DNA from: Opitutaceae bacterium
GTDB lineage: Bacteria > Verrucomicrobiota > Verrucomicrobiia > Opitutales > Opitutaceae
DNA length: 64,000 nucleotides
Direction of reading: 5' to 3'
NCBI GenBank assembly: GCA_030648295.1
Contig: JAUSID010000097.1
Location: forward strand, 1 to 64,000
Positions 1-64,000 of this stretch are shown here, in pieces; position 1 is the stretch's first letter; the number at the start of each line of letters is the position of its first letter. A program made the position numbers and the translations under genes. Below the pieces are notes generated by a model. It was not told the origin of the DNA, searched no databases, and was given only the letters and a program-made list of their open reading frames with translations.

Positions 1-27
1 ACAGTCGACAAGCGCGTTGGGGAGCCT

Positions 28-83
28 TTCGACAAGCTCAAGGCCATTATTTCAATAAAGCAATTGGCCCTGAGCCCGTCGAA
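28..83. repeat. REP-like imperfect palindrome
   Basis: The left arm TTCGACAAGCTCAAGGCC pairs imperfectly with the right arm GGCCCTGAGCCCGTCGAA across an AT-rich loop. This arm sequence resembles the dispersed palindromes seen between genes in many proteobacterial and verrucomicrobial genomes. The rest of the first 230 bases holds no gene I can support; bases 181-229 are a pyrimidine-rich run built from variants of GCCCCTCC. Confidence 0.6.
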
Positions 84-230
84 TGGGCAACGCGCTCCAC
101 CTTTCAGTGAATTCGAAACCGGAGCAGGAACGCACTTCGACCGCATGGATGCGGCTAAAACCGCGGCGCGGTTTTGTCATCCGCTCCTTCGCCCCTCCTC
201 CTTCCGCCCCTCCGCCCCTCTGCCCCTCCG

Positions 231-247
231 CCCGCGGTTGCCGCGGG
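231..247 (-). terminator. GC hairpin after the radical SAM gene
   Basis: CCCGCGG and CCGCGGG form a perfect 7-bp stem with a 3-base loop, starting one base beyond the stop codon of the minus-strand radical SAM gene. There is no U-run, so it is a weak intrinsic terminator candidate or an mRNA 3'-end stabiliser. Confidence 0.35.
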
Positions 248-248
248 C

Positions 249-1664
249 TCACGCCTGCGGCCGGTAAATCACCCAGCGGCGGAACAGCGGGATGGCGTGA
301 CAGACATCCTGCGCCAAAGGCACCATCCAGGCGGTCAGGAAGCGATAGGTTTGCAGCAGCCGGCCGGCCGATAGAAACGGAACCCGCAACGGCAGAAACT
401 TCAGCCGCACCAGGACGCTGAATACGTCGAAGCACGCTTGAATCTGCTTCCGGCTGAACTGCGGGTAATCAATCACCGCCTCCCGCCGTTCCACGTAGAT
501 CGCTTTCTCCGGGATCCACTTGTTCTCCGCGCAAATCCGCGCGAGCGATGTGCCCGGATACGGCTGATAGACATACCGGAACGGGATGATCCGCAGGCTG
601 CGGCACAACCGGACTGTTTCCAGGTGCAGTTCCACGGTCTCATGCGGCAACCCGATCATCACCTGGCCGTAGACCTCCTCGATGCCTTCGCTTTTGCAGA
701 GATCAACGGTGCGGCGAATGTCCTCGTTGCTGTGGCCGCGGCCGAGCACTGTTTTTCTGAACTTCTCGTCGCCGTGCTCGATCCCGAGGGCCACTCCCTT
801 GGCGCCCGCCGCTTTCAATCGTTTCGCCATCGGCGGAGTCAGCGTGCCAGGCCGCAGGTTGCAGTAAAACGGCCAGCTGAAACGCGCCTGATAGAGCGTG
901 AAGAACTCTTCGAACCATTCCACATCCATCGTGATCGTGTCGTCGTCGAAAAACAGAAACTTGAATTTCAGTCGCGCCGCATCGCGTTCGATTTCCGCGA
1001 TGGCCTTCGCCGGGCTGCGCAGCCGGTGATACTTGCCCTTGCCCCGGTAAACCTGGCTCAGCACCTGGTTCGAACAATACGGACATCGAAAACGGCAGCC
1101 GCGGCTGAATATCATCCGGTGCATGCCGGCCTGCTCGTCGATCGCGCGCTGCGTCTCCGCCTGGTCGTGCTCGGGAAATGGCAGCACATCCAGATCGGCG
1201 ATCAGCGGCCGCAGCTCGTTGCGAACCACGGCGCCCTCGTGGCGGACCCACAGGTTTGGAATGCGTGAAAAATCCCGGCGCTCCTGCAACGCGTTCGCCA
1301 GATCCAGCATCGGATACTCCCCTTCGCCGCGCACAATTCCGTCGAGCGTCGGAATATCCACGAGGCCTTCCGGCTCCACGGTCGGATGGATTCCGCCGCA
1401 GACGATCATCGCTTTTGTCGCCGACCGCAGGCGCGGAATGATCTGCTTGAGATGCTCGAACTGGCAGCTGGTCGCGGAAAACCCGATCAGCCCCGGCGGG
1501 TCATTCTCGACCTCGCGGCAGAATGGTTCGATCTCCTCCAACGACGACAGATGCCGGTAGCGAACCTCGTGTCCTGCCTCCTTCAATACGCCAGCCACCG
1601 AACCGACGCCGCAGCTGTAGGACGGGCCCAATCCAATCGTGGGATAGACGAGCAGGATCTTCAT
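249..1664 (-). CDS. B12-binding domain radical SAM protein
   Basis: A 471-residue protein. Residues 1-150 look like a cobalamin-binding Rossmann domain (start MKILLVYPTIGLGPSYSCG, later CGGIHPTVEPE). A radical SAM core follows with the cluster motif CRFRCPYC (CxxxCxxC) in FSRGCRFRCPYCSNQ, and FFDDDTITMD further on. This is the layout of class B radical SAM enzymes (methylases, hopanoid or bacteriochlorophyll-type enzymes); the substrate cannot be told. The reading frame stays open upstream, but homology-like sequence begins at MKILLVYP, so that ATG was chosen. The gene is monocistronic here, divergent from the small protein at 1892, and ends at a GC hairpin. No link to the NRPS-PKS region 8 kb away is visible. 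Confidence 0.88.
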   Translation of the reverse strand: MKILLVYPTIGLGPSYSCGVGSVAGVLKEAGHEVRYRHLSSLEEIEPFCREVENDPPGLIGFSATSCQFEHLKQIIPRLRSATKAMIVCGGIHPTVEPEGLVDIPTLDGIVRGEGEYPMLDLANALQERRDFSRIPNLWVRHEGAVVRNELRPLIADLDVLPFPEHDQAETQRAIDEQAGMHRMIFSRGCRFRCPYCSNQVLSQVYRGKGKYHRLRSPAKAIAEIERDAARLKFKFLFFDDDTITMDVEWFEEFFTLYQARFSWPFYCNLRPGTLTPPMAKRLKAAGAKGVALGIEHGDEKFRKTVLGRGHSNEDIRRTVDLCKSEGIEEVYGQVMIGLPHETVELHLETVRLCRSLRIIPFRYVYQPYPGTSLARICAENKWIPEKAIYVERREAVIDYPQFSRKQIQACFDVFSVLVRLKFLPLRVPFLSAGRLLQTYRFLTAWMVPLAQDVCHAIPLFRRWVIYRPQA

Positions 1665-1891
1665 GGTTTCATGACCCTTCAGATCCGCAGCCCGGACTGG
1701 TTCATTTCCTATCATGGCAGACGCTCCCACCCCGGACAATGGGGTGATCCCGGTAACAACGGATCGACGGGCGCATCTCCCCGCGAGCCGGCGGGCTTGC
1801 ACCGGCGGGGTGCTTCGCGGATAAGAACCGACGCCCTCGGGGAAACGAACATTCCGAAGGTGAGGCAACCCACACGAAAGAAAATTCCACC

Positions 1892-2035
1892 ATGGGCGAC
1901 AGATCTCCGAAATCCGTACAGAAACAGGCTTCGCAAAAGCAGTCGAAAGCCGACGCCTCGAATCAACAGAAGCAGTCCCTGATCGCGTCGCAGCAGGCGA
2001 CCAAGGCGAAGCTGGCGGCGAACAAGAAGAAGTAA
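1892..2035 (+). CDS. Small basic Lys/Gln-rich protein (47 aa)
   Basis: ATG at 1892 opens a 47-codon frame ending TAA. It starts MGDRSPKSVQKQASQKQSK and ends KLAANKKK, and is dominated by K, Q, S and A with no hydrophobic core. From memory, similar short proteins beginning M-G/S-D-K/R-S-P-K are conserved in Verrucomicrobia and some Proteobacteria with no assigned function. The composition suggests a disordered, nucleic-acid-interacting peptide, which is inference only. A weak purine stretch (GAAAG) lies about 12 bases upstream. It is divergent from the radical SAM gene and has no downstream partner. Confidence 0.6.
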   Translation: MGDRSPKSVQKQASQKQSKADASNQQKQSLIASQQATKAKLAANKKK

Positions 2036-2186
2036 GTTCACGCTCACCGGCAGAGAAGGCCCGTTCTCGATCCATCCCCACCGCTGATCCCGCCGATGAC
2101 GCGGATGCGGTTAAATGGATTGGTTCCGCCATCATGCCACCAGCGCCTCGTGGAGGCCCGGCGTTCAGGCCGAGCCAAGCTCGATC

Positions 2187-2282
2187 TTTAACCGCAGATT
2201 TCGCAGGGGGCGCAGATATAGGCCGGGGCAGAAAAAGAGCATCAAGCCGATCGGGTAGCCTGGTATCTGCGTTCATCTGCGT
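2187..2282. repeat. Palindromic intergenic repeat (CCGCAGAT type)
   Basis: TTTAACCGCAGATTTCGCAG at the left is matched by inverted words ATCTGCGTTCATCTGCG at the right. It belongs to the same family as the palindrome at 18070-18150, which has the arms AACCGCAGATTGCGCAGAT and ATCTGCGTTATCTGCGGTT. The remaining sequence between 2036 and 2473 shows no convincing gene. Confidence 0.6.
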
Positions 2283-2473
2283 CGAATCCCCGATTCGCGC
2301 AGCTGTCGCGGAAAAACGCCGGGGGACCAGCGCCCGCAGCGGGCCGCGCGTGACAGACAAACACCTACAAACCCCTTCGTGTCTTCCCACAAAACACGCC
2401 TCCACATCTGACATCGTAATCAGACCAACACGGCTACAAGGCCGCCGGGCATCTCCGTATGCTTTGCGGTCTA

Positions 2474-5400
2474 ATGAACAAACTCATCGCCGTCGGTGCA
2501 GCGTTGGTGACCGCGTTTCTCCTCCCGGCCGCACGCGGCGCCGGCGACATCTCCGAAAAGGTAATCTGGTCCGATGACAGCGTCCCCGAGGGAGCGCTGG
2601 AGCTCACCGACGGACGCGATCTCTGGAACTGGGTGGCCAGCAATCCCACCCCCGTCTCCGGCGCACTCGCCCACCAATCCGAAGCGCTCGCCGGTCTCCA
2701 CGAGCACTTCTTCAACTACGCGAGCTCGCCCCTGCAGGTGGCGGCCGGCGAGGTCCTGTTCGCCAACGTCAACCTCGACGCCGACAACCCTCCGGCGGAG
2801 GTGATGCTGAGCTGGCACGCCGACGGTTGGGAGCACCGCGCCTACTGGGGCGCCAACGCGATCAACTACGGCAACGACGGCTCCGCCAGCCGCCAGTTCA
2901 TGGGCGCGCTGCCGCCCGCCGGCCAGTGGGTCCGCCTCGAGGTGCCCGCCAGCCTCGTTGAACTCGAAGGGGCGTCGATCACCGGCATGGGCTTCTCGCT
3001 CTTCGATGGTCGTGCCACCTGGGATACGTCCGGCTCCGCGTCGATCGTGGACACGCCGGCCGTCGCCGTCTCGACCGGCAGCGACGAAGTCTGGTCGGAT
3101 GATGCCTTGCCGGACGGCGCGGGGGCCTTCACCGACGGACGCGATGCCTGGAACTGGGTCGCAAGCAATCCGGCTCCGGCTTCCGGCGCCCTCGCCCATC
3201 AATCCAATCTGCTGGCCGGCCAGCACGAGCACTTCTTCAATGACGCGAGCAAGCCGATGACCGTCGCCGCCGGCGACGTGCTCTTCTCCCACGTCTATCT
3301 CGACGCGGCGAGTCCACCGACGGAGATCATGTTGAGCTGGCACGCCAACGGCTGGGAGCACCGCGCGTATTGGGGCGCCAACATGATCAACTACGGCAAC
3401 GACGGCTCGGAGGGCCGCCAGTTCATGGGTGCTCTCCCCGCCGCCGGTCAATGGGTCCGGCTCGAAGTTCCCGCCAGCAAGGTCGGCCTCGAAGGCGCGA
3501 GCGTGACCGGCATGGGCTTCTCCCTGTTTGACGGGAGTGCGACCTGGGACCGCTCGGGCCGATCCACGTCCGCCGCGGCGACGACGACCACACCGACCAC
3601 GACGGTGGCCGTGAGCGCAGTCGATTTCATTTGGTCCGATGACGCCGTGCCGGAGGGAGCCGCGCAGCTCACCGACGGGCGCGATGCCTGGAACTGGACC
3701 GCGAACAGCCCGGCGCCGGTCTCCGGTTCGCTCGCCCACCAGTCGAATTTATCCGCGGGACTGCACGAGCACTTCTTCAATTACGCGAGCGCGCCACTCA
3801 CCGTCGCGGCCGGAGAAGCGCTCTTCGCCTATATCCATCTCGATGCGGCGAATCCGCCGAGTGAAGTGATGCTGGCGTGGAATGCCGACGGCTGGGAGCA
3901 CCGCGCGTATTGGGGCGCCAATGCCATCAACTACGGCACGGAGGGAACCGCGAGCCGCCGCTCCATGGGCGCGCTGCCCGCCGCCGGCCAGTGGGTGCGA
4001 CTCGAAGTACCCGCCAGCCAGATCGGTCTCGAAGGGGCGACCATCACCGGCATGGGTTTTTCGCTCTTCGACGGCCGGGCGACATGGGACATGACCGGCA
4101 AGAGCAGCTCGATCACGGCCGGAACCACGACGACGCCCACCACGGTCGTGACGACAGTGGTTCCGACGACGCCGACGACGCCGGTCGTATCGGTGATCAC
4201 ACCGCCCGTCATCACGACGACCCCGGTTGCACCCCCGACTCCCATCGTGACGGTACCGGTCGACTCGATCCCGGCTTCCGGCGCGGTCGCCGCGGCGATC
4301 CAGCGGCAGGCCATCGACGGAATCGCGCTCCAGCTGGCGAAACCCGGTGACAGTCTGCTGCACGTGCTTTCCCCGACGCTGCTCGAGTTGAAATTGGTCG
4401 ACACAAAACAAGCCGGTGCCGGCCCGCTCAATCATTGGAACTTCGTCAACAGCAGCGGCCAGATGACCACGCCCGCGACCAACGAGTTCGCCGTCACCGT
4501 CGAAGGCCGCACGATCAACGTGCAGGCGGTTGGTTTCAAGCGGCGCGTGCTGTCCGCCCCGTTGCTGGAGTACGATCTGCGGGTCGAAAACAGTCTTTAC
4601 CTCCAGCTCGCATCGCCGATCGCCGACGGTGAGTTCGTGCAGGTGGTGAATCCCGACGGCCGGCTGTGGACGAGCACCACGCGGTTTCAGGTGCTCTGCG
4701 ATGCGCAGCGGTATAGCCCGGCGATTCACGTGAACCAGGAAGGCTACGTGCCGTCGCTGCCAAAGAAGGCGATGGTGGGCTACTTCCTCGGCGACATGGG
4801 CGAGATGAACATTCCCGCCGGCGCGGGATTCGCGATCGTGGATGCGCGCAGCGGCACGGCGGTTTACCGCGGCAACCTCGTCGCGCGTCAGGATGTCGGA
4901 TACAACACCTCGCCCGCGCCGTACCAGAAGGTGTTGATGGCCGAGTTCACCGACTTCGCGACCCCGGGTGAGTACCAGCTCCAGGTCCCCGGCCTCGGCG
5001 CCTCGCTGCCGTTCCTGATCCACGACGGCATCGCGATGGGCTTCGCCCGCACCTACGCCCTTGGCCTCTACCACCAACGCTGCGGTTCGAACAATACGCT
5101 GCCGTTCACCCGTTTCACCCACGATGCCTGTCACACCGCCGCCGCGCAGATTCCCGTGCAAGGCGATCCGCAGTTCAACTTCACGTGGGCCACGATCGCC
5201 CGCTATGCCGCCGAAGCCGGTGCAGACAACCCCGCGCAGATTGCGCCGCGGCTCACGAGCGAGTCCAACCAACTCTATCCCTTCATCAACCGGGGCACGG
5301 TCGACGTCTCCGGTGGCCATCACGATGCCGGCGACTACAGCAAGTACACGATCAACAGCGCCGAGTTGATCCACTATCTGATCTTCACGGCCGATTCGAT

Positions 5401-7351
5401 GCCCGGCGTCGCCGCGATGGACAACCTGGGCATTCCCGAGAGTGGCGATGGCATCAGCGATGTGCTGCAGGAAGCGAAGATCGAGGCCGACTACATCGCC
5501 AAGCTCCAGGACGCGGACGGTGGTTTCTATTTCCTCACCTACCCGAAGAATCGCGAATACGAGTCCGGCACCCCGCCCGAGCTCGGTGATGCGCAGGTGG
5601 TCTGGCCGAAGAACACGTCCGTCACCGCCGCCGCGGTGGCCGCGCTCGCGGAGTGCGCCTCGTCGCCGCTGATGAAGCGGCACTATCCCGACGCGGCCGC
5701 GAAATACCTCCAGCAGGCGCGGCTCGGCTGGCAGTTCCTGATGAACGCGATCGCGAAACACGGCAAAGCGGGTTCGTACCAGAAGATCACTTTCTACAGC
5801 GATCACTACACGCACGACGACGAGCTCGCCTGGGCGGCGTGCGAGATGTTCCTCGCGACCGGCGAATCACAGTACCAGGACCAGATGTTCGCGTGGTTCT
5901 CCAATCCCTCCGACTCGGCCACGTTTCGTTGGGGCTGGTGGCGGATGTCCGAGTGCTGGGGCAACGCGGTTCGCAGCTACGCCTTCGCCGCGCGCAGCGG
6001 CCGGCTGCCGCAGGGCGCACTCAACGCCGCATATCTCGCCAATTGCGAAAGCCAGGTTGTCGCCGCCGGTGATGACGCGCTCGATTGGTCGGACAAGAAC
6101 GCCTACGCGACACCCTTCCCCATCGCGACGAAACGCGTGCGCGGCGCGGGTTGGTACTTCTCGCTCGACCAAGCCTCCGACATGGCGGTCGCGTACCAGA
6201 TTCAGGCGAAGCCGGCGTATATCGATGCGCTCGTCGGTGCGATGAACTACGAAGGCGGCACGAATCCCGTCAACGTCACCTACCTCACCGGCCTCGGTCT
6301 CAAGCGCCAGCGCGAGATCGTCAGCCAGCGCGCGCAGAGCGATCGCCGCGTCCTGCCGGAAACCGGCATTCCGCTCGGCAACATCCAGGCAAGTTTCGAC
6401 TATCTCCAAAAATACGGTCCTGAGCTCGGCAACCTGTCGTATCCAAGCGACAACGCAGCTACCGGACCGTATCCCTTCTACGATCGCTGGAGTGACACGT
6501 TCAATGTCACCACCGAGTTCATCAGCGTGAATCAGGCGCGCGGCACCCTGGCGACATGCTTCCTGGCCACCCGGACCGCGAGCGCGAACGTCGCCTGGAA
6601 AGCCATCGCCGCGCAAATCACGGTGCCCGCGACCGTCGCATCGCTCGACGCGCCCGTGACGTTCACGGTGCAGGTCCCCGGCATGGACATCGGCAGCGCC
6701 CGCGTGGTGTGGGAAGCCCGCGATCAGGAACCCGCGTTCGGGTCCACGTATTCGATCACGCCGAAGACCAACGGTGCGCAGTGGGTCGAGGTTGAAATCG
6801 AATGGCCGGATGGCCGCCGCGCCTGCGGCGCCGGCACGTACACGGCGAACAGTCCCGTTGTTACCTGGGTGAGCGGCGCGCTGCCCACCGGCGCGAGCCC
6901 CGGCTCGGGCGGCGGTGACGGCTGGACGTGGTCGGACGCGAATCTCGCGCCGGGTTCGAGCGCCCGCTCGCACGAATCGAATCTGGCGGCCGGCGTGCAC
7001 GAACACTGGTTCACCGGCGCCACCGCCACACTCGAAGTCGGCACGGGTGACTCGCTCTTCGCATGGGTCTATATCGATCCCGCGAATGCTCCCAAGGAGA
7101 TCATGCTGGCGTGGAACGACGGCTCGTCATGGGAGCACCGTGCGTTCTGGGGCGGCGACCACATCACCTATGGCACGACCGGCACCGCCGGCCGCCGCTC
7201 GATGGGACCGCTGCCGCCAACCGGCCAATGGGTGAAGCTGACCGTCCCCGCAAGTGCGGTCGGCCTCGAGAACCGCACCCTCAGCGGCATGAGCTTCACG
7301 CAATTCGACGGCCGCGCGACCTGGAACAACGCCGGCAAAGAGAGTAACTGA
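2474..7351 (+). CDS. Secreted multi-modular GH9 glucanase
   Basis: About 1625 residues. A signal peptide (MNKLIAVGAALVTAFLLP...ARGA) sets the start at this ATG; one lies five codons upstream. Three near-identical modules of about 150 residues follow (roughly 30-185, 205-365 and 385-545), each with WSDD, WNW, HEHFF, WEHRAYWG and GQWVRLEVPAS. A Thr/Pro/Val linker (about 550-600) leads to an unassigned beta-rich segment, an Ig-like CelD_N domain (about 750-850, HVNQEGYVP) and a GH9 catalytic domain (about 860-1370). The GH9 domain has the SGGHHDAGDYSKY signature with the catalytic Asp residues, and VTTEF near the end with the likely acid Glu. A beta domain and a fourth module copy (about 1480-1625) close the protein. 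GH9 enzymes cleave beta-1,4-glucans; the repeated modules are probably carbohydrate-binding or cell-surface modules. A paralogue lies at 47631. Confidence 0.9.
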   Translation: MNKLIAVGAALVTAFLLPAARGAGDISEKVIWSDDSVPEGALELTDGRDLWNWVASNPTPVSGALAHQSEALAGLHEHFFNYASSPLQVAAGEVLFANVNLDADNPPAEVMLSWHADGWEHRAYWGANAINYGNDGSASRQFMGALPPAGQWVRLEVPASLVELEGASITGMGFSLFDGRATWDTSGSASIVDTPAVAVSTGSDEVWSDDALPDGAGAFTDGRDAWNWVASNPAPASGALAHQSNLLAGQHEHFFNDASKPMTVAAGDVLFSHVYLDAASPPTEIMLSWHANGWEHRAYWGANMINYGNDGSEGRQFMGALPAAGQWVRLEVPASKVGLEGASVTGMGFSLFDGSATWDRSGRSTSAAATTTTPTTTVAVSAVDFIWSDDAVPEGAAQLTDGRDAWNWTANSPAPVSGSLAHQSNLSAGLHEHFFNYASAPLTVAAGEALFAYIHLDAANPPSEVMLAWNADGWEHRAYWGANAINYGTEGTASRRSMGALPAAGQWVRLEVPASQIGLEGATITGMGFSLFDGRATWDMTGKSSSITAGTTTTPTTVVTTVVPTTPTTPVVSVITPPVITTTPVAPPTPIVTVPVDSIPASGAVAAAIQRQAIDGIALQLAKPGDSLLHVLSPTLLELKLVDTKQAGAGPLNHWNFVNSSGQMTTPATNEFAVTVEGRTINVQAVGFKRRVLSAPLLEYDLRVENSLYLQLASPIADGEFVQVVNPDGRLWTSTTRFQVLCDAQRYSPAIHVNQEGYVPSLPKKAMVGYFLGDMGEMNIPAGAGFAIVDARSGTAVYRGNLVARQDVGYNTSPAPYQKVLMAEFTDFATPGEYQLQVPGLGASLPFLIHDGIAMGFARTYALGLYHQRCGSNNTLPFTRFTHDACHTAAAQIPVQGDPQFNFTWATIARYAAEAGADNPAQIAPRLTSESNQLYPFINRGTVDVSGGHHDAGDYSKYTINSAELIHYLIFTADSMPGVAAMDNLGIPESGDGISDVLQEAKIEADYIAKLQDADGGFYFLTYPKNREYESGTPPELGDAQVVWPKNTSVTAAAVAALAECASSPLMKRHYPDAAAKYLQQARLGWQFLMNAIAKHGKAGSYQKITFYSDHYTHDDELAWAACEMFLATGESQYQDQMFAWFSNPSDSATFRWGWWRMSECWGNAVRSYAFAARSGRLPQGALNAAYLANCESQVVAAGDDALDWSDKNAYATPFPIATKRVRGAGWYFSLDQASDMAVAYQIQAKPAYIDALVGAMNYEGGTNPVNVTYLTGLGLKRQREIVSQRAQSDRRVLPETGIPLGNIQASFDYLQKYGPELGNLSYPSDNAATGPYPFYDRWSDTFNVTTEFISVNQARGTLATCFLATRTASANVAWKAIAAQITVPATVASLDAPVTFTVQVPGMDIGSARVVWEARDQEPAFGSTYSITPKTNGAQWVEVEIEWPDGRRACGAGTYTANSPVVTWVSGALPTGASPGSGGGDGWTWSDANLAPGSSARSHESNLAAGVHEHWFTGATATLEVGTGDSLFAWVYIDPANAPKEIMLAWNDGSSWEHRAFWGGDHITYGTTGTAGRRSMGPLPPTGQWVKLTVPASAVGLENRTLSGMSFTQFDGRATWNNAGKESN

Positions 7352-7527
7352 AGACGCTGGAAGACGTAGAAGAACGCGAGACACTGGAAGACGTAGAAGA
7401 ACGCGAGACACTGGAAGACACGGAAGAACGCGAGACCCTCTCTTCGACGTCTTTCATGTCTTACACGTCTTTCATGTCTTCCATGTCTTCCATGTCTTCC
7501 GTGTCTTCCAACGTCTCGCGTTCTTCC
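7352..7527. repeat. Tandem and inverted word repeats between convergent genes
   Basis: About three tandem copies of a 27-base unit containing GAAGACGTAGAAGAACGCG are followed by runs of TCTTTCATG and TCTTCCATG words. GGAAGAACGCGAGAC (7422-7436) is exactly repeated in inverted form at 7513-7527. The RNA would fold into a long stem in either orientation, so it may act as a bidirectional terminator between the GH9 gene and the convergent C25-like gene. Confidence 0.7.
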
Positions 7528-10199
7528 TATCTTACCTCGTACACTTCGGCGAGGACCACGCCTGAGGCGCCGGTCTCGCCGCTGATTTGAACGGTATATG
7601 CACCCGGCGGCAGCGTCGCGAGCAGCGCGCTGTCGGCCGAGGCGGGGTCCAGTGCGAACGCCCCGACCTGTGCGAACACGCCGGCGAGGCCAGGATCACC
7701 GCCCCACCCGGCATTTGTCGCCACCACACTGCCGTCACTGGCCCGAAGGCTGAGTTGGGGTTTCGCCAACGCGCCGGACACGCCGAATTGTTCCAGCCCG
7801 CGACCAATGCCGCGAATGAGCACCTTCGCGGTCGTCGGGCCGGAAACGACGAATCCGACAATCAGCATCCCCGAACCCGAGCCGACCAGCGTCCTGGCCG
7901 AAACATTCATGAGCCGCGGCATGGTCGCCGTGTAACTGCCGGACGGGGTCAGGTCGTACACCTCGGCGAGAGCAATACCGGAGGAGCCACCCCCGGTGAC
8001 TTGGACCGAAATTGCGCCGGAACCATACGTCGCCGTCAACGCGGCATCAGCGCTGGTGGAATTGGGGAGCAGAAACGCCCCCACCGCAGATCCGGCCGCT
8101 GATACCTGAACGGCATTCTGGCCCCAGTTGTCGTTTTGTCCGACGACCGTCCCGTCTCGATACACGGTCAAAAGCGGATCAGCCAGCACTCCGTCCACTC
8201 CGAATGCCTGAAGCGCGGGTCCGGTGGCGCGAATCAGTACCGGCATGGAACCGGAGGTTCCGGCCCCGCCGATGACAAAACCCACGATGAGCGTCTCGCT
8301 GCCGGTTCCGGCCAATGACCGGACCGACAGGTTTACCAGGCGGGAATCCGGCGTGGCGGCGGCGAACCCATCCGATGTATGGAAAACACCCTGGCTTGTA
8401 TTAAAGTAGGAGCCGCTCGGTGTACTCTCCAGCTTGACTGCCCGTACCATATAGGTCGCACCCGGCAGCGCGGCGGTATCGGTGAACGAGGTCCTCCCGA
8501 TCGGCGAACCCGTGAGTCGGGTGAACGGTCCGCTCACGGAGGCAGCACGACTGACATGATAACCCACCACCGACGCGTCGGGCGATGCGACCCAACTCAA
8601 GGTCACCTGGCCGGCGGCCGATCCGCCGCTCAATGACGACGCCGGAGCAACGGGGTACAGCCGCAGCGTCGGATCGCCCATCAATGCGACGTGGATCATA
8701 TTGGCTGATTCGTTGACCTGGGTTTCGTACAGGCCCGGATTGCGATTGTTTTGGGTGAGCCGGGCGCAGTAACCGATGGTTTCACCGAGCCCCATGGGAT
8801 GCAGAAACCAGTGCGGCACTCCAGTGTAGACCGCGGCCAGGCCATAGGTGGGCGTCGCGAGAACAGAGCGAACGATATTGTCCTGCTGGTCCCAATCGCC
8901 GCACCAGCTTCCGAAAAGCATGACAAAGACGGCGCGGACATCGTTACTGACCATGTCCGTGGTCGTGGCGTCATTGTAGGGAGGCCGATCGCCGAGGCCG
9001 GAGACGGTGGCATTGGATCCCGCTCCGCAACCCAGAGCAAAGAGGTAATCGTTGGTTTTCAACGTCGGGATCCAGTAACCGCGGGCGTCATTGTATAAGA
9101 CATTGAGGTTGGTAAGACTGGTCGCACCGAAGCCAACGAGTGGAGCGAAACTCCGAAAGCCCGCGGCGGCCGGAGCCCTGCCCTCCTTGTCGCCGATGTA
9201 GTCGCCGATGAGGGCGCGTCGTTGGACGGTCACTAATGCGTGGCGAAAGTTGTGATCTTTGTTGAGGTATTGACGCAGCAGCACGTCCTCGGTGGGAAAG
9301 GAAGGCTGGCTTTGATATTGGAGGTAGCCCGGCATGTTGGCCAGGTCGACGCGGCCAACATTCAGCTGCACCACCCCCGGGACGGTGGATTGGTCGAACT
9401 TGCCGTCGCCGGAAACGTTCGAGAGTCGGGCGCCGTCCGCCGGATCGGAGTTCCCGGCCTGCTTCCAATTGACGGTGCTGTCCGTCCATTGGCCGTCCAG
9501 ATCGCCATAATATACATCCGCCGGCCACGCGCCGAGATGCTCGGGATGCCCATCGGGATTCAACAAGCCGGAGTATGGCACCGGCACGTGCCCGAAAAGA
9601 AAAACGGTGTTCACGTTCGCAGGATCGGCGCTGTAGTCCGCGCGAATGAGGTTCTTCACGCTCACCACGGAGTCGTTGCGTCCCACGTCATGGCGAATCA
9701 CACCCCAGCCATCGCCAATCAGGTCTGCCTCCAGTCGCCGCAGTTCGCTCGCCAGACTTGCGACATAAGTCTTGTCCACGACGAGGATCACCGTTCCGCG
9801 GCTGTCCACCAGCGGCACATTGATCCCAGCTTGGACGTAGCCATAACCTTTGTAGCCCGGCGCGTTCTTGACGACTTGATATTCGTAGATGGTGCCCGCC
9901 ACAACATTGGTATCCGCAAAGCTCGTGCTGCTTCCCGGCAACGTGGTAATGGGGCTGCCCCAGTTCGTCGCGGTGGGCGGCTTGCGATAAACCGCATAAC
10001 TTGCCGGCGTGCCGTTCGTGTCTTGTTTCCAAACCAGGGCAATCTGCGCGGGTGAAACCTGCCCGGCCGCGGTGATCTCCACGGCATAATTCCACGTGGA
10101 ATCGACTGCCCGGAGCACGCCCATCGCGAAAAAGCAGGCTGCGCCGGCCGCAATCAGATGTTTCGTCAAACGCACAGGGTGAGGTGGGACCAGAGACAT
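7527..10199 (-). CDS. Secreted C25-peptidase-like protein with FN3 and C-terminal repeats
   Basis: About 890 residues, starting MSLVPPHPVRLTKH with a signal peptide (LIAAGAACFFAMGVLRA). An FN3-like domain (about 35-115) precedes a region resembling gingipain-type C25 peptidases: VFLFGHVPVPYSG (possible catalytic His about 204), YLFALGCGAGS (possible Cys about 391), FGSWCGDWDQQDN, and ALMGDPTLRLYPV closing the domain. A second FN3 domain and two copies of a roughly 125-residue module follow (NLSVRSLAGTGSETLIVGFV..., NVSARTLVGSGSGMLIVGFV...), each ending in EVYD or EVYE. The same module pair ends the proteins at 10291 and 18452. The peptidase assignment rests on motif placement only. The 5' end overlaps the 10198 region, so transcription toward 13 kb diverges from here. 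Confidence 0.75.
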   Translation of the reverse strand: MSLVPPHPVRLTKHLIAAGAACFFAMGVLRAVDSTWNYAVEITAAGQVSPAQIALVWKQDTNGTPASYAVYRKPPTATNWGSPITTLPGSSTSFADTNVVAGTIYEYQVVKNAPGYKGYGYVQAGINVPLVDSRGTVILVVDKTYVASLASELRRLEADLIGDGWGVIRHDVGRNDSVVSVKNLIRADYSADPANVNTVFLFGHVPVPYSGLLNPDGHPEHLGAWPADVYYGDLDGQWTDSTVNWKQAGNSDPADGARLSNVSGDGKFDQSTVPGVVQLNVGRVDLANMPGYLQYQSQPSFPTEDVLLRQYLNKDHNFRHALVTVQRRALIGDYIGDKEGRAPAAAGFRSFAPLVGFGATSLTNLNVLYNDARGYWIPTLKTNDYLFALGCGAGSNATVSGLGDRPPYNDATTTDMVSNDVRAVFVMLFGSWCGDWDQQDNIVRSVLATPTYGLAAVYTGVPHWFLHPMGLGETIGYCARLTQNNRNPGLYETQVNESANMIHVALMGDPTLRLYPVAPASSLSGGSAAGQVTLSWVASPDASVVGYHVSRAASVSGPFTRLTGSPIGRTSFTDTAALPGATYMVRAVKLESTPSGSYFNTSQGVFHTSDGFAAATPDSRLVNLSVRSLAGTGSETLIVGFVIGGAGTSGSMPVLIRATGPALQAFGVDGVLADPLLTVYRDGTVVGQNDNWGQNAVQVSAAGSAVGAFLLPNSTSADAALTATYGSGAISVQVTGGGSSGIALAEVYDLTPSGSYTATMPRLMNVSARTLVGSGSGMLIVGFVVSGPTTAKVLIRGIGRGLEQFGVSGALAKPQLSLRASDGSVVATNAGWGGDPGLAGVFAQVGAFALDPASADSALLATLPPGAYTVQISGETGASGVVLAEVYEVR

Positions 10200-10257
10200 G
10201 CCTTCCGGACCCAACCCCACCCGTGAGGACTCGGTAGGTCTTCACCTCCCCACGTTG

Positions 10258-10273
10258 ACCGGTGATCACCGGT
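10258..10273. promoter_or_regulatory. 16-bp perfect palindrome
   Basis: ACCGGTGATCACCGGT is a perfect dyad between the divergent start regions of the C25-like gene and the NRPS-scarred oxidoreductase gene. It could be a regulator operator or a restriction/REP-type palindrome. No promoter motif next to it is convincing. Confidence 0.35.
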
Positions 10274-10290
10274 CGGAGTCGTTGCGCCTC

Positions 10291-13200
10291 ATGGTCGAGC
10301 CCGACTCAATCTATCCGCTCACTCCTCTCCAGCACGGCATGCTGTTCCACAGCCTGGCCGCGCCGCGCTCGGGCGTGGACATCGAGCAAATGCTCTGGGA
10401 TTTACCCCAGCGGCAACTCGCCGCGCTCAAGCGCGTCGAGCCCCTCGTCGCTTTGACCCTGCTTTTCCCTTTCTTTGCCTCCCGTGCCGCGATCTGGCTT
10501 AGCCTGCTCTCCTCCTGCTTCGTCCTGCCTTTCGCCCTTGCCCAGCCTTACGGGATCACTTCGCGGCCGTCGATCGGCCCTTATCTGAACAACCTCCTGC
10601 CGTCGGGTGCGCCTGTGGCGGCGGGGGCGTGGCAGACCGTGAAGGCCTTTCCGAACCTGACGTTTGCCACTCCGACTTTTTTGGTCGCGGAGCCCAACAG
10701 CAACCGTCTCCTCGTTGGCGGCGACCAAGGGTTGATTTGGGTCTTCGACAACAATCCCAGCGCATCGACCAAGAACGTCTACCTCGATCTCCGTGCGCAC
10801 TGCCAGGGTTACAATGGCTCGGGCCTGCTCGGCCTCGCCTTCCATCCGGAATACGGGAAGGCCGGCTCGCCGAATCGCGGCTTCCTTTACGTCTCCTACC
10901 AATACACGCCTGGACCAGTAAAAGGTTCGCCCGACGCGCCTCCGGATCATAGCACCACGCCTTCCTACAACCGCATCTCACGCTTCTGGGTGCAGGATGG
11001 TTACACCAACGCCGATCTCTCCTCGGAGTTCGTTCTAATCAACCAATTCGATCGCCACCTGTGGCACGGCGGCGGCGCCATGTTCTTCGGGTTGGACGGT
11101 TTCCTCTACGTGACTGTCGGCGACGAGGGCGGGCAGGCCGACGATTATGACCAAAGTCAGCGCATCGATCTCGCGCTCTTCGGCGGCGTTTTGCGGATCG
11201 ACGTGGACAACAATCCGAGCCGCAGCCACCCCATTCGCCGGCAACCGCGCAGCGCCACCACCCCGCCCGCCGGCTGGCCCGCGACCTACAGCGCCGGTTA
11301 TTCGATCCCCAACGACAATCCCTTCCTCGATCCCAGCGGCGGCATCCTCGAGGAGTTTTGGTGCATCGGACTGCGCAGCCCGCACCGCATGACGCAGGAT
11401 CCCACGACCGGCCAGGTCTGGGTCGGGGATGTCGGCAACGGAGGGTGGGAGGAGATTGATCTCATTCAGAAGGGCGCCAACTACCAGTGGCCTTGGCGGG
11501 AGGGCGACCATCCCGGTTTTAAGCCCCAACCGTTCTCGATCACCGGCGTGAGCACGGCGCCGTTCTACAATTATTCGCACGACAAGGGTAACAACTGCGT
11601 CATCGGCGGCTACGTTTATCGCGGCTCGCAATTCGCCGCGCAGCTCACGGGCCGCTACATTTTCGGCGACAACATCTCCAATCGCATCTGGTTCCTGGAT
11701 CCCTACGGTCCGCCCACTCAGATCTTCACCGAACTCACCACGCTTCCGCCCGGCGTCGAATACATCGGGGGCCTGTCTTCGTTCGGCCTCGATCGCAACA
11801 GCGAGCTGTATATGTGCACGACGGGCGAGACCGCCTCCATTTACAAGCTGCAGTATTCCGGCCTGCCCACGCCTCCGCTGCCTCCGCTGCTTTCGCAGAC
11901 CGGTGCGTTCTCCGATGTGAAGACCCTCGCGCCGGCGACGGGCGTCATTCCCTACACCGTCAACGTCCCGTTCTGGTCCGACGGCGCCGCGAAAAGCCGC
12001 TGGCTGGCGGTGCCGACCGGCACGGCGATCCGTTTTTCCCCGACCGGCGAGTGGACCTTTCCGTCGGGCACGGTCTTCATTAAACATTTCGAGTTGCCCG
12101 TCGACGACCGCAATCCGGCGATCCGGCGGAGGCTCGAGACGCGGCTCATCGTGCGTGACTCCGGCAATGGCATTTACGCCGCGACCTACAAATGGCGCGC
12201 GGACAACAGCGACGCGGACCTGCTCCCCGGCGCCCTGAGCGAGAACCTCACGATCGCCACCGCGGGCGGCACACGGACGCAGACGTGGGATTACCCTTCT
12301 CCTCATGAGTGCATGCTCTGCCACAACCCGAATGCGAATTCCATCATCGGGGTGAGAACGCGGCAGCTCAATGGCACCCTCACCTATCCGGCGACCGGCG
12401 TGAGCGACAACCAACTCCGCACGCTCAGCCACATTGGCCTGTTCGATCCGGCGGTCAGCGAGAGCGGCATGGCCAATTACGCGCGCCTGGCCCCATTGAC
12501 GGATACTTCCGCATCCGTCGTCACGCGGGTCCGCTCCTACCTCGACGCCAATTGCGCGCAATGCCACCGCCCGAACGGCGGCCAGACTTTCTGGGATGCG
12601 CGTTTCGACACGCCGCTCGAAGCGCAGGGCATCGTCGACGGAAAGGTCGAGAACAACCACGGCATCGTCGACGCGCGGGTCGTGGCTCCGGGCAGCCTTT
12701 CCCGTTCGCTGCTTTACCTGAGGATGAATTCCACGGATTCCCATCGGATGCCCCCGCTCGGACGCAACCTCATCGATGCGGAGGCCGTCGCGCTGATCGC
12801 CAGCTATATTTCAACCGTGAGCGCACTTCCGGTGCTCCAGATTCCCGGACACCTCACGAATATTTCCGGCCGCGCCGTCGCAGGCACCGGCAACCAGACG
12901 CTCATCGCCGGATTCGTCGTCGGCGGTTCCGGCACGAAAACCATCCTCGTCCGCGGGATCGGCCCCGCGCTGATCGGGTTCGGGTTGGGCGATGCGCTGA
13001 GTGACACCGTCCTCAAGGTGGTCAACGCCCAGGGTTCAATCCTCCTCCAGAATGACAATTGGGGCGACGGCGGAGATGGTCAGCCGATCTCGTCGACAGC
13101 CGCCAACCTCGCGGCATTTTCGCTGGCCGCGGGCAGCCGGGACGCCGCCGCACTCGTCACGCTTGCGCCTGGAGCCTACACCGCCCAAGTCACCGGCGTT

Positions 13201-13659
13201 GGCGGCGCCAGCGGCGTGGCGCTCGCGGAGGTTTACGATGCGAATCCGTCCTCGACCGCGGCAATCCTGACGAATTTTTCGCTCCGCACGCAGGTCGGAA
13301 CCGCCGCGAACATCCTCATCGCTGGCTTTGTCGTCGGCGGGGAGCTTCCGGTGAAGGTGCTCATCCGCGGCATCGGGCCGTCGCTCGCGCAGTTCGGCGT
13401 CGGTGGAGTGCTCGTGGATCCCCAGCTCAACATCTTCAATTCAGTGGGAACCGCGATCGCCTCGAACGACAATTGGAGCGATGTCGACGCCGCGAACCTC
13501 GCCGAGACCGCACGGGCCGTGGGGGCGTTCGCGCTGACGGTGGGAAGCCGCGACGCCACGCTGCTCCTCACGCTGGCGCCCGGCGCCTACACCGCGCATC
13601 TCATGGGCGTGGCCAACGCCACCGGCGTCGGAATGATCGAACTCTACACGGTGCCCTGA
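10291..13659 (+). CDS. Secreted sorbosone-dehydrogenase-like / cytochrome c protein with NRPS scar
   Basis: About 1122 residues from this ATG. Residues 1-40 (IYPLTPLQHGMLFHSL, then SGVDIEQMLWDL) are the first lines of an NRPS condensation domain and end abruptly. A signal-like hydrophobic segment (TLLFPFF...LSLLSSCFVLPFALA) follows, so the original secreted protein probably began there, for example at the TTG at 10453. Next come a beta-propeller of the glucose/sorbosone dehydrogenase type (HGGGAMFFGLDGFLYVTVGDEGG), a cytochrome-like region with two haem c motifs (CMLCH about 674, CAQCH about 755), and two copies of the EVYD-ending repeat module. The role is probably periplasmic or extracellular oxidation of a sugar-type substrate. 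The stop is 3 bases before the NRPS gene. The start is uncertain; an in-frame ATG also exists at 10198. Confidence 0.8.
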   Translation: MVEPDSIYPLTPLQHGMLFHSLAAPRSGVDIEQMLWDLPQRQLAALKRVEPLVALTLLFPFFASRAAIWLSLLSSCFVLPFALAQPYGITSRPSIGPYLNNLLPSGAPVAAGAWQTVKAFPNLTFATPTFLVAEPNSNRLLVGGDQGLIWVFDNNPSASTKNVYLDLRAHCQGYNGSGLLGLAFHPEYGKAGSPNRGFLYVSYQYTPGPVKGSPDAPPDHSTTPSYNRISRFWVQDGYTNADLSSEFVLINQFDRHLWHGGGAMFFGLDGFLYVTVGDEGGQADDYDQSQRIDLALFGGVLRIDVDNNPSRSHPIRRQPRSATTPPAGWPATYSAGYSIPNDNPFLDPSGGILEEFWCIGLRSPHRMTQDPTTGQVWVGDVGNGGWEEIDLIQKGANYQWPWREGDHPGFKPQPFSITGVSTAPFYNYSHDKGNNCVIGGYVYRGSQFAAQLTGRYIFGDNISNRIWFLDPYGPPTQIFTELTTLPPGVEYIGGLSSFGLDRNSELYMCTTGETASIYKLQYSGLPTPPLPPLLSQTGAFSDVKTLAPATGVIPYTVNVPFWSDGAAKSRWLAVPTGTAIRFSPTGEWTFPSGTVFIKHFELPVDDRNPAIRRRLETRLIVRDSGNGIYAATYKWRADNSDADLLPGALSENLTIATAGGTRTQTWDYPSPHECMLCHNPNANSIIGVRTRQLNGTLTYPATGVSDNQLRTLSHIGLFDPAVSESGMANYARLAPLTDTSASVVTRVRSYLDANCAQCHRPNGGQTFWDARFDTPLEAQGIVDGKVENNHGIVDARVVAPGSLSRSLLYLRMNSTDSHRMPPLGRNLIDAEAVALIASYISTVSALPVLQIPGHLTNISGRAVAGTGNQTLIAGFVVGGSGTKTILVRGIGPALIGFGLGDALSDTVLKVVNAQGSILLQNDNWGDGGDGQPISSTAANLAAFSLAAGSRDAAALVTLAPGAYTAQVTGVGGASGVALAEVYDANPSSTAAILTNFSLRTQVGTAANILIAGFVVGGELPVKVLIRGIGPSLAQFGVGGVLVDPQLNIFNSVGTAIASNDNWSDVDAANLAETARAVGAFALTVGSRDATLLLTLAPGAYTAHLMGVANATGVGMIELYTVP

Positions 13660-13662
13660 GCG

Positions 13663-16600
13663 ATGAAGCCGCCGGCAAACGAACTGCTCGAGCGCCGGTC
13701 GAACCTCTCGGAGGGCAAACGGGACTTGCTGGAAAAAAGGCTGCATGGTCAGACGAGGCCGGGGGCGGGAGGGCTCCTGATCGCTCCGCGCGAGAAAAAC
13801 AATCGCGCGCCGCTTTCCTCCGCGCAGCAGCGCATGTGGTTTTTCAGCGAACTGCAACCCGGCAGCGCGGTATATAACATTCCCTTCGCGCTGCGGTTGA
13901 AGGGAGAGTTGAATATTCCGGCTCTGCGCGCGGCGCTGGACGCCATCGTCCTCCGCCACGAAATCCTGCGCATCCATTTTGTCGCGGAAAGCGGGTCGCC
14001 GGTTCAGATCGTCACCGCAGCCGGGCCCGTGGCATTGCCCCAGACCGATCTGAGCGGTGAACCGGCAGTCCAACGCGAAGAGATCCTGCAGCGACTGCTC
14101 GCCGAGGAATCCCGCCGGCCTTTTGATCTCGGTCGCGACTTGATCGTGCGGGCAACGCTGGTCCGCCTGGAAGAGGATGAGCATGTCCTCACGCTGGTCA
14201 TCCACCACATCGCATCGGACCTTTGGGCGTGGGGCATTTTGCTGAGCGAGTTCGGCGCACTTTACGCCGGCTTCGCCGCCGGGAAGCCGGCCGCCTTGCC
14301 GGCGCTGGCAATCCAATACGCGGACTATGCGGCGTGGGAGCGGAGCTGGCTCGGCAGCCCGGCCATCGCCAGGCAGCTCGCGTACTGGAAACAAAAGCTC
14401 GCCGGCGCCTCGACCCTGCTCGACCTGCCGACCGATCATCCGCGGCCCGCGGCCATGAGCTTTCGCGGCGCACTTGCCCGGCATTCGCTGCCGCCCGCGG
14501 TGGTGGAAGCGCTGAAGCAATTGAGCCGGCGCGAAGACGCCACCTTGTTCATGACCTTGCTGGCGGCTTTCAAGGTGCTGCTCTTTCGCCTCACGCAGCA
14601 ACCTGATGTCATCGTGGGCGTGCCAACCGCCGGACGCACCCAACCGCAAACCGAAGGGCTGATCGGATTGTTCGTGAACACCCTGGCGGTGCGGAACGAT
14701 TTGTCCGGTGACCCGGCCTTTCACGTTCTCCTGCAGGACGTCAAAACGGCCACCGTCGAAGCGCTCTCCCACCAGGATCTGCCGTTCGACAAACTGATCG
14801 AGGAGCTGAGACCCGCGCGCACGCCCGGATATTTGCCGCTGGTCCAAGTAATGTTCACGTTGCAGGCTGCGGTGAACCACGGCGTCCACCTGCCCGGTTT
14901 GAGCGTGACGCCGATCGAAATCGATCCGGGCACGGCGAGATTCGACCTCACGCTCGTGGCCGAACAGAAAACCGACGGCCTCGATCTCGTGCTGGAATAC
15001 AGCACCGACTTGTTCGAGGCGGCCACGGTCCGGCGCATGCTCGGGCAATTCCAAACGTTGCTGGAAGGCATCGTCGCCGATTCGCGACAGCGCATCTCCC
15101 AACTACCGATCCTCACAGCCGCGGAGCGCCACCAACAACTGGTGGAATGGAACCGCACGCACGTGGATTTTCCGCGCGATTCCGGCTTGCACCAATTGTT
15201 CGAGGCCCAGGCGGTATTGCACCCGCAGCGGGAAGCGCTCGTGGCCGGTTCGCGCCGTCTCACCTATCGCGAACTGAACGAACGCGCCGACCAACTCGCC
15301 TGTCATCTCCGCAAGCTGGGCGTGGAACGCGAGACACGCGTCGCGGTTTTTCTCACGCGCGATGCCGAGATGGTGATCACCCTGCTGGCAATCCTCAAAG
15401 CCGGCGGCGCTTACGTCGCCCTGGATCCGGCCTATCCGCTGGAACGCCTGGCGTTCATCCTGCAGGATTCGTGCGCCGCCATCGTCGCCACGCAGCGCAG
15501 CCTGGTGCCAGCGCTTCCGCCCAGTTCGGGCAAGATTGTCGTGGTCGATGAACTGCCGGCGTCGAGCCGCGACGTTGACTCGATGTCGTGGGTCCCGACC
15601 GCCGCGCACGATCACGATCTCGCTTATGTCATTTACACGTCTGGATCCACGGGACGACCCAAGGGCGTCGCGATCGAACATCGCAACGCGGTCGCGTTCG
15701 TGCGCTGGGCCGAGACTGCGTTCAGTGCCCGCGAACTCGCGGGCGTGCTGGCCGGCACCTCGATCTGTTTCGATCTGTCGGTCTTCGAAATTTTTGTGCC
15801 GCTCAGCGTCGGCGGTAAAATCATCCTCGCCGAAAATCCGCTCGCGCTGCCCGGTCTTCCGGCGGGCAACGAAGTCCGGCTGATCAACACGGTGCCGTCC
15901 GTGATGAGGGAAGTGCTGCGACTCGGCCTTCCCACGTCCGTCGAGACCGTGAATCTCGCCGGCGAGCCACTGCCGGCGGATCTCGTGGATCAACTTTACG
16001 CGCTCACCCACATCAAGGTCGTCTACGATTTGTATGGGCCCACCGAGACCACGACGTATTCCACGTTCACGCGCCGCGAACGCCGTGCCCGTCCGAGCAT
16101 CGGACGTCCGATCGCGAATACCGAGCTTTACGTGTTGGATCGTCATTTGGAACCGGTCCCCATCGGCGTGACGGGGGAATTATTTATCGGCGGCCGCGGC
16201 GTCGCGCGCGGCTATCTCGATCGGCCCGCGCTCACCGCCGAGCGATTCATCGCCCACCCGTTTTCGGCACAGCCCGACGCCCGCCTCTATCGCACGGGTG
16301 ATCTCTGCCGCTACCGGCCGGACGGGAATGTGGACTACCTCGGTCGCAGCGACGACCAGATCAAGATTCGCGGCTTTCGCATCGAGCCGGCCGAAATCGA
16401 ATCGGCCTTGCGCGCCCACCTGGGGATCGTGGACGCGGTCGTCGTGGTGTCCGAACGCGGCACGGGCGAGCGACGACTCCTCGCCTACGTCGTGTCCAAA
16501 CCCGTGGTGGAGCGCGAATGCGACGTGGATTTCCGAGCGTTTTTGCGACGGACGCTGCCCGAGCCGATGATTCCGTCGGCCTTTATTCCGGTCGACGCGA

Positions 16601-17769
16601 TCCCGCGCACCGCGAATGGAAAAGTGAATCGGTCCGCCTTGCCGGACGCCGGCGCCGTCAACGCCGATCCGACGCGAACCCACCTCGCGCCGCGCGATCA
16701 ACTGGAAACCCAGCTCGTGGAAATCTGGGAGACGGTGCTGGGCACCAAGCCGATTGGCGTAAACGATCGTTTCTTCGATCTGGGCGGACACTCACTGCTC
16801 GCCGTCCGCCTGGCGTCGGTGATTGAAAAATCACTCGAATGCCGCCTGCCCGTCGCCGCGCTTTTTCAAGCTCCGTCGATCGCGGAGCTCGCAGCGGTGA
16901 TGCGCGCCCGCGGCCAGCCGGCGCCACTGGCGCTCGTGGCGCTGCAGCCGAAAGGTCACCGCCCGCCCCTCTTTCTTGCGCATGCGATGGGCGGAGGAAA
17001 TCTGTGGGGCTACGCCAACATCGCGCGCGAGCTCGGCGACGAGCAACCGGTTTACGCCTTCAAGCCGTGCGAACCGGAACAGCTCGCCGCCTTTCCGACG
17101 ATCGAAAGCATGGCGACGCACTATCTTGACGAGATGCGGCGCATCCAACCGCACGGCCCCTATCGCCTCGGCGGCTACTGTTTTGGCGGCAACATCGCTT
17201 ACGAAATGGCATGTCAACTCGAGGCAGCGGGAGAAACGGTGAGCGTGCTGGCCTTGCTGAACGCGTGGCCGGCGAATGGCGGCCACGATCGCATCACCTG
17301 GTCTCCGCGCACGGCCGTCAAGTTTACGGTCAACGTGGGCTACTGGACGATGCGGTGGTGGCAATGGCCGGTGAAAACGCGGCTCCGCTTCTTCAGTTGG
17401 AAAGCGCAAACGGCCAAAAAGAAAATCTCCCGCTGGCTCGGCGGCCGCAGGCCCCGCCGCGAGAGCGAGGTCGAACTCCTGGTCGATCTCTCGGATGTCT
17501 CGGCGGGCGAGCGGAAACTCTGGCAAGCCCACCTGCGGGCTTTGCGCGGGTATCATCCGCGGCCCTACGGCGGTAAAATCACGCTCCTGCGCACCACCGG
17601 CTATCCCTTTTACTCCTCGTTCGACTACGCTCACGGCTGGCGCGCGCTCGCGGGCGAACGGGTCGCGGTGCGATTGGTTCCGGGCATGCACGAAACGCTC
17701 ATGGTCGATCCGTTCGTGGCGTCGCTCGCGCGCGAGTTGAAGAGCGTACTTGGAGTTCAGTGCCAATGA
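13663..17769 (+). CDS. NRPS module C-A-T-TE, alanine-type code
   Basis: 1368 residues. Condensation domain about 45-480 with HHIASDL (H181, H182, D186; the usual Gly after Asp is Leu). Adenylation domain about 500-990 with YTSGSTGRPKG, YGPTE, YRTGD and NGKVNR. Reading the ten pocket positions by eye gives D-L-F-N-N-A-L-T-Y-K, which I recall as an alanine code. The carrier domain has LGGHSLL (Ser1044). Thioesterase about 1100-1368 with GGYCFGG, so Cys1173 replaces the usual Ser, and His1343 in GMHETL. A basic, Trp-rich insertion (about 1215-1265) sits in the lid. One module ending in a TE implies the chain is released here. The upstream partner supplying its donor is not adjacent; the gene follows the secreted oxidoreductase by only 3 bases. 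Confidence 0.93.
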   Translation: MKPPANELLERRSNLSEGKRDLLEKRLHGQTRPGAGGLLIAPREKNNRAPLSSAQQRMWFFSELQPGSAVYNIPFALRLKGELNIPALRAALDAIVLRHEILRIHFVAESGSPVQIVTAAGPVALPQTDLSGEPAVQREEILQRLLAEESRRPFDLGRDLIVRATLVRLEEDEHVLTLVIHHIASDLWAWGILLSEFGALYAGFAAGKPAALPALAIQYADYAAWERSWLGSPAIARQLAYWKQKLAGASTLLDLPTDHPRPAAMSFRGALARHSLPPAVVEALKQLSRREDATLFMTLLAAFKVLLFRLTQQPDVIVGVPTAGRTQPQTEGLIGLFVNTLAVRNDLSGDPAFHVLLQDVKTATVEALSHQDLPFDKLIEELRPARTPGYLPLVQVMFTLQAAVNHGVHLPGLSVTPIEIDPGTARFDLTLVAEQKTDGLDLVLEYSTDLFEAATVRRMLGQFQTLLEGIVADSRQRISQLPILTAAERHQQLVEWNRTHVDFPRDSGLHQLFEAQAVLHPQREALVAGSRRLTYRELNERADQLACHLRKLGVERETRVAVFLTRDAEMVITLLAILKAGGAYVALDPAYPLERLAFILQDSCAAIVATQRSLVPALPPSSGKIVVVDELPASSRDVDSMSWVPTAAHDHDLAYVIYTSGSTGRPKGVAIEHRNAVAFVRWAETAFSARELAGVLAGTSICFDLSVFEIFVPLSVGGKIILAENPLALPGLPAGNEVRLINTVPSVMREVLRLGLPTSVETVNLAGEPLPADLVDQLYALTHIKVVYDLYGPTETTTYSTFTRRERRARPSIGRPIANTELYVLDRHLEPVPIGVTGELFIGGRGVARGYLDRPALTAERFIAHPFSAQPDARLYRTGDLCRYRPDGNVDYLGRSDDQIKIRGFRIEPAEIESALRAHLGIVDAVVVVSERGTGERRLLAYVVSKPVVERECDVDFRAFLRRTLPEPMIPSAFIPVDAIPRTANGKVNRSALPDAGAVNADPTRTHLAPRDQLETQLVEIWETVLGTKPIGVNDRFFDLGGHSLLAVRLASVIEKSLECRLPVAALFQAPSIAELAAVMRARGQPAPLALVALQPKGHRPPLFLAHAMGGGNLWGYANIARELGDEQPVYAFKPCEPEQLAAFPTIESMATHYLDEMRRIQPHGPYRLGGYCFGGNIAYEMACQLEAAGETVSVLALLNAWPANGGHDRITWSPRTAVKFTVNVGYWTMRWWQWPVKTRLRFFSWKAQTAKKKISRWLGGRRPRRESEVELLVDLSDVSAGERKLWQAHLRALRGYHPRPYGGKITLLRTTGYPFYSSFDYAHGWRALAGERVAVRLVPGMHETLMVDPFVASLARELKSVLGVQCQ

Positions 17770-17911
17770 GTTCTTAGCCCGCATTTTTCACCCTCTTCGT
17801 GCCCTTCAATGTCCTGTTGCCCTCGATCATAATTTCGCCCTTCACTGCCCTCGAGTTCATGCGGCTAAGAGCATTCTGCTGACCAGCAGAACGACGATCT
17901 CAAGACCCAGG

Positions 17912-18320
17912 CATTTTACAGGAGATCGCAGAGGCAGCAGAGGCGTCTGCCCGGGCTTGCTCTGCTCCCTCTGCTTCCTCCTGTAAAATGGTTTGGTTGC
18001 GGCGGCTGCGGTGTGCAGATATCGATTCGGATCGTTCCTATTTGCGACGATTTCCAAACCACAGAATACTAACCGCAGATTGCGCAGATACCGCGGATAA
18101 AGGCAGGAGATACTCCGACTATCCGCGCCATCTGCGTTATCTGCGGTTAAATGTCTTGGCTGAACCTTCGGTTGCGGCCATTGGCCGCGGTGTGCTGCTA
18201 TTGATCCGGATTGTGCGCGTTTGCGACGATTTCAAACCCCAGAGTTTTTACAGGAGCAAACGGAGGAAACAGAGGCGGCACGTCCTGTACTCTCCGTTGC
18301 CTCCGTTACCTCCTGTTGAA
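17912..18320. repeat. Array of three palindromic elements with homologous spacers
   Basis: Palindrome 1 (17912-17990) has perfect outer arms CATTTTACAGGAG and CTCCTGTAAAATG. Palindrome 2 (18070-18150) has TAACCGCAGAT and ATCTGCGGTTA. Palindrome 3 (18244-18320) has TTTACAGGAG and CTCCTGTTGAA. The spacers share words: TTGCGGC, GCGGTGTGC, GCGACGATTTC and AAACC. The unit length is about 160-175 bases. This fills most of the 680-base gap between the NRPS and the next secreted protein; no gene is visible there. Confidence 0.75.
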
Positions 18321-18451
18321 TTGTCTTGTTGCGGTTGCCGCGGTGGGAAATCTCCCGGTTAGCAGGACCTCGGGCCGCAGGTAGGGACAGACCCCACGTT
18401 GACCGGCGATGGGAGAGGAACCGCGGGGAGGCGACGCGCCTCGATACTCCC

Positions 18452-20182
18452 ATGGTCCCACTCCCCCAGGTTCAGCCGCGTTCCGTTTCCTTGCGCTCAC
18501 CCGCATGGCGCGCGGTCGCGATGGCTTTGATCGCATTGCTACCCCGATTTGCGGCCAACGCCGCCGACATATTCTCGGAGGAGCCGAGCCCCTATAATGC
18601 CGCGGTGGGGGCGACGTTTGGCGTGCCGGATGCCGTGCGGTTTAGCGTGACTGGGTTCAGTTCGCCGACGGCTTCGTGGCGGTGGACCGGGACGCTGCCG
18701 CCCGGACTGAGCTTCGGCGGCCGGACCACCGCGGGCGATTTCAACGCAACCGCCTGGCCGTCCATCGTCGGCACGCCCACCACGCCAGGCACATATAATA
18801 TCACGATCCGGGCATCGCAGGGAGCGGACCAGGCGGGCCCCTTCACGCCGGTCATCAACTATCAGATCTACGTCTCTCCGGATTACTATCCCCCGTTGTT
18901 CGAGACCAGCCCGTCGAGCCTCACCACCACCGCAGGGACGTCGATTACGATGAACGCTCCCGCGTATTTCGCCAAAACCTACCAGTGGAAATTCAACGGG
19001 GTCGATATTCCCGGCGCGACGGGCGCATCATTGACCCTCACCGCCAGCGCGGCCAACGCGGGCTTTTACTCTCAGTCCGCCTTCGGCGATGGCGGCAGCG
19101 CCTTTAGTCCGTCCGCCAGCCTCACCGTGCTCACGATTCCCCCCGCGAGCGTCGACCTTGCTTTGGGCGCGAAGCTCACGTTGACAGTGGGCGTCGCCAA
19201 CGCGGGCGGATCGACGTACCAATGGAGCCGCAACGGCGGCGCGATCTCAGGTGCAACCAGCAGCACCTACGTGGTGCTGGCAGTGACGGTGGCCGATGCA
19301 GGCTCCTATACGGTCGCGGTTTCGAACTACGCACACGTGGCGATCAGCGCCGCTGCGGTGGTCACCGTGGGAGGTTCGGTCCCCATCGTTCCGGTGGCGG
19401 ATAGTTGGCTCTCCAACATGTCTGTCCGGACGAACCTCGGCGTCGGCCAGACATTGATCGTGGGATTCGTCACGGCCGGGGCAAAAAATATCATGGCCCG
19501 GGCCGTGGGCCCCGGGTTGAGCACCGCGTTTCCGGCATCCTTCACGGCGTCGCAGGTTCTGCCTGATCCGCGCCTCCGCGTTTTCAGCGGGTCCACCGTG
19601 ATGGCCACCAACGAAGATTGGGACGCCAGTCTCGCGGCCGGGTTCTCGCAACTGGGCGCGTTTCCGCTCACGACCGGCAGTCGCGACGCGGGCATGCTCC
19701 AGTCGATCAACGGGGCGCAGACGCTTCACATCACCGGAACCGGTTCGGGGATCGTTCTCTTCGAGGGCTACGATGCGGACAGCCCGAGTTCGAACCGGCT
19801 CAAGAATTTGTCGGCGCGAAATCGGGTGGGCACCGGCGCGGATATCCTGATCAGCGGGTTTGTCATCGGAGGGTCCGGCAACGTGACGCTGCTCATCCGT
19901 GGCGTCGGGCCAACGTTGTTCGACAGTTTCGGCATCGCCGATCGGTTGATTGATCCGAAGCTGGAAATCTATGACAGCACCGGGAAGAAGATCGCCGAGA
20001 ACGACGACTGGAGCCCGGCGCTGGTGAGTGTCTTTGCCCAAGTCGGCGCGGTCGGTCTCACCAGCGGCAGCAAGGACGCCGCCCTGCAGATCACCCTGCC
20101 TCCGGGCGCATACACGGCGCAAGTCTCAGGCATGAGCGGCGGTACGGGAGAGGCGCTGGTCGAGGTTTACGAGGTCAAATAG
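18452..20182 (+). CDS. Secreted Ig-like protein with paired C-terminal repeats
   Basis: 576 residues from the ATG that gives a signal peptide (AWRAVAMALIALLPRFAANA). A putative-Ig domain (about 30-150, GTLPPGLSFGG, VGTPTTPGTYNITI) and two Ig-like domains (YQWKFNGVDIPGATG, YQWSRNGGAISGATS) are followed by two copies of the repeat module also present at the C-termini of the 7527 and 10291 products (NMSVRTNLGVGQTLIVGFV, NLSARNRVGTGADILISGFV), ending LVEVYEVK. There is no catalytic domain. It is probably a surface or extracellular adhesion or scaffold protein. The 3' end overlaps the convergent acyl-CoA dehydrogenase gene by 57 bases. Confidence 0.78.
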   Translation: MVPLPQVQPRSVSLRSPAWRAVAMALIALLPRFAANAADIFSEEPSPYNAAVGATFGVPDAVRFSVTGFSSPTASWRWTGTLPPGLSFGGRTTAGDFNATAWPSIVGTPTTPGTYNITIRASQGADQAGPFTPVINYQIYVSPDYYPPLFETSPSSLTTTAGTSITMNAPAYFAKTYQWKFNGVDIPGATGASLTLTASAANAGFYSQSAFGDGGSAFSPSASLTVLTIPPASVDLALGAKLTLTVGVANAGGSTYQWSRNGGAISGATSSTYVVLAVTVADAGSYTVAVSNYAHVAISAAAVVTVGGSVPIVPVADSWLSNMSVRTNLGVGQTLIVGFVTAGAKNIMARAVGPGLSTAFPASFTASQVLPDPRLRVFSGSTVMATNEDWDASLAAGFSQLGAFPLTTGSRDAGMLQSINGAQTLHITGTGSGIVLFEGYDADSPSSNRLKNLSARNRVGTGADILISGFVIGGSGNVTLLIRGVGPTLFDSFGIADRLIDPKLEIYDSTGKKIAENDDWSPALVSVFAQVGAVGLTSGSKDAALQITLPPGAYTAQVSGMSGGTGEALVEVYEVK

Positions 20183-21382
20183 CCTTCGATCTCCAATCCG
20201 TTGACACAGGCTGCCGTGCGAAATGTCTGGTCGCGACCGGCCCGCGGCCTCCTCCACGAAGCCTCGCCCCAAAATGTGTTCATGCACCTGCGTCGTGCCT
20301 TCGATCATTTCCATGATTTTGCTCGCGCGGAAAAAACGCGCGACCGGCGACGACTCGTGACAACCCGCGGCGCCGTGGATCTGGATCGCATCGGCCGCCG
20401 CGCGCACCGCCGCGCGCGACGAAAAATATTTCGCCATCAAGGCCTGGGTGTAACTCTCGGGCCGATGCTCGTCCTTCGCGCGGCAGGCGCTCCAGCAGAG
20501 AAGCTTTGTCGCCTCGAGATCGACGCCCATCCGGGCAATCATGGATTGAATCATCCCGAGATCGCCGATGCGTTGCGCGCCGGCGCTGCGCGTGGCGGCG
20601 TAGGTGGTGCTTTCTTCAAAACAGCCGCGCAACAGGCCGAGTGCAGAACACGCGGTGCTGATCCGGCCGAAGTGCATTGCGACGGGCACCACGTGCGAAA
20701 AGGCGAAGCCGGGTTTGCCGACCATGTTCGCCCCCGGCACGGGCACGTCGTGAAACCGCAGCCCGGCCATGCCCGCGGCACGAAATCCCAGCATATTCCT
20801 AATCGGCTCGACTTCGAGTCCGACACTTTCCCGCGGCACCAGACAGGCGACGGGCTTTTCGTCCACCTTGCCGAAGATCAAGAAAACATCCGCGGCCTGC
20901 CCACCGCTGATCCATTTCTTTTCTCCGTTCAAGATTAACTCGTCGCCCCGACCGGAGCGCGTGAAGCGCGTGGTCATGGCATTGAGATCGCTTCCGCCGG
21001 CGGGTTCCGTCAGCGCGATGGCGCCAATTTTTTCCCCTCGGGAGAGCGGAGGCAGCCACTCGCGTCGTTGAGCGGCCGTGCCCCATTTCAAGAGCGCCAT
21101 GCTGATCATCGCGTGAACCGTGACGAAGCCCGTGTAGGCGGAGTCGTGGCGGCCCAGCGCTTCGTTCAGCAGGCCGAAGGTCACCGTGTCCCAATCCTGC
21201 CCACCGTACTCCGTTGGCAGCGTCGCGCCCAAATACCCGGCCCGACCCAGGTCTAGGATCGCGGAGCGTGGAATCTCCTGCGCCGAATCCCACTCGGCCA
21301 CATGCGGCGCGACGTGCGTCGCCGCGAATGCCTGGAATTCCTCGCTCCGCCGCTGCTGTTCGGTGGTTAAGTACAGCTTCAT
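20126..21382 (-). CDS. Acyl-CoA dehydrogenase, FkbI-like
   Basis: 418 residues with the acyl-CoA dehydrogenase layout: LPTEYGGQDWDTV, ALTEPAGGSDLNAM, KKWISGGQAADV, and IQIHGAAGCHESSPVARFFRASKIMEMIEGTTQVHEHILGRG. The family normally ends near HILGRG; about 45 extra residues run on into the end of the convergent gene, so the true end may be earlier or frameshifted. It is last in the six-gene operon, 18 bases after the ACP. In methoxymalonyl-ACP pathways (FK520, ansamitocin) FkbI-type enzymes oxidise the glyceryl-derived carrier-bound substrate, and the adjacent FkbJ, FkbK, FkbH and FkbM homologues support that role over general fatty-acid oxidation. Confidence 0.88.
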   Translation of the reverse strand: MKLYLTTEQQRRSEEFQAFAATHVAPHVAEWDSAQEIPRSAILDLGRAGYLGATLPTEYGGQDWDTVTFGLLNEALGRHDSAYTGFVTVHAMISMALLKWGTAAQRREWLPPLSRGEKIGAIALTEPAGGSDLNAMTTRFTRSGRGDELILNGEKKWISGGQAADVFLIFGKVDEKPVACLVPRESVGLEVEPIRNMLGFRAAGMAGLRFHDVPVPGANMVGKPGFAFSHVVPVAMHFGRISTACSALGLLRGCFEESTTYAATRSAGAQRIGDLGMIQSMIARMGVDLEATKLLCWSACRAKDEHRPESYTQALMAKYFSSRAAVRAAADAIQIHGAAGCHESSPVARFFRASKIMEMIEGTTQVHEHILGRGFVEEAAGRSRPDISHGSLCQRIGDRRLFDLVNLDQRLSRTAAHA

Positions 21383-21400
21383 ATTCAGTTCCGGGCGCCG

Positions 21401-21664
21401 TCAGGAGGCGCGCGTCTCCAGTTTTCTCGCGACGAACGCCGCCGTGGCGTCGATCGATTTGAAATTCTCGATGTCGAGATCGTCCGTGCCCACCTCGATC
21501 TCGAACGTGCGCTCGATGAAAGTCATCAACTGCACCGCGAAAAGCGAGTTGACGATGCCCGCTTCAAAGAGGTTCTCCTCATCCCCCAGCGCGTCAATGT
21601 TGACGGACGCGGCGATGAAGCTCCTGACGATTTCCTTCACCTGGCTTGGATCATTCGTGCTCAT
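21401..21664 (-). CDS. Discrete acyl carrier protein, FkbJ-like
   Basis: 87 residues. The phosphopantetheine site reads GIVNSLFAVQL, with N-S-L in place of the usual D-S-L. This N-S-L-F-A form is what I recall for methoxymalonyl-pathway carriers such as FkbJ and Asm14. Helix II is followed by FIERTFEIEV. The start codon overlaps the stop of the upstream dehydrogenase (ATGA), indicating translational coupling. It likely carries the glycerate-derived unit through oxidation and methylation to methoxymalonyl-ACP. The local PPTase at 33166 could activate it. Confidence 0.88.
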   Translation of the reverse strand: MSTNDPSQVKEIVRSFIAASVNIDALGDEENLFEAGIVNSLFAVQLMTFIERTFEIEVGTDDLDIENFKSIDATAAFVARKLETRAS

Positions 21665-22551
21665 GAGCTTGGTTCCCGGCGGGGTTGGTTACTGGCGCCG
21701 GGATAGGCATGAAACCCACGCCCGCTTTTGATCCCGCATTCGCCGGCATCCACCATCTTCCGCAGGAGAGGGCAGCAGCGAAACTTGGGGTCTTGAAAGG
21801 AGTCGTAGAGCACATCGAGTGAGCGCACCACGGTGTCGAGCCCGATGAGGTCGGCGGTTTCGAGGGGCCCCATCTTGTGGCCGAAGCACTTTCTGAAAAT
21901 CGCGTCGATTTGCGCCGCGGTGGCAAGGCCATCCTGGAACACGAAGGCGGCCTCGTTCATGAAGACGTGGGAGATGCGATTGGAGACGAACCCAGGCAGG
22001 TCGCCCACCATGACAGCTTCCTTTTTCAGCTGGGCAAAAAGCTGGGTGACGTTCGCTATGGTCTCCGCGGAGGTGTGGTGACCACGAATGACCTCCACCG
22101 TCGGCATCAGGTGCACAGGGTTCATGAAGTGCATGCCGACCACCTTGTCCGGTCGGCGGGTGGCGCGGCCGAGCCGGGTGATCGAAATGCAGGACGTGTT
22201 GGCTCCAAAGCAGACGCCCGCCGGCGCGATTTCGTCGAGCTGGCGGTAGAGCGGTTGCTTTACCGCCCACTCCTCGAACACGTTCTCGACAATAAATTCG
22301 CACGCCCGGACATCCTCGAGGCGCGTCGTGAAGGTGATGAGCGCGAGGGCCTCGTCTCGCGTGAGCTTCCGGGCGCCTTTGGCGAACATCGGCGCAAAAC
22401 GCACGGCCTTCAGAATCTCGGCGCGGGCGCGGTCCAAAGCCGTCTCCGACAAATCGACCGCGATCACGCTGATGCCATGGAGCACCAGATCGGCCACCAC
22501 GCCCGACCCGATCGTGCCGATTCCGATGACCCCGACGGTGTTGAATTTCAT
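21661..22551 (-). CDS. 3-hydroxyacyl-CoA dehydrogenase family, FkbK-like
   Basis: 296 residues. The NAD-binding Rossmann motif is VGVIGIGTIGSGV near the N-terminus. HFMNPVHLMPTVEVI carries the catalytic His region, and GFVSNRISHVFMNEA with ETADLIGLD is in the C-terminal helical domain. The start was placed at MKFNTVGVIG; the frame is open upstream into the previous gene. The gap to the upstream fusion gene is 13 bases, with a purine-rich GAGAAAG that can serve as ribosome site. In the methoxymalonyl-ACP pathway FkbK oxidises the carrier-bound hydroxy-acyl intermediate. Gene order matches that role. Confidence 0.88.
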   Translation of the reverse strand: MKFNTVGVIGIGTIGSGVVADLVLHGISVIAVDLSETALDRARAEILKAVRFAPMFAKGARKLTRDEALALITFTTRLEDVRACEFIVENVFEEWAVKQPLYRQLDEIAPAGVCFGANTSCISITRLGRATRRPDKVVGMHFMNPVHLMPTVEVIRGHHTSAETIANVTQLFAQLKKEAVMVGDLPGFVSNRISHVFMNEAAFVFQDGLATAAQIDAIFRKCFGHKMGPLETADLIGLDTVVRSLDVLYDSFQDPKFRCCPLLRKMVDAGECGIKSGRGFHAYPGASNQPRREPSS

Positions 22552-22564
22552 GATAGATTCTTTC

Positions 22565-25500
22565 TCAGGCGACTTCCCGCGGCGCCCGCGAGGCCCCGGC
22601 AGGTTCTCCACGCCTTCCAAGACGCTGCTTCCTTCTCGTCCCGCGCGCCATCGCCTCATCGGCTGCAACGTCTTTCTTTTCGGTAGGCGCGAGTTTCTCG
22701 CTGAGCAGGCGCACCGTGGGGCATTCGAAGAAGCCGGCCACCGACAGCGGAAGCTGCAATTCCTTCCGCACCGCCGCCACGACTTGGACGGCGGCCAGGG
22801 ATGTGCCCCCTACTTCGATGAACTTGTCGTCGATGCCAACGTGCGGGTTGCCCAAAATCTTGCGCCAAAGACCGAGTAGTTTTCCGCTCAACGTATCGGA
22901 CAAATCGCGTCCCGCCATCATCGCCGTGAACCCCGCCGCCCGCAACCGATGCGCTTCAACCGCTCCCGCGATTTTGTGCGCGTCGTCCAGTTCACCGGCC
23001 GCGGGCTCGAACTTTTTTGAAAATCGCCGGCTGGCCGCAGACGAATCACGCCGCGGTGGCAGATTTGCCACGCCATTTTTGTTTTCCGCTGAACGCGTGC
23101 CATCGTCGCTCACTGCCGGGTGCCCGTAACGCACCTCAGCCATGTGGGTCGCCGTAAAGCGGAAAGTCATCTCCGCGTTCTCCGCGCTCGCGCACCGTGT
23201 TCCCAGCGACGCGAGGAAATCTTTCGCCGGCTGGTTTCTTTCCGTCGGACGAAAAACGAGTTCGATTCGAGATTTACCGTCGCTCAACGCGCGCCGGCCG
23301 AGCTCGGCGAGCACCTGATGTTCGACGCCCCGCCCCAGCACGCGGCAGCTCATCAGAACCGTGTCAACGCGATAGCAGTCTTCCGCCACCACATACAGCA
23401 GCGCGCCGACCAAGCCATAGTCGCCAAACCGATCCGACACGTGCACCGCGAGGCAGTGGTGGGTTTTGTTCTCGAGAAACCGCGCGAGCTCGCTTTCGGA
23501 GCGGCGAATCGTGCTGAAGTTAAACTGATTCGTGCGCTGCGTGAGCTGGGCGACGCGTTCGAGTTGGCGCGCCTCCGGAGTGAAAATCGCGACCTTCAGT
23601 TCGAGGCCCGCGATGAACGACTCCAGCGTGGGCGCCTGCGCCCGATATTTCTCCCGCTGACCGCTGTTCGCGAGCATCTGCGTGCGCGCACGATCCTCGG
23701 CCGTGAGCGTGAAGTGATCGAAAGCCCACACGTGATCGAGAAAGTGCGGGATGATCTCGGGAACCGTCGGCAGCGGCAACACGAGAACCTCGCGACAGTT
23801 CGCGCGAACTTCGGCGCATTCGGTCGGGTTGTCGTCGAGCAGAATAAAACTATCGAGGCCAACGTTCAGTTCCGCCGCCAGGGATCTCACGCTGTCGGAT
23901 TTGGGCGACCAATTGATTCGAGCCGCGGCCAGATGCCCGCGCTTCAGGGCCATGCCGGGATTCCCGGCGAAGACCGACCAGACATCGGCTTCCTGATTTT
24001 TGCTGCACAAGCAAAGAATCATGCCGGCCTCCATTTGGCGGACCATGAACTCCTGCAACGCGCGATGCGCCGGCGTCACGACGACGCCGAGCGGTCCGTC
24101 TTCGCCGCACGCGCCCTGCCAGAGCGTGTGATCGCAATCGAGCGCGATGACTTTGAACGGCCGCCGGCGCAGGGCGGCGAGCACCCGAAACAAACTCGTG
24201 CCAATCGCGGCGAATCCATCCGCCGTGTAGGGGATGTGGCCCAATTGCCGCGCGTCGCCCTGAAAAAAATCCAGGGCGGGATAACGGGCGAGCATCTCCT
24301 GCGAGCCCAGCGCGTGAACCCGCGGCAGTTCGCGCACGCGCCGCAACAGCTCGCCTTCGATCCGGGCGAAGGTCGGCCCGCGGTCGGTTCCGGAGGTGTT
24401 CGCCTCGCAGGGCACGACTGCGAGCAACGTCTGCGACGTCGTTTGGCGCGTAAAGGCCGAGAGCGCATCAACAAATTCATCCGCGGTGCGCTGAATCTCG
24501 CGGGCGAATTTCTCGGCCCCATTTTCCACGGCCCGATCGGCGGCGTCGGCGCGTTCCCGCATGGCATACACGTTGAACAGACCCGAACCCGTCAGTAGGT
24601 TTTCCTCGGCCACGGCGCAGTGGAATCCGTGCTGCACGAGAATTTCCTGCACCTGATCGAGCAAAGCGCGCGTTCGATCATGCACCTCGACCACGACCTG
24701 TTCGATCAGCGGCCAGTGACCGCCTTCGATTCCCCGGAGAATCTCCAGTTCGCATTTCTCGGCGTCGATTTTCAGCAGATCGACTCGTCGCACGTTGTTT
24801 TCGCGGATGATATCGGAAACCGATACTACCGGACACGAGACGATCCGGGAATCCAGTCGATCGGCGAGGAGCTCGTCGATCAATCCGGCCACGGGCTCCG
24901 CGTCTCCCTGCCATTGGTCCCGGGCAACATTCATCGCGACGGCGCGGATCGCCTCGCGGTCCTCCTGCTGATTCGCGTGAAAGGTGGAAAAGACGGACGA
25001 CTTTTCGTAGCACGTGAGGGACGCGTGGCCGCGACGCTCCGACACTCCGCAGTTGAACGGATGGAGACCGGGGCCGTAAGCCTCGCAATTGGCCTTCAAC
25101 GCGCGAAATGCCGCCGGACTTGGCTCGTAGGCGAGCACCGTGGCGCCGGGCGTTTCGCTGCGGACGAAGAGCGAGAAGAGTCCGATGTTCGCGCCAATAT
25201 CGATGACCGTCCCGGCCTCGGGCAGACGGATGCCATGGCGCAAGTAGCAGCGATCCTGAAAAATCTCGCGATAGACATATTCGGTTTCGTGCCGGTTGAG
25301 CTGTGCCACTTCGAGGCCGTTCGGCAGCGTGCAATGATCGAGATCGCGGAAGGAGACCGCGGCCTTCGCACTGTCCAGATGCATTGACGTGGACGGACGT
25401 TCTGCGGCCCAGTCCGCCAAATTCAAGAGAATCACATTGCAGCCGTCGCGATTGCGGCGGAATTCGCTGTCCGGATCGAGCAACTGCTGAAAAACCTGGC

Positions 25501-26500
25501 CGTAGGGCGCGAAGCCAAGCCGCGTGTGAAGCCCGAGCGTGTCGCTCCAAAACCGAAAAACGTCTGTGATGGGTTCAACTGTAAACGTAGCCGCGACGAC
25601 GATGTTCGTCGTGCTGCCGGGCATGGCTTGCGCCGCGTTGACGGGGTCAAGAGACGTCAACGTCACGCCGCGGAGTTCCAGCCAGCACGCGCCCGAATCG
25701 TCGCGCACCTCGATGTCGCCCACCAAATTTTCTGCCGCATCGCGATTCTCCGATGTTAACCGTGCCGTCACCCAGCCATCCGTGAAAACCGCCGGCCGGC
25801 GCAACAACACCGCGTCGATTGTCCGCAGCACGAGAGTCCGTCCGCGATCGAGGCCAAACACCATCAGCGATTGAATCGCCGCATCGACTGCGATCGGATC
25901 GAGTGAAGATTCCTTCGGCGTGTCCGTCGTCTGTGGCACCGACAATCGGGCCAGCACTTCATGCCCTGATCGCCAGAGCTGGCGCAGCCCTTGAAAGCGC
26001 GGACCATACTGGTTGCCGTTTTCCTGTAGCCGACGATAAAACTCCTTCTTGTCGATCGACTGTTCGGCAGTTTGTTGGAAAATTTCCGGCGCGAACGTGG
26101 AACGGATTGAGCCGACTTCATCGCTGGCGCCACAATCGATCTCGAGGGTCGCGCACGGTTGGTCACCAGCAGACCGAGTGTCCGCTTCGCGAAACGAGAA
26201 ACGCGCGCGTTTCTCGTCCTGCCGCGTGCGATCGACGGCGACGTCGATCGGTTTGTCCGACAGGATCAGCGGTTGCAGAAATTTCATGTCCGTGATCCCG
26301 ACGACGGACGACCGGCGAGCGTCGTCGAGGACGCGAAGCGCCAGCTCGAGATAAAATGCACCGGGCAAGACGATCATCCCTTGGAATCCGTGATCGGCGA
26401 GAAACGGCATCGTTTCGCCCCCGATTCTAAAAATCGTGGTCCCCTCCGGCGATCCGGCGCGGGCGTGGCCGACGGCGGGCGGTTCCATGGACGCGTTCAT
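22565..26500 (-). CDS. Fusion: PKS dehydratase / FkbH with inserted FkbM methyltransferase / ACP
   Basis: 1311 residues. Residues 1-290 are a PKS dehydratase domain (H37 in HxxxGxxxxP, D206 and Q210 in DAAIQ). Residues 300-365 look like the FkbH N-terminal segment (FAPYGQVFQQLLDPDSE). An FkbM-type SAM methyltransferase (about 385-650, VIDIGANIGLFSLF, DLLKIDAEKCELEILRG) interrupts it. The FkbH-like part resumes at about 660, with the HAD core at about 785 (ALDCDHTLW, LDDNPTE) and the GNAT-like domain at about 965-1120. A carrier domain (VGGTSLAAVQ, about 1195-1275) ends the protein. FkbH takes glyceryl from 1,3-bisphosphoglycerate onto a carrier; FkbM-type domains O-methylate. The gene overlaps the PKS stop (ATGA). 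The last 40 residues are basic and outside any domain. Confidence 0.9.
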   Translation of the reverse strand: MNASMEPPAVGHARAGSPEGTTIFRIGGETMPFLADHGFQGMIVLPGAFYLELALRVLDDARRSSVVGITDMKFLQPLILSDKPIDVAVDRTRQDEKRARFSFREADTRSAGDQPCATLEIDCGASDEVGSIRSTFAPEIFQQTAEQSIDKKEFYRRLQENGNQYGPRFQGLRQLWRSGHEVLARLSVPQTTDTPKESSLDPIAVDAAIQSLMVFGLDRGRTLVLRTIDAVLLRRPAVFTDGWVTARLTSENRDAAENLVGDIEVRDDSGACWLELRGVTLTSLDPVNAAQAMPGSTTNIVVAATFTVEPITDVFRFWSDTLGLHTRLGFAPYGQVFQQLLDPDSEFRRNRDGCNVILLNLADWAAERPSTSMHLDSAKAAVSFRDLDHCTLPNGLEVAQLNRHETEYVYREIFQDRCYLRHGIRLPEAGTVIDIGANIGLFSLFVRSETPGATVLAYEPSPAAFRALKANCEAYGPGLHPFNCGVSERRGHASLTCYEKSSVFSTFHANQQEDREAIRAVAMNVARDQWQGDAEPVAGLIDELLADRLDSRIVSCPVVSVSDIIRENNVRRVDLLKIDAEKCELEILRGIEGGHWPLIEQVVVEVHDRTRALLDQVQEILVQHGFHCAVAEENLLTGSGLFNVYAMRERADAADRAVENGAEKFAREIQRTADEFVDALSAFTRQTTSQTLLAVVPCEANTSGTDRGPTFARIEGELLRRVRELPRVHALGSQEMLARYPALDFFQGDARQLGHIPYTADGFAAIGTSLFRVLAALRRRPFKVIALDCDHTLWQGACGEDGPLGVVVTPAHRALQEFMVRQMEAGMILCLCSKNQEADVWSVFAGNPGMALKRGHLAAARINWSPKSDSVRSLAAELNVGLDSFILLDDNPTECAEVRANCREVLVLPLPTVPEIIPHFLDHVWAFDHFTLTAEDRARTQMLANSGQREKYRAQAPTLESFIAGLELKVAIFTPEARQLERVAQLTQRTNQFNFSTIRRSESELARFLENKTHHCLAVHVSDRFGDYGLVGALLYVVAEDCYRVDTVLMSCRVLGRGVEHQVLAELGRRALSDGKSRIELVFRPTERNQPAKDFLASLGTRCASAENAEMTFRFTATHMAEVRYGHPAVSDDGTRSAENKNGVANLPPRRDSSAASRRFSKKFEPAAGELDDAHKIAGAVEAHRLRAAGFTAMMAGRDLSDTLSGKLLGLWRKILGNPHVGIDDKFIEVGGTSLAAVQVVAAVRKELQLPLSVAGFFECPTVRLLSEKLAPTEKKDVAADEAMARGTRRKQRLGRRGEPAGASRAPREVA

Positions 26501-29500
26501 GATGCCGGCCTGCTTGCTGCCTCTTCCGGCAGGCTCTCGATTTCGGCCAGCACCTCCGCTTGGATCGCGAGCGCGGTTCCGGCGATGGTGGAACTTTCAA
26601 AGAATTGCCGGAGAGTGAAATCGATTTGATACGCCGCTCGAATTTGCGCGACGATTCGCATCGCGAGGAGCGAGTGACCGCCGAGATCCAGGAAACTTTC
26701 GTGCACCCCGATCGGCGCCATGCTCAACGCTGCGATCCAGATGGCGGCCACCGCCTTCTCCACTTCGTCGCGCGGTTCGTCCACGACGCCGGTGCGTTGC
26801 ATCGCTGCGGGTGCGGCGATTCCGTCGTCGCGCGGGCCGGCTTCCGGCAATGGCGCGGCCGCCTCGGCGATCACAAACTCGAGGTCGCGCGGGCTCACGA
26901 TGACCTGCGGCATTTTTGCGGCCACGATGCGCTGAAACATTTCCACGCCGTCCTTCGTAAGAATTGCCTGCTGCCGCACCGTTTCTCTCCGGCCTTCGAG
27001 TCCGGCGGGCGTTTTCATTTCCGTCAGAATTCCGACTTCGCGCCAGGCCGGCCAGTTGATCGCGATCGTGGGAAAATCCGCGTGCGCGTTGGCGTAGTGC
27101 ACAAACGCATCGAGAAACGCGTTCGCAGCGCAATAGTCGCCCTGGCCGTGATAGGCCGCGACGGACGACACCGAGGAGAACAACACGATCCAATCGGGGT
27201 TGAGATCGCGCACCACGTCGAACAGGACCGCCGTGCCCTGCACCTTTGGACGGAGGACCGCCTCGGCCACGTCGCGCGTTTTGAGCTGGATCAGTCCCTC
27301 GCGGAGAATGCCCGCCGCATGGATCACCCCGTGGAGCGCGCCGTGCCCGACCATGATTTCCGCCACGACCCGCCGCATGCCAGCCTGGTCCGAGACTTCG
27401 CACGCGTGGACTTCGACTTCACCGCCGAGGGCTTCGATTTCCAGCAACGCTTCGACGATGCGTTTCTCCGAATCGGACAAGGCGCCCGAAGCGAGGCGCG
27501 ATTTCCACTCAGCTTTCGCCGGGAAAGGCGTTCGCTGCGTGAGGACCAAACGCGCCTGACACGTTTGCGCGAGGTGCTTCGCGATCGCGCGGCCCAAGCC
27601 GCCCGTGCCACCCGTGATCAGATAAACTCCCTTGGTTCTCAGACCGTTTGCGAATGGAGCTTGCCCGCCGCTCCGCATCGCGAGCGCTGGCAGTTTTTCT
27701 GCGCGAAACGTTCGTTCCCAGCGAAACCGTCCGCGATAGGCGATCACGCGCCCCTTGGCGGGATGGCGGAATTCGTCGAGGAGGCGCGGCGCCCATTCCT
27801 CCGCGGGAGCGACATCGGGCAGATCGATCGCGAAGCTGGTGACGCCGGGATATTCCTTTGGAATCACACCCGACAATCCCACGACCGTGGCGCCGGCAGG
27901 GTTCAGCGACTCCTCGCCCGTCACTTCGTGCACCTGGGCCGTCACCGCCGCGAGGCAGACCGGCGCACCGATGTTCTGCTCACCGAGTGCCTGCGCAAAT
28001 GTCATCAAGCTGTGGAAGCCGAGCTCCTCGCTGTGCGGATCATGCCCTGCGCCCGGCGGTTTCACGCGCGGCGAAATCGCCCCCAGATGAATCACGTTCA
28101 GGCCGCCCGCCGCCCGTCCCTTGATCGCGGCGAACAGCTTGACGTGGTCCTCGAAGCACGCGGGGCGAATCTCCCAGGCATCTTCGCTCGTGCGGGCGTG
28201 CGAGGAGCCGAAGCGAACGACGACCACGTCGCTGTTGCGCTCGACCAGCAGGCCGCACAGTTGCTCGGCCAAGGCAGGCTCGTCGGCGAAGATTAACCAA
28301 AGCGGGTGCGGGGATTTCTCCTCGCCCGGTTCGCCCGTGAAAAAATCCGTGCGTTGCCACGAGGGAACGTAACACCAATCGGCGAGATCGGCTTTGGCGC
28401 GCCCCGACTCCGGGCGCCGGGACGCGCGGGGTCCGATCCAACAAGACAGGCGCTCGAAGGGGTAGGTGGGCAGGGAGATTTTTTGCCGCGCCGCCGGTGG
28501 TTCGAGTTGGCCCCACGCGATGTCCGTGCCCACGAGCCAAAGCCGGCCGAGACTGTTGAGAATAAATTCGGCGTCGGGTTGATTTTCATAGTCGTGCCGG
28601 AGCGACGACACGATCAAGGGACTTCGGCCCGCCGGGCGGGCGGGATGTTGCATGGCGAGCACTCCGAGCGTGCGGCCGGGACCGACCTCGATGAACGTGC
28701 GGTCGGAAAGTTTCCACACTTGCTCGAGCGCATCGCTAAAACGTGCAGTGGAGCGCGCGTGCTCCGCCCAGTAACGCGGATCCACCGCCTGCTCCGCCGT
28801 GATCCACGTGCCGGTGATATTCGAAATGAAAGGAATCCGCGGCGCGGACAAGCGGACTTGTTCCACGTGATTCGCGAAAGCGTCGACCATCGGATCGAGC
28901 ATGCGCGAATGAAACGCGTGGCGGTTGCGCACGGGTCGGAAGATCGCGCCGAGCTCCTTCAGCGCGTTTTGGAAATCCGCGATCGCCGCGACGGGGCCGG
29001 CCACCACGCAAAGGTTCGGGCCGTTGATCAACGCAATCGAAAGTGCCGGGCCGAGCAAAGGCAGCACATCGCGCTCGGGGAGCATGACCGCGAGCATCGC
29101 ACCGGACGGGAGATCGTTCACCAATTGCGCGCGCACTGCGATCAAGCGCAGTGCGTCCTCCAGCGAGAAAACTCCCGCCAGACAGGCGGCGACATATTCG
29201 CCCATGCTGTGTCCCACCAGCCGCTCGGGCTCGACACCCCAGTGCATCCACAGCCGGGCGAGCGCATATTCCACCGTGAATAAAACCGGCTGATTGGTGA
29301 TCGTCCGCTCCAGATTTTGTCCGGCCGGCGTCGATGATTCATTCGTGCCCCGGCCCAGCATCCGCTTCAGATCGATGCCGCGGGGAACCGCGGGCGCGTC
29401 GGCTTTTTCTTCGCCGGGTGGAAACAACCCGTCGCGAATATCCGCGCCGAGAATCGGCTGGAGAAATTGCGCGCAACGATCGACCTCCTGGCGAAACACC

Positions 29501-31167
29501 TCGAAGCGTTCGTAGAGGCCGCGTCCCATGCCGACGTAGTGGTCGCCCATGCCGGGCAGCAGAAACACGACCGGCGGAGCGCCGTCCCGCGGCACGCTGC
29601 CGGAAACCGCCTTGGTTGAACTCTTGCCGCGCAGCGCTCCCGCCGCATCCTCGCATCCCTGACTCACGACAAAGCGCCGGTGCGCAAACAATCGCCGGCC
29701 GGTTTGCAGCGTGTGAGCAACGCGCGAGAGAAAATCGCCATCCGCGTCTTTCGCGGGCGGCGAATCCAGCACGTCCGCGAAATTGCGCGCCGCGGCGTCG
29801 AGTGCAGTGGGCGTCTTCGCCGAAATCACCAAGAGGTGCGGGCCGGATGGGGCGGGGACGGCCGGAGCGACCGCGGCCGGCGCTTCTTCGAGCACGACAA
29901 AAGCGTTGGTGCCACCCATCCCCGTGGCCATGACGCCGGCCCGACGCGGCAGTCCGTCGTCGCGCCACTCCTGCGCCTTCGCGCTGACGAAGAACGGCGT
30001 CGTGGGAAAATCGATTTCCTCGTTGGGCTTCGTGAAGTTCAGCGTCGCGGGAATGCGCCGGTGCTGCAGCGCAAGCACGGTCTTGATGATTCCCGCCATG
30101 CCGGCAGCGGCGTCGAGGTGGCCGACGTTCGTCTTGACCGAGCCAATCGCGCAATAGCTCGTGCGCGGCGTGAAATTTCGAAACGCCTTCGTGAGCGCCA
30201 GCAACTCGATCCGATCGCCCACGGGCGTGCCCGATCCATGGGCCTCCACGTAGGAAATCTCCCCCGCATCGACGCCGGCGTTGGCGAGCGCCTCGACGAC
30301 GGCCGCCGCCTGGCCATTCACGCTTGGCGCCGTGTAGCCCGCTTTGTCCGCGCCATCATTGTTGATTGCGGAGCCTTTGATGACGGCGTGAATTCGATCG
30401 CCCTGCGCGAGCGCATCGGCGAGTCGCTTCAGCACCAGCACGCCGGCGCCGCTGCCGAAAACGGTGCCGTTGGCTGCGGCGTCGAACGCGCGCACATGTC
30501 CATCGCGCGAGACCACGCCGCTGCCATCGTAGAAATAGCCCGCCCGATGCGGCACCCGCACAGAAACGGCGCCCGCGAGCGCCATGTCCGTCTCTTCGTT
30601 GAGGAGACTTTGCCGGGCAAGATGGACCGCCACCAAGGAGGTCGAGCAAGCGGTCTGCACCGTGAGGCTCGGGCCGCGCAGCCCAAGCTTGTAGGAGATC
30701 CGGGTCGCGAGGAAATCCTTGTCGGTGGCGACCAGGGTCGGGATGTAGTTTTCGGCGAACCCGCCCTCGAATCCCCGGTTCAGAAAATAGGTGTTCATCG
30801 CTGAGCCGGCAAAAACCCCGATCGGGCCGCGATAGCGGCCGGGATCGCAGCCCGCATCTTCCAACGCAATGTGGGCCAGTTCGAGCAGCAGCCGATGTTG
30901 CGGGTCCAGCGTGGCGGCCTCGCCCGGCAAATATCCGAAGAACGCCGCATCAAATAATCCAGGGTCGTCCAGCACCGCGGCGGCCTTCACATAGTCGGCC
31001 CGCGTGAGAACATCGGGTGACACGCCCGCCGCGATGATCTCCTCGTCGGAAAGCCGCGCGATGGACTCGTTTCCCTGCGCAAGGTTTTGCCAGAACTCCT
31101 CCACGTTGCGAGCACCGGGAAAGCGCGCCGCCATGCCGACGATCGCGATATCAAATTCACTGTCCAT
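26497..31167 (-). CDS. Type I PKS module KS-AT-KR-ACP
   Basis: 1556 residues. KS about 1-430 with Cys174 (TACSTS), His309 (EAHGSGT) and His350 (KTNVGHLD). AT about 530-850 with Ser653 in GHSMGEY and HAFH at about 750-753; HAFH is the malonyl-CoA signature of AT domains, whereas methylmalonyl ATs show YASH. KR about 1100-1400 with TGGTGGLG, Ser1332, Tyr1345 and Asn1349; the LDD motif of B-type KRs is not seen (HAAGILREGL). ACP about 1465-1540 with LGGHSLL (Ser1499). There is no DH in the chain; a DH opens the next gene product. The start MDSEFDIAIVGMAARF overlaps the end of the adenylation gene by 11 bases. The KS presumably extends a seryl or related donor. Confidence 0.94.
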   Translation of the reverse strand: MDSEFDIAIVGMAARFPGARNVEEFWQNLAQGNESIARLSDEEIIAAGVSPDVLTRADYVKAAAVLDDPGLFDAAFFGYLPGEAATLDPQHRLLLELAHIALEDAGCDPGRYRGPIGVFAGSAMNTYFLNRGFEGGFAENYIPTLVATDKDFLATRISYKLGLRGPSLTVQTACSTSLVAVHLARQSLLNEETDMALAGAVSVRVPHRAGYFYDGSGVVSRDGHVRAFDAAANGTVFGSGAGVLVLKRLADALAQGDRIHAVIKGSAINNDGADKAGYTAPSVNGQAAAVVEALANAGVDAGEISYVEAHGSGTPVGDRIELLALTKAFRNFTPRTSYCAIGSVKTNVGHLDAAAGMAGIIKTVLALQHRRIPATLNFTKPNEEIDFPTTPFFVSAKAQEWRDDGLPRRAGVMATGMGGTNAFVVLEEAPAAVAPAVPAPSGPHLLVISAKTPTALDAAARNFADVLDSPPAKDADGDFLSRVAHTLQTGRRLFAHRRFVVSQGCEDAAGALRGKSSTKAVSGSVPRDGAPPVVFLLPGMGDHYVGMGRGLYERFEVFRQEVDRCAQFLQPILGADIRDGLFPPGEEKADAPAVPRGIDLKRMLGRGTNESSTPAGQNLERTITNQPVLFTVEYALARLWMHWGVEPERLVGHSMGEYVAACLAGVFSLEDALRLIAVRAQLVNDLPSGAMLAVMLPERDVLPLLGPALSIALINGPNLCVVAGPVAAIADFQNALKELGAIFRPVRNRHAFHSRMLDPMVDAFANHVEQVRLSAPRIPFISNITGTWITAEQAVDPRYWAEHARSTARFSDALEQVWKLSDRTFIEVGPGRTLGVLAMQHPARPAGRSPLIVSSLRHDYENQPDAEFILNSLGRLWLVGTDIAWGQLEPPAARQKISLPTYPFERLSCWIGPRASRRPESGRAKADLADWCYVPSWQRTDFFTGEPGEEKSPHPLWLIFADEPALAEQLCGLLVERNSDVVVVRFGSSHARTSEDAWEIRPACFEDHVKLFAAIKGRAAGGLNVIHLGAISPRVKPPGAGHDPHSEELGFHSLMTFAQALGEQNIGAPVCLAAVTAQVHEVTGEESLNPAGATVVGLSGVIPKEYPGVTSFAIDLPDVAPAEEWAPRLLDEFRHPAKGRVIAYRGRFRWERTFRAEKLPALAMRSGGQAPFANGLRTKGVYLITGGTGGLGRAIAKHLAQTCQARLVLTQRTPFPAKAEWKSRLASGALSDSEKRIVEALLEIEALGGEVEVHACEVSDQAGMRRVVAEIMVGHGALHGVIHAAGILREGLIQLKTRDVAEAVLRPKVQGTAVLFDVVRDLNPDWIVLFSSVSSVAAYHGQGDYCAANAFLDAFVHYANAHADFPTIAINWPAWREVGILTEMKTPAGLEGRRETVRQQAILTKDGVEMFQRIVAAKMPQVIVSPRDLEFVIAEAAAPLPEAGPRDDGIAAPAAMQRTGVVDEPRDEVEKAVAAIWIAALSMAPIGVHESFLDLGGHSLLAMRIVAQIRAAYQIDFTLRQFFESSTIAGTALAIQAEVLAEIESLPEEAASRPAS

Positions 31168-32788
31168 TGGTGACAGAAGCTTTCGGTCTTGGCACCGGCT
31201 CCGGCAATGCCTTGCGATCAACCTTGCCGGTAGCCGTCAGGGGAAGGGCCGCGATTTCCTCAAAATGGCTCGGCACCATATATTCGGGAAGGAGTCGCTG
31301 CAGATGCTGCTTGAGCGCCGCCTGATCGATTTTCTGCCGGGCGACGAGATAGGCCACGATCACCACGATGCTTTCCGAATACGCTTTCGTCACGACGACG
31401 CAGTCGGCGACCGCGGGGAATTTCCGGATATTGTTTTCGATCTCACCCAGTTCGATCCGCAGGCCCCGGATTTTGACCTGGTGATCTTCGCGGCCCAGAT
31501 ACTCGAGGTTGCCGTCGGGCAACCAGCGCGCGAGATCGCCCGTGCGATAGATCCGCTCGCCGGGCACCGCGGGGTTTTCCACGAACCGTTCGGCGGTGAG
31601 TTTCGGATTGTTCAGATAGCCCCGGGCCAGACCCACGCCCGCGAGCCAAAGTTCACCCGTCTCGCCGACCGACATCGGCTTCCCCTCCCGCATGACATAG
31701 GCTCGAATGTTCTGAATCGGCCGGCCGATCGGCACGCAGTCGAGATCGCCTTCGGTGGGACAATCGAAATAAGTCACGTCCACGGTCGCCTCGGTCGGTC
31801 CGTATAAATTGGTCAACCGGCAACCCGTGGCTTCACCGATCACGTCGTTGAACTTTCGTGCATGCGCGGGGCTGAGGGCCTCGCCGCTGGCGAACACCCG
31901 GCGCAACGAAGACAGCGAGCCCGACACTTTTTCAGGCCGGCCGTCCAAGTATTCGAGGAAGACGCTGAGCATCGAAGGAACGAAGTGCAGCACACTCACG
32001 CGATGCTTCCGGATCGTCTCGAGCAACGACTGCGGCGCGCGTTCGCCATGAGGCCGGAGCAGGCAAAGCGAGGCTCCTTCGATCAGCCCCCAAAACAACT
32101 CCCACACCGACACGTCGAAATAGTAAGGAGTCTTCTGCAGGAGCACGTCCCCTTCACCGATCGGGTAGGCCTGCTGCATCCAGTGGAGTCGGTTGACCAC
32201 CGAGCGGTGTTCGATCATCACGCCCTTGGGCTTTCCGGTGGAGCCCGACGTGTAGATCACGTAGGCGAGATCGTCCGGGCGATTGACCAGCGCAGGGTTG
32301 GTGATCGGGCCGGCGAAAACGTGCGGGGCCTCAATGTCAATCACCCGCACATCTGCGGGCTCCTTCGTGGCGGTGGCGCCATGCACCAGCACGACGCGCA
32401 CTCCGGCATCCGCCAGGATGTAGGCGATTCTTTCCGGTGGATCCTCCGGCGAGAGCGGCAGGTAGGCCCCGCCGGCCTTGAGCACCCCATGGATGCCGAT
32501 GAGCATCGCGAACGACCGTTCCGCCAGGATCGCGACGATATCCCCCGGAAGCACTCCGTCGTCGCGCAACCGATGCGCGAGCTGGTTGGCTTTTTCGTTC
32601 AGCCGCTCGTAACTGAAGGTCGAAGTTCCCCCAACAGGATCGTGGTCGCAGATCACTGCGGTCTGAAGCGGGCGTTGCCGGACCTGCGCCTCGAACAACT
32701 CCTGAAGCGTGATCTGATCGGGAAAGTCTCGAGGCGCGGGGTTGAAATCAGCGATTCGGTCCGGACTGTTTTCGATCATTTCAACCAT
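31157..32788 (-). CDS. Stand-alone NRPS adenylation enzyme, serine-type code
   Basis: 543 residues, a single A domain: YTSGSTGKPKGV, YYFDVSVWELFW, NLYGPTEATVDVT, YRTGDLARWLPDG, KIRGLRIELGEIE and TATGKVDRKALP. Pocket positions read by eye give D-V-W-H-F-S-L-V-D-K, which matches the serine code I remember. The protein stops at TNGQ shortly after A10, where a carrier domain would normally start, so seryl-AMP must be passed to a carrier in trans. It is first in the six-gene operon. The divergent orphan carrier gene starts only about 30 bases away. ATG and stop positions show tight coupling to the PKS. Confidence 0.92.
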   Translation of the reverse strand: MVEMIENSPDRIADFNPAPRDFPDQITLQELFEAQVRQRPLQTAVICDHDPVGGTSTFSYERLNEKANQLAHRLRDDGVLPGDIVAILAERSFAMLIGIHGVLKAGGAYLPLSPEDPPERIAYILADAGVRVVLVHGATATKEPADVRVIDIEAPHVFAGPITNPALVNRPDDLAYVIYTSGSTGKPKGVMIEHRSVVNRLHWMQQAYPIGEGDVLLQKTPYYFDVSVWELFWGLIEGASLCLLRPHGERAPQSLLETIRKHRVSVLHFVPSMLSVFLEYLDGRPEKVSGSLSSLRRVFASGEALSPAHARKFNDVIGEATGCRLTNLYGPTEATVDVTYFDCPTEGDLDCVPIGRPIQNIRAYVMREGKPMSVGETGELWLAGVGLARGYLNNPKLTAERFVENPAVPGERIYRTGDLARWLPDGNLEYLGREDHQVKIRGLRIELGEIENNIRKFPAVADCVVVTKAYSESIVVIVAYLVARQKIDQAALKQHLQRLLPEYMVPSHFEEIAALPLTATGKVDRKALPEPVPRPKASVTNGQ

Positions 32789-32818
32789 TAGGGATTTGGA
32801 CGCAGACTTCCAAGAGGG

Positions 32819-33166
32819 ATGGAGGTTGCCTCAATCGTTGAGACCGTAATTTGCGCCGAAGTGAACGGGGGTGAGCACCCCACATCTCCGGCAGCGCGTT
32901 CCGGGTCAAATGCTGCTTCGTGCACGGCGGACAATTTTTTCGCGCTCGGCGGACATTCGCTCCTCGCAATGCGCGTCGTGGCGCGCGTCCGGACAGCGTT
33001 TCAGATCGAACTGCCGATGAAGGACGTTTTTGAAGCCCCCACGCTGGCCAAGCTCGCCAGCCTCATCGAGGATTTGCTCCTTGCGCGCATCTCCGCCCTG
33101 AGCGAAGGGGAAGCACGGCGCGCCAATGAACCGGAACCCCTCCCGGCCACAACGCTCATCGCCTGA
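32819..33166 (+). CDS. Orphan peptidyl carrier protein
   Basis: 115 residues. The second half is a clear carrier domain (DNFFALGGHSLLAMRVVARV, then VFEAPTLAKLASLIEDLL) with the phosphopantetheine Ser. Residues 1-38 match poorly to helix I of carrier domains (at best VETVICAEVNG), so the 5' end may be degenerate or replaced. The stop overlaps the PPTase start (TGATG). Position suggests it accepts serine from the divergent adenylation enzyme, which lacks its own carrier. Alternatively it is the relict tail of a lost NRPS module. AGAGGG lies immediately before the ATG. Confidence 0.75.
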   Translation: MEVASIVETVICAEVNGGEHPTSPAARSGSNAASCTADNFFALGGHSLLAMRVVARVRTAFQIELPMKDVFEAPTLAKLASLIEDLLLARISALSEGEARRANEPEPLPATTLIA

Positions 33167-33831
33167 TGCTTTCACCCGCCCACGACCGATGGCCAGCGCC
33201 ATCACCGCCGCACTTCCTCGAGCCGGATGAGGCGCACGTCTGGCGCACTTCCCTGCTTGCGTCGGACGCGCACATTGACGCGTTCGCCCAAACCTTGTCG
33301 GCGGACGAACGCGAGCGCGCGGCTCGTTTTCGTTTTGCCATTCATCGACGGCGATTCGTCGCCGGCCGGGGGAAGTTGCGCTCGCTGCTCGGCCGGTATC
33401 TCGGCCACGCCCCCGCCGATCTGGAATTCGCCTACAGCCCGAACGGGAAACCGTCCCTCGCGAGGTCTCCGAATGCGCGTTCCCTCTTTTTCAACGCCAG
33501 CCACACCGAGGACTGCGCGATGATTGCGGTCACTTGGGTGGGCGAGATCGGAGTGGATGCCGAACAGGTGCGGCCGATTCCCGAGTGGCGGGACATCGCG
33601 CGATGCATCCTCGCGCCCGATCCTGACGCCGAGATTCCATCGACGCTCCACGAGTTTTTCAAGGAGTGGACACGCCATGAAGCCCGCGTGAAAGCGACCG
33701 GGCTTGGTTTGGGCGGGCAACCGGCCGGCGAGGGAAAATTGGCCGTGCATTCGCTTTCGCTCGAAAAGGATCTGTTCGCGGCCGTCGCATTTCCAGCCGG
33801 CGTCAAAAATTTCACCGTAGCGGGGTTCTGA
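33166..33831 (+). CDS. Sfp-type 4'-phosphopantetheinyl transferase
   Basis: 221 residues. Signature blocks of the Sfp/HetI group: FNASHTEDCAMIAV, GVDAEQ and EWTRHEARVKATGLGL (usual form WTRKEAxxKxxGxGL). It converts apo carrier domains to holo form with CoA. At about 220 residues it fits the Sfp length. It is translationally coupled to the orphan carrier gene and sits among at least six carrier domains in this region, so it is the likely activator of the whole pathway. Confidence 0.93.
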   Translation: MLSPAHDRWPAPSPPHFLEPDEAHVWRTSLLASDAHIDAFAQTLSADERERAARFRFAIHRRRFVAGRGKLRSLLGRYLGHAPADLEFAYSPNGKPSLARSPNARSLFFNASHTEDCAMIAVTWVGEIGVDAEQVRPIPEWRDIARCILAPDPDAEIPSTLHEFFKEWTRHEARVKATGLGLGGQPAGEGKLAVHSLSLEKDLFAAVAFPAGVKNFTVAGF

Positions 33832-33840
33832 CTCCGTCGG

Positions 33841-33911
33841 TTCTGGGTTCTGGGTTTCGCGTTTCGGGTTTCGTTTCGTTTTGTCTCCTGTCTCCTGTCT
33901 CCCGTCTCCTC
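33841..33911. repeat. Word-repeat spacer before the broken NRPS
   Basis: Variants of GGTTCTGGGTT and GGGTTTCG are followed by four copies of a GTCTCCT/GTCTCCC unit. This is a low-complexity direct-repeat spacer of the same style as those at 7352, 61823 and 63008, between the PPTase and the NRPS fragment. Confidence 0.6.
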
Positions 33912-34009
33912 CAGCATCTGCTCCGCCTCAACGGAGGTCTTCGCCCCACCCACCGCGGCGGCGCAAACCGGTCAGGGATGTCGCTACGGATGTCTCGCGG
34001 CCTTTCTTC

Positions 34010-34657
34010 ATGGTCGCACCCAGCCCTCTTCTCGCGCGTAGCGCCGATCTTTCGAATGCAAAGCGCGCCCTCCTGGACAAACTGCTGGCAAATGCCAGCG
34101 CGGCCGCCGTTGCACCAGAGATTCCGCGCCGGCCTTCGGGGGCGAGCGTGCCGCTTTCATTCTCGCAGCAAAGCCTTTGGTTCTTTCATCAGCTGGATCC
34201 ACAGAGTCCGCTCTACCACCTACCCATCGCGTTGCGGCTCGCGGGACCGCTCAATCTGACGGCGCTCCAGCAGTCACTTAACACGATCGTCGCCCGGCAC
34301 GAAATCCTGCGGACGTGCTACGTCGTCGTGGACGAGACACCGACGCAACACGTTGAACCGGCGAGCGAGGTCCCGTTCTCCGCCATCGACCTGAGCACCC
34401 AGGCAGTCGAGGGACGCGAGTTGGCCGTCCGCGCCTTGATCGATCAGGAATGCCGACGGCCCTTCGATCTCACGCATGAGCCGCTGCTGCGGGCGCTGCT
34501 CGTTCGCACCACCGAGACGGAGCACACGCTCGTGCTGAGCACGCACCACATCGCCGCCGACGGCTGGTCGTGGGGAATTTTTTTCCGCGAACTCGCCGAG
34601 CTCTATGGCGCCGCCACCGCCGGCCGGGCCCGCCGGCTTCGACGCGTCGACCTTTGA
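34010..34657 (+). pseudogene. NRPS condensation-domain fragment (5' part of broken module)
   Basis: From this ATG, 215 residues. After a short leader (LSNAKRALLDKLLANAS) comes the first half of a condensation domain: PLSFSQQSLWFFHQLDP, ARHEILRT and the intact active site HHIAADGWSWG. Homology ends at AELYGAATAG; the frame then reads about ten unrelated residues to a stop. In the related NRPS at 13663 the domain continues for about 290 more residues. The next 2.1 kb resume an NRPS in another frame at adenylation motif A4. The missing stretch (second half of C, first half of A) would be about 1.5 kb or more. Either a real deletion or an assembly collapse over GC-rich sequence fits. Confidence 0.85.
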
Positions 34658-36689
34658 AATCTGGGGAGCGCTCCTGAACGGCGGCCGGCTCGTCGTCCAT
34701 CCGCCGGGCACGCCGTCGCTGGCGGAACTCGGGCAATTCATTGCCGACCGCCGCATCACGACGCTCTGGCTGACGGCCGGACTTTTCCACGCGCTCGTCG
34801 ACCATTCGCTGGACTCGTTGCGCCATGTGCGGCAGCTGCTCGCCGGCGGCGACATCCTCTCGCCGGCGCACGTGGAAAAAGTGCGGCACGCTTTTCCGCT
34901 TTGCCGGCTGATCAATGGCTACGGACCGACGGAAAACACGACCTTCACGTGCTGCCACACGATTACGGCGGTGGAGGGCGCGATTCCGATCGGCCGGCCG
35001 ATCGCCAACACGGAGGTGTACATTCTCGATGAGGCGAGGCAGCCCGTGCCGATTGGCATCGCGGGGGAGCTGTGGGTCGGCGGCGATGGGCTTGCCCGCG
35101 GTTACCTGAATCAACCCGAACTCACCGCCGAAAAATTTGCCGCCCAACCGTTCAAGACCGGGGAGCGGCTTTATCGCACGGGCGATCAGGCGCGTTATCT
35201 CGCTGATGGCGTGATCGAGTTTCTCGGCCGCCGCGATGGCCAGGTGAAGCTGCTCGGCTTCCGCGTGGAACTCGGGGAAATCGAAATCCGGCTGGCGCGC
35301 CATCCCGGGGTGCTTGCGTGTGTGGTGACCGCACCGCCCGACGCCACCGGCGGGCGGCGGCTCGTGGCGCACATTGTCCCGGGGGGCACCGCGCCGACCG
35401 CCGGCGAGTTGCGCACATTCCTCCAAACGTCATTGCCCGCCCACATGGTGCCCGCCGCCTTCACGTTTCTGTCGCAATTTCCGCTGACCCCGAATGGCAA
35501 AGTCGACCGGGGTGCCCTGCGGGCACCGGAAGCAGATGCCGGCAAACCACCGGGTGGTGCGACGGCTCCGCGCGACTTGTGGGAGGAAAAAATGGCCAGC
35601 CTCTGGGAAACGGTGCTTGGCGTTTCGCCCATCGCCGTCACGGACCGGTTCTTCGACCTGGGCGGACATTCGCTGCTGGCGATCCGCCTCGTCGCGCAGA
35701 TTGAAAAAACCTTCGGGCGGCGGCTCCCGGTGGCTACGGTGTTTCAGGCGCAGTCGGTCGAGCAACTGGCGGCCATCGTGCGCGAAAATCGCTCGCCGGT
35801 TCCGGGCCGGTCGCTGCTGGCGATCCAGCCGAACGGAGGCCGCTTGCCGCTCTACCTCGTGCACGGCGTCGGCGGCGGCATGCTCTGGGGCTACATCAAC
35901 CTCTCGCGGCACCTCGGCAACGACCAACCGGTGTATGTCTTCCGCTCGAACTGGGCGACCGGCGGGATTCGGTTCGAGACGATCGAGGAGATGGCCACCC
36001 GTTATGTGCGCGAGTTGCGGACGTTTCAACCGCAAGGCCCGTATTCGCTCGGCGGTTACTGCTTCGGCGGCAACGTCGCGTTCGAGATGGCGCGACAGCT
36101 GGAGTCACAGGGGCAGAAAATTGCCACGCTGGCGCTGATGAACTGTTCGCCCCCGAACTCGGATTATTACCGCTTCCGTTGGTCGCCGGCCGGCCTGGCC
36201 CGCTTCGGCGTCAATCTCGCCGTCTGGCTGATCGATTTCATCGGCTGGGACGAGCAGATCCGCCGGCACTACGTGCGCTGGAAGCTCGGGCAGGGCAAGC
36301 GCCGGGTGGCGGCGTGGTGGCAGCGTAACGACAAAACGGATGCGGAGGCCGGTTCCGGCGAAATCGTCAATCTCGCCGGACTGCCCGATGAACAGCGTCA
36401 GCTCTACAAAGTCCACCTGCGGGCGCTGACGAGCTACCATTGCCAGCCGTATGGCGGAGCGGTGACTCTTTTCCGGACGCGCGGTCATCCGCTGGTGAGC
36501 TCATTTGATGCGCATTATGGCTGGGATGAATTCGCGCGCGGTGGCGTGACGCTGCGCCGCATGCCGGGCGGCCACGACAGCCTGCTCCAGGAGCCGCACG
36601 TGCAAGCCGTCGCGAGCACCCTGTCGGCCGCAGGATCGCCGAACGCGGCGCAACCGCTGGTAAAGCCCGCAAATGGCTTGCAGAGCTGA
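34605..36689 (+). CDS. NRPS fragment A(partial)-T-TE, valine-type code
   Basis: 694 residues if started at the first ATG, which lies in the junction and is probably not native. It begins inside adenylation motif A4 (FDASTFEIWG) and lacks A1-A3, including the ATP-binding YTSGSTG loop, so it cannot adenylate on its own. The remaining pocket positions read D-A-F-W-L-G-G-T-F-K, a valine code as I recall it. Carrier LGGHSLL (Ser356); thioesterase GGYCFGG (Cys486) and GGHDSL (His657), with the same long basic lid as the 13663 product. The final codons (PANGLQS) lie in a segment nearly identical to a transposase 3' end, so the native C-terminus may have been replaced. Confidence 0.85.
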   Translation: MAPPPPAGPAGFDASTFEIWGALLNGGRLVVHPPGTPSLAELGQFIADRRITTLWLTAGLFHALVDHSLDSLRHVRQLLAGGDILSPAHVEKVRHAFPLCRLINGYGPTENTTFTCCHTITAVEGAIPIGRPIANTEVYILDEARQPVPIGIAGELWVGGDGLARGYLNQPELTAEKFAAQPFKTGERLYRTGDQARYLADGVIEFLGRRDGQVKLLGFRVELGEIEIRLARHPGVLACVVTAPPDATGGRRLVAHIVPGGTAPTAGELRTFLQTSLPAHMVPAAFTFLSQFPLTPNGKVDRGALRAPEADAGKPPGGATAPRDLWEEKMASLWETVLGVSPIAVTDRFFDLGGHSLLAIRLVAQIEKTFGRRLPVATVFQAQSVEQLAAIVRENRSPVPGRSLLAIQPNGGRLPLYLVHGVGGGMLWGYINLSRHLGNDQPVYVFRSNWATGGIRFETIEEMATRYVRELRTFQPQGPYSLGGYCFGGNVAFEMARQLESQGQKIATLALMNCSPPNSDYYRFRWSPAGLARFGVNLAVWLIDFIGWDEQIRRHYVRWKLGQGKRRVAAWWQRNDKTDAEAGSGEIVNLAGLPDEQRQLYKVHLRALTSYHCQPYGGAVTLFRTRGHPLVSSFDAHYGWDEFARGGVTLRRMPGGHDSLLQEPHVQAVASTLSAAGSPNAAQPLVKPANGLQS

Positions 36690-36717
36690 GGAAGGTAAAA
36701 GGTAAAGCATGACCCCA
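36669..36717 (+). repeat. RAYT 3'-tail copy at the NRPS 3' end
   Basis: This 49-base stretch matches 46723-46771, the 3' end of the decayed transposase, with about three mismatches. Both contain GCTGAGGAAGGTAAAAGG and then TAAAGCATGACCCCA. In the transposase frame it would read KWLAELRKVKGKA then stop. It spans the stop codon of the NRPS fragment. This is a mobile-element scar at the edge of the biosynthetic region. Confidence 0.85.
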
Positions 36718-36877
36718 TCCATGATTCCCTCTCATCCATGCCGAACCGCCTGGAAGAATGCAACGATCCGGACGCGCCGCCGCTTCCTGGGCCCACTTCT
36801 GGATTGTCGATACCAGCCCGGCGGGGAGATTCTGTGGCGTTGCCCCATCCTCCCGGAGTGGGCGACCCTCCTTTTCA

Positions 36878-37678
36878 ATGGCTCACAGCAATCTCGTCCA
36901 ATCCCTGGAACGCGGCATGATGATCATCGACCTGGTCGCGCGTTCCGGCAGCGGCCTGACCCTCGCCGAAATCGCCGACGCCGTGGGCGTGAAGCGGCCC
37001 ACGGCCTTCAACCTCACGCGCACGCTGGTCGCGCAGCGTTATCTCGAAAAAACGTCGCGGCCCGTCCGCTTTTTGCTCGGGCCGGGCGTGCTCGAGGCGG
37101 CTGAGGCCTGGCGGCATCGCGAAATGGCGCGGCAGTTCGAGGGTTTGGTGCGACACCTCGCCTCCCGCATCGACGCCACCGTCGTGCTGGCCGAGCCCCT
37201 GGGCGGAGAAGTGATCGCGGTGCATCTGATCGACAAGAACCGGCCCGGGGTGGTGCAGCATTCGGCGACCCGCCGGCTGGCCCCCTACATTCACGCCTCG
37301 ACGCTGTGCATGCTCGCGTTCTGGCCGCCCGCCGAGGAGGCGGCGTACGAGGCCCGGTATCCATTCCAGGAGTATGGCGCCGGCCGCTGGGGCACGGAGG
37401 ATCGGCTGCGGGCGTTTTTGGAGGAGTCGCGGGCGCGCGGTCACGTGGCTTGGGAGGCGCCGAACGCGCGCTTCCTTGTGGGCGTGCCGGTGTACTCGAC
37501 GGAAGGAACCCTCCTGGCCGCCGTGGGCGTGTCGGCGGCGATGACCCAGCCGTGGACCGAAGCGGAAAAGGCCGCAGTGGTGCGTACCGTCACGGAGGCG
37601 GTGGCGCGCCTGCACTCCGGCAGTTATGCGGAGATCCCGGCGGCCTCGGCTTCCCTGAGCGCATCGCCGAGCAAGTGA
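36878..37678 (+). CDS. IclR-family transcriptional regulator
   Basis: 266 residues from MAHSNLVQSLERG, the usual start of IclR proteins; the frame is open upstream but unrelated. Residues 1-70 hold the winged helix (LTLAEIADAVGVKRPTAFNLTRTLV). The C-terminal effector domain shows LAPYIHASTLCMLAFWP and FLVGVPVYSTEGTLLAAVGVS. It is convergent with the FAD oxidoreductase gene (55-base overlap) that ends the TonB/symporter operon, so it is the likely local regulator of that operon, responding to a small carbon compound. The upstream 160 bases hold no other gene. Confidence 0.9.
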   Translation: MAHSNLVQSLERGMMIIDLVARSGSGLTLAEIADAVGVKRPTAFNLTRTLVAQRYLEKTSRPVRFLLGPGVLEAAEAWRHREMARQFEGLVRHLASRIDATVVLAEPLGGEVIAVHLIDKNRPGVVQHSATRRLAPYIHASTLCMLAFWPPAEEAAYEARYPFQEYGAGRWGTEDRLRAFLEESRARGHVAWEAPNARFLVGVPVYSTEGTLLAAVGVSAAMTQPWTEAEKAAVVRTVTEAVARLHSGSYAEIPAASASLSASPSK

Positions 37679-39627
37679 CACGCCTCGCGCGTCGTGGCGG
37701 GCAGGCGATCGTGCCAGCCCCGGCGGCGCAGCAACACCGCGCCGGGATCGTCGTGGCGGACGGGATCCTCCGGGGGGCACGCGCGGGCCGGATCCAGTGC
37801 GGCGGCCACGCGGCGGGCCGCTTCGTTCGGGTCGTCGTCGCCGGCGAGCGCGCGCGATAGAATGCCCTGCCACGCGGCCCCGAGCGCGGGGCTCACCGGG
37901 CGGTTCGGATCGGCCTCGTAACCGGAGAAGAATCCGCGCGCGCCGAGGAATTGCGCATCGCGCGTCCACGCCTCGTCGCGGCCGAGGTCGACGTCGGCGA
38001 AATAGGTGACGGCGATGTGGCGCCGCAGGAGTTCCGACTGCAGCCTGCCGCCGGACAACGTGCCGGGCAAAACCCCGTCGCGCAGACAGACGGCGGCGGC
38101 GACGCCCGCCGCCTCGCCGGTGTGCACGAAAACCGGCTCGAGCCGGAGCGTGCCCCAGCCGACATGCGTGGCCGAGAGGCAGACGGGCACAAGGAGATTG
38201 TCGACGGCGTCGGTCACCATCGCGCGATACGGCACCTGCGAGGGCAGGGTCGCTTCGGCGAGAATGAACTCGCCGTCGTTGCCGCTGCCGGGCTGGCGGA
38301 CCGGGCGGCAGTCGTGCGAGTCCATCGGCCACTCGGCGAAGGCCACCGCGTCGGGGTGAATCGGGGTGCGGCCGTGCCGCGGATGCCGCGAGGCGTCGCG
38401 TTCGCTGAAGACGTGCCGGCCGGCGAGCCGGCGGGCCTCCCGCACATACATCGCGGGGGGTATGTGCCCGTTATCCGGATACTCGTCGCGGGCCAGGCCC
38501 CAGGCGCGCGCATGGTCGCGCACCGGCGCCGGCACGGCGGGGTCGTGCTGCAGAAAATACAGCAGCCCGAGGGCGTGGGCGGCGTGGTCGCGGTACAACT
38601 CGCGCCGGCGCGCGAGGGAGGCGCCGGGGTAATCATGGTTGCCGCCGACGAGATTGGCGCCGAGCCAGTCCATCTTGCCGTTGGGGATGTTGGCGGCGAG
38701 CCGGAAGTCCTCGAGCGGGCCGTGCAGGAGGTGGGAGGAGAGCGGATAGCCCCGCGTGTGGGCCTCGGGGCTGCGGTCGAGGAGGCCGAGGTATCGCTGA
38801 CGCAGATACGCGGCGGGCCGGGGGACCACGCTGCGGTTGGCCGGCCGGTCGGTGAGGACGAGCCGGACGGTGTAGGCCTGCACCGCGCCATCGCCGCGCC
38901 CGGTGCTCCCGGGGAACACCCGCCGCGAGGTGCGGTTGAAAAAATGCAGGTTCAGCCGCCGGGCGAGGGCGTGGCCGATGTCGCCAATCGGCTCGATGGT
39001 CGTGAAGTGCGTGCCGGCATGAGGCTCGCCAAACTCGTCGCGCCCCTCGCGTCCGACGCGGAAGGCGGCTCCGGCGAGCGCCGCCAGGTCGGCCTCGTAG
39101 CTGGCATCGACGAAGATCTCCGCCGTGACGCGCCAGCGGTCGCCGGCGCCGCCCGCCGGCTGAAACACGACTTCGCGAATGGTGTTGCCCTCCTTGCCGA
39201 CCGACTCCGGCCGGAAGCCGGACACCAGGCGGACGCCGGGGCAGTCGGCCAGCATTTCGCGGCAGGTTTTTTCCGCCACGTGCGGCTCGAAGCGCGGCCG
39301 CTCGCCGTGGCGGGTGGCATCGCCGAACCGCGCCATCGCATGCTCCGGCGAACCGTCGCCGAAGGCGCGGCGGTAGTGCTCCTCCAGTCGCGCCACAAAC
39401 TCGGCGAGCACCGGACAGCGGTGGCCGGCGTAGCGGGTGTCGAAGACCTGCACGCCGCTGCTCCACATGCCGCCCACGTGGGCGGAAGGCTCCACGAGCA
39501 GGGCCCGCCGGCCTTCGCGCGCCACGCGCAGCGCGCACGCGATGCCGCCAGGTGTCGCGGCGACGATGACCACGTCGTAGTGCCCGGCAAACGCGGGTGG
39601 CGATCCGCGGGGGGAGGAGGAGTTCAT
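37624..39627 (-). CDS. FAD-dependent oxidoreductase (FAD_oxidored family)
   Basis: 667 residues. The dinucleotide-binding motif is at the N-terminus (HYDVVIVAATPGGIACALRVA, with A-A-T replacing the first Gly of GxGxxG) and EPSAHVGGMWSSGV follows. Later blocks EIFVDASYEADLAALAGA and LLVPVCLSATHVGWGTLRLEP with GEAAGVAAAVCL are typical of the FAD_oxidored family found in Bacteroidetes, Planctomycetes and Verrucomicrobia sugar loci. The start overlaps the symporter stop (ATGA). As last gene of the operon it probably oxidises the imported substrate or a product; the substrate is unknown. Confidence 0.87.
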   Translation of the reverse strand: MNSSSPRGSPPAFAGHYDVVIVAATPGGIACALRVAREGRRALLVEPSAHVGGMWSSGVQVFDTRYAGHRCPVLAEFVARLEEHYRRAFGDGSPEHAMARFGDATRHGERPRFEPHVAEKTCREMLADCPGVRLVSGFRPESVGKEGNTIREVVFQPAGGAGDRWRVTAEIFVDASYEADLAALAGAAFRVGREGRDEFGEPHAGTHFTTIEPIGDIGHALARRLNLHFFNRTSRRVFPGSTGRGDGAVQAYTVRLVLTDRPANRSVVPRPAAYLRQRYLGLLDRSPEAHTRGYPLSSHLLHGPLEDFRLAANIPNGKMDWLGANLVGGNHDYPGASLARRRELYRDHAAHALGLLYFLQHDPAVPAPVRDHARAWGLARDEYPDNGHIPPAMYVREARRLAGRHVFSERDASRHPRHGRTPIHPDAVAFAEWPMDSHDCRPVRQPGSGNDGEFILAEATLPSQVPYRAMVTDAVDNLLVPVCLSATHVGWGTLRLEPVFVHTGEAAGVAAAVCLRDGVLPGTLSGGRLQSELLRRHIAVTYFADVDLGRDEAWTRDAQFLGARGFFSGYEADPNRPVSPALGAAWQGILSRALAGDDDPNEAARRVAAALDPARACPPEDPVRHDDPGAVLLRRRGWHDRLPATTREACHLLGDALREAEAAGISA

Positions 39628-41213
39628 CGGAGGGAGGCGGGGCAGCCCGCGGGGGTGGCGGCGGGTTCGGGGGCGCGATCCCACACGGTGAGATTGGCGA
39701 GATCGCCGCCCCGCCGCGGAAAGAGGAGCGCGGCAACGCAGCAGGTGCCGAACATGATCAGGTTGGAGAGGATCGAGGTGTAGTAGGCGTTGAACAGGCG
39801 GGGCCAGACGCCGAACGTCACGAGGACGGCGTAGCCGGTGAAGAGCACGGTGGCGGCGATGCCGAGCAGCACCGCGCGCGCGTCGCCCAGGCGGGTGAAC
39901 ATCCCGAAGACAAACGCCCCGGAGGCGCCGCCGCCCAGCAGGGCGGTGACGATCAGGATGAAATCGAGAATGGTTTTCGTCGAGGCGAGGTAGAACAGCC
40001 ACGCCCCGCCGGCCATCAGGAGGGCGATGGCGAGCGACGTGAGCCGGCCGGCGGCCAGGTAGTGCCCGTCGGGTTTTTGCCGCGCGAGATAGGGGCGGTA
40101 GACGTCGTTCACGCACACCATGCTCGCCGCGTTGATGCAGCTGCTGAGGCTGGCCATGGCGGCGGCGAGCGCGGCGGAGATCACCAGACCGGCGAGACCG
40201 TGCGGCAGCACCGTGATGATGAAGTGCGGCAGGATGTCCTCGGCCTTGCGGGTGCCGGCCAGGACCGCGGTCGAGACTTCGCTCGGAAAATGCTGGTAGT
40301 ACGTCCACAGGCAGGTGCCGAGGAACATGAAGCCGGCCCAGATCGGCACGGCGCCGAAGCCGAGGACAAACATCGCCTTGCGGGCCTCGCGGGAGGATTT
40401 CGCCGAACACCAGCGTTGCACGGAATCCTGATCGAGCTGCCCGGCGAGATAGTTGGCCACCCCGACGAGAACGAGCATCAGCGCGGTCTTTTCCGTGAGC
40501 GAGAAGCCGCGATGCACCGCCTCGAGCTGGCCGGTGGCCGGGTTGAGATCGCGCAACGAGAGCTTGTTGGCCGCCCACGCCTCCGAAAACACTTGGGCGA
40601 GCCCGCCGGGCAGCGCGTGCACGATGAACAGCACGCAGACCACCGCGCCCGACAGCAGCACGATTGTCTGGATCACATCGGTCCACACGACCGCCTCGAA
40701 CCCGCCCTTGATGGTGTAGATCGCCGTTACCCCGGCGGCGAGGACGATGCAGGCGAGCACGGGCAGTTGCGTCATCGAAGACAGCAGGACGGCCAGCAGG
40801 TAGGTGATGGTGGCGGCGCGCACGACCTGCATCGTGAGGTAGACGAGCGCGGCGTAGAGCGAGACCGACGGACCGAACCGCAGGGCGAGGTAGTGGTACG
40901 CGGAGTGCACCGTGCCCCGCCGGAAGAATGGAATGAACGCGTAACACGCGAGCAGGACGACAAGGGGAAACGCGAGCGGCGGCAGGATGCGCAGCCACGC
41001 GGTTTTGAAACTGTCCGCCGGATACGCGATAAACGTGATCGAACTGATGGTGGAGCCGATGAAGCTGAGCCCGATGGCCCAGCCCGGAAAATCGCGCCCG
41101 CCCAGGAAGTAGCGTTCGGTGGTCCGGTTGCGCCGCGCAAAACGCAGGCCGATCGCCAGGGTGAGGACCGCATAGGCGCCGATGACCAGCAGATCGACGG
41201 GATGCAGCGTCAT
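39624..41213 (-). CDS. Sodium:solute symporter (SSS family)
   Basis: 529 residues with at least 12 hydrophobic segments. N-terminal VDLLVIGAYAVLTLAIGL and RYFLGGRDFPGWAIGLSFIGSTISSITF are the hallmark of the SSS/SGLT family; KGGFEAVVWTDVIQ and LASLSSCINAASM follow. It probably imports a sugar, sugar acid or sialic-acid-like compound with Na+. It is the third gene of the operon, starting one base after the stop of the sialidase-like gene and overlapping the oxidoreductase by 4 bases. Confidence 0.92.
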   Translation of the reverse strand: MTLHPVDLLVIGAYAVLTLAIGLRFARRNRTTERYFLGGRDFPGWAIGLSFIGSTISSITFIAYPADSFKTAWLRILPPLAFPLVVLLACYAFIPFFRRGTVHSAYHYLALRFGPSVSLYAALVYLTMQVVRAATITYLLAVLLSSMTQLPVLACIVLAAGVTAIYTIKGGFEAVVWTDVIQTIVLLSGAVVCVLFIVHALPGGLAQVFSEAWAANKLSLRDLNPATGQLEAVHRGFSLTEKTALMLVLVGVANYLAGQLDQDSVQRWCSAKSSREARKAMFVLGFGAVPIWAGFMFLGTCLWTYYQHFPSEVSTAVLAGTRKAEDILPHFIITVLPHGLAGLVISAALAAAMASLSSCINAASMVCVNDVYRPYLARQKPDGHYLAAGRLTSLAIALLMAGGAWLFYLASTKTILDFILIVTALLGGGASGAFVFGMFTRLGDARAVLLGIAATVLFTGYAVLVTFGVWPRLFNAYYTSILSNLIMFGTCCVAALLFPRRGGDLANLTVWDRAPEPAATPAGCPASLR

Positions 41214-41214
41214 G

Positions 41215-42420
41215 CTAGCGAAACTGCGCCGCGAGTTCCGCCAGCGGGACGATCGTGACCTCGATGTCCTCCTTGTTCACCGAGTAGATGGTGTAGAGCT
41301 GCCCCGCGTGTTCGAACCCCCGCATGTAGTGGTAGCCGGCGCTCTTCGCGCGGCCCTCGTGGCGCGCCCGCGTGACCTCCGCCCGGACGTTCGCGATGCG
41401 CTCGTACGCGAGCCCGTCCCGCGACAGCGCGATGCTGAAGGGAATCCGGCTGGAAGGGTTGGGGTTCACGAGCAAGGCGTAGAGGCCGTTGCTCAGCCGG
41501 AGCCCGTGATGACGGGCGCCGGCTTCCGGGAAGTTGGTGACGACCGGTTCGGTCCAGGTGACGCCGCTGTCCACGCTGTAGCAGCGCATGAGACGTTTGG
41601 GCGTGCGGGTGCGGAAATGGGCGACGAGGTGGCCGTTCGGGAGCGCATACCATTCCGCCTCCTCGAGTTTTCCCGCGCCCGGGAGATCGCGGATCGTCCA
41701 GTCGTCGAGGGCCTTCACGCCGCCCTTGGCGGATTTCATCGGTCCCCAACTGCCCACGCCGCCCTTGCCGAGGATGAGCCAGTCGCCGTCGGGGGCGCGC
41801 TGCGGAATGTTGCCGGCGAAAAAGTCCTTCGCGATCACGGTGCGCTCGCCGAAGCGCCCGACCGTCGCGTCCCAGGGGAAGGCGAGCAGCACGGGCTCCT
41901 CGCCGCTCTTGCCGGCGTCGGAGGCGTCGCGCAGCGCGGCCAGGGCGAACATCCCGCCGTCGCGCAGCCAGAAGCCGCACGCGGTGTAGCGGCGCCGGGG
42001 GTGCCTTCCGGTGAGGTCGATCGGTTCGCTCCACTGGAGGCCGTCGCGGCTCGTGGCGTAGCGGATGCGCTGGCCGGCGAAGTCCTCGCCGACGTATCCA
42101 TCATTCCATTTCGCGAAAAACCGCCCGTCGAAGGCCACAATCTGCGGGTGGTGCATGAAGGCGGACTCGCCCTTCACGCCGCGCGCGACGACACTCGTGC
42201 GACCGCGGTAGGAAGGCAGACGCGACCACTCGATCTTCTCCGGCTGCGACGGGAGCCCGGGGACCTGGAACATGGTGGCGAGCACCTCGGGCGGCGGCAT
42301 GGATCGGTCCGGCGCGGCGCCGTGGGCGGCGGCTCCGGTCCCGGCGAGGAGACCGGCGACGAGGCGAAAGCTCCGCGGGCCGGCGAACCGGCGGGCGGGA
42401 ATGAGGGAGGGGGAGATCAT
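41215..42420 (-). CDS. Secreted BNR/sialidase-like protein
   Basis: 401 residues from MISPSLIPARRF, with a signal-type segment (FRLVAGLLAGTGAAAHGAA). The fold signs are repeated Asp-box-like blocks: RYATSRDGLQWSEPIDL, YSVDSGVTWTEP and IALSRDGLAYERI. This is the exo-sialidase / BNR superfamily, six-bladed propeller, also used by other glycan-binding or hydrolysing proteins; catalytic Arg and Tyr assignments are not certain. It lies between the TonB receptor and the symporter, which suggests it releases or binds the glycan unit that is imported. The frame is open upstream, but sequence before the chosen ATG is unrelated. Confidence 0.82.
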   Translation of the reverse strand: MISPSLIPARRFAGPRSFRLVAGLLAGTGAAAHGAAPDRSMPPPEVLATMFQVPGLPSQPEKIEWSRLPSYRGRTSVVARGVKGESAFMHHPQIVAFDGRFFAKWNDGYVGEDFAGQRIRYATSRDGLQWSEPIDLTGRHPRRRYTACGFWLRDGGMFALAALRDASDAGKSGEEPVLLAFPWDATVGRFGERTVIAKDFFAGNIPQRAPDGDWLILGKGGVGSWGPMKSAKGGVKALDDWTIRDLPGAGKLEEAEWYALPNGHLVAHFRTRTPKRLMRCYSVDSGVTWTEPVVTNFPEAGARHHGLRLSNGLYALLVNPNPSSRIPFSIALSRDGLAYERIANVRAEVTRARHEGRAKSAGYHYMRGFEHAGQLYTIYSVNKEDIEVTIVPLAELAAQFR

Positions 42421-42509
42421 GCGAGGGGAATTTCGAGGAAGGGAAAAGGGAGTGGGTGGAACGGGGCGGTTCACCGGCGGCCCGCGGCGAACATCATGGC
42501 CGGCGGAAA

Positions 42510-45494
42510 TCAGAAGCGGCCGTTCACCCCGAAGTTGATCTTGGTGCCGTAAACGTTGCTGAACGTCACGCGGGAGGGATCGCCGCCGTTGTACTGGTCG
42601 GCCCACTCGTTGAACACGTTGAGCACATCGACGTAGAACGAGATCTGGCGGCGGGGTTGATAGGTGAAACTGAGATCGACCTTCCGGTCGGGCCGGAAAC
42701 GCGTGCGCAGGTGCGGCGTGGCATTGTAGCCGTCGAGATAGGCGCTGGTATAGCGCTGCGCGATGCGAAAACCGAACGCGCGCCACTGGTAGGAGAGGCC
42801 GGCGTTGGTGGTGCGCGGCACAAACTTCGCGAGTTCGGAGGCGCCGGAGGCATACTGCCCCGAGGTTTTCAGGTCGGTCAGATTCGCAAAGACCCGGAGG
42901 CGGTTGAACGGCGCCGGCAGCATCGTGAGCTGCTGCATGAAATTCAATTCGAAGCCCTCGATCTTCGCCTTGCCTTCGTTGGTCGTCGTGACGTGGTCGA
43001 AACCTTCGTAGAGCCCGTCGAAGCCGTTGTCCGGGCCGGAGCCAATCTCGCGGATGCTCGACGCGATGAAGTCGGTGATGTCCTTACGGAAATACCCGGC
43101 GGAGAGGAGCCCGGCCGGTTCGTAATACCAATCGACCGAGAGATCGTAGTTCTTCGACTGTTGCGGCTTCAGCCCGGGATCGTTCTGCGTCACGCGCCCG
43201 TCGGCGCCGCTGGCGTCGTAGACGACGGTGGTCACGGGATAGAGACTGCTGAGCCCGGGCCGGGCAAACCCGGTCGAGAAGCTGGCGCGGGCCACCACAT
43301 TGGGCCGCGCCTCGTAGGAAAAGTGCAGGCTCGGGAAATAGTCGCGATAGGAGCGCGTGCGGGAGATGGCCGTGACCGTGGGCCGGCGCGAGTCGTTGAG
43401 GTTGCCGGTCGCCTCGATTTCGGTCTTCTCCAGGCGCACGCCGCCGAGCATGCCCAGTCGGCCAAGGCGCATCTTGCCCTGGACGTAGCCGGCGTAAACA
43501 TCCTCGGTCGCCTCGCGGTAGTTGGGCGGCGCAAAGGTGGCCGTGGTCGGCACAAACCATGCCGGATTGCTCACGGTGGCGCGCTCGACCGCGAGGATGT
43601 CGTATTTGTTGCGCGGCGCGTACTCGTTGTTGAAAAGCCCGTAACCCGGCGCCTGCTCGTAGAAAGGCCGCAGGTCGTCGTTGATCCCGGTGGTCGGATG
43701 GCGCATCGCGACGCCGTCCGCGCCGACGACCCGCCAGCTCTTCGCGGTCGTATACAACCAGCGGTGCTGCTGGCGCCAAGTGAGGCCGGACATGAATTGC
43801 AGCGGATGCCGCCAGGCCGCGAAATCCTTGGTGTAGTCGAGCTTCGCGTTCGCGATCTCCTCCTCGGTGCGGCCGCGCCCGGTGGAATACACTCCGGTGT
43901 AGAGATTGAGGTCGGAACCGGCGGCCACGCTGGTGCCGTAGGTTTGCACAAAGAGCGGGCGCGAGCGATTCTGGCGCGCGTCGATCGCCATTCCGATTCC
44001 CCGTGCCGCCGTGGTCGTACCCGAAGTGAGCGTGGTGACGAGCGTGGGCAGATCGGCGTCGAACCAGGAAGGATTGTAGGAAGCCTGGAAACCGAGCTTC
44101 TGATCGCCGCCGAATTTTTTCTGTCCGGAGATTTCGCCGAGGTAATTGCGGGCATAACGCACGACCCGTCCCATTTCATTCGTCCAGGTGGCGTTGAGCA
44201 ACTCGGTGAAAGCGGCGGAGTATCCGGGTGCGACCCCGGCCGCCGCGTTGGTCGACGTGCGCGGGATCGCCCCGGCTTCGATCTGGGCCCGGCTCACCAC
44301 CCGGTAATCAGCCTCGAGCCGGTTGCCGGTGGAGCTGGCAGCGGAGATTTCGCGCATCCCCTCGTAGTGGTAAAAGGCGTAGTTGAACTTCACCGCGATC
44401 GTCGTGCTTTCGTCGAGCCGGTAGTCGAACTTCAGCCCGGCGCCGGCCCGCTCGCGCGTGTTGATCTCGGCGAGGGTGCGGGCCTGACCCATCCGGCCGT
44501 CGATGTCGGGCCGTGTCACCGACATGCGATCGCGCGGCATCTCCGTGACGTTGTAACTGAGCGAGAGCGTGACGCCGAGCGGACGCTCCCGCCCCACCTT
44601 GGTCATGTAGCTGAGCGTGGCGATCGGCTTGTAGTTCCGGAGCGAATCGCGGTAGGTGTTGTAACTCGCGCCGACCTTGTAGGTCAGCACCGACTCCTTG
44701 AAGTCGAGCGCGGACTTGGTGATCAGGTTGGCGGCGCCGCCGATGGCGTCGGCGGGCATCGAGGGAATGAGGCCCTTGTGCACCTCGACCTCCTTGATGA
44801 ACTCCGCGGGGATATGGTCGATCATGGTCGCACGATCGCCCATCGGGCTGAAGCCCGACACCGCGTTGCTGACCCGGACGCCATCGAGGTTGACGGAACT
44901 CAGTTCGGCCGGCGTCCCGCGGATCTTGATGCCAATGATGTCGCCGTTGCTGGTCTCCTCGGCGCCGACGCCGGGCAGCCGCACCAGGAAATTTCCGAGG
45001 TTGCCATCGGCGACATCGCCGAAGGTGTCGATCGCGACGACGTTCACGATGTTGTCGGCGTTGCGCTGCTTGGTGATCGCCGCGGCCTCGCCCTGGCGCG
45101 TGCTCGACACGACGAACGCGTCGAGTTTCAGCGCACCCTCGCCGAGCACCACCGGCGCCTGGGTGGTCTCGCCGGCGCGCACCAGGAAGGGGGTGGTCTG
45201 ACTGTCGAGGCCGGTGTAGAAGAACCGCACGACGTGCGAGCCGGGGGGCACATTGCCGAGTGCAAACGTGCCATCGCGATTCGTGAACGTGCGCATGCCG
45301 AGGGCTGGAATCGAGACCTCGGCCCCTTCGAGGAGATTACCCGTGGTCGCATGGCTTACGGTGCCTCGAATCGAGCCGGGGGTGGCGGACTGAGCGGAGA
45401 CGAGTTGAACCGAGACGACGAAGGCGATCCACAGGATCGCGAGGGACGCCCAACCGCGCGCGGTTGAGCCACGAAGGAAGACGGGGGTTTTCAT
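42510..45494 (-). CDS. TonB-dependent outer-membrane receptor with carboxypeptidase-regulatory domain
   Basis: 994 residues. Signal peptide (ASLAILWIAFVVSVQLVSAQ), then a CarboxypepD_reg-like domain (about 35-115, GTVSHATTGNLLEGAEVSI, DGTFALGNVPPG), plug domain (KQRNADNIVNVVAIDTFGDVADGNLGNFLVRLPGV) and a long beta barrel ending in Phe (INFGVNGRF), the outer-membrane sorting residue. This combination is typical of the TonB receptors of Opitutaceae and Bacteroidetes glycan loci. It is the first gene of the operon, behind a promoter with two dyads. There is no SusD partner next to it. Confidence 0.93.
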   Translation of the reverse strand: MKTPVFLRGSTARGWASLAILWIAFVVSVQLVSAQSATPGSIRGTVSHATTGNLLEGAEVSIPALGMRTFTNRDGTFALGNVPPGSHVVRFFYTGLDSQTTPFLVRAGETTQAPVVLGEGALKLDAFVVSSTRQGEAAAITKQRNADNIVNVVAIDTFGDVADGNLGNFLVRLPGVGAEETSNGDIIGIKIRGTPAELSSVNLDGVRVSNAVSGFSPMGDRATMIDHIPAEFIKEVEVHKGLIPSMPADAIGGAANLITKSALDFKESVLTYKVGASYNTYRDSLRNYKPIATLSYMTKVGRERPLGVTLSLSYNVTEMPRDRMSVTRPDIDGRMGQARTLAEINTRERAGAGLKFDYRLDESTTIAVKFNYAFYHYEGMREISAASSTGNRLEADYRVVSRAQIEAGAIPRTSTNAAAGVAPGYSAAFTELLNATWTNEMGRVVRYARNYLGEISGQKKFGGDQKLGFQASYNPSWFDADLPTLVTTLTSGTTTAARGIGMAIDARQNRSRPLFVQTYGTSVAAGSDLNLYTGVYSTGRGRTEEEIANAKLDYTKDFAAWRHPLQFMSGLTWRQQHRWLYTTAKSWRVVGADGVAMRHPTTGINDDLRPFYEQAPGYGLFNNEYAPRNKYDILAVERATVSNPAWFVPTTATFAPPNYREATEDVYAGYVQGKMRLGRLGMLGGVRLEKTEIEATGNLNDSRRPTVTAISRTRSYRDYFPSLHFSYEARPNVVARASFSTGFARPGLSSLYPVTTVVYDASGADGRVTQNDPGLKPQQSKNYDLSVDWYYEPAGLLSAGYFRKDITDFIASSIREIGSGPDNGFDGLYEGFDHVTTTNEGKAKIEGFELNFMQQLTMLPAPFNRLRVFANLTDLKTSGQYASGASELAKFVPRTTNAGLSYQWRAFGFRIAQRYTSAYLDGYNATPHLRTRFRPDRKVDLSFTYQPRRQISFYVDVLNVFNEWADQYNGGDPSRVTFSNVYGTKINFGVNGRF

Positions 45495-45534
45495 GGGATG
45501 TGGGGCCAAATGCCCGGTTTTAGGCACTAACACA

Positions 45535-45560
45535 TAATAGATGAAGCTTACGTTCTATTA
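45535..45560. promoter_or_regulatory. Operator-like inverted repeat at the TonB operon promoter
   Basis: TAATAGA and TCTATTA arms are separated by 12 bases and overlap the predicted -10 region. A second, 13-base dyad TATGTTGAACATA lies at 45587-45599, just upstream of the -35. Their positions suit a repressor and an activator site; the convergent IclR regulator is the obvious candidate protein. Confidence 0.5.
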
Positions 45561-45582
45561 GGATGAATACATGCCCCGTCAA
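45555..45582 (-). promoter_or_regulatory. Sigma-70-like promoter of the TonB operon
   Basis: On the minus strand TTGACG (-35, 45577-45582) is followed after 16 bases by TAATAG (-10, 45555-45560). The start site would be about 50 bases before the TonB receptor ATG. The region is AT-rich against its surroundings. No ribosome site is evident before the ATG. Confidence 0.5.
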
Positions 45583-45741
45583 GTCATATGTTGAACATAG
45601 CGCTGAGAGGCGACGGCAACCGAAGGGCGGAAGACCGTAGCCGCGCGTGAGCCGCAGGCGAACGCGTGGCCGAAAGTGGGCCAGGTGCGACGCGCGGTCG
45701 CGTCTGCGGGATCGGAAAAGTCCGCGCGCGGAGCGCCCGGC

Positions 45742-45934
45742 CTACCCGTTGCCCCCGCGCAGCACCACCACGTTGTCGGTGCCCTTGGTCTCGAACTCGC
45801 GCCAGTACTTCTCCTCGATCTCGGCGAGCTTCTCCTCCTCCTCCTCGGTCAACTCCTCGGTGAGCTTGGTGGCGCCCAGCTCCGTGCGCAGATCCCGCTC
45901 GGCCAGGCGCGACACGAGTTCGCCCCAGAAGGAG
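45742..45934 (-). pseudogene. C-terminal fragment of an unknown acidic protein
   Basis: The minus-strand frame reads FWGELVSRLAERDLRTEL, then a Glu-rich stretch and EKYWREFETKGTDNVVVL to a stop at 45742. It has the look of a real, charged C-terminal domain but has no start. It begins exactly where the left inverted end of the RAYT element lies, so the element probably cut the gene. The family is not recognised. Confidence 0.4.
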
Positions 45935-45942
45935 GGGCGGAC

Positions 45943-46770
45943 GGGGTCATGCTTTACCTTTTACCTTGATTTGGTCGGTTGAGCGGCCAGTTCCAGTATG
46001 GCGCGCAAGCTGCGGTTGGAATTTCCCGGGGCGATCTACCACGTGATCAATGCGCCTCAGGCGCACAAGTCGCGGAAACTACCGGGCCTGGATCTTTAGG
46101 ACCGAAGGAGCGAGGGCAGCGTTCGAAACGTGCCTGTTCGATATCCACCTCAATCCGGTGCGGGCGGGCATCCTGCCGGCGGGGCGGCTGGACGAGTTCC
46201 GGTATTCGAGCTACTGGTATTTGCGGCGGCCCAAACAGCGCCCGGCCCGTTTGCGAATGGAGGCCGCGTTGAGCGCCGTGGGTGATCTGCCCGACCGCAC
46301 GGCCGGATGGAAGTGCTACGCCGACCACCTCGTCTGGCAGGCGGCGGAAGGGCCGGCGGGCAAGAACGCGGCATATGTGTCGTTGAGCCGCGGGTGGGCG
46401 ATCGGAGGAGAGCAATTCAAGCAGGCGTTGTTGCAGGATCACGCGGTGGCGACGGAGGCACGGGCATGGGAGAGCGAAGGAGTGCGTGAAGTGCGCGCCG
46501 CGCGGTGGCGCGAAGCGCTGGGCAGCGCGCTCGCTTGCATACCGGCGGAGGCGAGGGCAGTCTCGCAGAAATCGGCGCCTTGGAAAGTTGCGGTGGCCGC
46601 GCGCCTGAAAACGACGACCGACGTGTCAAACGGCTGGCTGGCGGAGCAGCTCGACATGGGCAGCCATTTTTACGTCAGCAAACACGTCGGGAACCTGCGC
46701 AAGAAGCCAACTGATGAGGCCGGCAAATGGCTCGAAAAGCTGAGGAAGGTAAAAGGTAAAGCATGACCCC
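45943..46770 (+). mobile_element. RAYT element bounded by inverted 25-base ends
   Basis: The right end AAGGTAAAAGG...GCATGACCCC (46746-46770) is present as an exact inverted copy at 45943-45967. The 828-base segment between holds a decayed Y1-type transposase. Another copy of the right end lies at 36669-36717. REP-associated transposases act on palindromic ends of this kind. Confidence 0.75.
45998..46766 (+). pseudogene. Decayed REP-associated tyrosine transposase (RAYT)
   Basis: The start MARKLRLEFPGAIYHVIN is typical of RAYT proteins. It then shifts frame at a 19-base insertion (46051-46069, containing the hairpin TGCGCCTCAGGCGCA), after which RGNYRAWIFRTEGARAAFE continues in another frame. 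CLFDIHLNPVRAGILP joins parts that in family members are separated by about 75 residues holding the HUH motif (NHFHL) and the active-site region. The gene has therefore lost its catalytic His pair as well as its frame. The C-terminal part (YSSYWYLR, WLAEQLDMGS, LRKVKGKA) is well kept. It could only be mobilised in trans. Confidence 0.87.
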
Positions 46771-46857
46771 AGTCATGGCGTCCGCGGCGATTCCCAATAC
46801 GAATTGTTGCGCCCGCGGCCGGCTTGACCGGCGCTGGCGCAGTAATACGGTAAGACC

Positions 46858-47100
46858 ATGCCGACCCTCTCCTTTAAAGCCGCTCCCGCCGAGGTGCATC
46901 GCATCCGCGCGGCCGCCAGGGCAAACCGCCTCAGCCTTTCCGAATACCTCCGCCGCGCGGCGCTGCCACCCGCCACGGTCCGACCAAAACTGCGGATGAA
47001 GACCGACCGGAAAACCGGCCTCTCCTATGCGGTGATGCCAGCCGGGGCGCCCAAGCTCGGGTTGCATGATGTCAAACGCATCCTGGCGGACTTCCCGTGA
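46858..47100 (+). CDS. Ribbon-helix-helix-type antitoxin
   Basis: 80 residues. FKAAPAEVHRIRAAARANRLSLSEYLRRAAL resembles the RHH fold of CopG/Arc-like antitoxins: a beta strand, then a basic helix and a Ser-Leu-Ser-Glu-Tyr helix. The tail (KLGLHDVKRILADFP) would wrap the toxin. The stop overlaps the toxin start (GTGA), the classic layout of toxin-antitoxin pairs. It is expected to autoregulate the pair, though no operator is clear. Confidence 0.8.
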   Translation: MPTLSFKAAPAEVHRIRAAARANRLSLSEYLRRAALPPATVRPKLRMKTDRKTGLSYAVMPAGAPKLGLHDVKRILADFP

Positions 47101-47486
47101 AATACCTCCTGGACGTCAATACCGTGCTCGCGGCGCTTTTGCCGGCTCACGCGGACCGCGCCCGGTTCGTCGCGTGGGCGAGCCGGCGCCGGCCGGCGGA
47201 TTTCGCCACGTGCGCGCTGACCGAGCTTGGTTTTGTCCGCGTTGCGGTGGCGGCCTACGGCTATTCGGTCGCCGATGGGCTGGCCATGCTTCGGCAACAC
47301 AAACGCGACGGCGTCGGCTATCTCACCACGCTGCCCCCACCCGCCGAAGTCATGCCGGACTGGGTCGATGGCCATAGCCAAACCACCGACGGTTACCTTT
47401 GCGCCGTGGCCGCGTCGCATGGTCTGAAACTCGCCACGTTCGACACGGGAATCGATGACCCGTCGGCGGAGTTGATCGCTGAATAA
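47097..47486 (+). CDS. vapC: PIN-domain toxin, VapC-like
   Basis: 129 residues from a GTG that overlaps the antitoxin stop. PIN nuclease pattern: first acidic residue in YLLDVNTVLAAL, Glu in ALTELGFVRVAV, Asp in TTDGYLCAVAASHGLKLATFD. The metal-binding acidic residues look complete, so the RNase is probably active. It sits next to the dead RAYT element between two metabolic loci, a common place for a mobile toxin-antitoxin pair. Confidence 0.85.
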   Translation: MKYLLDVNTVLAALLPAHADRARFVAWASRRRPADFATCALTELGFVRVAVAAYGYSVADGLAMLRQHKRDGVGYLTTLPPPAEVMPDWVDGHSQTTDGYLCAVAASHGLKLATFDTGIDDPSAELIAE

Positions 47487-47530
47487 ACGTCGGAAACACG
47501 TGCTACTTCGGTTCCGAATCCGCCCAATCG

Positions 47531-47565
47531 GGAGAACGAGAAAGATTAAGGGAAAGAGAAAGATG
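47531..47565. repeat. Polypurine direct repeat, left copy (partner at 50864-50898)
   Basis: GGAGAACGAGAAAGATTAAG followed by GGAAAGAGAAAGAT. The copy at 50864-50898 differs by about four bases. The two copies lie just outside the second GH9 gene, on the same strand and about 3.3 kb apart. Confidence 0.65.
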
Positions 47566-47630
47566 AAGTCCGGCCAGGGGGGTAACCACCCCACGGCTTG
47601 GGCGGCGTAACACCGGTCAAACCCGACCTA

Positions 47631-50600
47631 GTGCCCAACCGCTTCCTGTTCGCCTCGCTGCTCGTCTGCACCATTCCAGCCGCGACCGCAGGGCACGCCC
47701 CAACCCGCACGTCCGTCGACCCGCACTCCCTGAATGTGCCCGCGGTGGGCGATGCGACCCTCCAGATCCTCTCCCCCTCCCTGCTGGAATTCACCGCGAT
47801 TTCGACGAAGGAAAAAAACGCGTCGTGGGTGCAATTGAAGAACACCCCGGCTGGCCGCGCGGACGCGACGCCGGGTACCACGCCCCGTTTCGAGGTCACT
47901 GTCGCCGGACGACGGATACAGGTGGTTGCAGTGGGGGTGAAACGGCGCGTGCTCTATGCCCCCCTCGCCCGGCGCGATCTGCGCGTCGCCACCCATTTCT
48001 ATCTCCGGCTCGGGCAGCCCATCGCGACCGACGCCGGCGCTCCCGTGGTCGAGCTTCGCGTGGTCAACATCGAAGCCGGGAAACCTCCGCTCACGTTGAC
48101 GGCCAGGCTTGATCCGGGACGCCGAAGTCCCGCGATCCACGTCAACCAGGAAGGATATGTCCCGTCGCTGCCGAAGAAGGCGATGGTGGGTTACTACCTC
48201 GGCGACATGGGCGAGATGGAGATTTCAGCGGCGAGCGGTTTTACCCTGGTGGACGCGCTCACGGGCAAATCCGTTTATGCCGGCGCCCTCGCGGCGCGGC
48301 GCGACGTGGGCTACAAGACCACGCCGCCGCCCTACCAGCAGGTGCTCGTGGCGGACTTCAGCGATTTTGCCATTCCCGGCGAATACCGGCTCCGGGTGGC
48401 GGGCCTCGGCGACTCGCTGCCATTCCTGATCGACGACGGCATCGCGATGGGGTTCGCCCGCACGTACGCGCTCGGGCTGTATCATCAGCGCTGCGGCAGC
48501 GAGAATGCGCTGCCCTTCTCGCGCTTCGCTCACGGCGCGTGCCACCTCCCGCCGGCGCAGATTCCCTCACCGGGCGCGCAGTTCGGCTTCACCTGGACGA
48601 CGCTTGGGCGCAGTGCCGCCGAAGCCAGCCCCGACAATCCCGCCCAGACCGCGCCGCCGCTCACGCGCGAGAACAGGCAGCTGTATCCTTTCGTCAACCA
48701 CGGGACGGTCGATGTCTCCGGGGGCCATCACGATGCCGGGGACTACAGCAAGTACACGGTCAACAGCGCCGAGCTGATCCACTACCTTGCCTTCACGGTG
48801 GACTCGATCCCCGGCGTCGCGGCGATGGACAACCTCGGCCTGCCCGAAAGCGGCGATGGCATCAGCGACATCCTCCAGGAGGCGAAACGCGAGGCGGACT
48901 ACCTCGCGAAGCTGCAGGACGCCGACGGGGGATTTTATTTCCTCGTGTACCCCAAAACCCGCGAATACGAGGCGAACGTCCTGCCGGACCATGGCGACGC
49001 GCAGGTGGTGTGGCCGAAAAACACCGCCGTCACGGCCGCGGCGGTGGCCGCGCTCGCGCAATGTGCCTCGTCGCCGAATTTCCGGCGGCATTTTCCCGCG
49101 GCCGCGGCGGGCTACCTGAAGCAGGCCGAGCTGGGCTGGCGGTTCCTGATGCAGGCGGTGGCAAAGCACGGCAAGGCCGGTGCCTACCAGAAGATCACGT
49201 TCTATGGCGATCACTACACCCACGACGACGAGCTCGCCTGGGCGGCGTGCGAGCTTTTCCTCGCGACCGGCAGCGACCAGTATCAGCAGAAGCTCTACAC
49301 GTGGTTTCCCAACCCGGCGGACTACACGACCTTTCGCTGGGGCTGGTGGCGCATGTCGGAAGGCTGGGGCAACGCGATTCGCAGCTACGCCTTTGCCGCC
49401 CGCACCGGCCGCCTGCCCGGAACCGCACTCGATGCCCGCTACCTCCGCATCTGCGAGGGGGAAATTGTTTCCGCGGGGGACAACGTGCTCGATTGGTCCG
49501 CGAAGAACGCCTACGCCACCCCGTTTCCCATTGCGACCAAGGCCGTACAAGGCGCGGGCTGGTATTACTCGCTCGACCAGGCCTCGGACATGGCGGTCGC
49601 GTATCTGATCGAACCCAAGCCCGCGTACCTCGACGCCCTGGTTGGCGCGATGAATTACGAAGGCGGAGGCAACCCGGTAAATGTTGCCTACCTGACCGGC
49701 CTCGGCGTCGGCCGTCAGAGGGAAATCGTGCATCACTACGCCCAGAACGATCGCCGGACGCTTCCGCCGTCAGGGATCCCGCTCGGCAATCTCCAGGCTG
49801 CGTTCCAGCATCTGCCGGCGTATGGCTTCGAGTTGCGCGACGCGAGCTACCCCGATGACAACGCCGCCGTCGCGCCCTTCCCGTTCTATGATCGCTGGAG
49901 CGATGCTTACAACGTCACCACCGAGTTCATTGCAGTGAACCAGGCGCGTGGACTGCTCGCGACCGCGTTCCTCGCCCAACGAACCGCCGCCGCGACGAAG
50001 GCATGGCGCCCGCTACGCGCCGATATCGTCGGCCCAAAGGCTCCCCTTCAAGTCAACACGCCCGTGACGCTTCGCCTCGAGGTGCCAGGGGAAAGCCTCG
50101 CCGGCGCGCGGATCGTCTGGGAGGCGCGCGATCAATCGCCGGCTTTCGGCTCCACCTGCGTTTTTTCGCCCAAGAGCAATGGCCCGCAGTGGATCGAGGC
50201 TGAAATCGCCTGGCCCGACGGCCGTCGCGCGTTTGCGGCGACCACGCTCACGGCCGCGAGCGCGCTGGACGCGTGGCTCGATGACAGCCTGCCCGCGGAT
50301 GCCGTGCCGGCGTCGACCGGCGGCGACGGCTGGAACTGGGTCGCCGCCAATCCCGCGCCGCAATCCGGGGCGCGCGCCCACCAGTCCAACCTGGCCGCGG
50401 GCGTGCACGAACACTGGTTCACCAATGCCAGCGCCACGCTCGCGATCGATGCCGGCGATGTGCTGTTCGCGTGGGTCTTCCTCGATCCGAAGAATCCCCC
50501 GACCGAGATCATGCTGATGTGGAACGATGGCTCCTCGTGGGAGCACCGCGCCTATTGGGGCGCCAACACGCTCACCTACGGCAAGGACCGCTCGGCGGGC

Positions 50601-50771
50601 CGCCACCCCATGGGGCCACTGCCGCCCACCGGAAAGTGGATACGGTTGAGTGTGCCGGCGCAGGCGGTCGCGCTGGAAGGCGTCACGATCAATGGCATGG
50701 GGTTTTCACACGTCGATGGTCGCGCCACCTGGGATAACGCCGGCCGGGCCGCGGCGGAGCGCAAGCCGTAG
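47631..50771 (+). CDS. Secreted GH9 glucanase, short paralogue
   Basis: About 1046 residues from a GTG that gives a compact signal peptide (PNRFLFASLLVCTIPAATAG); a TTG at 47598 in frame is the alternative. The order is a beta-rich segment, CelD_N Ig-like domain (HVNQEGYVPSLPKKAMVGYYLGD), GH9 catalytic domain (SGGHHDAGDYSKY; VTTEFIAVNQA near the end), beta domain and one C-terminal copy of the WEHRAYWG module. It aligns block for block with the C-terminal two thirds of the 2474 product but lacks that protein's three N-terminal modules and Thr/Pro linker. Same predicted reaction: beta-1,4-glucan hydrolysis outside the cell. No downstream operon partner. Confidence 0.9.
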   Translation: MPNRFLFASLLVCTIPAATAGHAPTRTSVDPHSLNVPAVGDATLQILSPSLLEFTAISTKEKNASWVQLKNTPAGRADATPGTTPRFEVTVAGRRIQVVAVGVKRRVLYAPLARRDLRVATHFYLRLGQPIATDAGAPVVELRVVNIEAGKPPLTLTARLDPGRRSPAIHVNQEGYVPSLPKKAMVGYYLGDMGEMEISAASGFTLVDALTGKSVYAGALAARRDVGYKTTPPPYQQVLVADFSDFAIPGEYRLRVAGLGDSLPFLIDDGIAMGFARTYALGLYHQRCGSENALPFSRFAHGACHLPPAQIPSPGAQFGFTWTTLGRSAAEASPDNPAQTAPPLTRENRQLYPFVNHGTVDVSGGHHDAGDYSKYTVNSAELIHYLAFTVDSIPGVAAMDNLGLPESGDGISDILQEAKREADYLAKLQDADGGFYFLVYPKTREYEANVLPDHGDAQVVWPKNTAVTAAAVAALAQCASSPNFRRHFPAAAAGYLKQAELGWRFLMQAVAKHGKAGAYQKITFYGDHYTHDDELAWAACELFLATGSDQYQQKLYTWFPNPADYTTFRWGWWRMSEGWGNAIRSYAFAARTGRLPGTALDARYLRICEGEIVSAGDNVLDWSAKNAYATPFPIATKAVQGAGWYYSLDQASDMAVAYLIEPKPAYLDALVGAMNYEGGGNPVNVAYLTGLGVGRQREIVHHYAQNDRRTLPPSGIPLGNLQAAFQHLPAYGFELRDASYPDDNAAVAPFPFYDRWSDAYNVTTEFIAVNQARGLLATAFLAQRTAAATKAWRPLRADIVGPKAPLQVNTPVTLRLEVPGESLAGARIVWEARDQSPAFGSTCVFSPKSNGPQWIEAEIAWPDGRRAFAATTLTAASALDAWLDDSLPADAVPASTGGDGWNWVAANPAPQSGARAHQSNLAAGVHEHWFTNASATLAIDAGDVLFAWVFLDPKNPPTEIMLMWNDGSSWEHRAYWGANTLTYGKDRSAGRHPMGPLPPTGKWIRLSVPAQAVALEGVTINGMGFSHVDGRATWDNAGRAAAERKP

Positions 50772-50863
50772 TCATGGCCATCAAGCTCGTCGCGGCGGGC
50801 GACGAAATGGCGGGATCGTCACACGTTCCCGGTCTGTCATCGCGAACCGAGGGACGACAACGC

Positions 50864-50898
50864 GGAGAAAGAGAACGATTAAGAGAACGAGAAAGATC
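50864..50898. repeat. Polypurine direct repeat, right copy
   Basis: GGAGAAAGAGAACGATTAAG followed by AGAACGAGAAAGAT, the partner of the repeat at 47531-47565. It lies in the 226-base gap between the GH9 gene and the sigma factor gene. Confidence 0.65.
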
Positions 50899-50997
50899 GG
50901 CAAAAACGGCGATCCTGGTCGGGCAAGCTGTTAGTGGAAACCCCGTCAGGACATCACCCCACTATGCTCCCCCCCCGGGGCTCAGGTATTCTCCGAT

Positions 50998-51750
50998 ATG
51001 GTCGCTTCCACTTCCTTCTTCCGTCCCGCTCCGCCGGTCCATTCTGAAACCGCCCGCACCGCTCGCGAGTCGCTCTCGCGCCGGGAGGCGCAGTATGATG
51101 CCGCCCTCGTACGCCGGTTCCTCGACGATGGCGACGAAAGCGCGTTTGCCGAGATCGTCGCGCGTCATCGGGAGAAAATGTATTCGGTCGCCTTCGCCCT
51201 GCTGCGGAACAGTGCGGACGCGGAGGAGATCGCGCAGGACACATTCATCCGCGCCCACCGCGGTTTGGTGAATTTTCGCGGCGACTCCTCCCTCGGCACC
51301 TGGCTGCACCGGATCGCGGTGAATCTGTCCCGCAATCGCTACTGGTATTTTTTCCGCCGTCACCGGCACACGACGCGCTCCTTCGACTGCGCGTTCAGTG
51401 ACGAAAATCCCGCCACGCTCTCGAGCCTGGTGGCCAGTCCCGCCCCGAGCCCGGTGGACCAGGCGGCCACGACCGAATTCTCAACCCTGATTGCCCAGTG
51501 CATGGAGCGGCTGGGCCCGGGCCATCGCGACATTCTCACCCGTCGCAACGTCCTGAACTGCACCTACGATGAGATTGCCCAGGCGTTCGGGATCAGCATC
51601 GGCACGGTGAAGAGCCGGATTGCCCGGGCGCGCAGCAACCTCCGCGTTCTCCTCGGAAAGGCCTGTCCGGAATTTGCGCCCGGCTCCCTCCCCAGCCAGT
51701 GGTTCGAACCCGCACGGCGGTCGGGCGGGGTGGAAATCATTCGCGCATAA
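50998..51750 (+). CDS. ECF-type RNA polymerase sigma factor
   Basis: 250 residues. Region 2: RFLDDGDESAFAEIVARHREKMYSVAFALLRNSADAEEIAQDTFIRAHRGL. Region 4: LNCTYDEIAQAFGISIGTVKSRIARARSNLR. An unconserved linker of about 60 residues joins them. No anti-sigma factor with a zinc or membrane domain follows. The next gene is a glycosyltransferase 7 bases downstream, so the factor may drive the exopolysaccharide genes or be co-transcribed with them. The N-terminal 25 residues are probably unstructured. Confidence 0.92.
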   Translation: MVASTSFFRPAPPVHSETARTARESLSRREAQYDAALVRRFLDDGDESAFAEIVARHREKMYSVAFALLRNSADAEEIAQDTFIRAHRGLVNFRGDSSLGTWLHRIAVNLSRNRYWYFFRRHRHTTRSFDCAFSDENPATLSSLVASPAPSPVDQAATTEFSTLIAQCMERLGPGHRDILTRRNVLNCTYDEIAQAFGISIGTVKSRIARARSNLRVLLGKACPEFAPGSLPSQWFEPARRSGGVEIIRA

Positions 51751-51757
51751 TCCGCCC

Positions 51758-52978
51758 ATGCGACTGCTTTTCGTCCATGAACGGATGGGGGCCTTGGGCG
51801 GCGCCGAGGCGAATGTACTCGTGACCGCCGAGGCCCTCGGCCAGCGCGGCCACGTCGTCGGCCTCGTCCACGGCAGCGGCCCAAGCCAGGGCGAAGCCGG
51901 CTGGCGCGAAGTTTTTCCCGAGCGCTTTGCGGTTGATCCGGCGTCGGGCCATACCGACCTCGCGCGCGCGCTCGCCGCGTTCGAGCCCGACCTCGTGTTC
52001 CTGCACAAATTTTCCGATCCCGCGGTGCTCGATGCCCTGCTCGCGAGCGGCCGGCCCGTCGTCCGCATGGTCCACGACCACGACCTGTATTGCATGCGCG
52101 GTTACAAGTACAATGTCCTGACCCGCAAAATCTGCCGCCGGGCCGCCTCCGCTTTTTGCGTTCTCCCGTGTGGCGCGTCGGTCACCCGCAACCCCGGGGC
52201 CGGCTTTCCGCTCCGCTGGGTGAGCTACCGCGCGAAACGCCGCGAAATCGAGCAGAACCGGAATCTGCACCGGCTGATCGTCGCCACGGACTACATGCGC
52301 ACCGAACTGCTGCGAAACGGGTTCGCGCCGGAGCAGATTGAAATTCACGCGCCCGTGCCACGGGCGGCGCCCGCGGCCGGCAACCCGTCGTTCAGCGACC
52401 GCAACCTCATCGTTTATGCCGGCCAGATCATCCGCGGCAAAGGGGTCGATGTTCTCCTCGAGTCGCTCGCCCGGGTCGCGCCACCTTTCAAGTGCGTGAT
52501 TCTCGGCGATGGCAACCAGCGCGCCGACTGCGAGCGGCTCAGCGCGCGTCTTGGGCTCCACGGGCGGGTCACGTTCGCCGGTTTCGTGCCCCAGGCGCGA
52601 ATCGCGGACTACTATCGCGACGCTTCGCTCGCGGTGATGAGCTCGCTCTGGCCCGAACCATTCGGCGCCACGGGCCTCGAAGCGATGCGATGCGGACTGC
52701 CCGTTGTGGCCTTCGACGCCGGCGGGATCAGCGAATGGCTGCTCGACGGGGTGAACGGATTCCTGGTGCCGTGGAAGGATCGAACCACCTTCGCCGCGCG
52801 CGTCAGCACGCTGCTCGGGGACAAGCCGCTCGCGCGTCGTCTCGGCGAAAACGGCCGCCAGGTCGCGCATGAACGCTTCAATTTCGTCGCCTACATCGAC
52901 GGCCTGGAAAATCTCTTTTCCCGCACCGCGGCCGCACCGGCGGCACGCCCGACTGAACTTTGCGGAGTCACCGCATGA
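51758..52978 (+). CDS. Glycosyltransferase family 4
   Basis: 406 residues from MRLLFVHERMGALGGAEAN, the GT4 N-terminal motif region. The C-terminal nucleotide-sugar site reads IVYAGQIIRGKGVDVLLESL and EPFGATGLEAMRCGLPVVAFDAGG. A retaining GT-B fold enzyme, cytoplasmic face. The Cys-containing segment YCMRGYKYNVLTRKICRRAASAFCVLPCG occurs in a GT4 subgroup of capsule and exopolysaccharide loci. It overlaps the next gene by ATGA. Confidence 0.9.
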   Translation: MRLLFVHERMGALGGAEANVLVTAEALGQRGHVVGLVHGSGPSQGEAGWREVFPERFAVDPASGHTDLARALAAFEPDLVFLHKFSDPAVLDALLASGRPVVRMVHDHDLYCMRGYKYNVLTRKICRRAASAFCVLPCGASVTRNPGAGFPLRWVSYRAKRREIEQNRNLHRLIVATDYMRTELLRNGFAPEQIEIHAPVPRAAPAAGNPSFSDRNLIVYAGQIIRGKGVDVLLESLARVAPPFKCVILGDGNQRADCERLSARLGLHGRVTFAGFVPQARIADYYRDASLAVMSSLWPEPFGATGLEAMRCGLPVVAFDAGGISEWLLDGVNGFLVPWKDRTTFAARVSTLLGDKPLARRLGENGRQVAHERFNFVAYIDGLENLFSRTAAAPAARPTELCGVTA

Positions 52979-53709
52979 ACGCAAAAATTCTTCCGCCCAT
53001 CAGCCCCCGCCTCCTCAGGCGCTTCGCCATCTTTCAGACCCGTCTGGGCCTGTGGCGGCTGAAGCGGCACTTTGCCCTTCGCCGGCTCGCGTGGCGGTGG
53101 TTCGTGGAGAGCGCGCAGGCGATCAAACGCACGGTCGATGTGATCGGCAGTCTGGCCGCGCTGCTCATCCTGAGCCCGCTGCTCATTCCCATCTCCGCGC
53201 TCGTACGACTCGACGGTGGCCCCGTTTTCTTTGCCCAGACGCGCATCGGCCGGTTTGGCCGGCCGTTCAAGATGTTCAAATTTCGCTCGATGCGGCCCGA
53301 CGCCGAGCAGCGTCTCGCGGCCCTGCTCGCGACCAACCAGCACGGCAACGGAGTCACCTTCAAAATCAAAAACGATCCGCGGATCACGCGGATCGGCTAC
53401 TGGCTCCGGCGGTTCTCGCTGGATGAGCTGCCGCAGTTCTACAACGTCCTGATCGGCGACATGTCGCTCGTCGGACCGCGGCCGCCGGTACCGCGGGAGG
53501 TTGCACTTTATGCACTCGCCGATCGCCGGCGGCTGCTCGTCAAGCCGGGCATCACCTGCACGTGGCAGGTCAGCGGCCGGTCCGAAATCGATTTTCCCGG
53601 CCAGGTGCGGCTGGACGTCAACTACATCGATAGCCAGAGCCTCGGCGGAGACCTCAAAATCCTGGTGAAAACACCGAAGGCCGTGGTCTTCGGCTCGGGG
53701 GCATACTGA
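52975..53709 (+). CDS. Undecaprenyl-phosphate sugar-phosphotransferase
   Basis: 244 residues of the bacterial sugar transferase (PglC/WcaJ C-terminal) family. One membrane segment (DVIGSLAALLILSPLLIPISALVR), then KMFKFRSMRPDAE, FSLDELPQFYNVLIGDMSLVGPRPPVPRE and VKPGITCTWQVSGRS. It starts polymer repeat units by moving sugar-1-phosphate to the lipid carrier. It lacks the extra N-terminal membrane helices of the long WbaP-type proteins. Overlapping starts on both sides (ATGA, TGATG) put it in one unit with the GT4 and the next gene. Confidence 0.92.
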   Translation: MNAKILPPISPRLLRRFAIFQTRLGLWRLKRHFALRRLAWRWFVESAQAIKRTVDVIGSLAALLILSPLLIPISALVRLDGGPVFFAQTRIGRFGRPFKMFKFRSMRPDAEQRLAALLATNQHGNGVTFKIKNDPRITRIGYWLRRFSLDELPQFYNVLIGDMSLVGPRPPVPREVALYALADRRRLLVKPGITCTWQVSGRSEIDFPGQVRLDVNYIDSQSLGGDLKILVKTPKAVVFGSGAY

Positions 53710-54599
53710 TGAAAGCGTTGCTCATTTGTCCTGCGATTCGGCCGGCGGTGCCGCAGCTGGCCGAAGAAGGTCCGCTCGCCCTCACTCCGATTCTGGGCGA
53801 ATGCATCGTCACGCACTGGCTCGAACATCTGGCCGTGCTCGGCGCCCGCCACGTGCAGGTGATCGCCGCTGACCGCGCGGACGCCGTCCGGACGGCGCTC
53901 GGCAATGGCGCCCGCTGGGGCATGCGGCTGGAAGTGCACGGCACCAGCGTCGAGCCCACGCCCGCGGAAGCGGCCGCACGTTACCGCCCGGCGGATGAAC
54001 CCGGCTGGCTGCCCGCGCCGCACGACACCATCACGATGGACCACCTGCCGGGCGGTCCGGATCTGCCGTTGTTCGACAGTTACGCGAGCTGGTTTGCGGC
54101 GTTGCTGGCGTGGATGCCGCGCGCGCTCACACCGGCGCGCGTGCGCGTCGTCGAAATCCGCCCGGGCATCTGGGTCGGTCGTCGCGCGCATGTCTCCCCC
54201 AAGGCCGAGTTGATCGCGCCGTGCTGGATCGGTGATCAGGTCTTCATCGAGCCGGGCGCGATTGTCGGGCCGGGCGCAATCATCGAGGACCGCTCGGTGG
54301 TCGAAGACGAAGCCCGCGTGACGCAAAGCTGGATCGGTCCGGACACCTTTGTCGGGCCGCTGACGGCGGTCGCGACCTCGCTGGCCTGGGGCAGCAGCCT
54401 GACCAACTGGCGCTCGGATTCGAGTCTCCAGGTGCCGGATCCCTTTCTCATGTGTTCGCTCGCGCCACCGGTACACTCGCTGGCCTCGTCGGGCCGGGGT
54501 ACCCGCGGTCCCGCCGTCGCCGCAGTCTCGCCGCTGCGATGGATCGCCGGATGGCGCGGGCCGGCGCCCGGAACGCAGAATTCCACTCCGCCCGCCTAG
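53709..54599 (+). CDS. Nucleotidyltransferase-like protein with left-handed beta-helix
   Basis: 296 residues. The N-terminal half resembles a sugar-1-phosphate nucleotidyltransferase fold (LTPILGECIVTHWLEHLAVLGARHVQVI), but the catalytic G-x-G-T-R loop is not seen. Residues about 150-220 hold hexapeptide repeats (GIWVGRRAHVSPKAELIAPCWIGDQVFIEPGAIVGPGAIIEDRSVVEDEA). It may modify or regulate sugar supply for the preceding transferases. The enzyme activity is doubtful. The last 60 residues are low-complexity and probably disordered. Confidence 0.75.
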   Translation: MKALLICPAIRPAVPQLAEEGPLALTPILGECIVTHWLEHLAVLGARHVQVIAADRADAVRTALGNGARWGMRLEVHGTSVEPTPAEAAARYRPADEPGWLPAPHDTITMDHLPGGPDLPLFDSYASWFAALLAWMPRALTPARVRVVEIRPGIWVGRRAHVSPKAELIAPCWIGDQVFIEPGAIVGPGAIIEDRSVVEDEARVTQSWIGPDTFVGPLTAVATSLAWGSSLTNWRSDSSLQVPDPFLMCSLAPPVHSLASSGRGTRGPAVAAVSPLRWIAGWRGPAPGTQNSTPPA

Positions 54600-54655
54600 G
54601 CCGCTCTCCCGATGGTCCATGGCTCCTTCAACCCTCAGAATCCGACCGGCTGCCC

Positions 54656-54961
54656 ATGAAAATTGAAAATCAAGGGGAGTGCCTGCGCATTTCCGAAATT
54701 CAGGAATTGACCGCGGTCAATTCGGCCCAATTCCGCGAGGACGTCAGCGCGGCCCTTCCCGGCTCGCCGCCCGTCATCGAGATTGATCTGGCCCAGACCC
54801 GATTCGTGGACAGCAGCGGCCTGGGCGCGCTGTTTGCGATCTACCGCGCCACCGCCCAGCGCAACGGCATGATCCTCCGGCTGCTCAATCCGCGCCCGGA
54901 GGTCGAGCAGTTGCTCGAACTGACCCAGATGCGGCAGCTCTTCGAGATCATGCAAAGGTAG
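54656..54961 (+). CDS. STAS-domain anti-sigma factor antagonist
   Basis: 101 residues from MKIENQGECLRI, where the STAS fold begins; upstream frame is unrelated. The core VIEIDLAQTRFVDSSGLGALFAIYR holds the phosphorylatable Ser of the D-S-S-G-L-G motif. SpoIIAA/RsbV-type proteins are controlled by a kinase and a PP2C phosphatase. The next gene encodes a protein with both kinase-like and phosphatase domains, so the two form a partner-switch module placed after the polysaccharide genes. Confidence 0.9.
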   Translation: MKIENQGECLRISEIQELTAVNSAQFREDVSAALPGSPPVIEIDLAQTRFVDSSGLGALFAIYRATAQRNGMILRLLNPRPEVEQLLELTQMRQLFEIMQR

Positions 54962-55167
54962 GAGCCGGTCGGCCTCGCGACGAACATCATGCCATCGGCC
55001 GAACATTGCCTTGCCCTCCCCGTCGCCCGCCTCGACCGAATCCTTGGGCCGCGCTACGCGCGGCGAAGATCTCGGAGCTTGCCCATCCCCCCGGCACGAA
55101 GTGCCGGCTTGGGAATTTGTCGGGGCAGGGGCTCCGTAACGCAGTGGCAGCGCAAGCAAGTCGCCGC

Positions 55168-57078
55168 ATGTTAACCGCGCCGCCGACAAATTCCCCTCTC
55201 CTCCAGCCGGCCCGGCCCGCCACCTTGCGTCTGGCTTTCCCGCCCGACCCGGCCTCCGTTCGCGCCGTCTCCGGCGCCATCCGGAGTTTCCTCGCCGAGC
55301 ACGGCGTGCCGGAAAAGGAACTGTTTTCGTACGAGCTCTGTATCGCCGAGGCCAGTACGAATGCGATCACCTATGCACAGGGCCGCGCCCGGCTGCTCCA
55401 GCCCGTGGCCGAGGCGCTGTTCACGCCGGACCAAATCGAGCTGCGGGTGACGGACCACACGCCCGGCTTCGTGCTGCCCGAGAAGATTCCCCAGCCCTCC
55501 CCGTTGAGCGACGGTGGCCGCGGGCTGTTCATCATCCAATCGGTGATGGACGAGATACGGTACCTCCGCGGCACGAAGGAAAACATCCTGATCATGCGCA
55601 AGCGGCGCCGCGCCAACCAGGCGTCCGCCGCGGTGCGCGAGGGAGCGGCCGCCAGCGGCCTCACGCTCGAGGAAAGCCACCGCCAGCTGAACGAATCCAA
55701 GAGCGACCGGGCGAGCCTGGCCGGCGAACTCTCGTTTCGTTCTGAAACGCTGTCCGCCATCTTTCGCTGCTGCGCCGAACTGGGACGGAGCGACGAGGTC
55801 GCGGAGGGATTCGGCAAACGGCTGCTGGTCGATCTATTTCATCTCACGACGGCGGACTGGTGCGTCCTGCGGCTGCTTTCGGCCGACAATCGCTCGCTCG
55901 TCGTCGCGACCGCGTCCGAACTGGAGCTCGCGTTCGAGCCGCTGCCGCTGCCGCTCGCGGGTGAATCACCGCACGGCATCGAGGTGACCGTCGCGGCGAC
56001 CAAGACGGCCACACGCTTCGATCTCCGCGAGGATTCCGATCGCACCGAGCCGCTGCGGGCGATCGGGCGCGAAGCCACGGGACTCGTATGCCCGCTGGTT
56101 TTCGGCGGAGCCCTCGTCGGTACGATCGCCGTGGGCCGCCGCGGCGGTGATTTTCCACTGGGAAAACTCCAGGACGAAGTGGTCCGCGTGTTCGCCGAAT
56201 TCCTCGCGATTCAAACGGTCAACCTCCGCCACCACAAGGAGGAGGTCCGCCAGCGCGTCTTCACCCGCGAGCTGGAAATCGCGCAGGAAATCCAGCACCT
56301 GCTGCTTCCGCGCACACTGCCGCAGCTCGAGGGCTTCGGGCTGGCGGGCGGCTGGCAGAGCGCACGCGAAGTCGGTGGCGATTTCTACGACGCGCTCGCG
56401 GTCGGCGAGCAGTCGCTGTTCCTGATGGTCGCCGACGTGATGGGCAAGGGCGTGCCCGCGGCGTTGTTCGCCGCCACGATGCGCGGCCTGCTCCGCGGCC
56501 TGGCCGCGCGCAGCGACGATCCGGCGAAGATCCTCCACGGGTTGAACCGGCTGCTTTTCGCCGAGCTCTCCGCCGTCAACATGTTCATCACCGCCCAGGT
56601 GGTGCACGTCGATCTCCAGACGCGACTGATGACGGCCGCGAGCGCCGGCCACTGTCCGCCGCTTTATGTCCCGCCCGGCCACCACACGGTGCTTGCGCTA
56701 TCGACCCAGGGCCTGCCGATCGGCGTGCTGCCCGACACGGTGTACCATTCCGTGACCGCGCGGCTCGGCGAACCCTGCACGCTGCTGCTGCACACCGACG
56801 GACTGACCGACACGCGCAATGCCACCGGAAAACAGTTCGGCCAAAAGCGCCTGATGGGCTGGCTCAGCGCCAACGCCATCGCCGGCCATACGGCCGCGGC
56901 GCTGCGCGACCGGCTGGCGACGGAACTCAACCGATTCCGCGGCAACGCCGCGATGGACGACGACCAGGCGTTTCTCCTGCTCACGGAAGCGCACGTGGGC
57001 GCCGCCCTCGCGACCAACTCCCGCGGGCCCAAGCTTCAATTCCAGCGCGGCTCATTCCTCTTCCCGGCCAACTCGTGA
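55168..57078 (+). CDS. Partner-switch regulator: RsbW-like ATPase, GAF and SpoIIE phosphatase
   Basis: 636 residues from this ATG. Residues about 15-145 form an HATPase fold of the RsbW type (ELCIAEASTNAITYAQG, TDHTPGF, GGRGLFIIQSVMDEI). A linker or coiled stretch and a GAF-like domain (about 185-350) follow. The SpoIIE/RsbU PP2C phosphatase (about 380-620) has IAQEIQHLLLPRTLP, GGDFYDAL, VADVMGKGVPAAL and MDDDQAFLLL. It should both phosphorylate and dephosphorylate STAS partners, in response to a signal at the GAF domain. The 206 bases upstream contain a small GGCAC-GAA-GTGCC hairpin and no gene. Confidence 0.9.
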   Translation: MLTAPPTNSPLLQPARPATLRLAFPPDPASVRAVSGAIRSFLAEHGVPEKELFSYELCIAEASTNAITYAQGRARLLQPVAEALFTPDQIELRVTDHTPGFVLPEKIPQPSPLSDGGRGLFIIQSVMDEIRYLRGTKENILIMRKRRRANQASAAVREGAAASGLTLEESHRQLNESKSDRASLAGELSFRSETLSAIFRCCAELGRSDEVAEGFGKRLLVDLFHLTTADWCVLRLLSADNRSLVVATASELELAFEPLPLPLAGESPHGIEVTVAATKTATRFDLREDSDRTEPLRAIGREATGLVCPLVFGGALVGTIAVGRRGGDFPLGKLQDEVVRVFAEFLAIQTVNLRHHKEEVRQRVFTRELEIAQEIQHLLLPRTLPQLEGFGLAGGWQSAREVGGDFYDALAVGEQSLFLMVADVMGKGVPAALFAATMRGLLRGLAARSDDPAKILHGLNRLLFAELSAVNMFITAQVVHVDLQTRLMTAASAGHCPPLYVPPGHHTVLALSTQGLPIGVLPDTVYHSVTARLGEPCTLLLHTDGLTDTRNATGKQFGQKRLMGWLSANAIAGHTAAALRDRLATELNRFRGNAAMDDDQAFLLLTEAHVGAALATNSRGPKLQFQRGSFLFPANS

Positions 57079-57108
57079 CGATTGGTATTCAAAATTGCCG
57101 GAGTAATT

Positions 57109-57168
57109 GGGAGCGCGACCTCCGCCGGTCGCAACGATCTCCATGCGACCGGGGGCGGTCGCGCTCCC
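57109..57168. terminator. 60-base palindrome between convergent genes
   Basis: GGGAGCGCGACCTCCGCC and its near-exact inverted counterpart GGGGCGGTCGCGCTCCC, with inner arms GGTCGCA and TGCGACC. It lies between the phosphatase gene and the convergent secreted-protein gene, and is well placed as a bidirectional terminator. It may also be a dispersed REP-type element. Confidence 0.6.
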
Positions 57169-57186
57169 ATGCAAACCTCTGCAACG

Positions 57187-57810
57187 TTACGGCGGCGGCT
57201 TCGAGGTGCCTGGAAGGCTCGTGGGCGTCGCTGGCACGTAGGCGTCGAATCGAATCAGATCGCCTGGCAGCGGTCCCGTTGCGCGGCGCAAATTGGCGGA
57301 GTCAGTTCCCCCGAGCGACAGTTCCCCGCGGCGATTGATCGCTGCTTCCCGCTCGGCCTGCAGCCGCTGGCGCCGTTCCGCCGCGGAAAGAGGTTTCCCT
57401 GATGCACCGGCGTTGTCCGGAACGAAACGAATCTGTGGACTAGTATTGCCCTCGACTGAAAATCGGGGCGTCGCGCGACGGGGCTCGAGCGTCAGCGGAT
57501 TTGAGGGTGGCGTTGCCCGGTCGCTCAGCGAATACGCGCCTGGGGGAAGCAAAGTGGAGGAAGCACTCGCAGGCGCACGCATCACCGAGGCGGCGCGGCT
57601 CGCCTCCGCTGGTGTCGCGGCCTTGACGAATGTCCATTGTTGTCCGGCGACCGGCGACTCCGGCGGCGAGGCGGGCGAAAGAAGATACGGACCCGTCAAC
57701 AAGGTCTTGTCATTCGAGCGCGCGGAACCAAACGCGCGTTGCGCGGAACAGACGAGCGGCGCAGCGAGGAACGCCGCGGTGAGGAGCGAGTACACAGCGT
57801 GCGATTTCAT
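57187..57810 (-). CDS. Secreted protein of unknown function
   Basis: 207 residues from MKSHAVYSLLTAAFLAAPLVCSAQ, a clear signal peptide with an A-x-A-like cleavage site. The mature part is rich in Pro, Ser, Ala and Arg, with no recognised domain. AAERRQRLQAEREAAINRRGE is a probable short helix. Divergent from the DNA ligase gene. The frame also opens upstream, but the signal sequence sets the start. Codon and residue pattern look like a real, disordered exported protein. Confidence 0.65.
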   Translation of the reverse strand: MKSHAVYSLLTAAFLAAPLVCSAQRAFGSARSNDKTLLTGPYLLSPASPPESPVAGQQWTFVKAATPAEASRAASVMRAPASASSTLLPPGAYSLSDRATPPSNPLTLEPRRATPRFSVEGNTSPQIRFVPDNAGASGKPLSAAERRQRLQAEREAAINRRGELSLGGTDSANLRRATGPLPGDLIRFDAYVPATPTSLPGTSKPPP

Positions 57811-57955
57811 GGCCACAGGGATTGGGGTTACCCGCGAATACGTTGGGCACAATGCCTCATTTCACCGCCGTGGCAAACCCAACTCACGATGGGAACGCTC
57901 GCATCGAAACCGGTCTAATGTTTCGGCCGTCCGCAATCACCTGCGCCGGTTTCGC

Positions 57956-59158
57956 ATGCCGACCCGTACCCAAAAACGTCCGCTCTCCCCGTTGAAAGAT
58001 GGCGGACGGTTGCGGACCACAATCGCCGCCATGGCGGGCAAGACTCGTGCCGCCCGGGCGCGAAACCCTTCCGCGGACGCCGTCTCGCGCGTGCGAAAAT
58101 CGGCCGCCGCCGCCGAAGCGTCAGGAAAGAAAGCGCTGCCGCCCGCGCGCCGCCGGTCACGCGCGCCGGCCGAGCCGGCGCGATTCATTCCACCGATGAA
58201 GGCACTGAGCGTCGACGCGGTGCCGGCAGGCGACTGGCGGCTGGAAATCAAACTCGATGGCTACCGCGCGATCGCGGTGCTCAACGACGGGGCGGTGGAG
58301 TTGTGGTCGCGTAATTACAAACCGCTGACGGCCGATTACCCCGAAGTCGTGGCGGCACTGCGCAGTCTTCGGCTCTCGAATGGGGTGATCGACGGCGAGA
58401 TCGTGGCGCTCGACGAGGGCGGACGCTCACGTTTCCAGCTTTTGCAGCAACGCGATTTGAGCCCGAAGCGCTCCCCGATCGTGTACTACGTTTTCGATTT
58501 GCTGCATCATGATGGACGGTCACTCGTCCGGCTGCCGCTCGAGGAGCGCCAGGGCGCATTGCAGGCCTTGGTCGGAAAAGGCACTCCGGCGCTCCGCTTC
58601 TCGCCGGTGTTCGAGACGACGCCGGATAAACTCCTCGACGAAGTGCGACGGCGGGGACTCGAGGGGATTATCGCGAAGGCTGCGGGATCGCTTTATGAGC
58701 CGGATCGCCGCTCGGGTGCATGGCTCAAATGCAAGGTGCACGGCGAGCAGGAATTCGTGATCGGCGGATTCACGCCGCCGAAAAACAGCCGGCCGCACTT
58801 CGGCGCCATTCTGGTCGGCTACTATGCGAACGGCGAGTTCATGTACGCCGGCAAGGTGGGCAGCGGGTTCGATCATGCGCTGCTGGGGTCACTGCACCGT
58901 GAGTTTTTGAAACGGCGCATCGACGAATGCCCGTTCGCCAATCTGCCGATGAGCCGGAAATCGCGGTTCGGCGCCGGAATGAATCGCAGCGCCATGCGCG
59001 AAGTGACGTGGGTGCGGCCCGAACTCGTCTGCCAGGTGCGGTTCACCGAATGGACGGAGGATGGAATGCTGCGGCACCCGGTGTTTCTTGGGCTGCGGAC
59101 GGACAAGCGTGCACGCGAAGTCGTGCGGGAAGCGCCACCCGCGCCGGCACACAACTGA
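57956..59158 (+). CDS. Stand-alone ATP-dependent DNA ligase (LigD ligase-domain type)
   Basis: About 400 residues. A basic Ala/Arg/Lys-rich tail (1-80) precedes the adenylation domain with the nucleotide-binding Lys in EIKLDGYRAI, DGEIVALDEGGRSRFQLLQ, VFDLLHHDG, EGIIAKA and GAWLKCKVH. The OB-fold domain follows (EFVIGGFTPPKNSRPHFGAILVGYY). This is the ligase module of bacterial NHEJ proteins without the polymerase or phosphoesterase domains. No Ku gene is in the window. A second ATG at 58031 (MAGKTRAARA) is equally possible as start. Confidence 0.9.
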   Translation: MPTRTQKRPLSPLKDGGRLRTTIAAMAGKTRAARARNPSADAVSRVRKSAAAAEASGKKALPPARRRSRAPAEPARFIPPMKALSVDAVPAGDWRLEIKLDGYRAIAVLNDGAVELWSRNYKPLTADYPEVVAALRSLRLSNGVIDGEIVALDEGGRSRFQLLQQRDLSPKRSPIVYYVFDLLHHDGRSLVRLPLEERQGALQALVGKGTPALRFSPVFETTPDKLLDEVRRRGLEGIIAKAAGSLYEPDRRSGAWLKCKVHGEQEFVIGGFTPPKNSRPHFGAILVGYYANGEFMYAGKVGSGFDHALLGSLHREFLKRRIDECPFANLPMSRKSRFGAGMNRSAMREVTWVRPELVCQVRFTEWTEDGMLRHPVFLGLRTDKRAREVVREAPPAPAHN

Positions 59159-59166
59159 ATCACGAC

Positions 59167-59440
59167 ATGGAGCCGCTGATTATCGTCGATCTCCAGAAGG
59201 CGTTTCCCGTCCCGCCCAAACGGGTGGGGCGCATTCGCCGCTATTCCCGTCGGTTCAAGAAACGAATATTCACCCGGTTTGAGAACCCGAAGGGCTCGCA
59301 TTTCCGCCGGCTGCTGAAACAGCGTTGCTGCGCGCCGGGAACCGATGACACGGCGCTACTCATCGAGCCATCGAACGGTGACATCGTGATCAAGAAGCAG
59401 GGTTATGGACTCGCGCCCCGTGACATTCGACGAATGAGAT
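59167..59440 (+). pseudogene. Truncated isochorismatase-family cysteine hydrolase
   Basis: The N-terminal part only: MEPLIIVDLQKAFPVP (catalytic-type Asp in VDLQ), FTRFENPKGSHFRRLLKQRCC, TDDTALLIEPSNGDIVIKKQGYGL with a Lys as in the family. Homology stops at about residue 85, where the end of the convergent esterase gene begins. The second half with the nucleophilic Cys is absent, so the product is not active. The reading frame runs on for 1 kb by chance through the antisense of the esterase gene. Confidence 0.7.
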
Positions 59441-59451
59441 TGGGCCACGGT

Positions 59452-60606
59452 TTATGGCCGCAACTTTTGCTTCATGGTCGTGGATGGCTGGAGCCAACGC
59501 TTGAACCAGGCGAGTCCTGCGGCGTGCCCCTCGGGTGTCACCTTGTGCGCCGTGTGCTTCTGCGCGATGAAGCCGAGCCGTTCCTCGTGCCCGGCCGCAC
59601 GGTAGCGGGCGCGCGCTCTCTCGACGCAATCGACCAGTCCGGGCATCGGCGTCCGGGCGTCAGAATCCCCGTTAATCACGAGCAGCGGCCGCGGCGCGAT
59701 CAGCGGCAGCATCGCGGGGCCGTCGAACACGCCGTCGATCCCCGGCGCGACGTGGCCGTAGAACCGCGCGATGAACGCGGCGTCAACCTGCGTCACGTGC
59801 AATTCCTTCGCCGCGGTGTCGACTGCCGTCTGAATTGTGCTGATACGCGACTGCCACGCATTATTCTCCAGCGCCCAGCGGAAGCTCTGCACGCCGATGT
59901 AGGGCACCGCGACGGCAATCCGCGGATCCGCGGCGGCGGTGAGATAGGTTTCGATCCCGCCTTTGGAAAAACCGGTGAGCCCGATCCGCTTCGCGTCCAC
60001 ATCTGGTCGCGTCTCCAGATAATCGATCAACCGCATGACGTCCCATGCGGTGTCGAAGAAGAACGGATACTCGCGTCCGGGTGTGCGCCACGCGCGCAGG
60101 ATTGCCTCCTGGTATTCCGTGCTGCCCTTTCCCGCGGTGCTGCGACCGCCGTGGTAGCGGCCGTCGATCGCGATCGCCGCGAATCCGGCCCGTGCGTACG
60201 TCTCGAGGTGCGGTTTCATGCCCTCCTTGTTTCCGCCCGTGCCGTGCAGGATGATCACGACCGGCAGGCGCGCCGGTGCCGCGGCCGGTTGATACCACAA
60301 GCCTGGCACCCGCTGGCCGGGCTCCGCCATGTAGGTGAACGATACGCGCTTGATTCCATCGGCTTCAGTCGCGGCGCCGGCCTGGAAGTCGACGGGAACG
60401 CGCTCGCGGTCGAGCAGCTTGAGGAAGGCTTCCCGCGGCGATTGCACGAGCGGACCGAGCCAGCGCGCGAGTTCGTCCGCGCTGCCGGTTGTGGGATGGT
60501 ATCGGGAGTCCTGTGACGATGGGGGCGCCGCCGTGGCCGCGAGCGCGAAGACAGCGGCGGCGAAGCACGCCGGGATACGGAGACGGGCGATGGTGGGGTG
60601 GTGCAT
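59452..60606 (-). CDS. Secreted alpha/beta hydrolase (esterase/dienelactone-hydrolase-like)
   Basis: 384 residues with a signal peptide (IPACFAAAVFALAATAAP). Alpha/beta hydrolase pattern: PVVIILHGTGGNKEG (oxyanion region), nucleophile Ser in IGLTGFSKGGIETYL, PRPLLVINGDSDARTPM (Asp) and KHTAHKV (His). Resembles the acetyl-xylan-esterase and dipeptidyl-peptidase-like hydrolases common in Verrucomicrobia and Planctomycetes. The substrate is unknown. Its end abuts the truncated isochorismatase. Confidence 0.85.
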   Translation of the reverse strand: MHHPTIARLRIPACFAAAVFALAATAAPPSSQDSRYHPTTGSADELARWLGPLVQSPREAFLKLLDRERVPVDFQAGAATEADGIKRVSFTYMAEPGQRVPGLWYQPAAAPARLPVVIILHGTGGNKEGMKPHLETYARAGFAAIAIDGRYHGGRSTAGKGSTEYQEAILRAWRTPGREYPFFFDTAWDVMRLIDYLETRPDVDAKRIGLTGFSKGGIETYLTAAADPRIAVAVPYIGVQSFRWALENNAWQSRISTIQTAVDTAAKELHVTQVDAAFIARFYGHVAPGIDGVFDGPAMLPLIAPRPLLVINGDSDARTPMPGLVDCVERARARYRAAGHEERLGFIAQKHTAHKVTPEGHAAGLAWFKRWLQPSTTMKQKLRP

Positions 60607-60723
60607 CGGGCGGGCAAGTTACACCGCGACATGCGTCCCGCCAGCGCAAACCGACCGGTTTTATTGCGTCGTGAAACCTGCGCCACGTCGAGCGGGAACC
60701 GGCGCTGGCTTTCCTGTTCCGCC

Positions 60724-60801
60724 AGTGGCTGCGGCTTCCAGCCGCAGAGGGTGATCGATGGTCGGTCCGATTCCTTCTGCGGCAAGGATGCCGCAGCCAC
60801 T
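60724..60801. repeat. Palindromic intergenic repeat (GTGGCTGCGGC type)
   Basis: AGTGGCTGCGGCTTCCAGCC is matched by inverted GATGCCGCAGCCACT, with inner CTGCGGCAAGG. It lies between the divergent-to-tandem esterase and ABC ATPase genes. Looks like a dispersed repeat rather than a gene control site. Confidence 0.6.
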
Positions 60802-60832
60802 TGTCTCCAGATGCCAGGCCAATCCCGTGGCC

Positions 60833-61816
60833 TCAGATCTCGCCGATCCGCACGCACGCGACGGTGCGATTATGATCGCCGGGAATCAGCGGCGGCACGG
60901 CGGCCTTGCATTTCTCCTGCACATACGGACAACGCGGATGAAACGAACAGCCGGCGGGCGGATTCATTGGCGACGGCGGATCTCCGGGCAGCACGATTCG
61001 CTGCCGGCTGCGTTCAGCATCGGGATTCGCCGTCGGAATCGCGCTGATGAGCGCGCGCGTATACGGATGCAGCGGCCGTTCGATCACCTCCACCGCCGGC
61101 CCGAGCTCCACGATCTTGCCGAGATACATGACCGCGATCCGATCCGAGATGTGTTTTACGACCGAGAGATCGTGCGCGATGAAGATGAGCGAGAGGTTCA
61201 TCTTCCGGCAGAGTTGCGAAATCAGATTCAGGATTTGCGCCTGGATGGACACGTCGAGTGCCGAAACCGGTTCGTCGGCAATGATGATCTTCGGCTCGAG
61301 CGCGAGCGCGCGCGCGATCGCGATCCGCTGTCGCTGGCCGCCGGAGAATTCATGCGGGTATTTCTGCATGAAGCGCGGCGAGAGCCCGACCAACTGCATC
61401 AGCTCCGCTACGCGGGCGGGCACGTCTGCCGCCGGGCAGACTTTGTGCACCAGCAGCGGCTCGGCGAGCGTGTCGAACACGGTGATCCGCGGGTTGAGCG
61501 AGGCGTAGGGATCCTGGAACACCATTTGCAAATCGCGGCGCACGTCATGGACCTCGGCCAGCGTGCCGGTGGTGAGATTTTTTCCCTCGAGCACCACGGC
61601 ACCAGCCGTCGTGGGCACCAGTTGCATGATCGTGCGGGCGAGCGTCGATTTCCCACAGCCCGATTCACCGACGAGTCCCAGCACTTCGCCCCGCTCAATC
61701 GACAGCGTGACGCCATCGACGGCTTTCACCGTGCCGAGGTGACGCTTGAAAATAAAACCATGCGTGACGGGGAAGTGCGTCTTGACGTCGCGGAGCTCGA
61801 GGATCGGGTCGGGCAT
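60833..61816 (-). CDS. Oligopeptide ABC transporter ATPase, OppF/DppF type
   Basis: 327 residues. Walker [10 protein letters not shown], signature [14 protein letters not shown], Walker [14 protein letters not shown]. The C-terminal oligopeptide-type extension is rich in Cys and Pro ([15 protein letters not shown]), as in Opp/Dpp ATPases that may hold an Fe-S cluster. It pairs with the OppD-like ATPase upstream. No permease or binding protein is inside the window on this side, so those genes may lie elsewhere. Confidence 0.93.
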
Positions 61817-61822
61817 GGGGAA

Positions 61823-62006
61823 GGGACTAAGGGACTAAGGGACTAAGGGACTAAGGGACTAAAAGACTAAGGGACTAAGGGCGAATGACGAATGACCAAT
61901 GCTTTGTTGTTCGGAGCATTGGTCCGGAGGGTGAAAGTTTTGCATGACCGCGGTCGTGGTCTTTTGGTCCCTTAGTCTTTTAGTCTCTTAGTCCCTTAGT
62001 CCCTTT
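61823..62006. repeat. 8-base tandem repeats in inverted blocks between ABC genes
   Basis: About seven copies of GGGACTAA (61823-61879) are mirrored by copies of TTAGTCCC/TTAGTCTT at 61958-62006. RNA would form a long stem between the two ABC ATPase genes, 200 bases apart. It could set different mRNA levels for the two halves, which is inference. Confidence 0.75.
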
Positions 62007-62015
62007 GTCCTTTCC

Positions 62016-62990
62016 CTAAATCTCTCCTTGCTGGGCGCGCAAACAGGCGTGGGCGTGGCCGGGGGCGACTTCGATCAACTGCACGTTGTTGCTGACGCAC
62101 TTCTCGAGCGCGAATTCGCAGCGCGGCGCGAACGGACACCCCGGCAGCGGCTTCGAAAGATCCGGCGGCATGCCCCGAATCGTATAGAGCTCGGCACCCT
62201 TGGGCTGGAGCGACGGGATCGAACGCTGGAGCGCGCGCGTATACGGATGGCGCGGTCCATAGAACAGCGTCCGCGTGTCGGTGGTCTCCATGATCCGTCC
62301 GGCATACATCACCTGCACGCGATCGCAGAGACCGGACACCACGCCGAGATCGTGGGTGATGAAGACCACGGCCATCCCGAGTTCACGCTGCATCTTTTTT
62401 ATCAGCTCGAGAATTTGCGCCTGCACGGTCACGTCGAGCGCCGTGGTGGGCTCGTCCGCGATCAACAGTTCGGGCCGGGTGATCAGCGCCATCGCAATCA
62501 TGACGCGCTGGCGCATGCCGCCGGAAAATTCGTGCGGATACAAATGGATGCGCTTGGCGGCATCGTTGATCCCGACCGCGTCCAGTATTTCGAGTCCGCG
62601 GCGCAGCGCGTCCGCCTTCGATATCTTCTCGTGGATCAGCAACGGCTCGATCAATTGCTCCGAGATTCGCAGATACGGATTCAGCGACGTCATCGGATCC
62701 TGGAATATCATCGCCACGCGTTTGCCACGGATCGCGCGCGCCTGCGCCGGCGTGGAGTGCAGCAGGTCGACGCCGTCGAACATCGCCGTGCCGCTTTCGA
62801 TTCGGCCCGGCGGCGTCGGCACCAGTCCCATGATCGAGTAGCACGTGACCGATTTGCCCGAGCCGGATTCGCCCACGATTCCCAGTGTCTCGCCGCGTTC
62901 GACCGAGAAGCTGACGCCGTCGACCGCGCGATAAACGCCATTACGAGTGTGAAAGTAAGTGCGGAGATCAGTGACAGTGAGGAGTGGCAC
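62016..62990 (-). CDS. Oligopeptide ABC transporter ATPase, OppD/DppD type
   Basis: 324 residues. Walker A GESGSGKSV, signature SGGMRQRVMIAMAL, Walker B LLIADEPTTALD, and the Opp C-terminal domain (GCPFAPRCEFALEKC). OppD is normally first in the ATPase pair, as here. It energises uptake of oligopeptides or similar compounds. It is followed by the repeat-rich spacer and then the OppF-like partner on the same strand. Confidence 0.93.
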   Translation of the reverse strand: MPLLTVTDLRTYFHTRNGVYRAVDGVSFSVERGETLGIVGESGSGKSVTCYSIMGLVPTPPGRIESGTAMFDGVDLLHSTPAQARAIRGKRVAMIFQDPMTSLNPYLRISEQLIEPLLIHEKISKADALRRGLEILDAVGINDAAKRIHLYPHEFSGGMRQRVMIAMALITRPELLIADEPTTALDVTVQAQILELIKKMQRELGMAVVFITHDLGVVSGLCDRVQVMYAGRIMETTDTRTLFYGPRHPYTRALQRSIPSLQPKGAELYTIRGMPPDLSKPLPGCPFAPRCEFALEKCVSNNVQLIEVAPGHAHACLRAQQGEI

Positions 62991-63007
62991 GGGGGCGAGC
63001 GGACGAG

Positions 63008-63113
63008 ACAGATGTCAGATGTCAGACGTCAGAGGTCCGAGGTCAGAGGTCAGAAGTCAGAAGTCAGATCTCGGATGTCAGATGTCAGTGTCGGAGGTCA
63101 GAGGTCGGGGTCG
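63008..63113. repeat. 8-base word repeats (GTCAGANN)
   Basis: Variants of GTCAGATG, GTCAGAGG and GTCAGAAG run through about 100 bases between the ABC gene and the heptosyltransferase. They are direct repeats, with no dyad and no spacer diversity, so not a CRISPR array. Confidence 0.7.
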
Positions 63114-63138
63114 AGATTTCGATAGGCAAAGGAGTTGG

Positions 63139-64000
63139 TCACGGTTGCGAATGCGGCGCGAGTTGCGAGTTCCCTGTGACAATAGTGTTGTTGGCGGGTT
63201 TGTCGCCTCCGCCGGCCGGCAGATTTTGCACGGCCTTTGCCACCGTGGTGGGCGACAAATCGGCGAGCCGGCGGCCACCGGTCGGCGGGCAGCCGGTCGG
63301 TTGCAGGATTACCGCCGGTGAATCGAAAGCGGGGCCGGTGCGAATCGGATTGGTCGGGCCGAACAATGCGACCAGCGGCACACCGAGCGCATTTGCGAGA
63401 TGCAGGCCGCCGGTATCGTTCGTGACGAGGACACGACAATTTTGCAGTTCCCGCACGTAGGCGGGCAAATCGGTCCGGCCGGCGCGATCGTGCACGCGCT
63501 CGGGCGGAAAACCTGCGGCGACCTGTGCCGTTATCCCGGCGTCCAACGCCGTGCCGAACAACACAAACGAATCGTCCGGCAGCGACTCGATCAGCGTGCG
63601 CCAGTGCGCAACCGGCCAGCGCTTTTCCGGCGTGTTCTCGGATCCGCAGATGAGCCCGATCGGTGCCGGCGAGGGCAGGGGCTTCGCGCTACGATCAGCG
63701 AGCGATGTACGATCCAGCGGTGCCACGAGCCCGAAGTGCTGGAAAAGATTCTGCCAGAGTTCGAGTTGGTGGCGCTCCCCCTCGTCGAAATCACGCGGCA
63801 GCCGATAAACATGGCTGAGTAGCGGACGCGGTTTTCCCGGTCGCACGATCCCGAATCGCTGCGGCGCGCCGGCCAACCACGCCTCGAGATCACCGCGAAA
63901 TGAATTCGTCAACAGCACCCACACGTCGGGATACTCCGCGCGCATTTTTCGGAAGTGGGCGAAGTATCCCGGGCCCCGCGGCGGCAGCGCCTGCAACCGA
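63139..64000 (-). CDS. GT9 heptosyltransferase (partial, 5' end beyond window)
   Basis: At least 285 residues of a lipopolysaccharide heptosyltransferase (WaaC/WaaF, GT9): NSFRGDLEAWLAGAPQRFGIVRPG, LICGSENTPEKRWPVAHW and VTNDTGGLHLANALGVPLVALFGPTNPIRTGP, the last being the ADP-heptose site. The N-terminal Rossmann start (usually a LGDxxxxxP motif) is missing, so the gene continues past the right edge. It transfers heptose to inner-core LPS, consistent with a Gram-negative envelope. Confidence 0.88.
   Translation of the reverse strand, partial: RLQALPPRGPGYFAHFRKMRAEYPDVWVLLTNSFRGDLEAWLAGAPQRFGIVRPGKPRPLLSHVYRLPRDFDEGERHQLELWQNLFQHFGLVAPLDRTSLADRSAKPLPSPAPIGLICGSENTPEKRWPVAHWRTLIESLPDDSFVLFGTALDAGITAQVAAGFPPERVHDRAGRTDLPAYVRELQNCRVLVTNDTGGLHLANALGVPLVALFGPTNPIRTGPAFDSPAVILQPTGCPPTGGRRLADLSPTTVAKAVQNLPAGGGDKPANNTIVTGNSQLAPHSQP

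Follow-up and report, generated by a model that had tools for sequence, protein, structure and literature searches.

Organization of the hybrid NRPS–PKS locus

The window, the whole 64,000-nt stretch of Opitutaceae DNA analysed here, contains a hybrid NRPS–PKS locus, as a sequence-only reading had proposed; the Pfam and NCBIfam domain content bears this out, and all the named pieces are recovered by profile search. The core of the locus is a minus-strand operon in the order A enzyme, KS-AT-KR-ACP, DH/FkbH+FkbM/ACP, FkbK, ACP and FkbI, in which neighbouring genes, by their coordinates, overlap by at most 11 nt or are separated by at most 18 nt. The first gene (31157–32788) encodes a free-standing, serine-type, ZmaJ-like A enzyme with AMP-binding and C-terminal domains. 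It is followed by a PKS module, KS-AT-KR-ACP (26497–31167 from a chosen ATG; Pfam), with the AT motif GHSMGE ... HAFHS, and by a fusion protein (22565–26500; Pfam/NCBIfam and alignment) composed of DH, the N-terminal part of FkbH, an FkbM methyltransferase, the HAD and remaining parts of FkbH, and ACP. The last three genes encode an FkbK/ZmaG-like 3-hydroxyacyl-(ACP) dehydrogenase (21661–22551; 3HCDH in Pfam, starting at a chosen ATG that is codon 40 of the ORF as listed), a discrete small ACP of FkbJ/ZmaH type (21401–21664) and an FkbI/ZmaI-like acyl-ACP dehydrogenase (20126–21382; Acyl-CoA_dh domains in Pfam). The small ACP was assigned from NCBIfam ACP models below their cut-offs and from its position between FkbK and FkbI, the same place as in relatives. 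All operon genes are open, and by eye they retain HxxxGxxxxP, TACSTS, the KR Y and N, and DxDxT, which we take to be the catalytic motifs of the DH, KS, KR and HAD.

Upstream, an orphan PCP on the plus strand (32819–33166; PP-binding in Pfam) diverges from the A enzyme and is followed on the same strand by a 4'-phosphopantetheinyl transferase (33166–33831; AASDHPPT_N), the broken NRPS2 (33881–36689; Pfam) and an IclR-type regulator (36758–37678; Pfam), a possible cluster border. On the other side lies NRPS1, C-A-T-TE on the plus strand (13663–17769; Pfam/NCBIfam and A-domain code), whose TE motif GYCFG carries Cys; the GSDH-family gene at 10198–13659 (Pfam/NCBIfam) is not obviously part of the cluster. 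The codes extracted by alignment are DVWHFSLVD for the free A enzyme, DLFNNALTY for NRPS1 and DAFWLGG-- for NRPS2 (DAFWLGGTF by eye), which we presume to specify Ser, Ala and Val, in agreement with the serine, alanine and broken-valine types assigned earlier. NRPS2 comprises a C fragment whose profile match runs to position 167 of 456, followed by an A-T-TE portion, with the TE motif GGYCFGG, that resumes out of frame at A-domain position 213 of 384, near 34619–34640. The missing partner fragment was not found among the six Condensation matches of the genome; an assembly error in this 294-contig draft may account for the break.

A megablast search of 13663–36689 against plasmids for a close relative of the whole cluster returned nine records; among the five best listed, coverage of the query did not exceed about 1%.

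An FkbM methyltransferase nested in a long-type FkbH

The fusion protein matches the glycerate-type FkbH model TIGR01686 at 285.8 bits (cut-off 146.65), in line with the glycerate-derived unit suggested earlier, and its FkbM domain is TIGR01444. The domains of the previously described DH/FkbM/FkbH/ACP fusion are all present, but FkbM lies inside FkbH and not ahead of it: the FkbH N-part spans residues ~290–370, FkbM ~395–650 and the rest of FkbH ~665–1105. Structure prediction for the nested region gave a poor model (mean pLDDT 54, pTM 0.35), uninformative on the insertion.

Among all eight candidates scored in the assembly, the fusion protein is the sole FkbH match, and no free canonical FkbH was found. 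In the FkbH tree, built from matches longer than 550 nt, the window's domain belongs to a long, mostly multidomain type that is split from the free FkbH of methoxymalonyl and hydroxymalonyl sets (24 versus 24 rows, support 100/100). This long-type FkbH and a carrier domain reside in one protein, the arrangement of an in-cis FkbH loading module. The FkbM domain is placed near those of FkbK-J-I-H clusters from Polyangium and Streptomyces (90/93 in the FkbM tree).

FkbM is nested within FkbH also in four Streptomycetaceae plasmids (L145, L147, L148 and L213). The N-part of L148 is visible in the alignment only, having been missed by tblastn at 1e-3, and the nested call for L213 comes from an FkbM lying 214 nt ahead of its FkbH. 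In L146, FkbM is flanked by pieces that by eye resemble FkbH remnants. Of 89 plasmid records with an FkbH match, the sampling covered six taken for FkbH (L145, L147–L151), plus L146 taken for its FkbM match, with L213 coming from another search. No methyltransferase-sized insertion was found in the long FkbH of G008, G098, G057 and G134, in the nine loci L136–L144, in the plasmid loci L149–L151, or in L195, L196 and L211, the 3 of 17 Enterobacterales-type loci (drawn from 394 genomes of the Erwinia order) with a detected N-part; no FkbH N-part was detected in the other 14, and none of the 17 gave an FkbM match. Methyltransferases habitually sit inside A domains, as the window's FkbM lineage does in eight plasmid loci, and the nesting described here extends this habit to FkbH domains.

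Genes and lineages bearing on a probable aminomalonyl unit

The free A enzyme, putatively serine-activating by its code, clusters with the A enzymes of four FkbK-ACP-FkbI-SerA sets (SH-aLRT 87 by a quick method, not starred), and in-line serine A domains fall outside this free Ser-A group in the same tree. The discrete ACP, the 3-hydroxyacyl dehydrogenase and FkbI share its operon. In gene kind these four match the aminomalonyl subcluster of zwittermicin, which excerpts of PMC6395733 describe as a seryl-AMP synthetase, an ACP and two dehydrogenases. Among the 22 loci L047–L068, two (L061 and L068) have a free Ser-coded A enzyme next to an FkbK-ACP-FkbI set, and the same holds for L188 and L189. 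These amino anchors were labelled by gene content, their products playing no part, and all four have a free AT, a gene (ZmaF) that lies outside the four-gene definition. No free ZmaF-like AT was found in the window's genome (96.6% complete), which shows two PKS ATs and one FabD-like AT.

The best NCBIfam match of the A enzyme is SolG; this solanimycin lead was dropped because its paper contains none of the terms 'aminomalonyl', 'serine' and 'acyl-CoA dehydrogenase'.

The FkbK of the window is sister to the Fulvivirga FkbK that lies beside a Ser-A gene (100/99), while the Erwinia amino-set FkbK does not group with it in the same tree, so that one of two amino-type FkbKs pairs. The window FkbI joins the Fulvivirga FkbI alone with support of 96/88 (starred), and of 98/86 and 98/87 in two other trees, and joins four amino-context rows with 94/90 (not starred). 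The FkbI tree giving 98/87 excluded L064, L067, L073 and L075, and the later one (94/90) additionally excluded L152, L072, L074, L070, L071_11171, L154, L056 and L060. In plain identity, the closest matches to the window FkbI are FkbIs of canonical sets (43%; L050 and L131); the amino-type FkbIs of L061 and L068 reach ~40% and 36%, as read among the best 80 matches of the named-genome scan. Five diagnostic columns set the first two amino anchors, identical to each other there, apart from the canonical consensus; the window residue is of the amino type at one of these, canonical at three and other at one. Constraining the window FkbI with same-phylum FkbH-linked FkbIs gave AU p-values of 0.098 and 0.046 in two runs, and the amino FkbI rows without the window gave p = 0.196, which makes the FkbI tree tests borderline and weak. 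Together, the FkbI, FkbK and free Ser-A trees lean, not decisively, to aminomalonyl-type sets.

The AT of the PKS module is sister to 12 GYS-motif ATs (97/96); the ten whose loci were checked, all but L156 and L157, stand in loci with a canonical FkbK-J-I-H set. The first AT tree excluded L066, L067 and matches below 600 nt, and the second nine more rows with long or trans-acting ATs. The window AT itself reads GHS/HAFH, the malonyl-CoA pattern of ATs (PMC4207774). Its lineage leaves room for an ACP-tethered extender. Counting against the aminomalonyl reading are this AT motif, the FkbI identities and diagnostic columns, the weak AU tests, the Erwinia FkbK and the free AT that was looked for and not found.

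Proposed pathway and alternatives

From the gene content, order, codes and lineages observed here, we infer each reaction, the unit taken by the AT and the module order as follows. With a probability of roughly 0.6, serine is converted to aminomalonyl-ACP, and a separate in-cis glycerate loader and O-methylator also feeds the PKS–NRPS. The free A enzyme would place L-serine on the discrete ACP, and the FkbK- and FkbI-like dehydrogenases would turn the seryl CH2OH into COOH to give aminomalonyl-ACP. The DH/FkbH(FkbM)/ACP protein would charge its own ACP with a glyceryl unit drawn from a phosphoglycerate of glycolysis, and the nested FkbM would methylate the alpha-hydroxyl of that unit. The single KS-AT-KR-ACP module would then join aminomalonyl, the glycerate-derived unit or malonate to the chain, which the fused DH may dehydrate, and the single-module NRPS predicted to use Ala would add an amino acid and release the product. 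A more specific version, which we put forward only as speculation, has an in-cis 2-O-methylglyceryl starter and an aminomalonyl extender condensed and reduced on one PKS module, giving a polyhydroxylated alpha-amino acid of the 2-amino-3,5-dihydroxy-4-methoxypentanoyl type, NRPS-linked to alanine. If true, a sugar-acid-like amino acid would here arise by polyketide assembly, with the use of a methyltransferase nested in FkbH.

The earlier reading had instead called a complete methoxymalonyl-ACP set. FkbI, FkbJ and FkbK family proteins are indeed present, but a canonical free FkbH was not found in the assembly and the trees lean to the amino type; because of the FkbH lineage and the free serine A enzyme we altered the call, and a serine-made aminomalonyl is the more likely unusual building block. 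A rearranged route could still yield methoxymalonyl-ACP, if the fused FkbH(FkbM)-ACP loaded and methylated glycerate, FkbK and FkbI oxidised it and the AT accepted it, with the serine A enzyme only starting or feeding the peptide. The sister ATs in canonical loci, the FkbM lineage and the FkbI identities all fit such a route, and fused O-methyltransferases serve such units in chondrochloren and pellasoren (excerpts of PMC6395733). Against it stand the failure to find a free FkbH, the different lineage of the fused FkbH, the FkbI, FkbK and A trees, and the GHS motif, as compared with a GYS AT in 11 of the 13 loci where a HAFH-type AT could be read alongside a canonical set. This last point is weakened by the two loci that depart from it, one being G008, from the same genus as the window, and the other the Opitutaceae MAG L065. 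We consider this route unlikely.

Less probable still, the locus would make both oxidised units, in the manner of zwittermicin, with a single FkbK/FkbI pair acting on seryl-ACP as well as on glyceryl-ACP. Serine A and FkbH do share an operon, and the prediction for zwittermicin is that one FkbK handles the two units (excerpts of PMC6395733), but zwittermicin, by the same excerpts, and the Fulvivirga locus L061 have two ACP/acyl dehydrogenase pairs, whereas the window has one pair and one PKS module. A decaying cluster without a product is similarly improbable: the out-of-frame NRPS2 and its part not found among the Condensation matches would suit a loss of function, but the operon genes are open and by eye keep their motifs, and the break could lie in the assembly.

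The aminomalonyl reading implies that FkbH, FkbI, FkbJ, FkbK and a methyltransferase together need not signal methoxymalonyl-ACP. Furthermore, with an AT lacking the tyrosine of its GYS sisters beside an aminomalonyl-type supply set and an in-cis glycerate loader, the cluster makes carrier recognition by the AT testable.

Comparison with known systems

The earlier description of the gene combination as unfamiliar is supported. By gene kind, the window shares with zwittermicin A (ZmaJ, ZmaH, ZmaG and ZmaI) the free serine A enzyme, ACP, 3-hydroxyacyl dehydrogenase and acyl dehydrogenase; in contrast, its genome yielded no free ZmaF-like AT, canonical FkbH or second ACP/dehydrogenase pair. With the methoxymalonyl-ACP sets of FK520 and ansamitocin type, it shares the FkbI, ACP and FkbK families, an FkbM-type methyltransferase and a related AT lineage, but in place of the canonical free FkbH it has a long-lineage FkbH fused to the methyltransferase. 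In Fulvivirga sediminis (L061), FkbK and FkbI are sister to those of the window and Ser-A falls in the same group, whereas the cluster far exceeds that of the window in size and has a free AT as well as two sets for extender units.

The FkbH loading domains of vioprolide and corramycin, as described in excerpts of PMC10099666 and PMC8949500, resemble the window in combining FkbH with its own carrier in cis for glycerate loading. Their FkbH replaces an A domain after C, whereas that of the window follows DH and holds the inserted FkbM. The domain order DH-MT-FkbH-ACP is already known from the first module of OocJ in oocydin A, according to its description in excerpts of PMC4552970. There, conserved motifs are reported to be missing from the OocJ DH and MT, and the module is considered inactive; in the window, by contrast, motifs are kept, as judged by eye.

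Gene content of the cluster

The window opens a contig of 139.8 kb and takes up its first 64 kb; the assembly comprises 9.12 Mb in 294 contigs and is 96.6% complete. The gene list of the sequence-only reading is confirmed by Pfam and NCBIfam, which place on the minus strand a free A enzyme (31157–32788), a KS-AT-KR-ACP module (26497–31167), a DH/FkbH/FkbM/ACP protein (22565–26500), an FkbK-like protein (21661–22551), a small ACP (21401–21664) and an FkbI-like protein (20126–21382). These six genes make up one tight operon, with computed overlaps of ≤11 nt or gaps of ≤18 nt between neighbours under the start codons that we chose. The orphan PCP, the PPTase and the broken gene NRPS2 are transcribed divergently from it, and the complete C-A-T-TE gene NRPS1 lies further left. 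A GSDH-family gene (10198–13659) stops 3 nt ahead of NRPS1 on the same strand, and two GH9 cellulase-family genes (2459–7351 and 47598–50771) flank the cluster, one on each side.

By alignment, the A-domain codes are DVWHFSLVD for the free A enzyme, DLFNNALTY for NRPS1 and DAFWLGG-- for NRPS2, which we take to specify Ser, Ala and Val, respectively. NRPS2 lacks the end of its C domain and the start of its A domain, and its reading frame is broken; the missing part was not located among the Condensation matches elsewhere in the genome, since the five others are all full length. In the thioesterases of both NRPSs (13663–17769; 34605–36689), a cysteine replaces the nucleophilic serine (GYCFG), a less common type. 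A second NRPS-PKS locus occurs on contig C208 of the same genome (L044 and L045); the NRPS encoded there shares 44% identity with NRPS1 across 1396 residues, and its thioesterase likewise reads GGYCFG.

The only FkbH is of the long type

The best 80 FkbI relatives in named genomes comprised 20 loci (L049–L068) at E 2e-70 or better and 60 weaker ones. Within the window's phylum, 3 of 337 genomes had a relative at 1e-70, the window's own counted; G008, which belongs to the same genus as the window, was not part of this tally but has a set too. Further relatives were sampled from plasmids. A canonical free FkbH, as in FkbK-J-I-H sets of the methoxy- or hydroxymalonyl type, was present in the examined DNA of 18 of the 22 loci L047–L068 and was not found in that of L052, L057, L063 and L068. 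Nor was one found in the window's assembly, whose single FkbH match is of the long type. In a tree of 48 FkbH rows, 24 long rows, including the window's, separate from 24 canonical rows (branch supports 100/100). The complete methoxymalonyl-ACP gene set proposed earlier is therefore not borne out. Long rows are mostly multidomain proteins with a carrier nearby; four (L020, L022, L026 and L027), in frames of 625–826 residues, form a separate subclade, so that "long type" is a more cautious name than "loading type" for the clade as a whole. The FkbH row closest to the window's (53%) comes from the Aquisphaera plasmid locus L149; its protein (7707–10718) combines FkbH with a carrier and the beginning of a TE-like match and is encoded in a glycan gene neighbourhood.

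Probable affinity to aminomalonyl-type sets

Fulvivirga sediminis (L061) has two sets, FkbH-ACP-FkbI and FkbK-ACP-FkbI-SerA. In Erwinia oleae (L068) and in two further genomes from its order (L188, L189), the set is FkbK-ACP-FkbI-freeAT-SerA. The window FkbI clusters with these four anchors, labelled by gene content rather than known product (five rows, 94/90; pair with L061, 96/88), and grouped likewise when L061 and L068 were the only anchors (97/93 and 93/91). FkbIs of hydroxymalonyl context (L061_5931, L190, L191) make up a different clade (100/100). The window FkbK pairs with that of L061 (100/99), apart from that of L068, in a tree without L188 and L189. The free A enzyme groups with those of the four amino sets (support 87 by a quick method, not starred), and the Fulvivirga cluster's in-line serine A domains fall outside this group. 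L065, an Opitutaceae MAG, groups with G008 in the FkbI and FkbK trees, which makes Verrucomicrobiota the likely host phylum.

Against an aminomalonyl assignment, the nearest FkbIs by plain identity are those of canonical sets (43%), and the diagnostic columns, of which 1 of 5 carries the amino residue, give that type no advantage. With long branches, neither constrained placement was clearly rejected: the window FkbI with FkbH-linked FkbIs of its phylum (p 0.098 and 0.046), or the amino FkbI rows without the window (p 0.196). A free AT is present in all four anchors (that of Fulvivirga lies in L193, within a frame of 413 residues) and was not found in the window's genome.

In a 38-row quick tree and a 29-row careful tree, 12 ATs form the sister group of the window AT (97/96). 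All 12 read GYS(V/I/L)GE, and the 10 whose surroundings were checked (all but L156 and L157) lie in loci with a canonical set; a GHS AT (L130_25) is also among the rows at the shortest path distance from the window AT. Where a canonical set is accompanied by a readable HAFH-type AT, 11 of the 13 loci have a GYS AT, the exceptions being G008 and L065. According to PMC4207774, the ZmaA and ZmaF ATs have GYSFG and GYSLG, and the malonyl AT ZmaK has GHSIG/HAFH. The lineage of the window AT thus suggests an ACP-tethered extender and its motif malonyl-CoA; the motif is no strict rule, because GHS is likewise found in the free AT of L068.

An FkbM domain nested in FkbH

In the window, an FkbM of ~260 residues is inserted between the FkbH N-part and the remainder of FkbH; in the relatives examined, the N-part (~75 residues) runs straight into the rest. 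FkbM immediately precedes FkbH in four Streptomycetaceae plasmids (L145, L147, L148, L213), and alignment of three revealed a weak N-part in front of FkbM that tblastn missed. Their FkbMs form their own clade (100/100), apart from the window FkbM, which is sister to a Burkholderia FkbM (98/97) and lies near methyltransferases of FkbK-J-I-H clusters (90/93). These separate clades suggest two independent insertions at roughly the same place. No description of FkbM nested inside FkbH was found in the literature searched.

The Burkholderia sister lies on a B. ubonensis plasmid (L146, 11725–13962), flanked by segments resembling FkbH remnants; an isochorismatase-like part belongs to the same open frame. 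FkbMs of the window's lineage interrupt the C-terminal part of A domains, near the position of NRPS1 residue 950, in eight plasmid loci (L212, L214–L220), and this lineage thus behaves as a movable domain.

Proposed route and comparison with known systems

Serine would be converted to aminomalonyl on the discrete ACP, while glycerate may be loaded and α-O-methylated on the ACP of the DH protein, by analogy with FkbH loading as described in passages of PMC10099666 and PMC8949500. The PKS module and the Ala NRPS with its cysteine-type thioesterase would complete the product.

No paper in the literature searched combined "verrucomicrobi-" with aminomalonyl or FkbH; a review on marine actinomycetes (PMC2707044) contains both verrucomicrobi and methoxymalonyl. 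From an uncultivated member of Verrucomicrobiota, the palmerolide cluster has been published (PMC8636102). Fulvivirga sediminis (Bacteroidota; L061, L192–L194) contains a large zwittermicin-like cluster with amino- and hydroxymalonyl-type sets, and both kinds are likewise present in zwittermicin, as described in PMC6395733. As for the DH/FkbH/FkbM/ACP protein, the order DH-MT-FkbH-ACP is already known from OocJ (PMC4552970).
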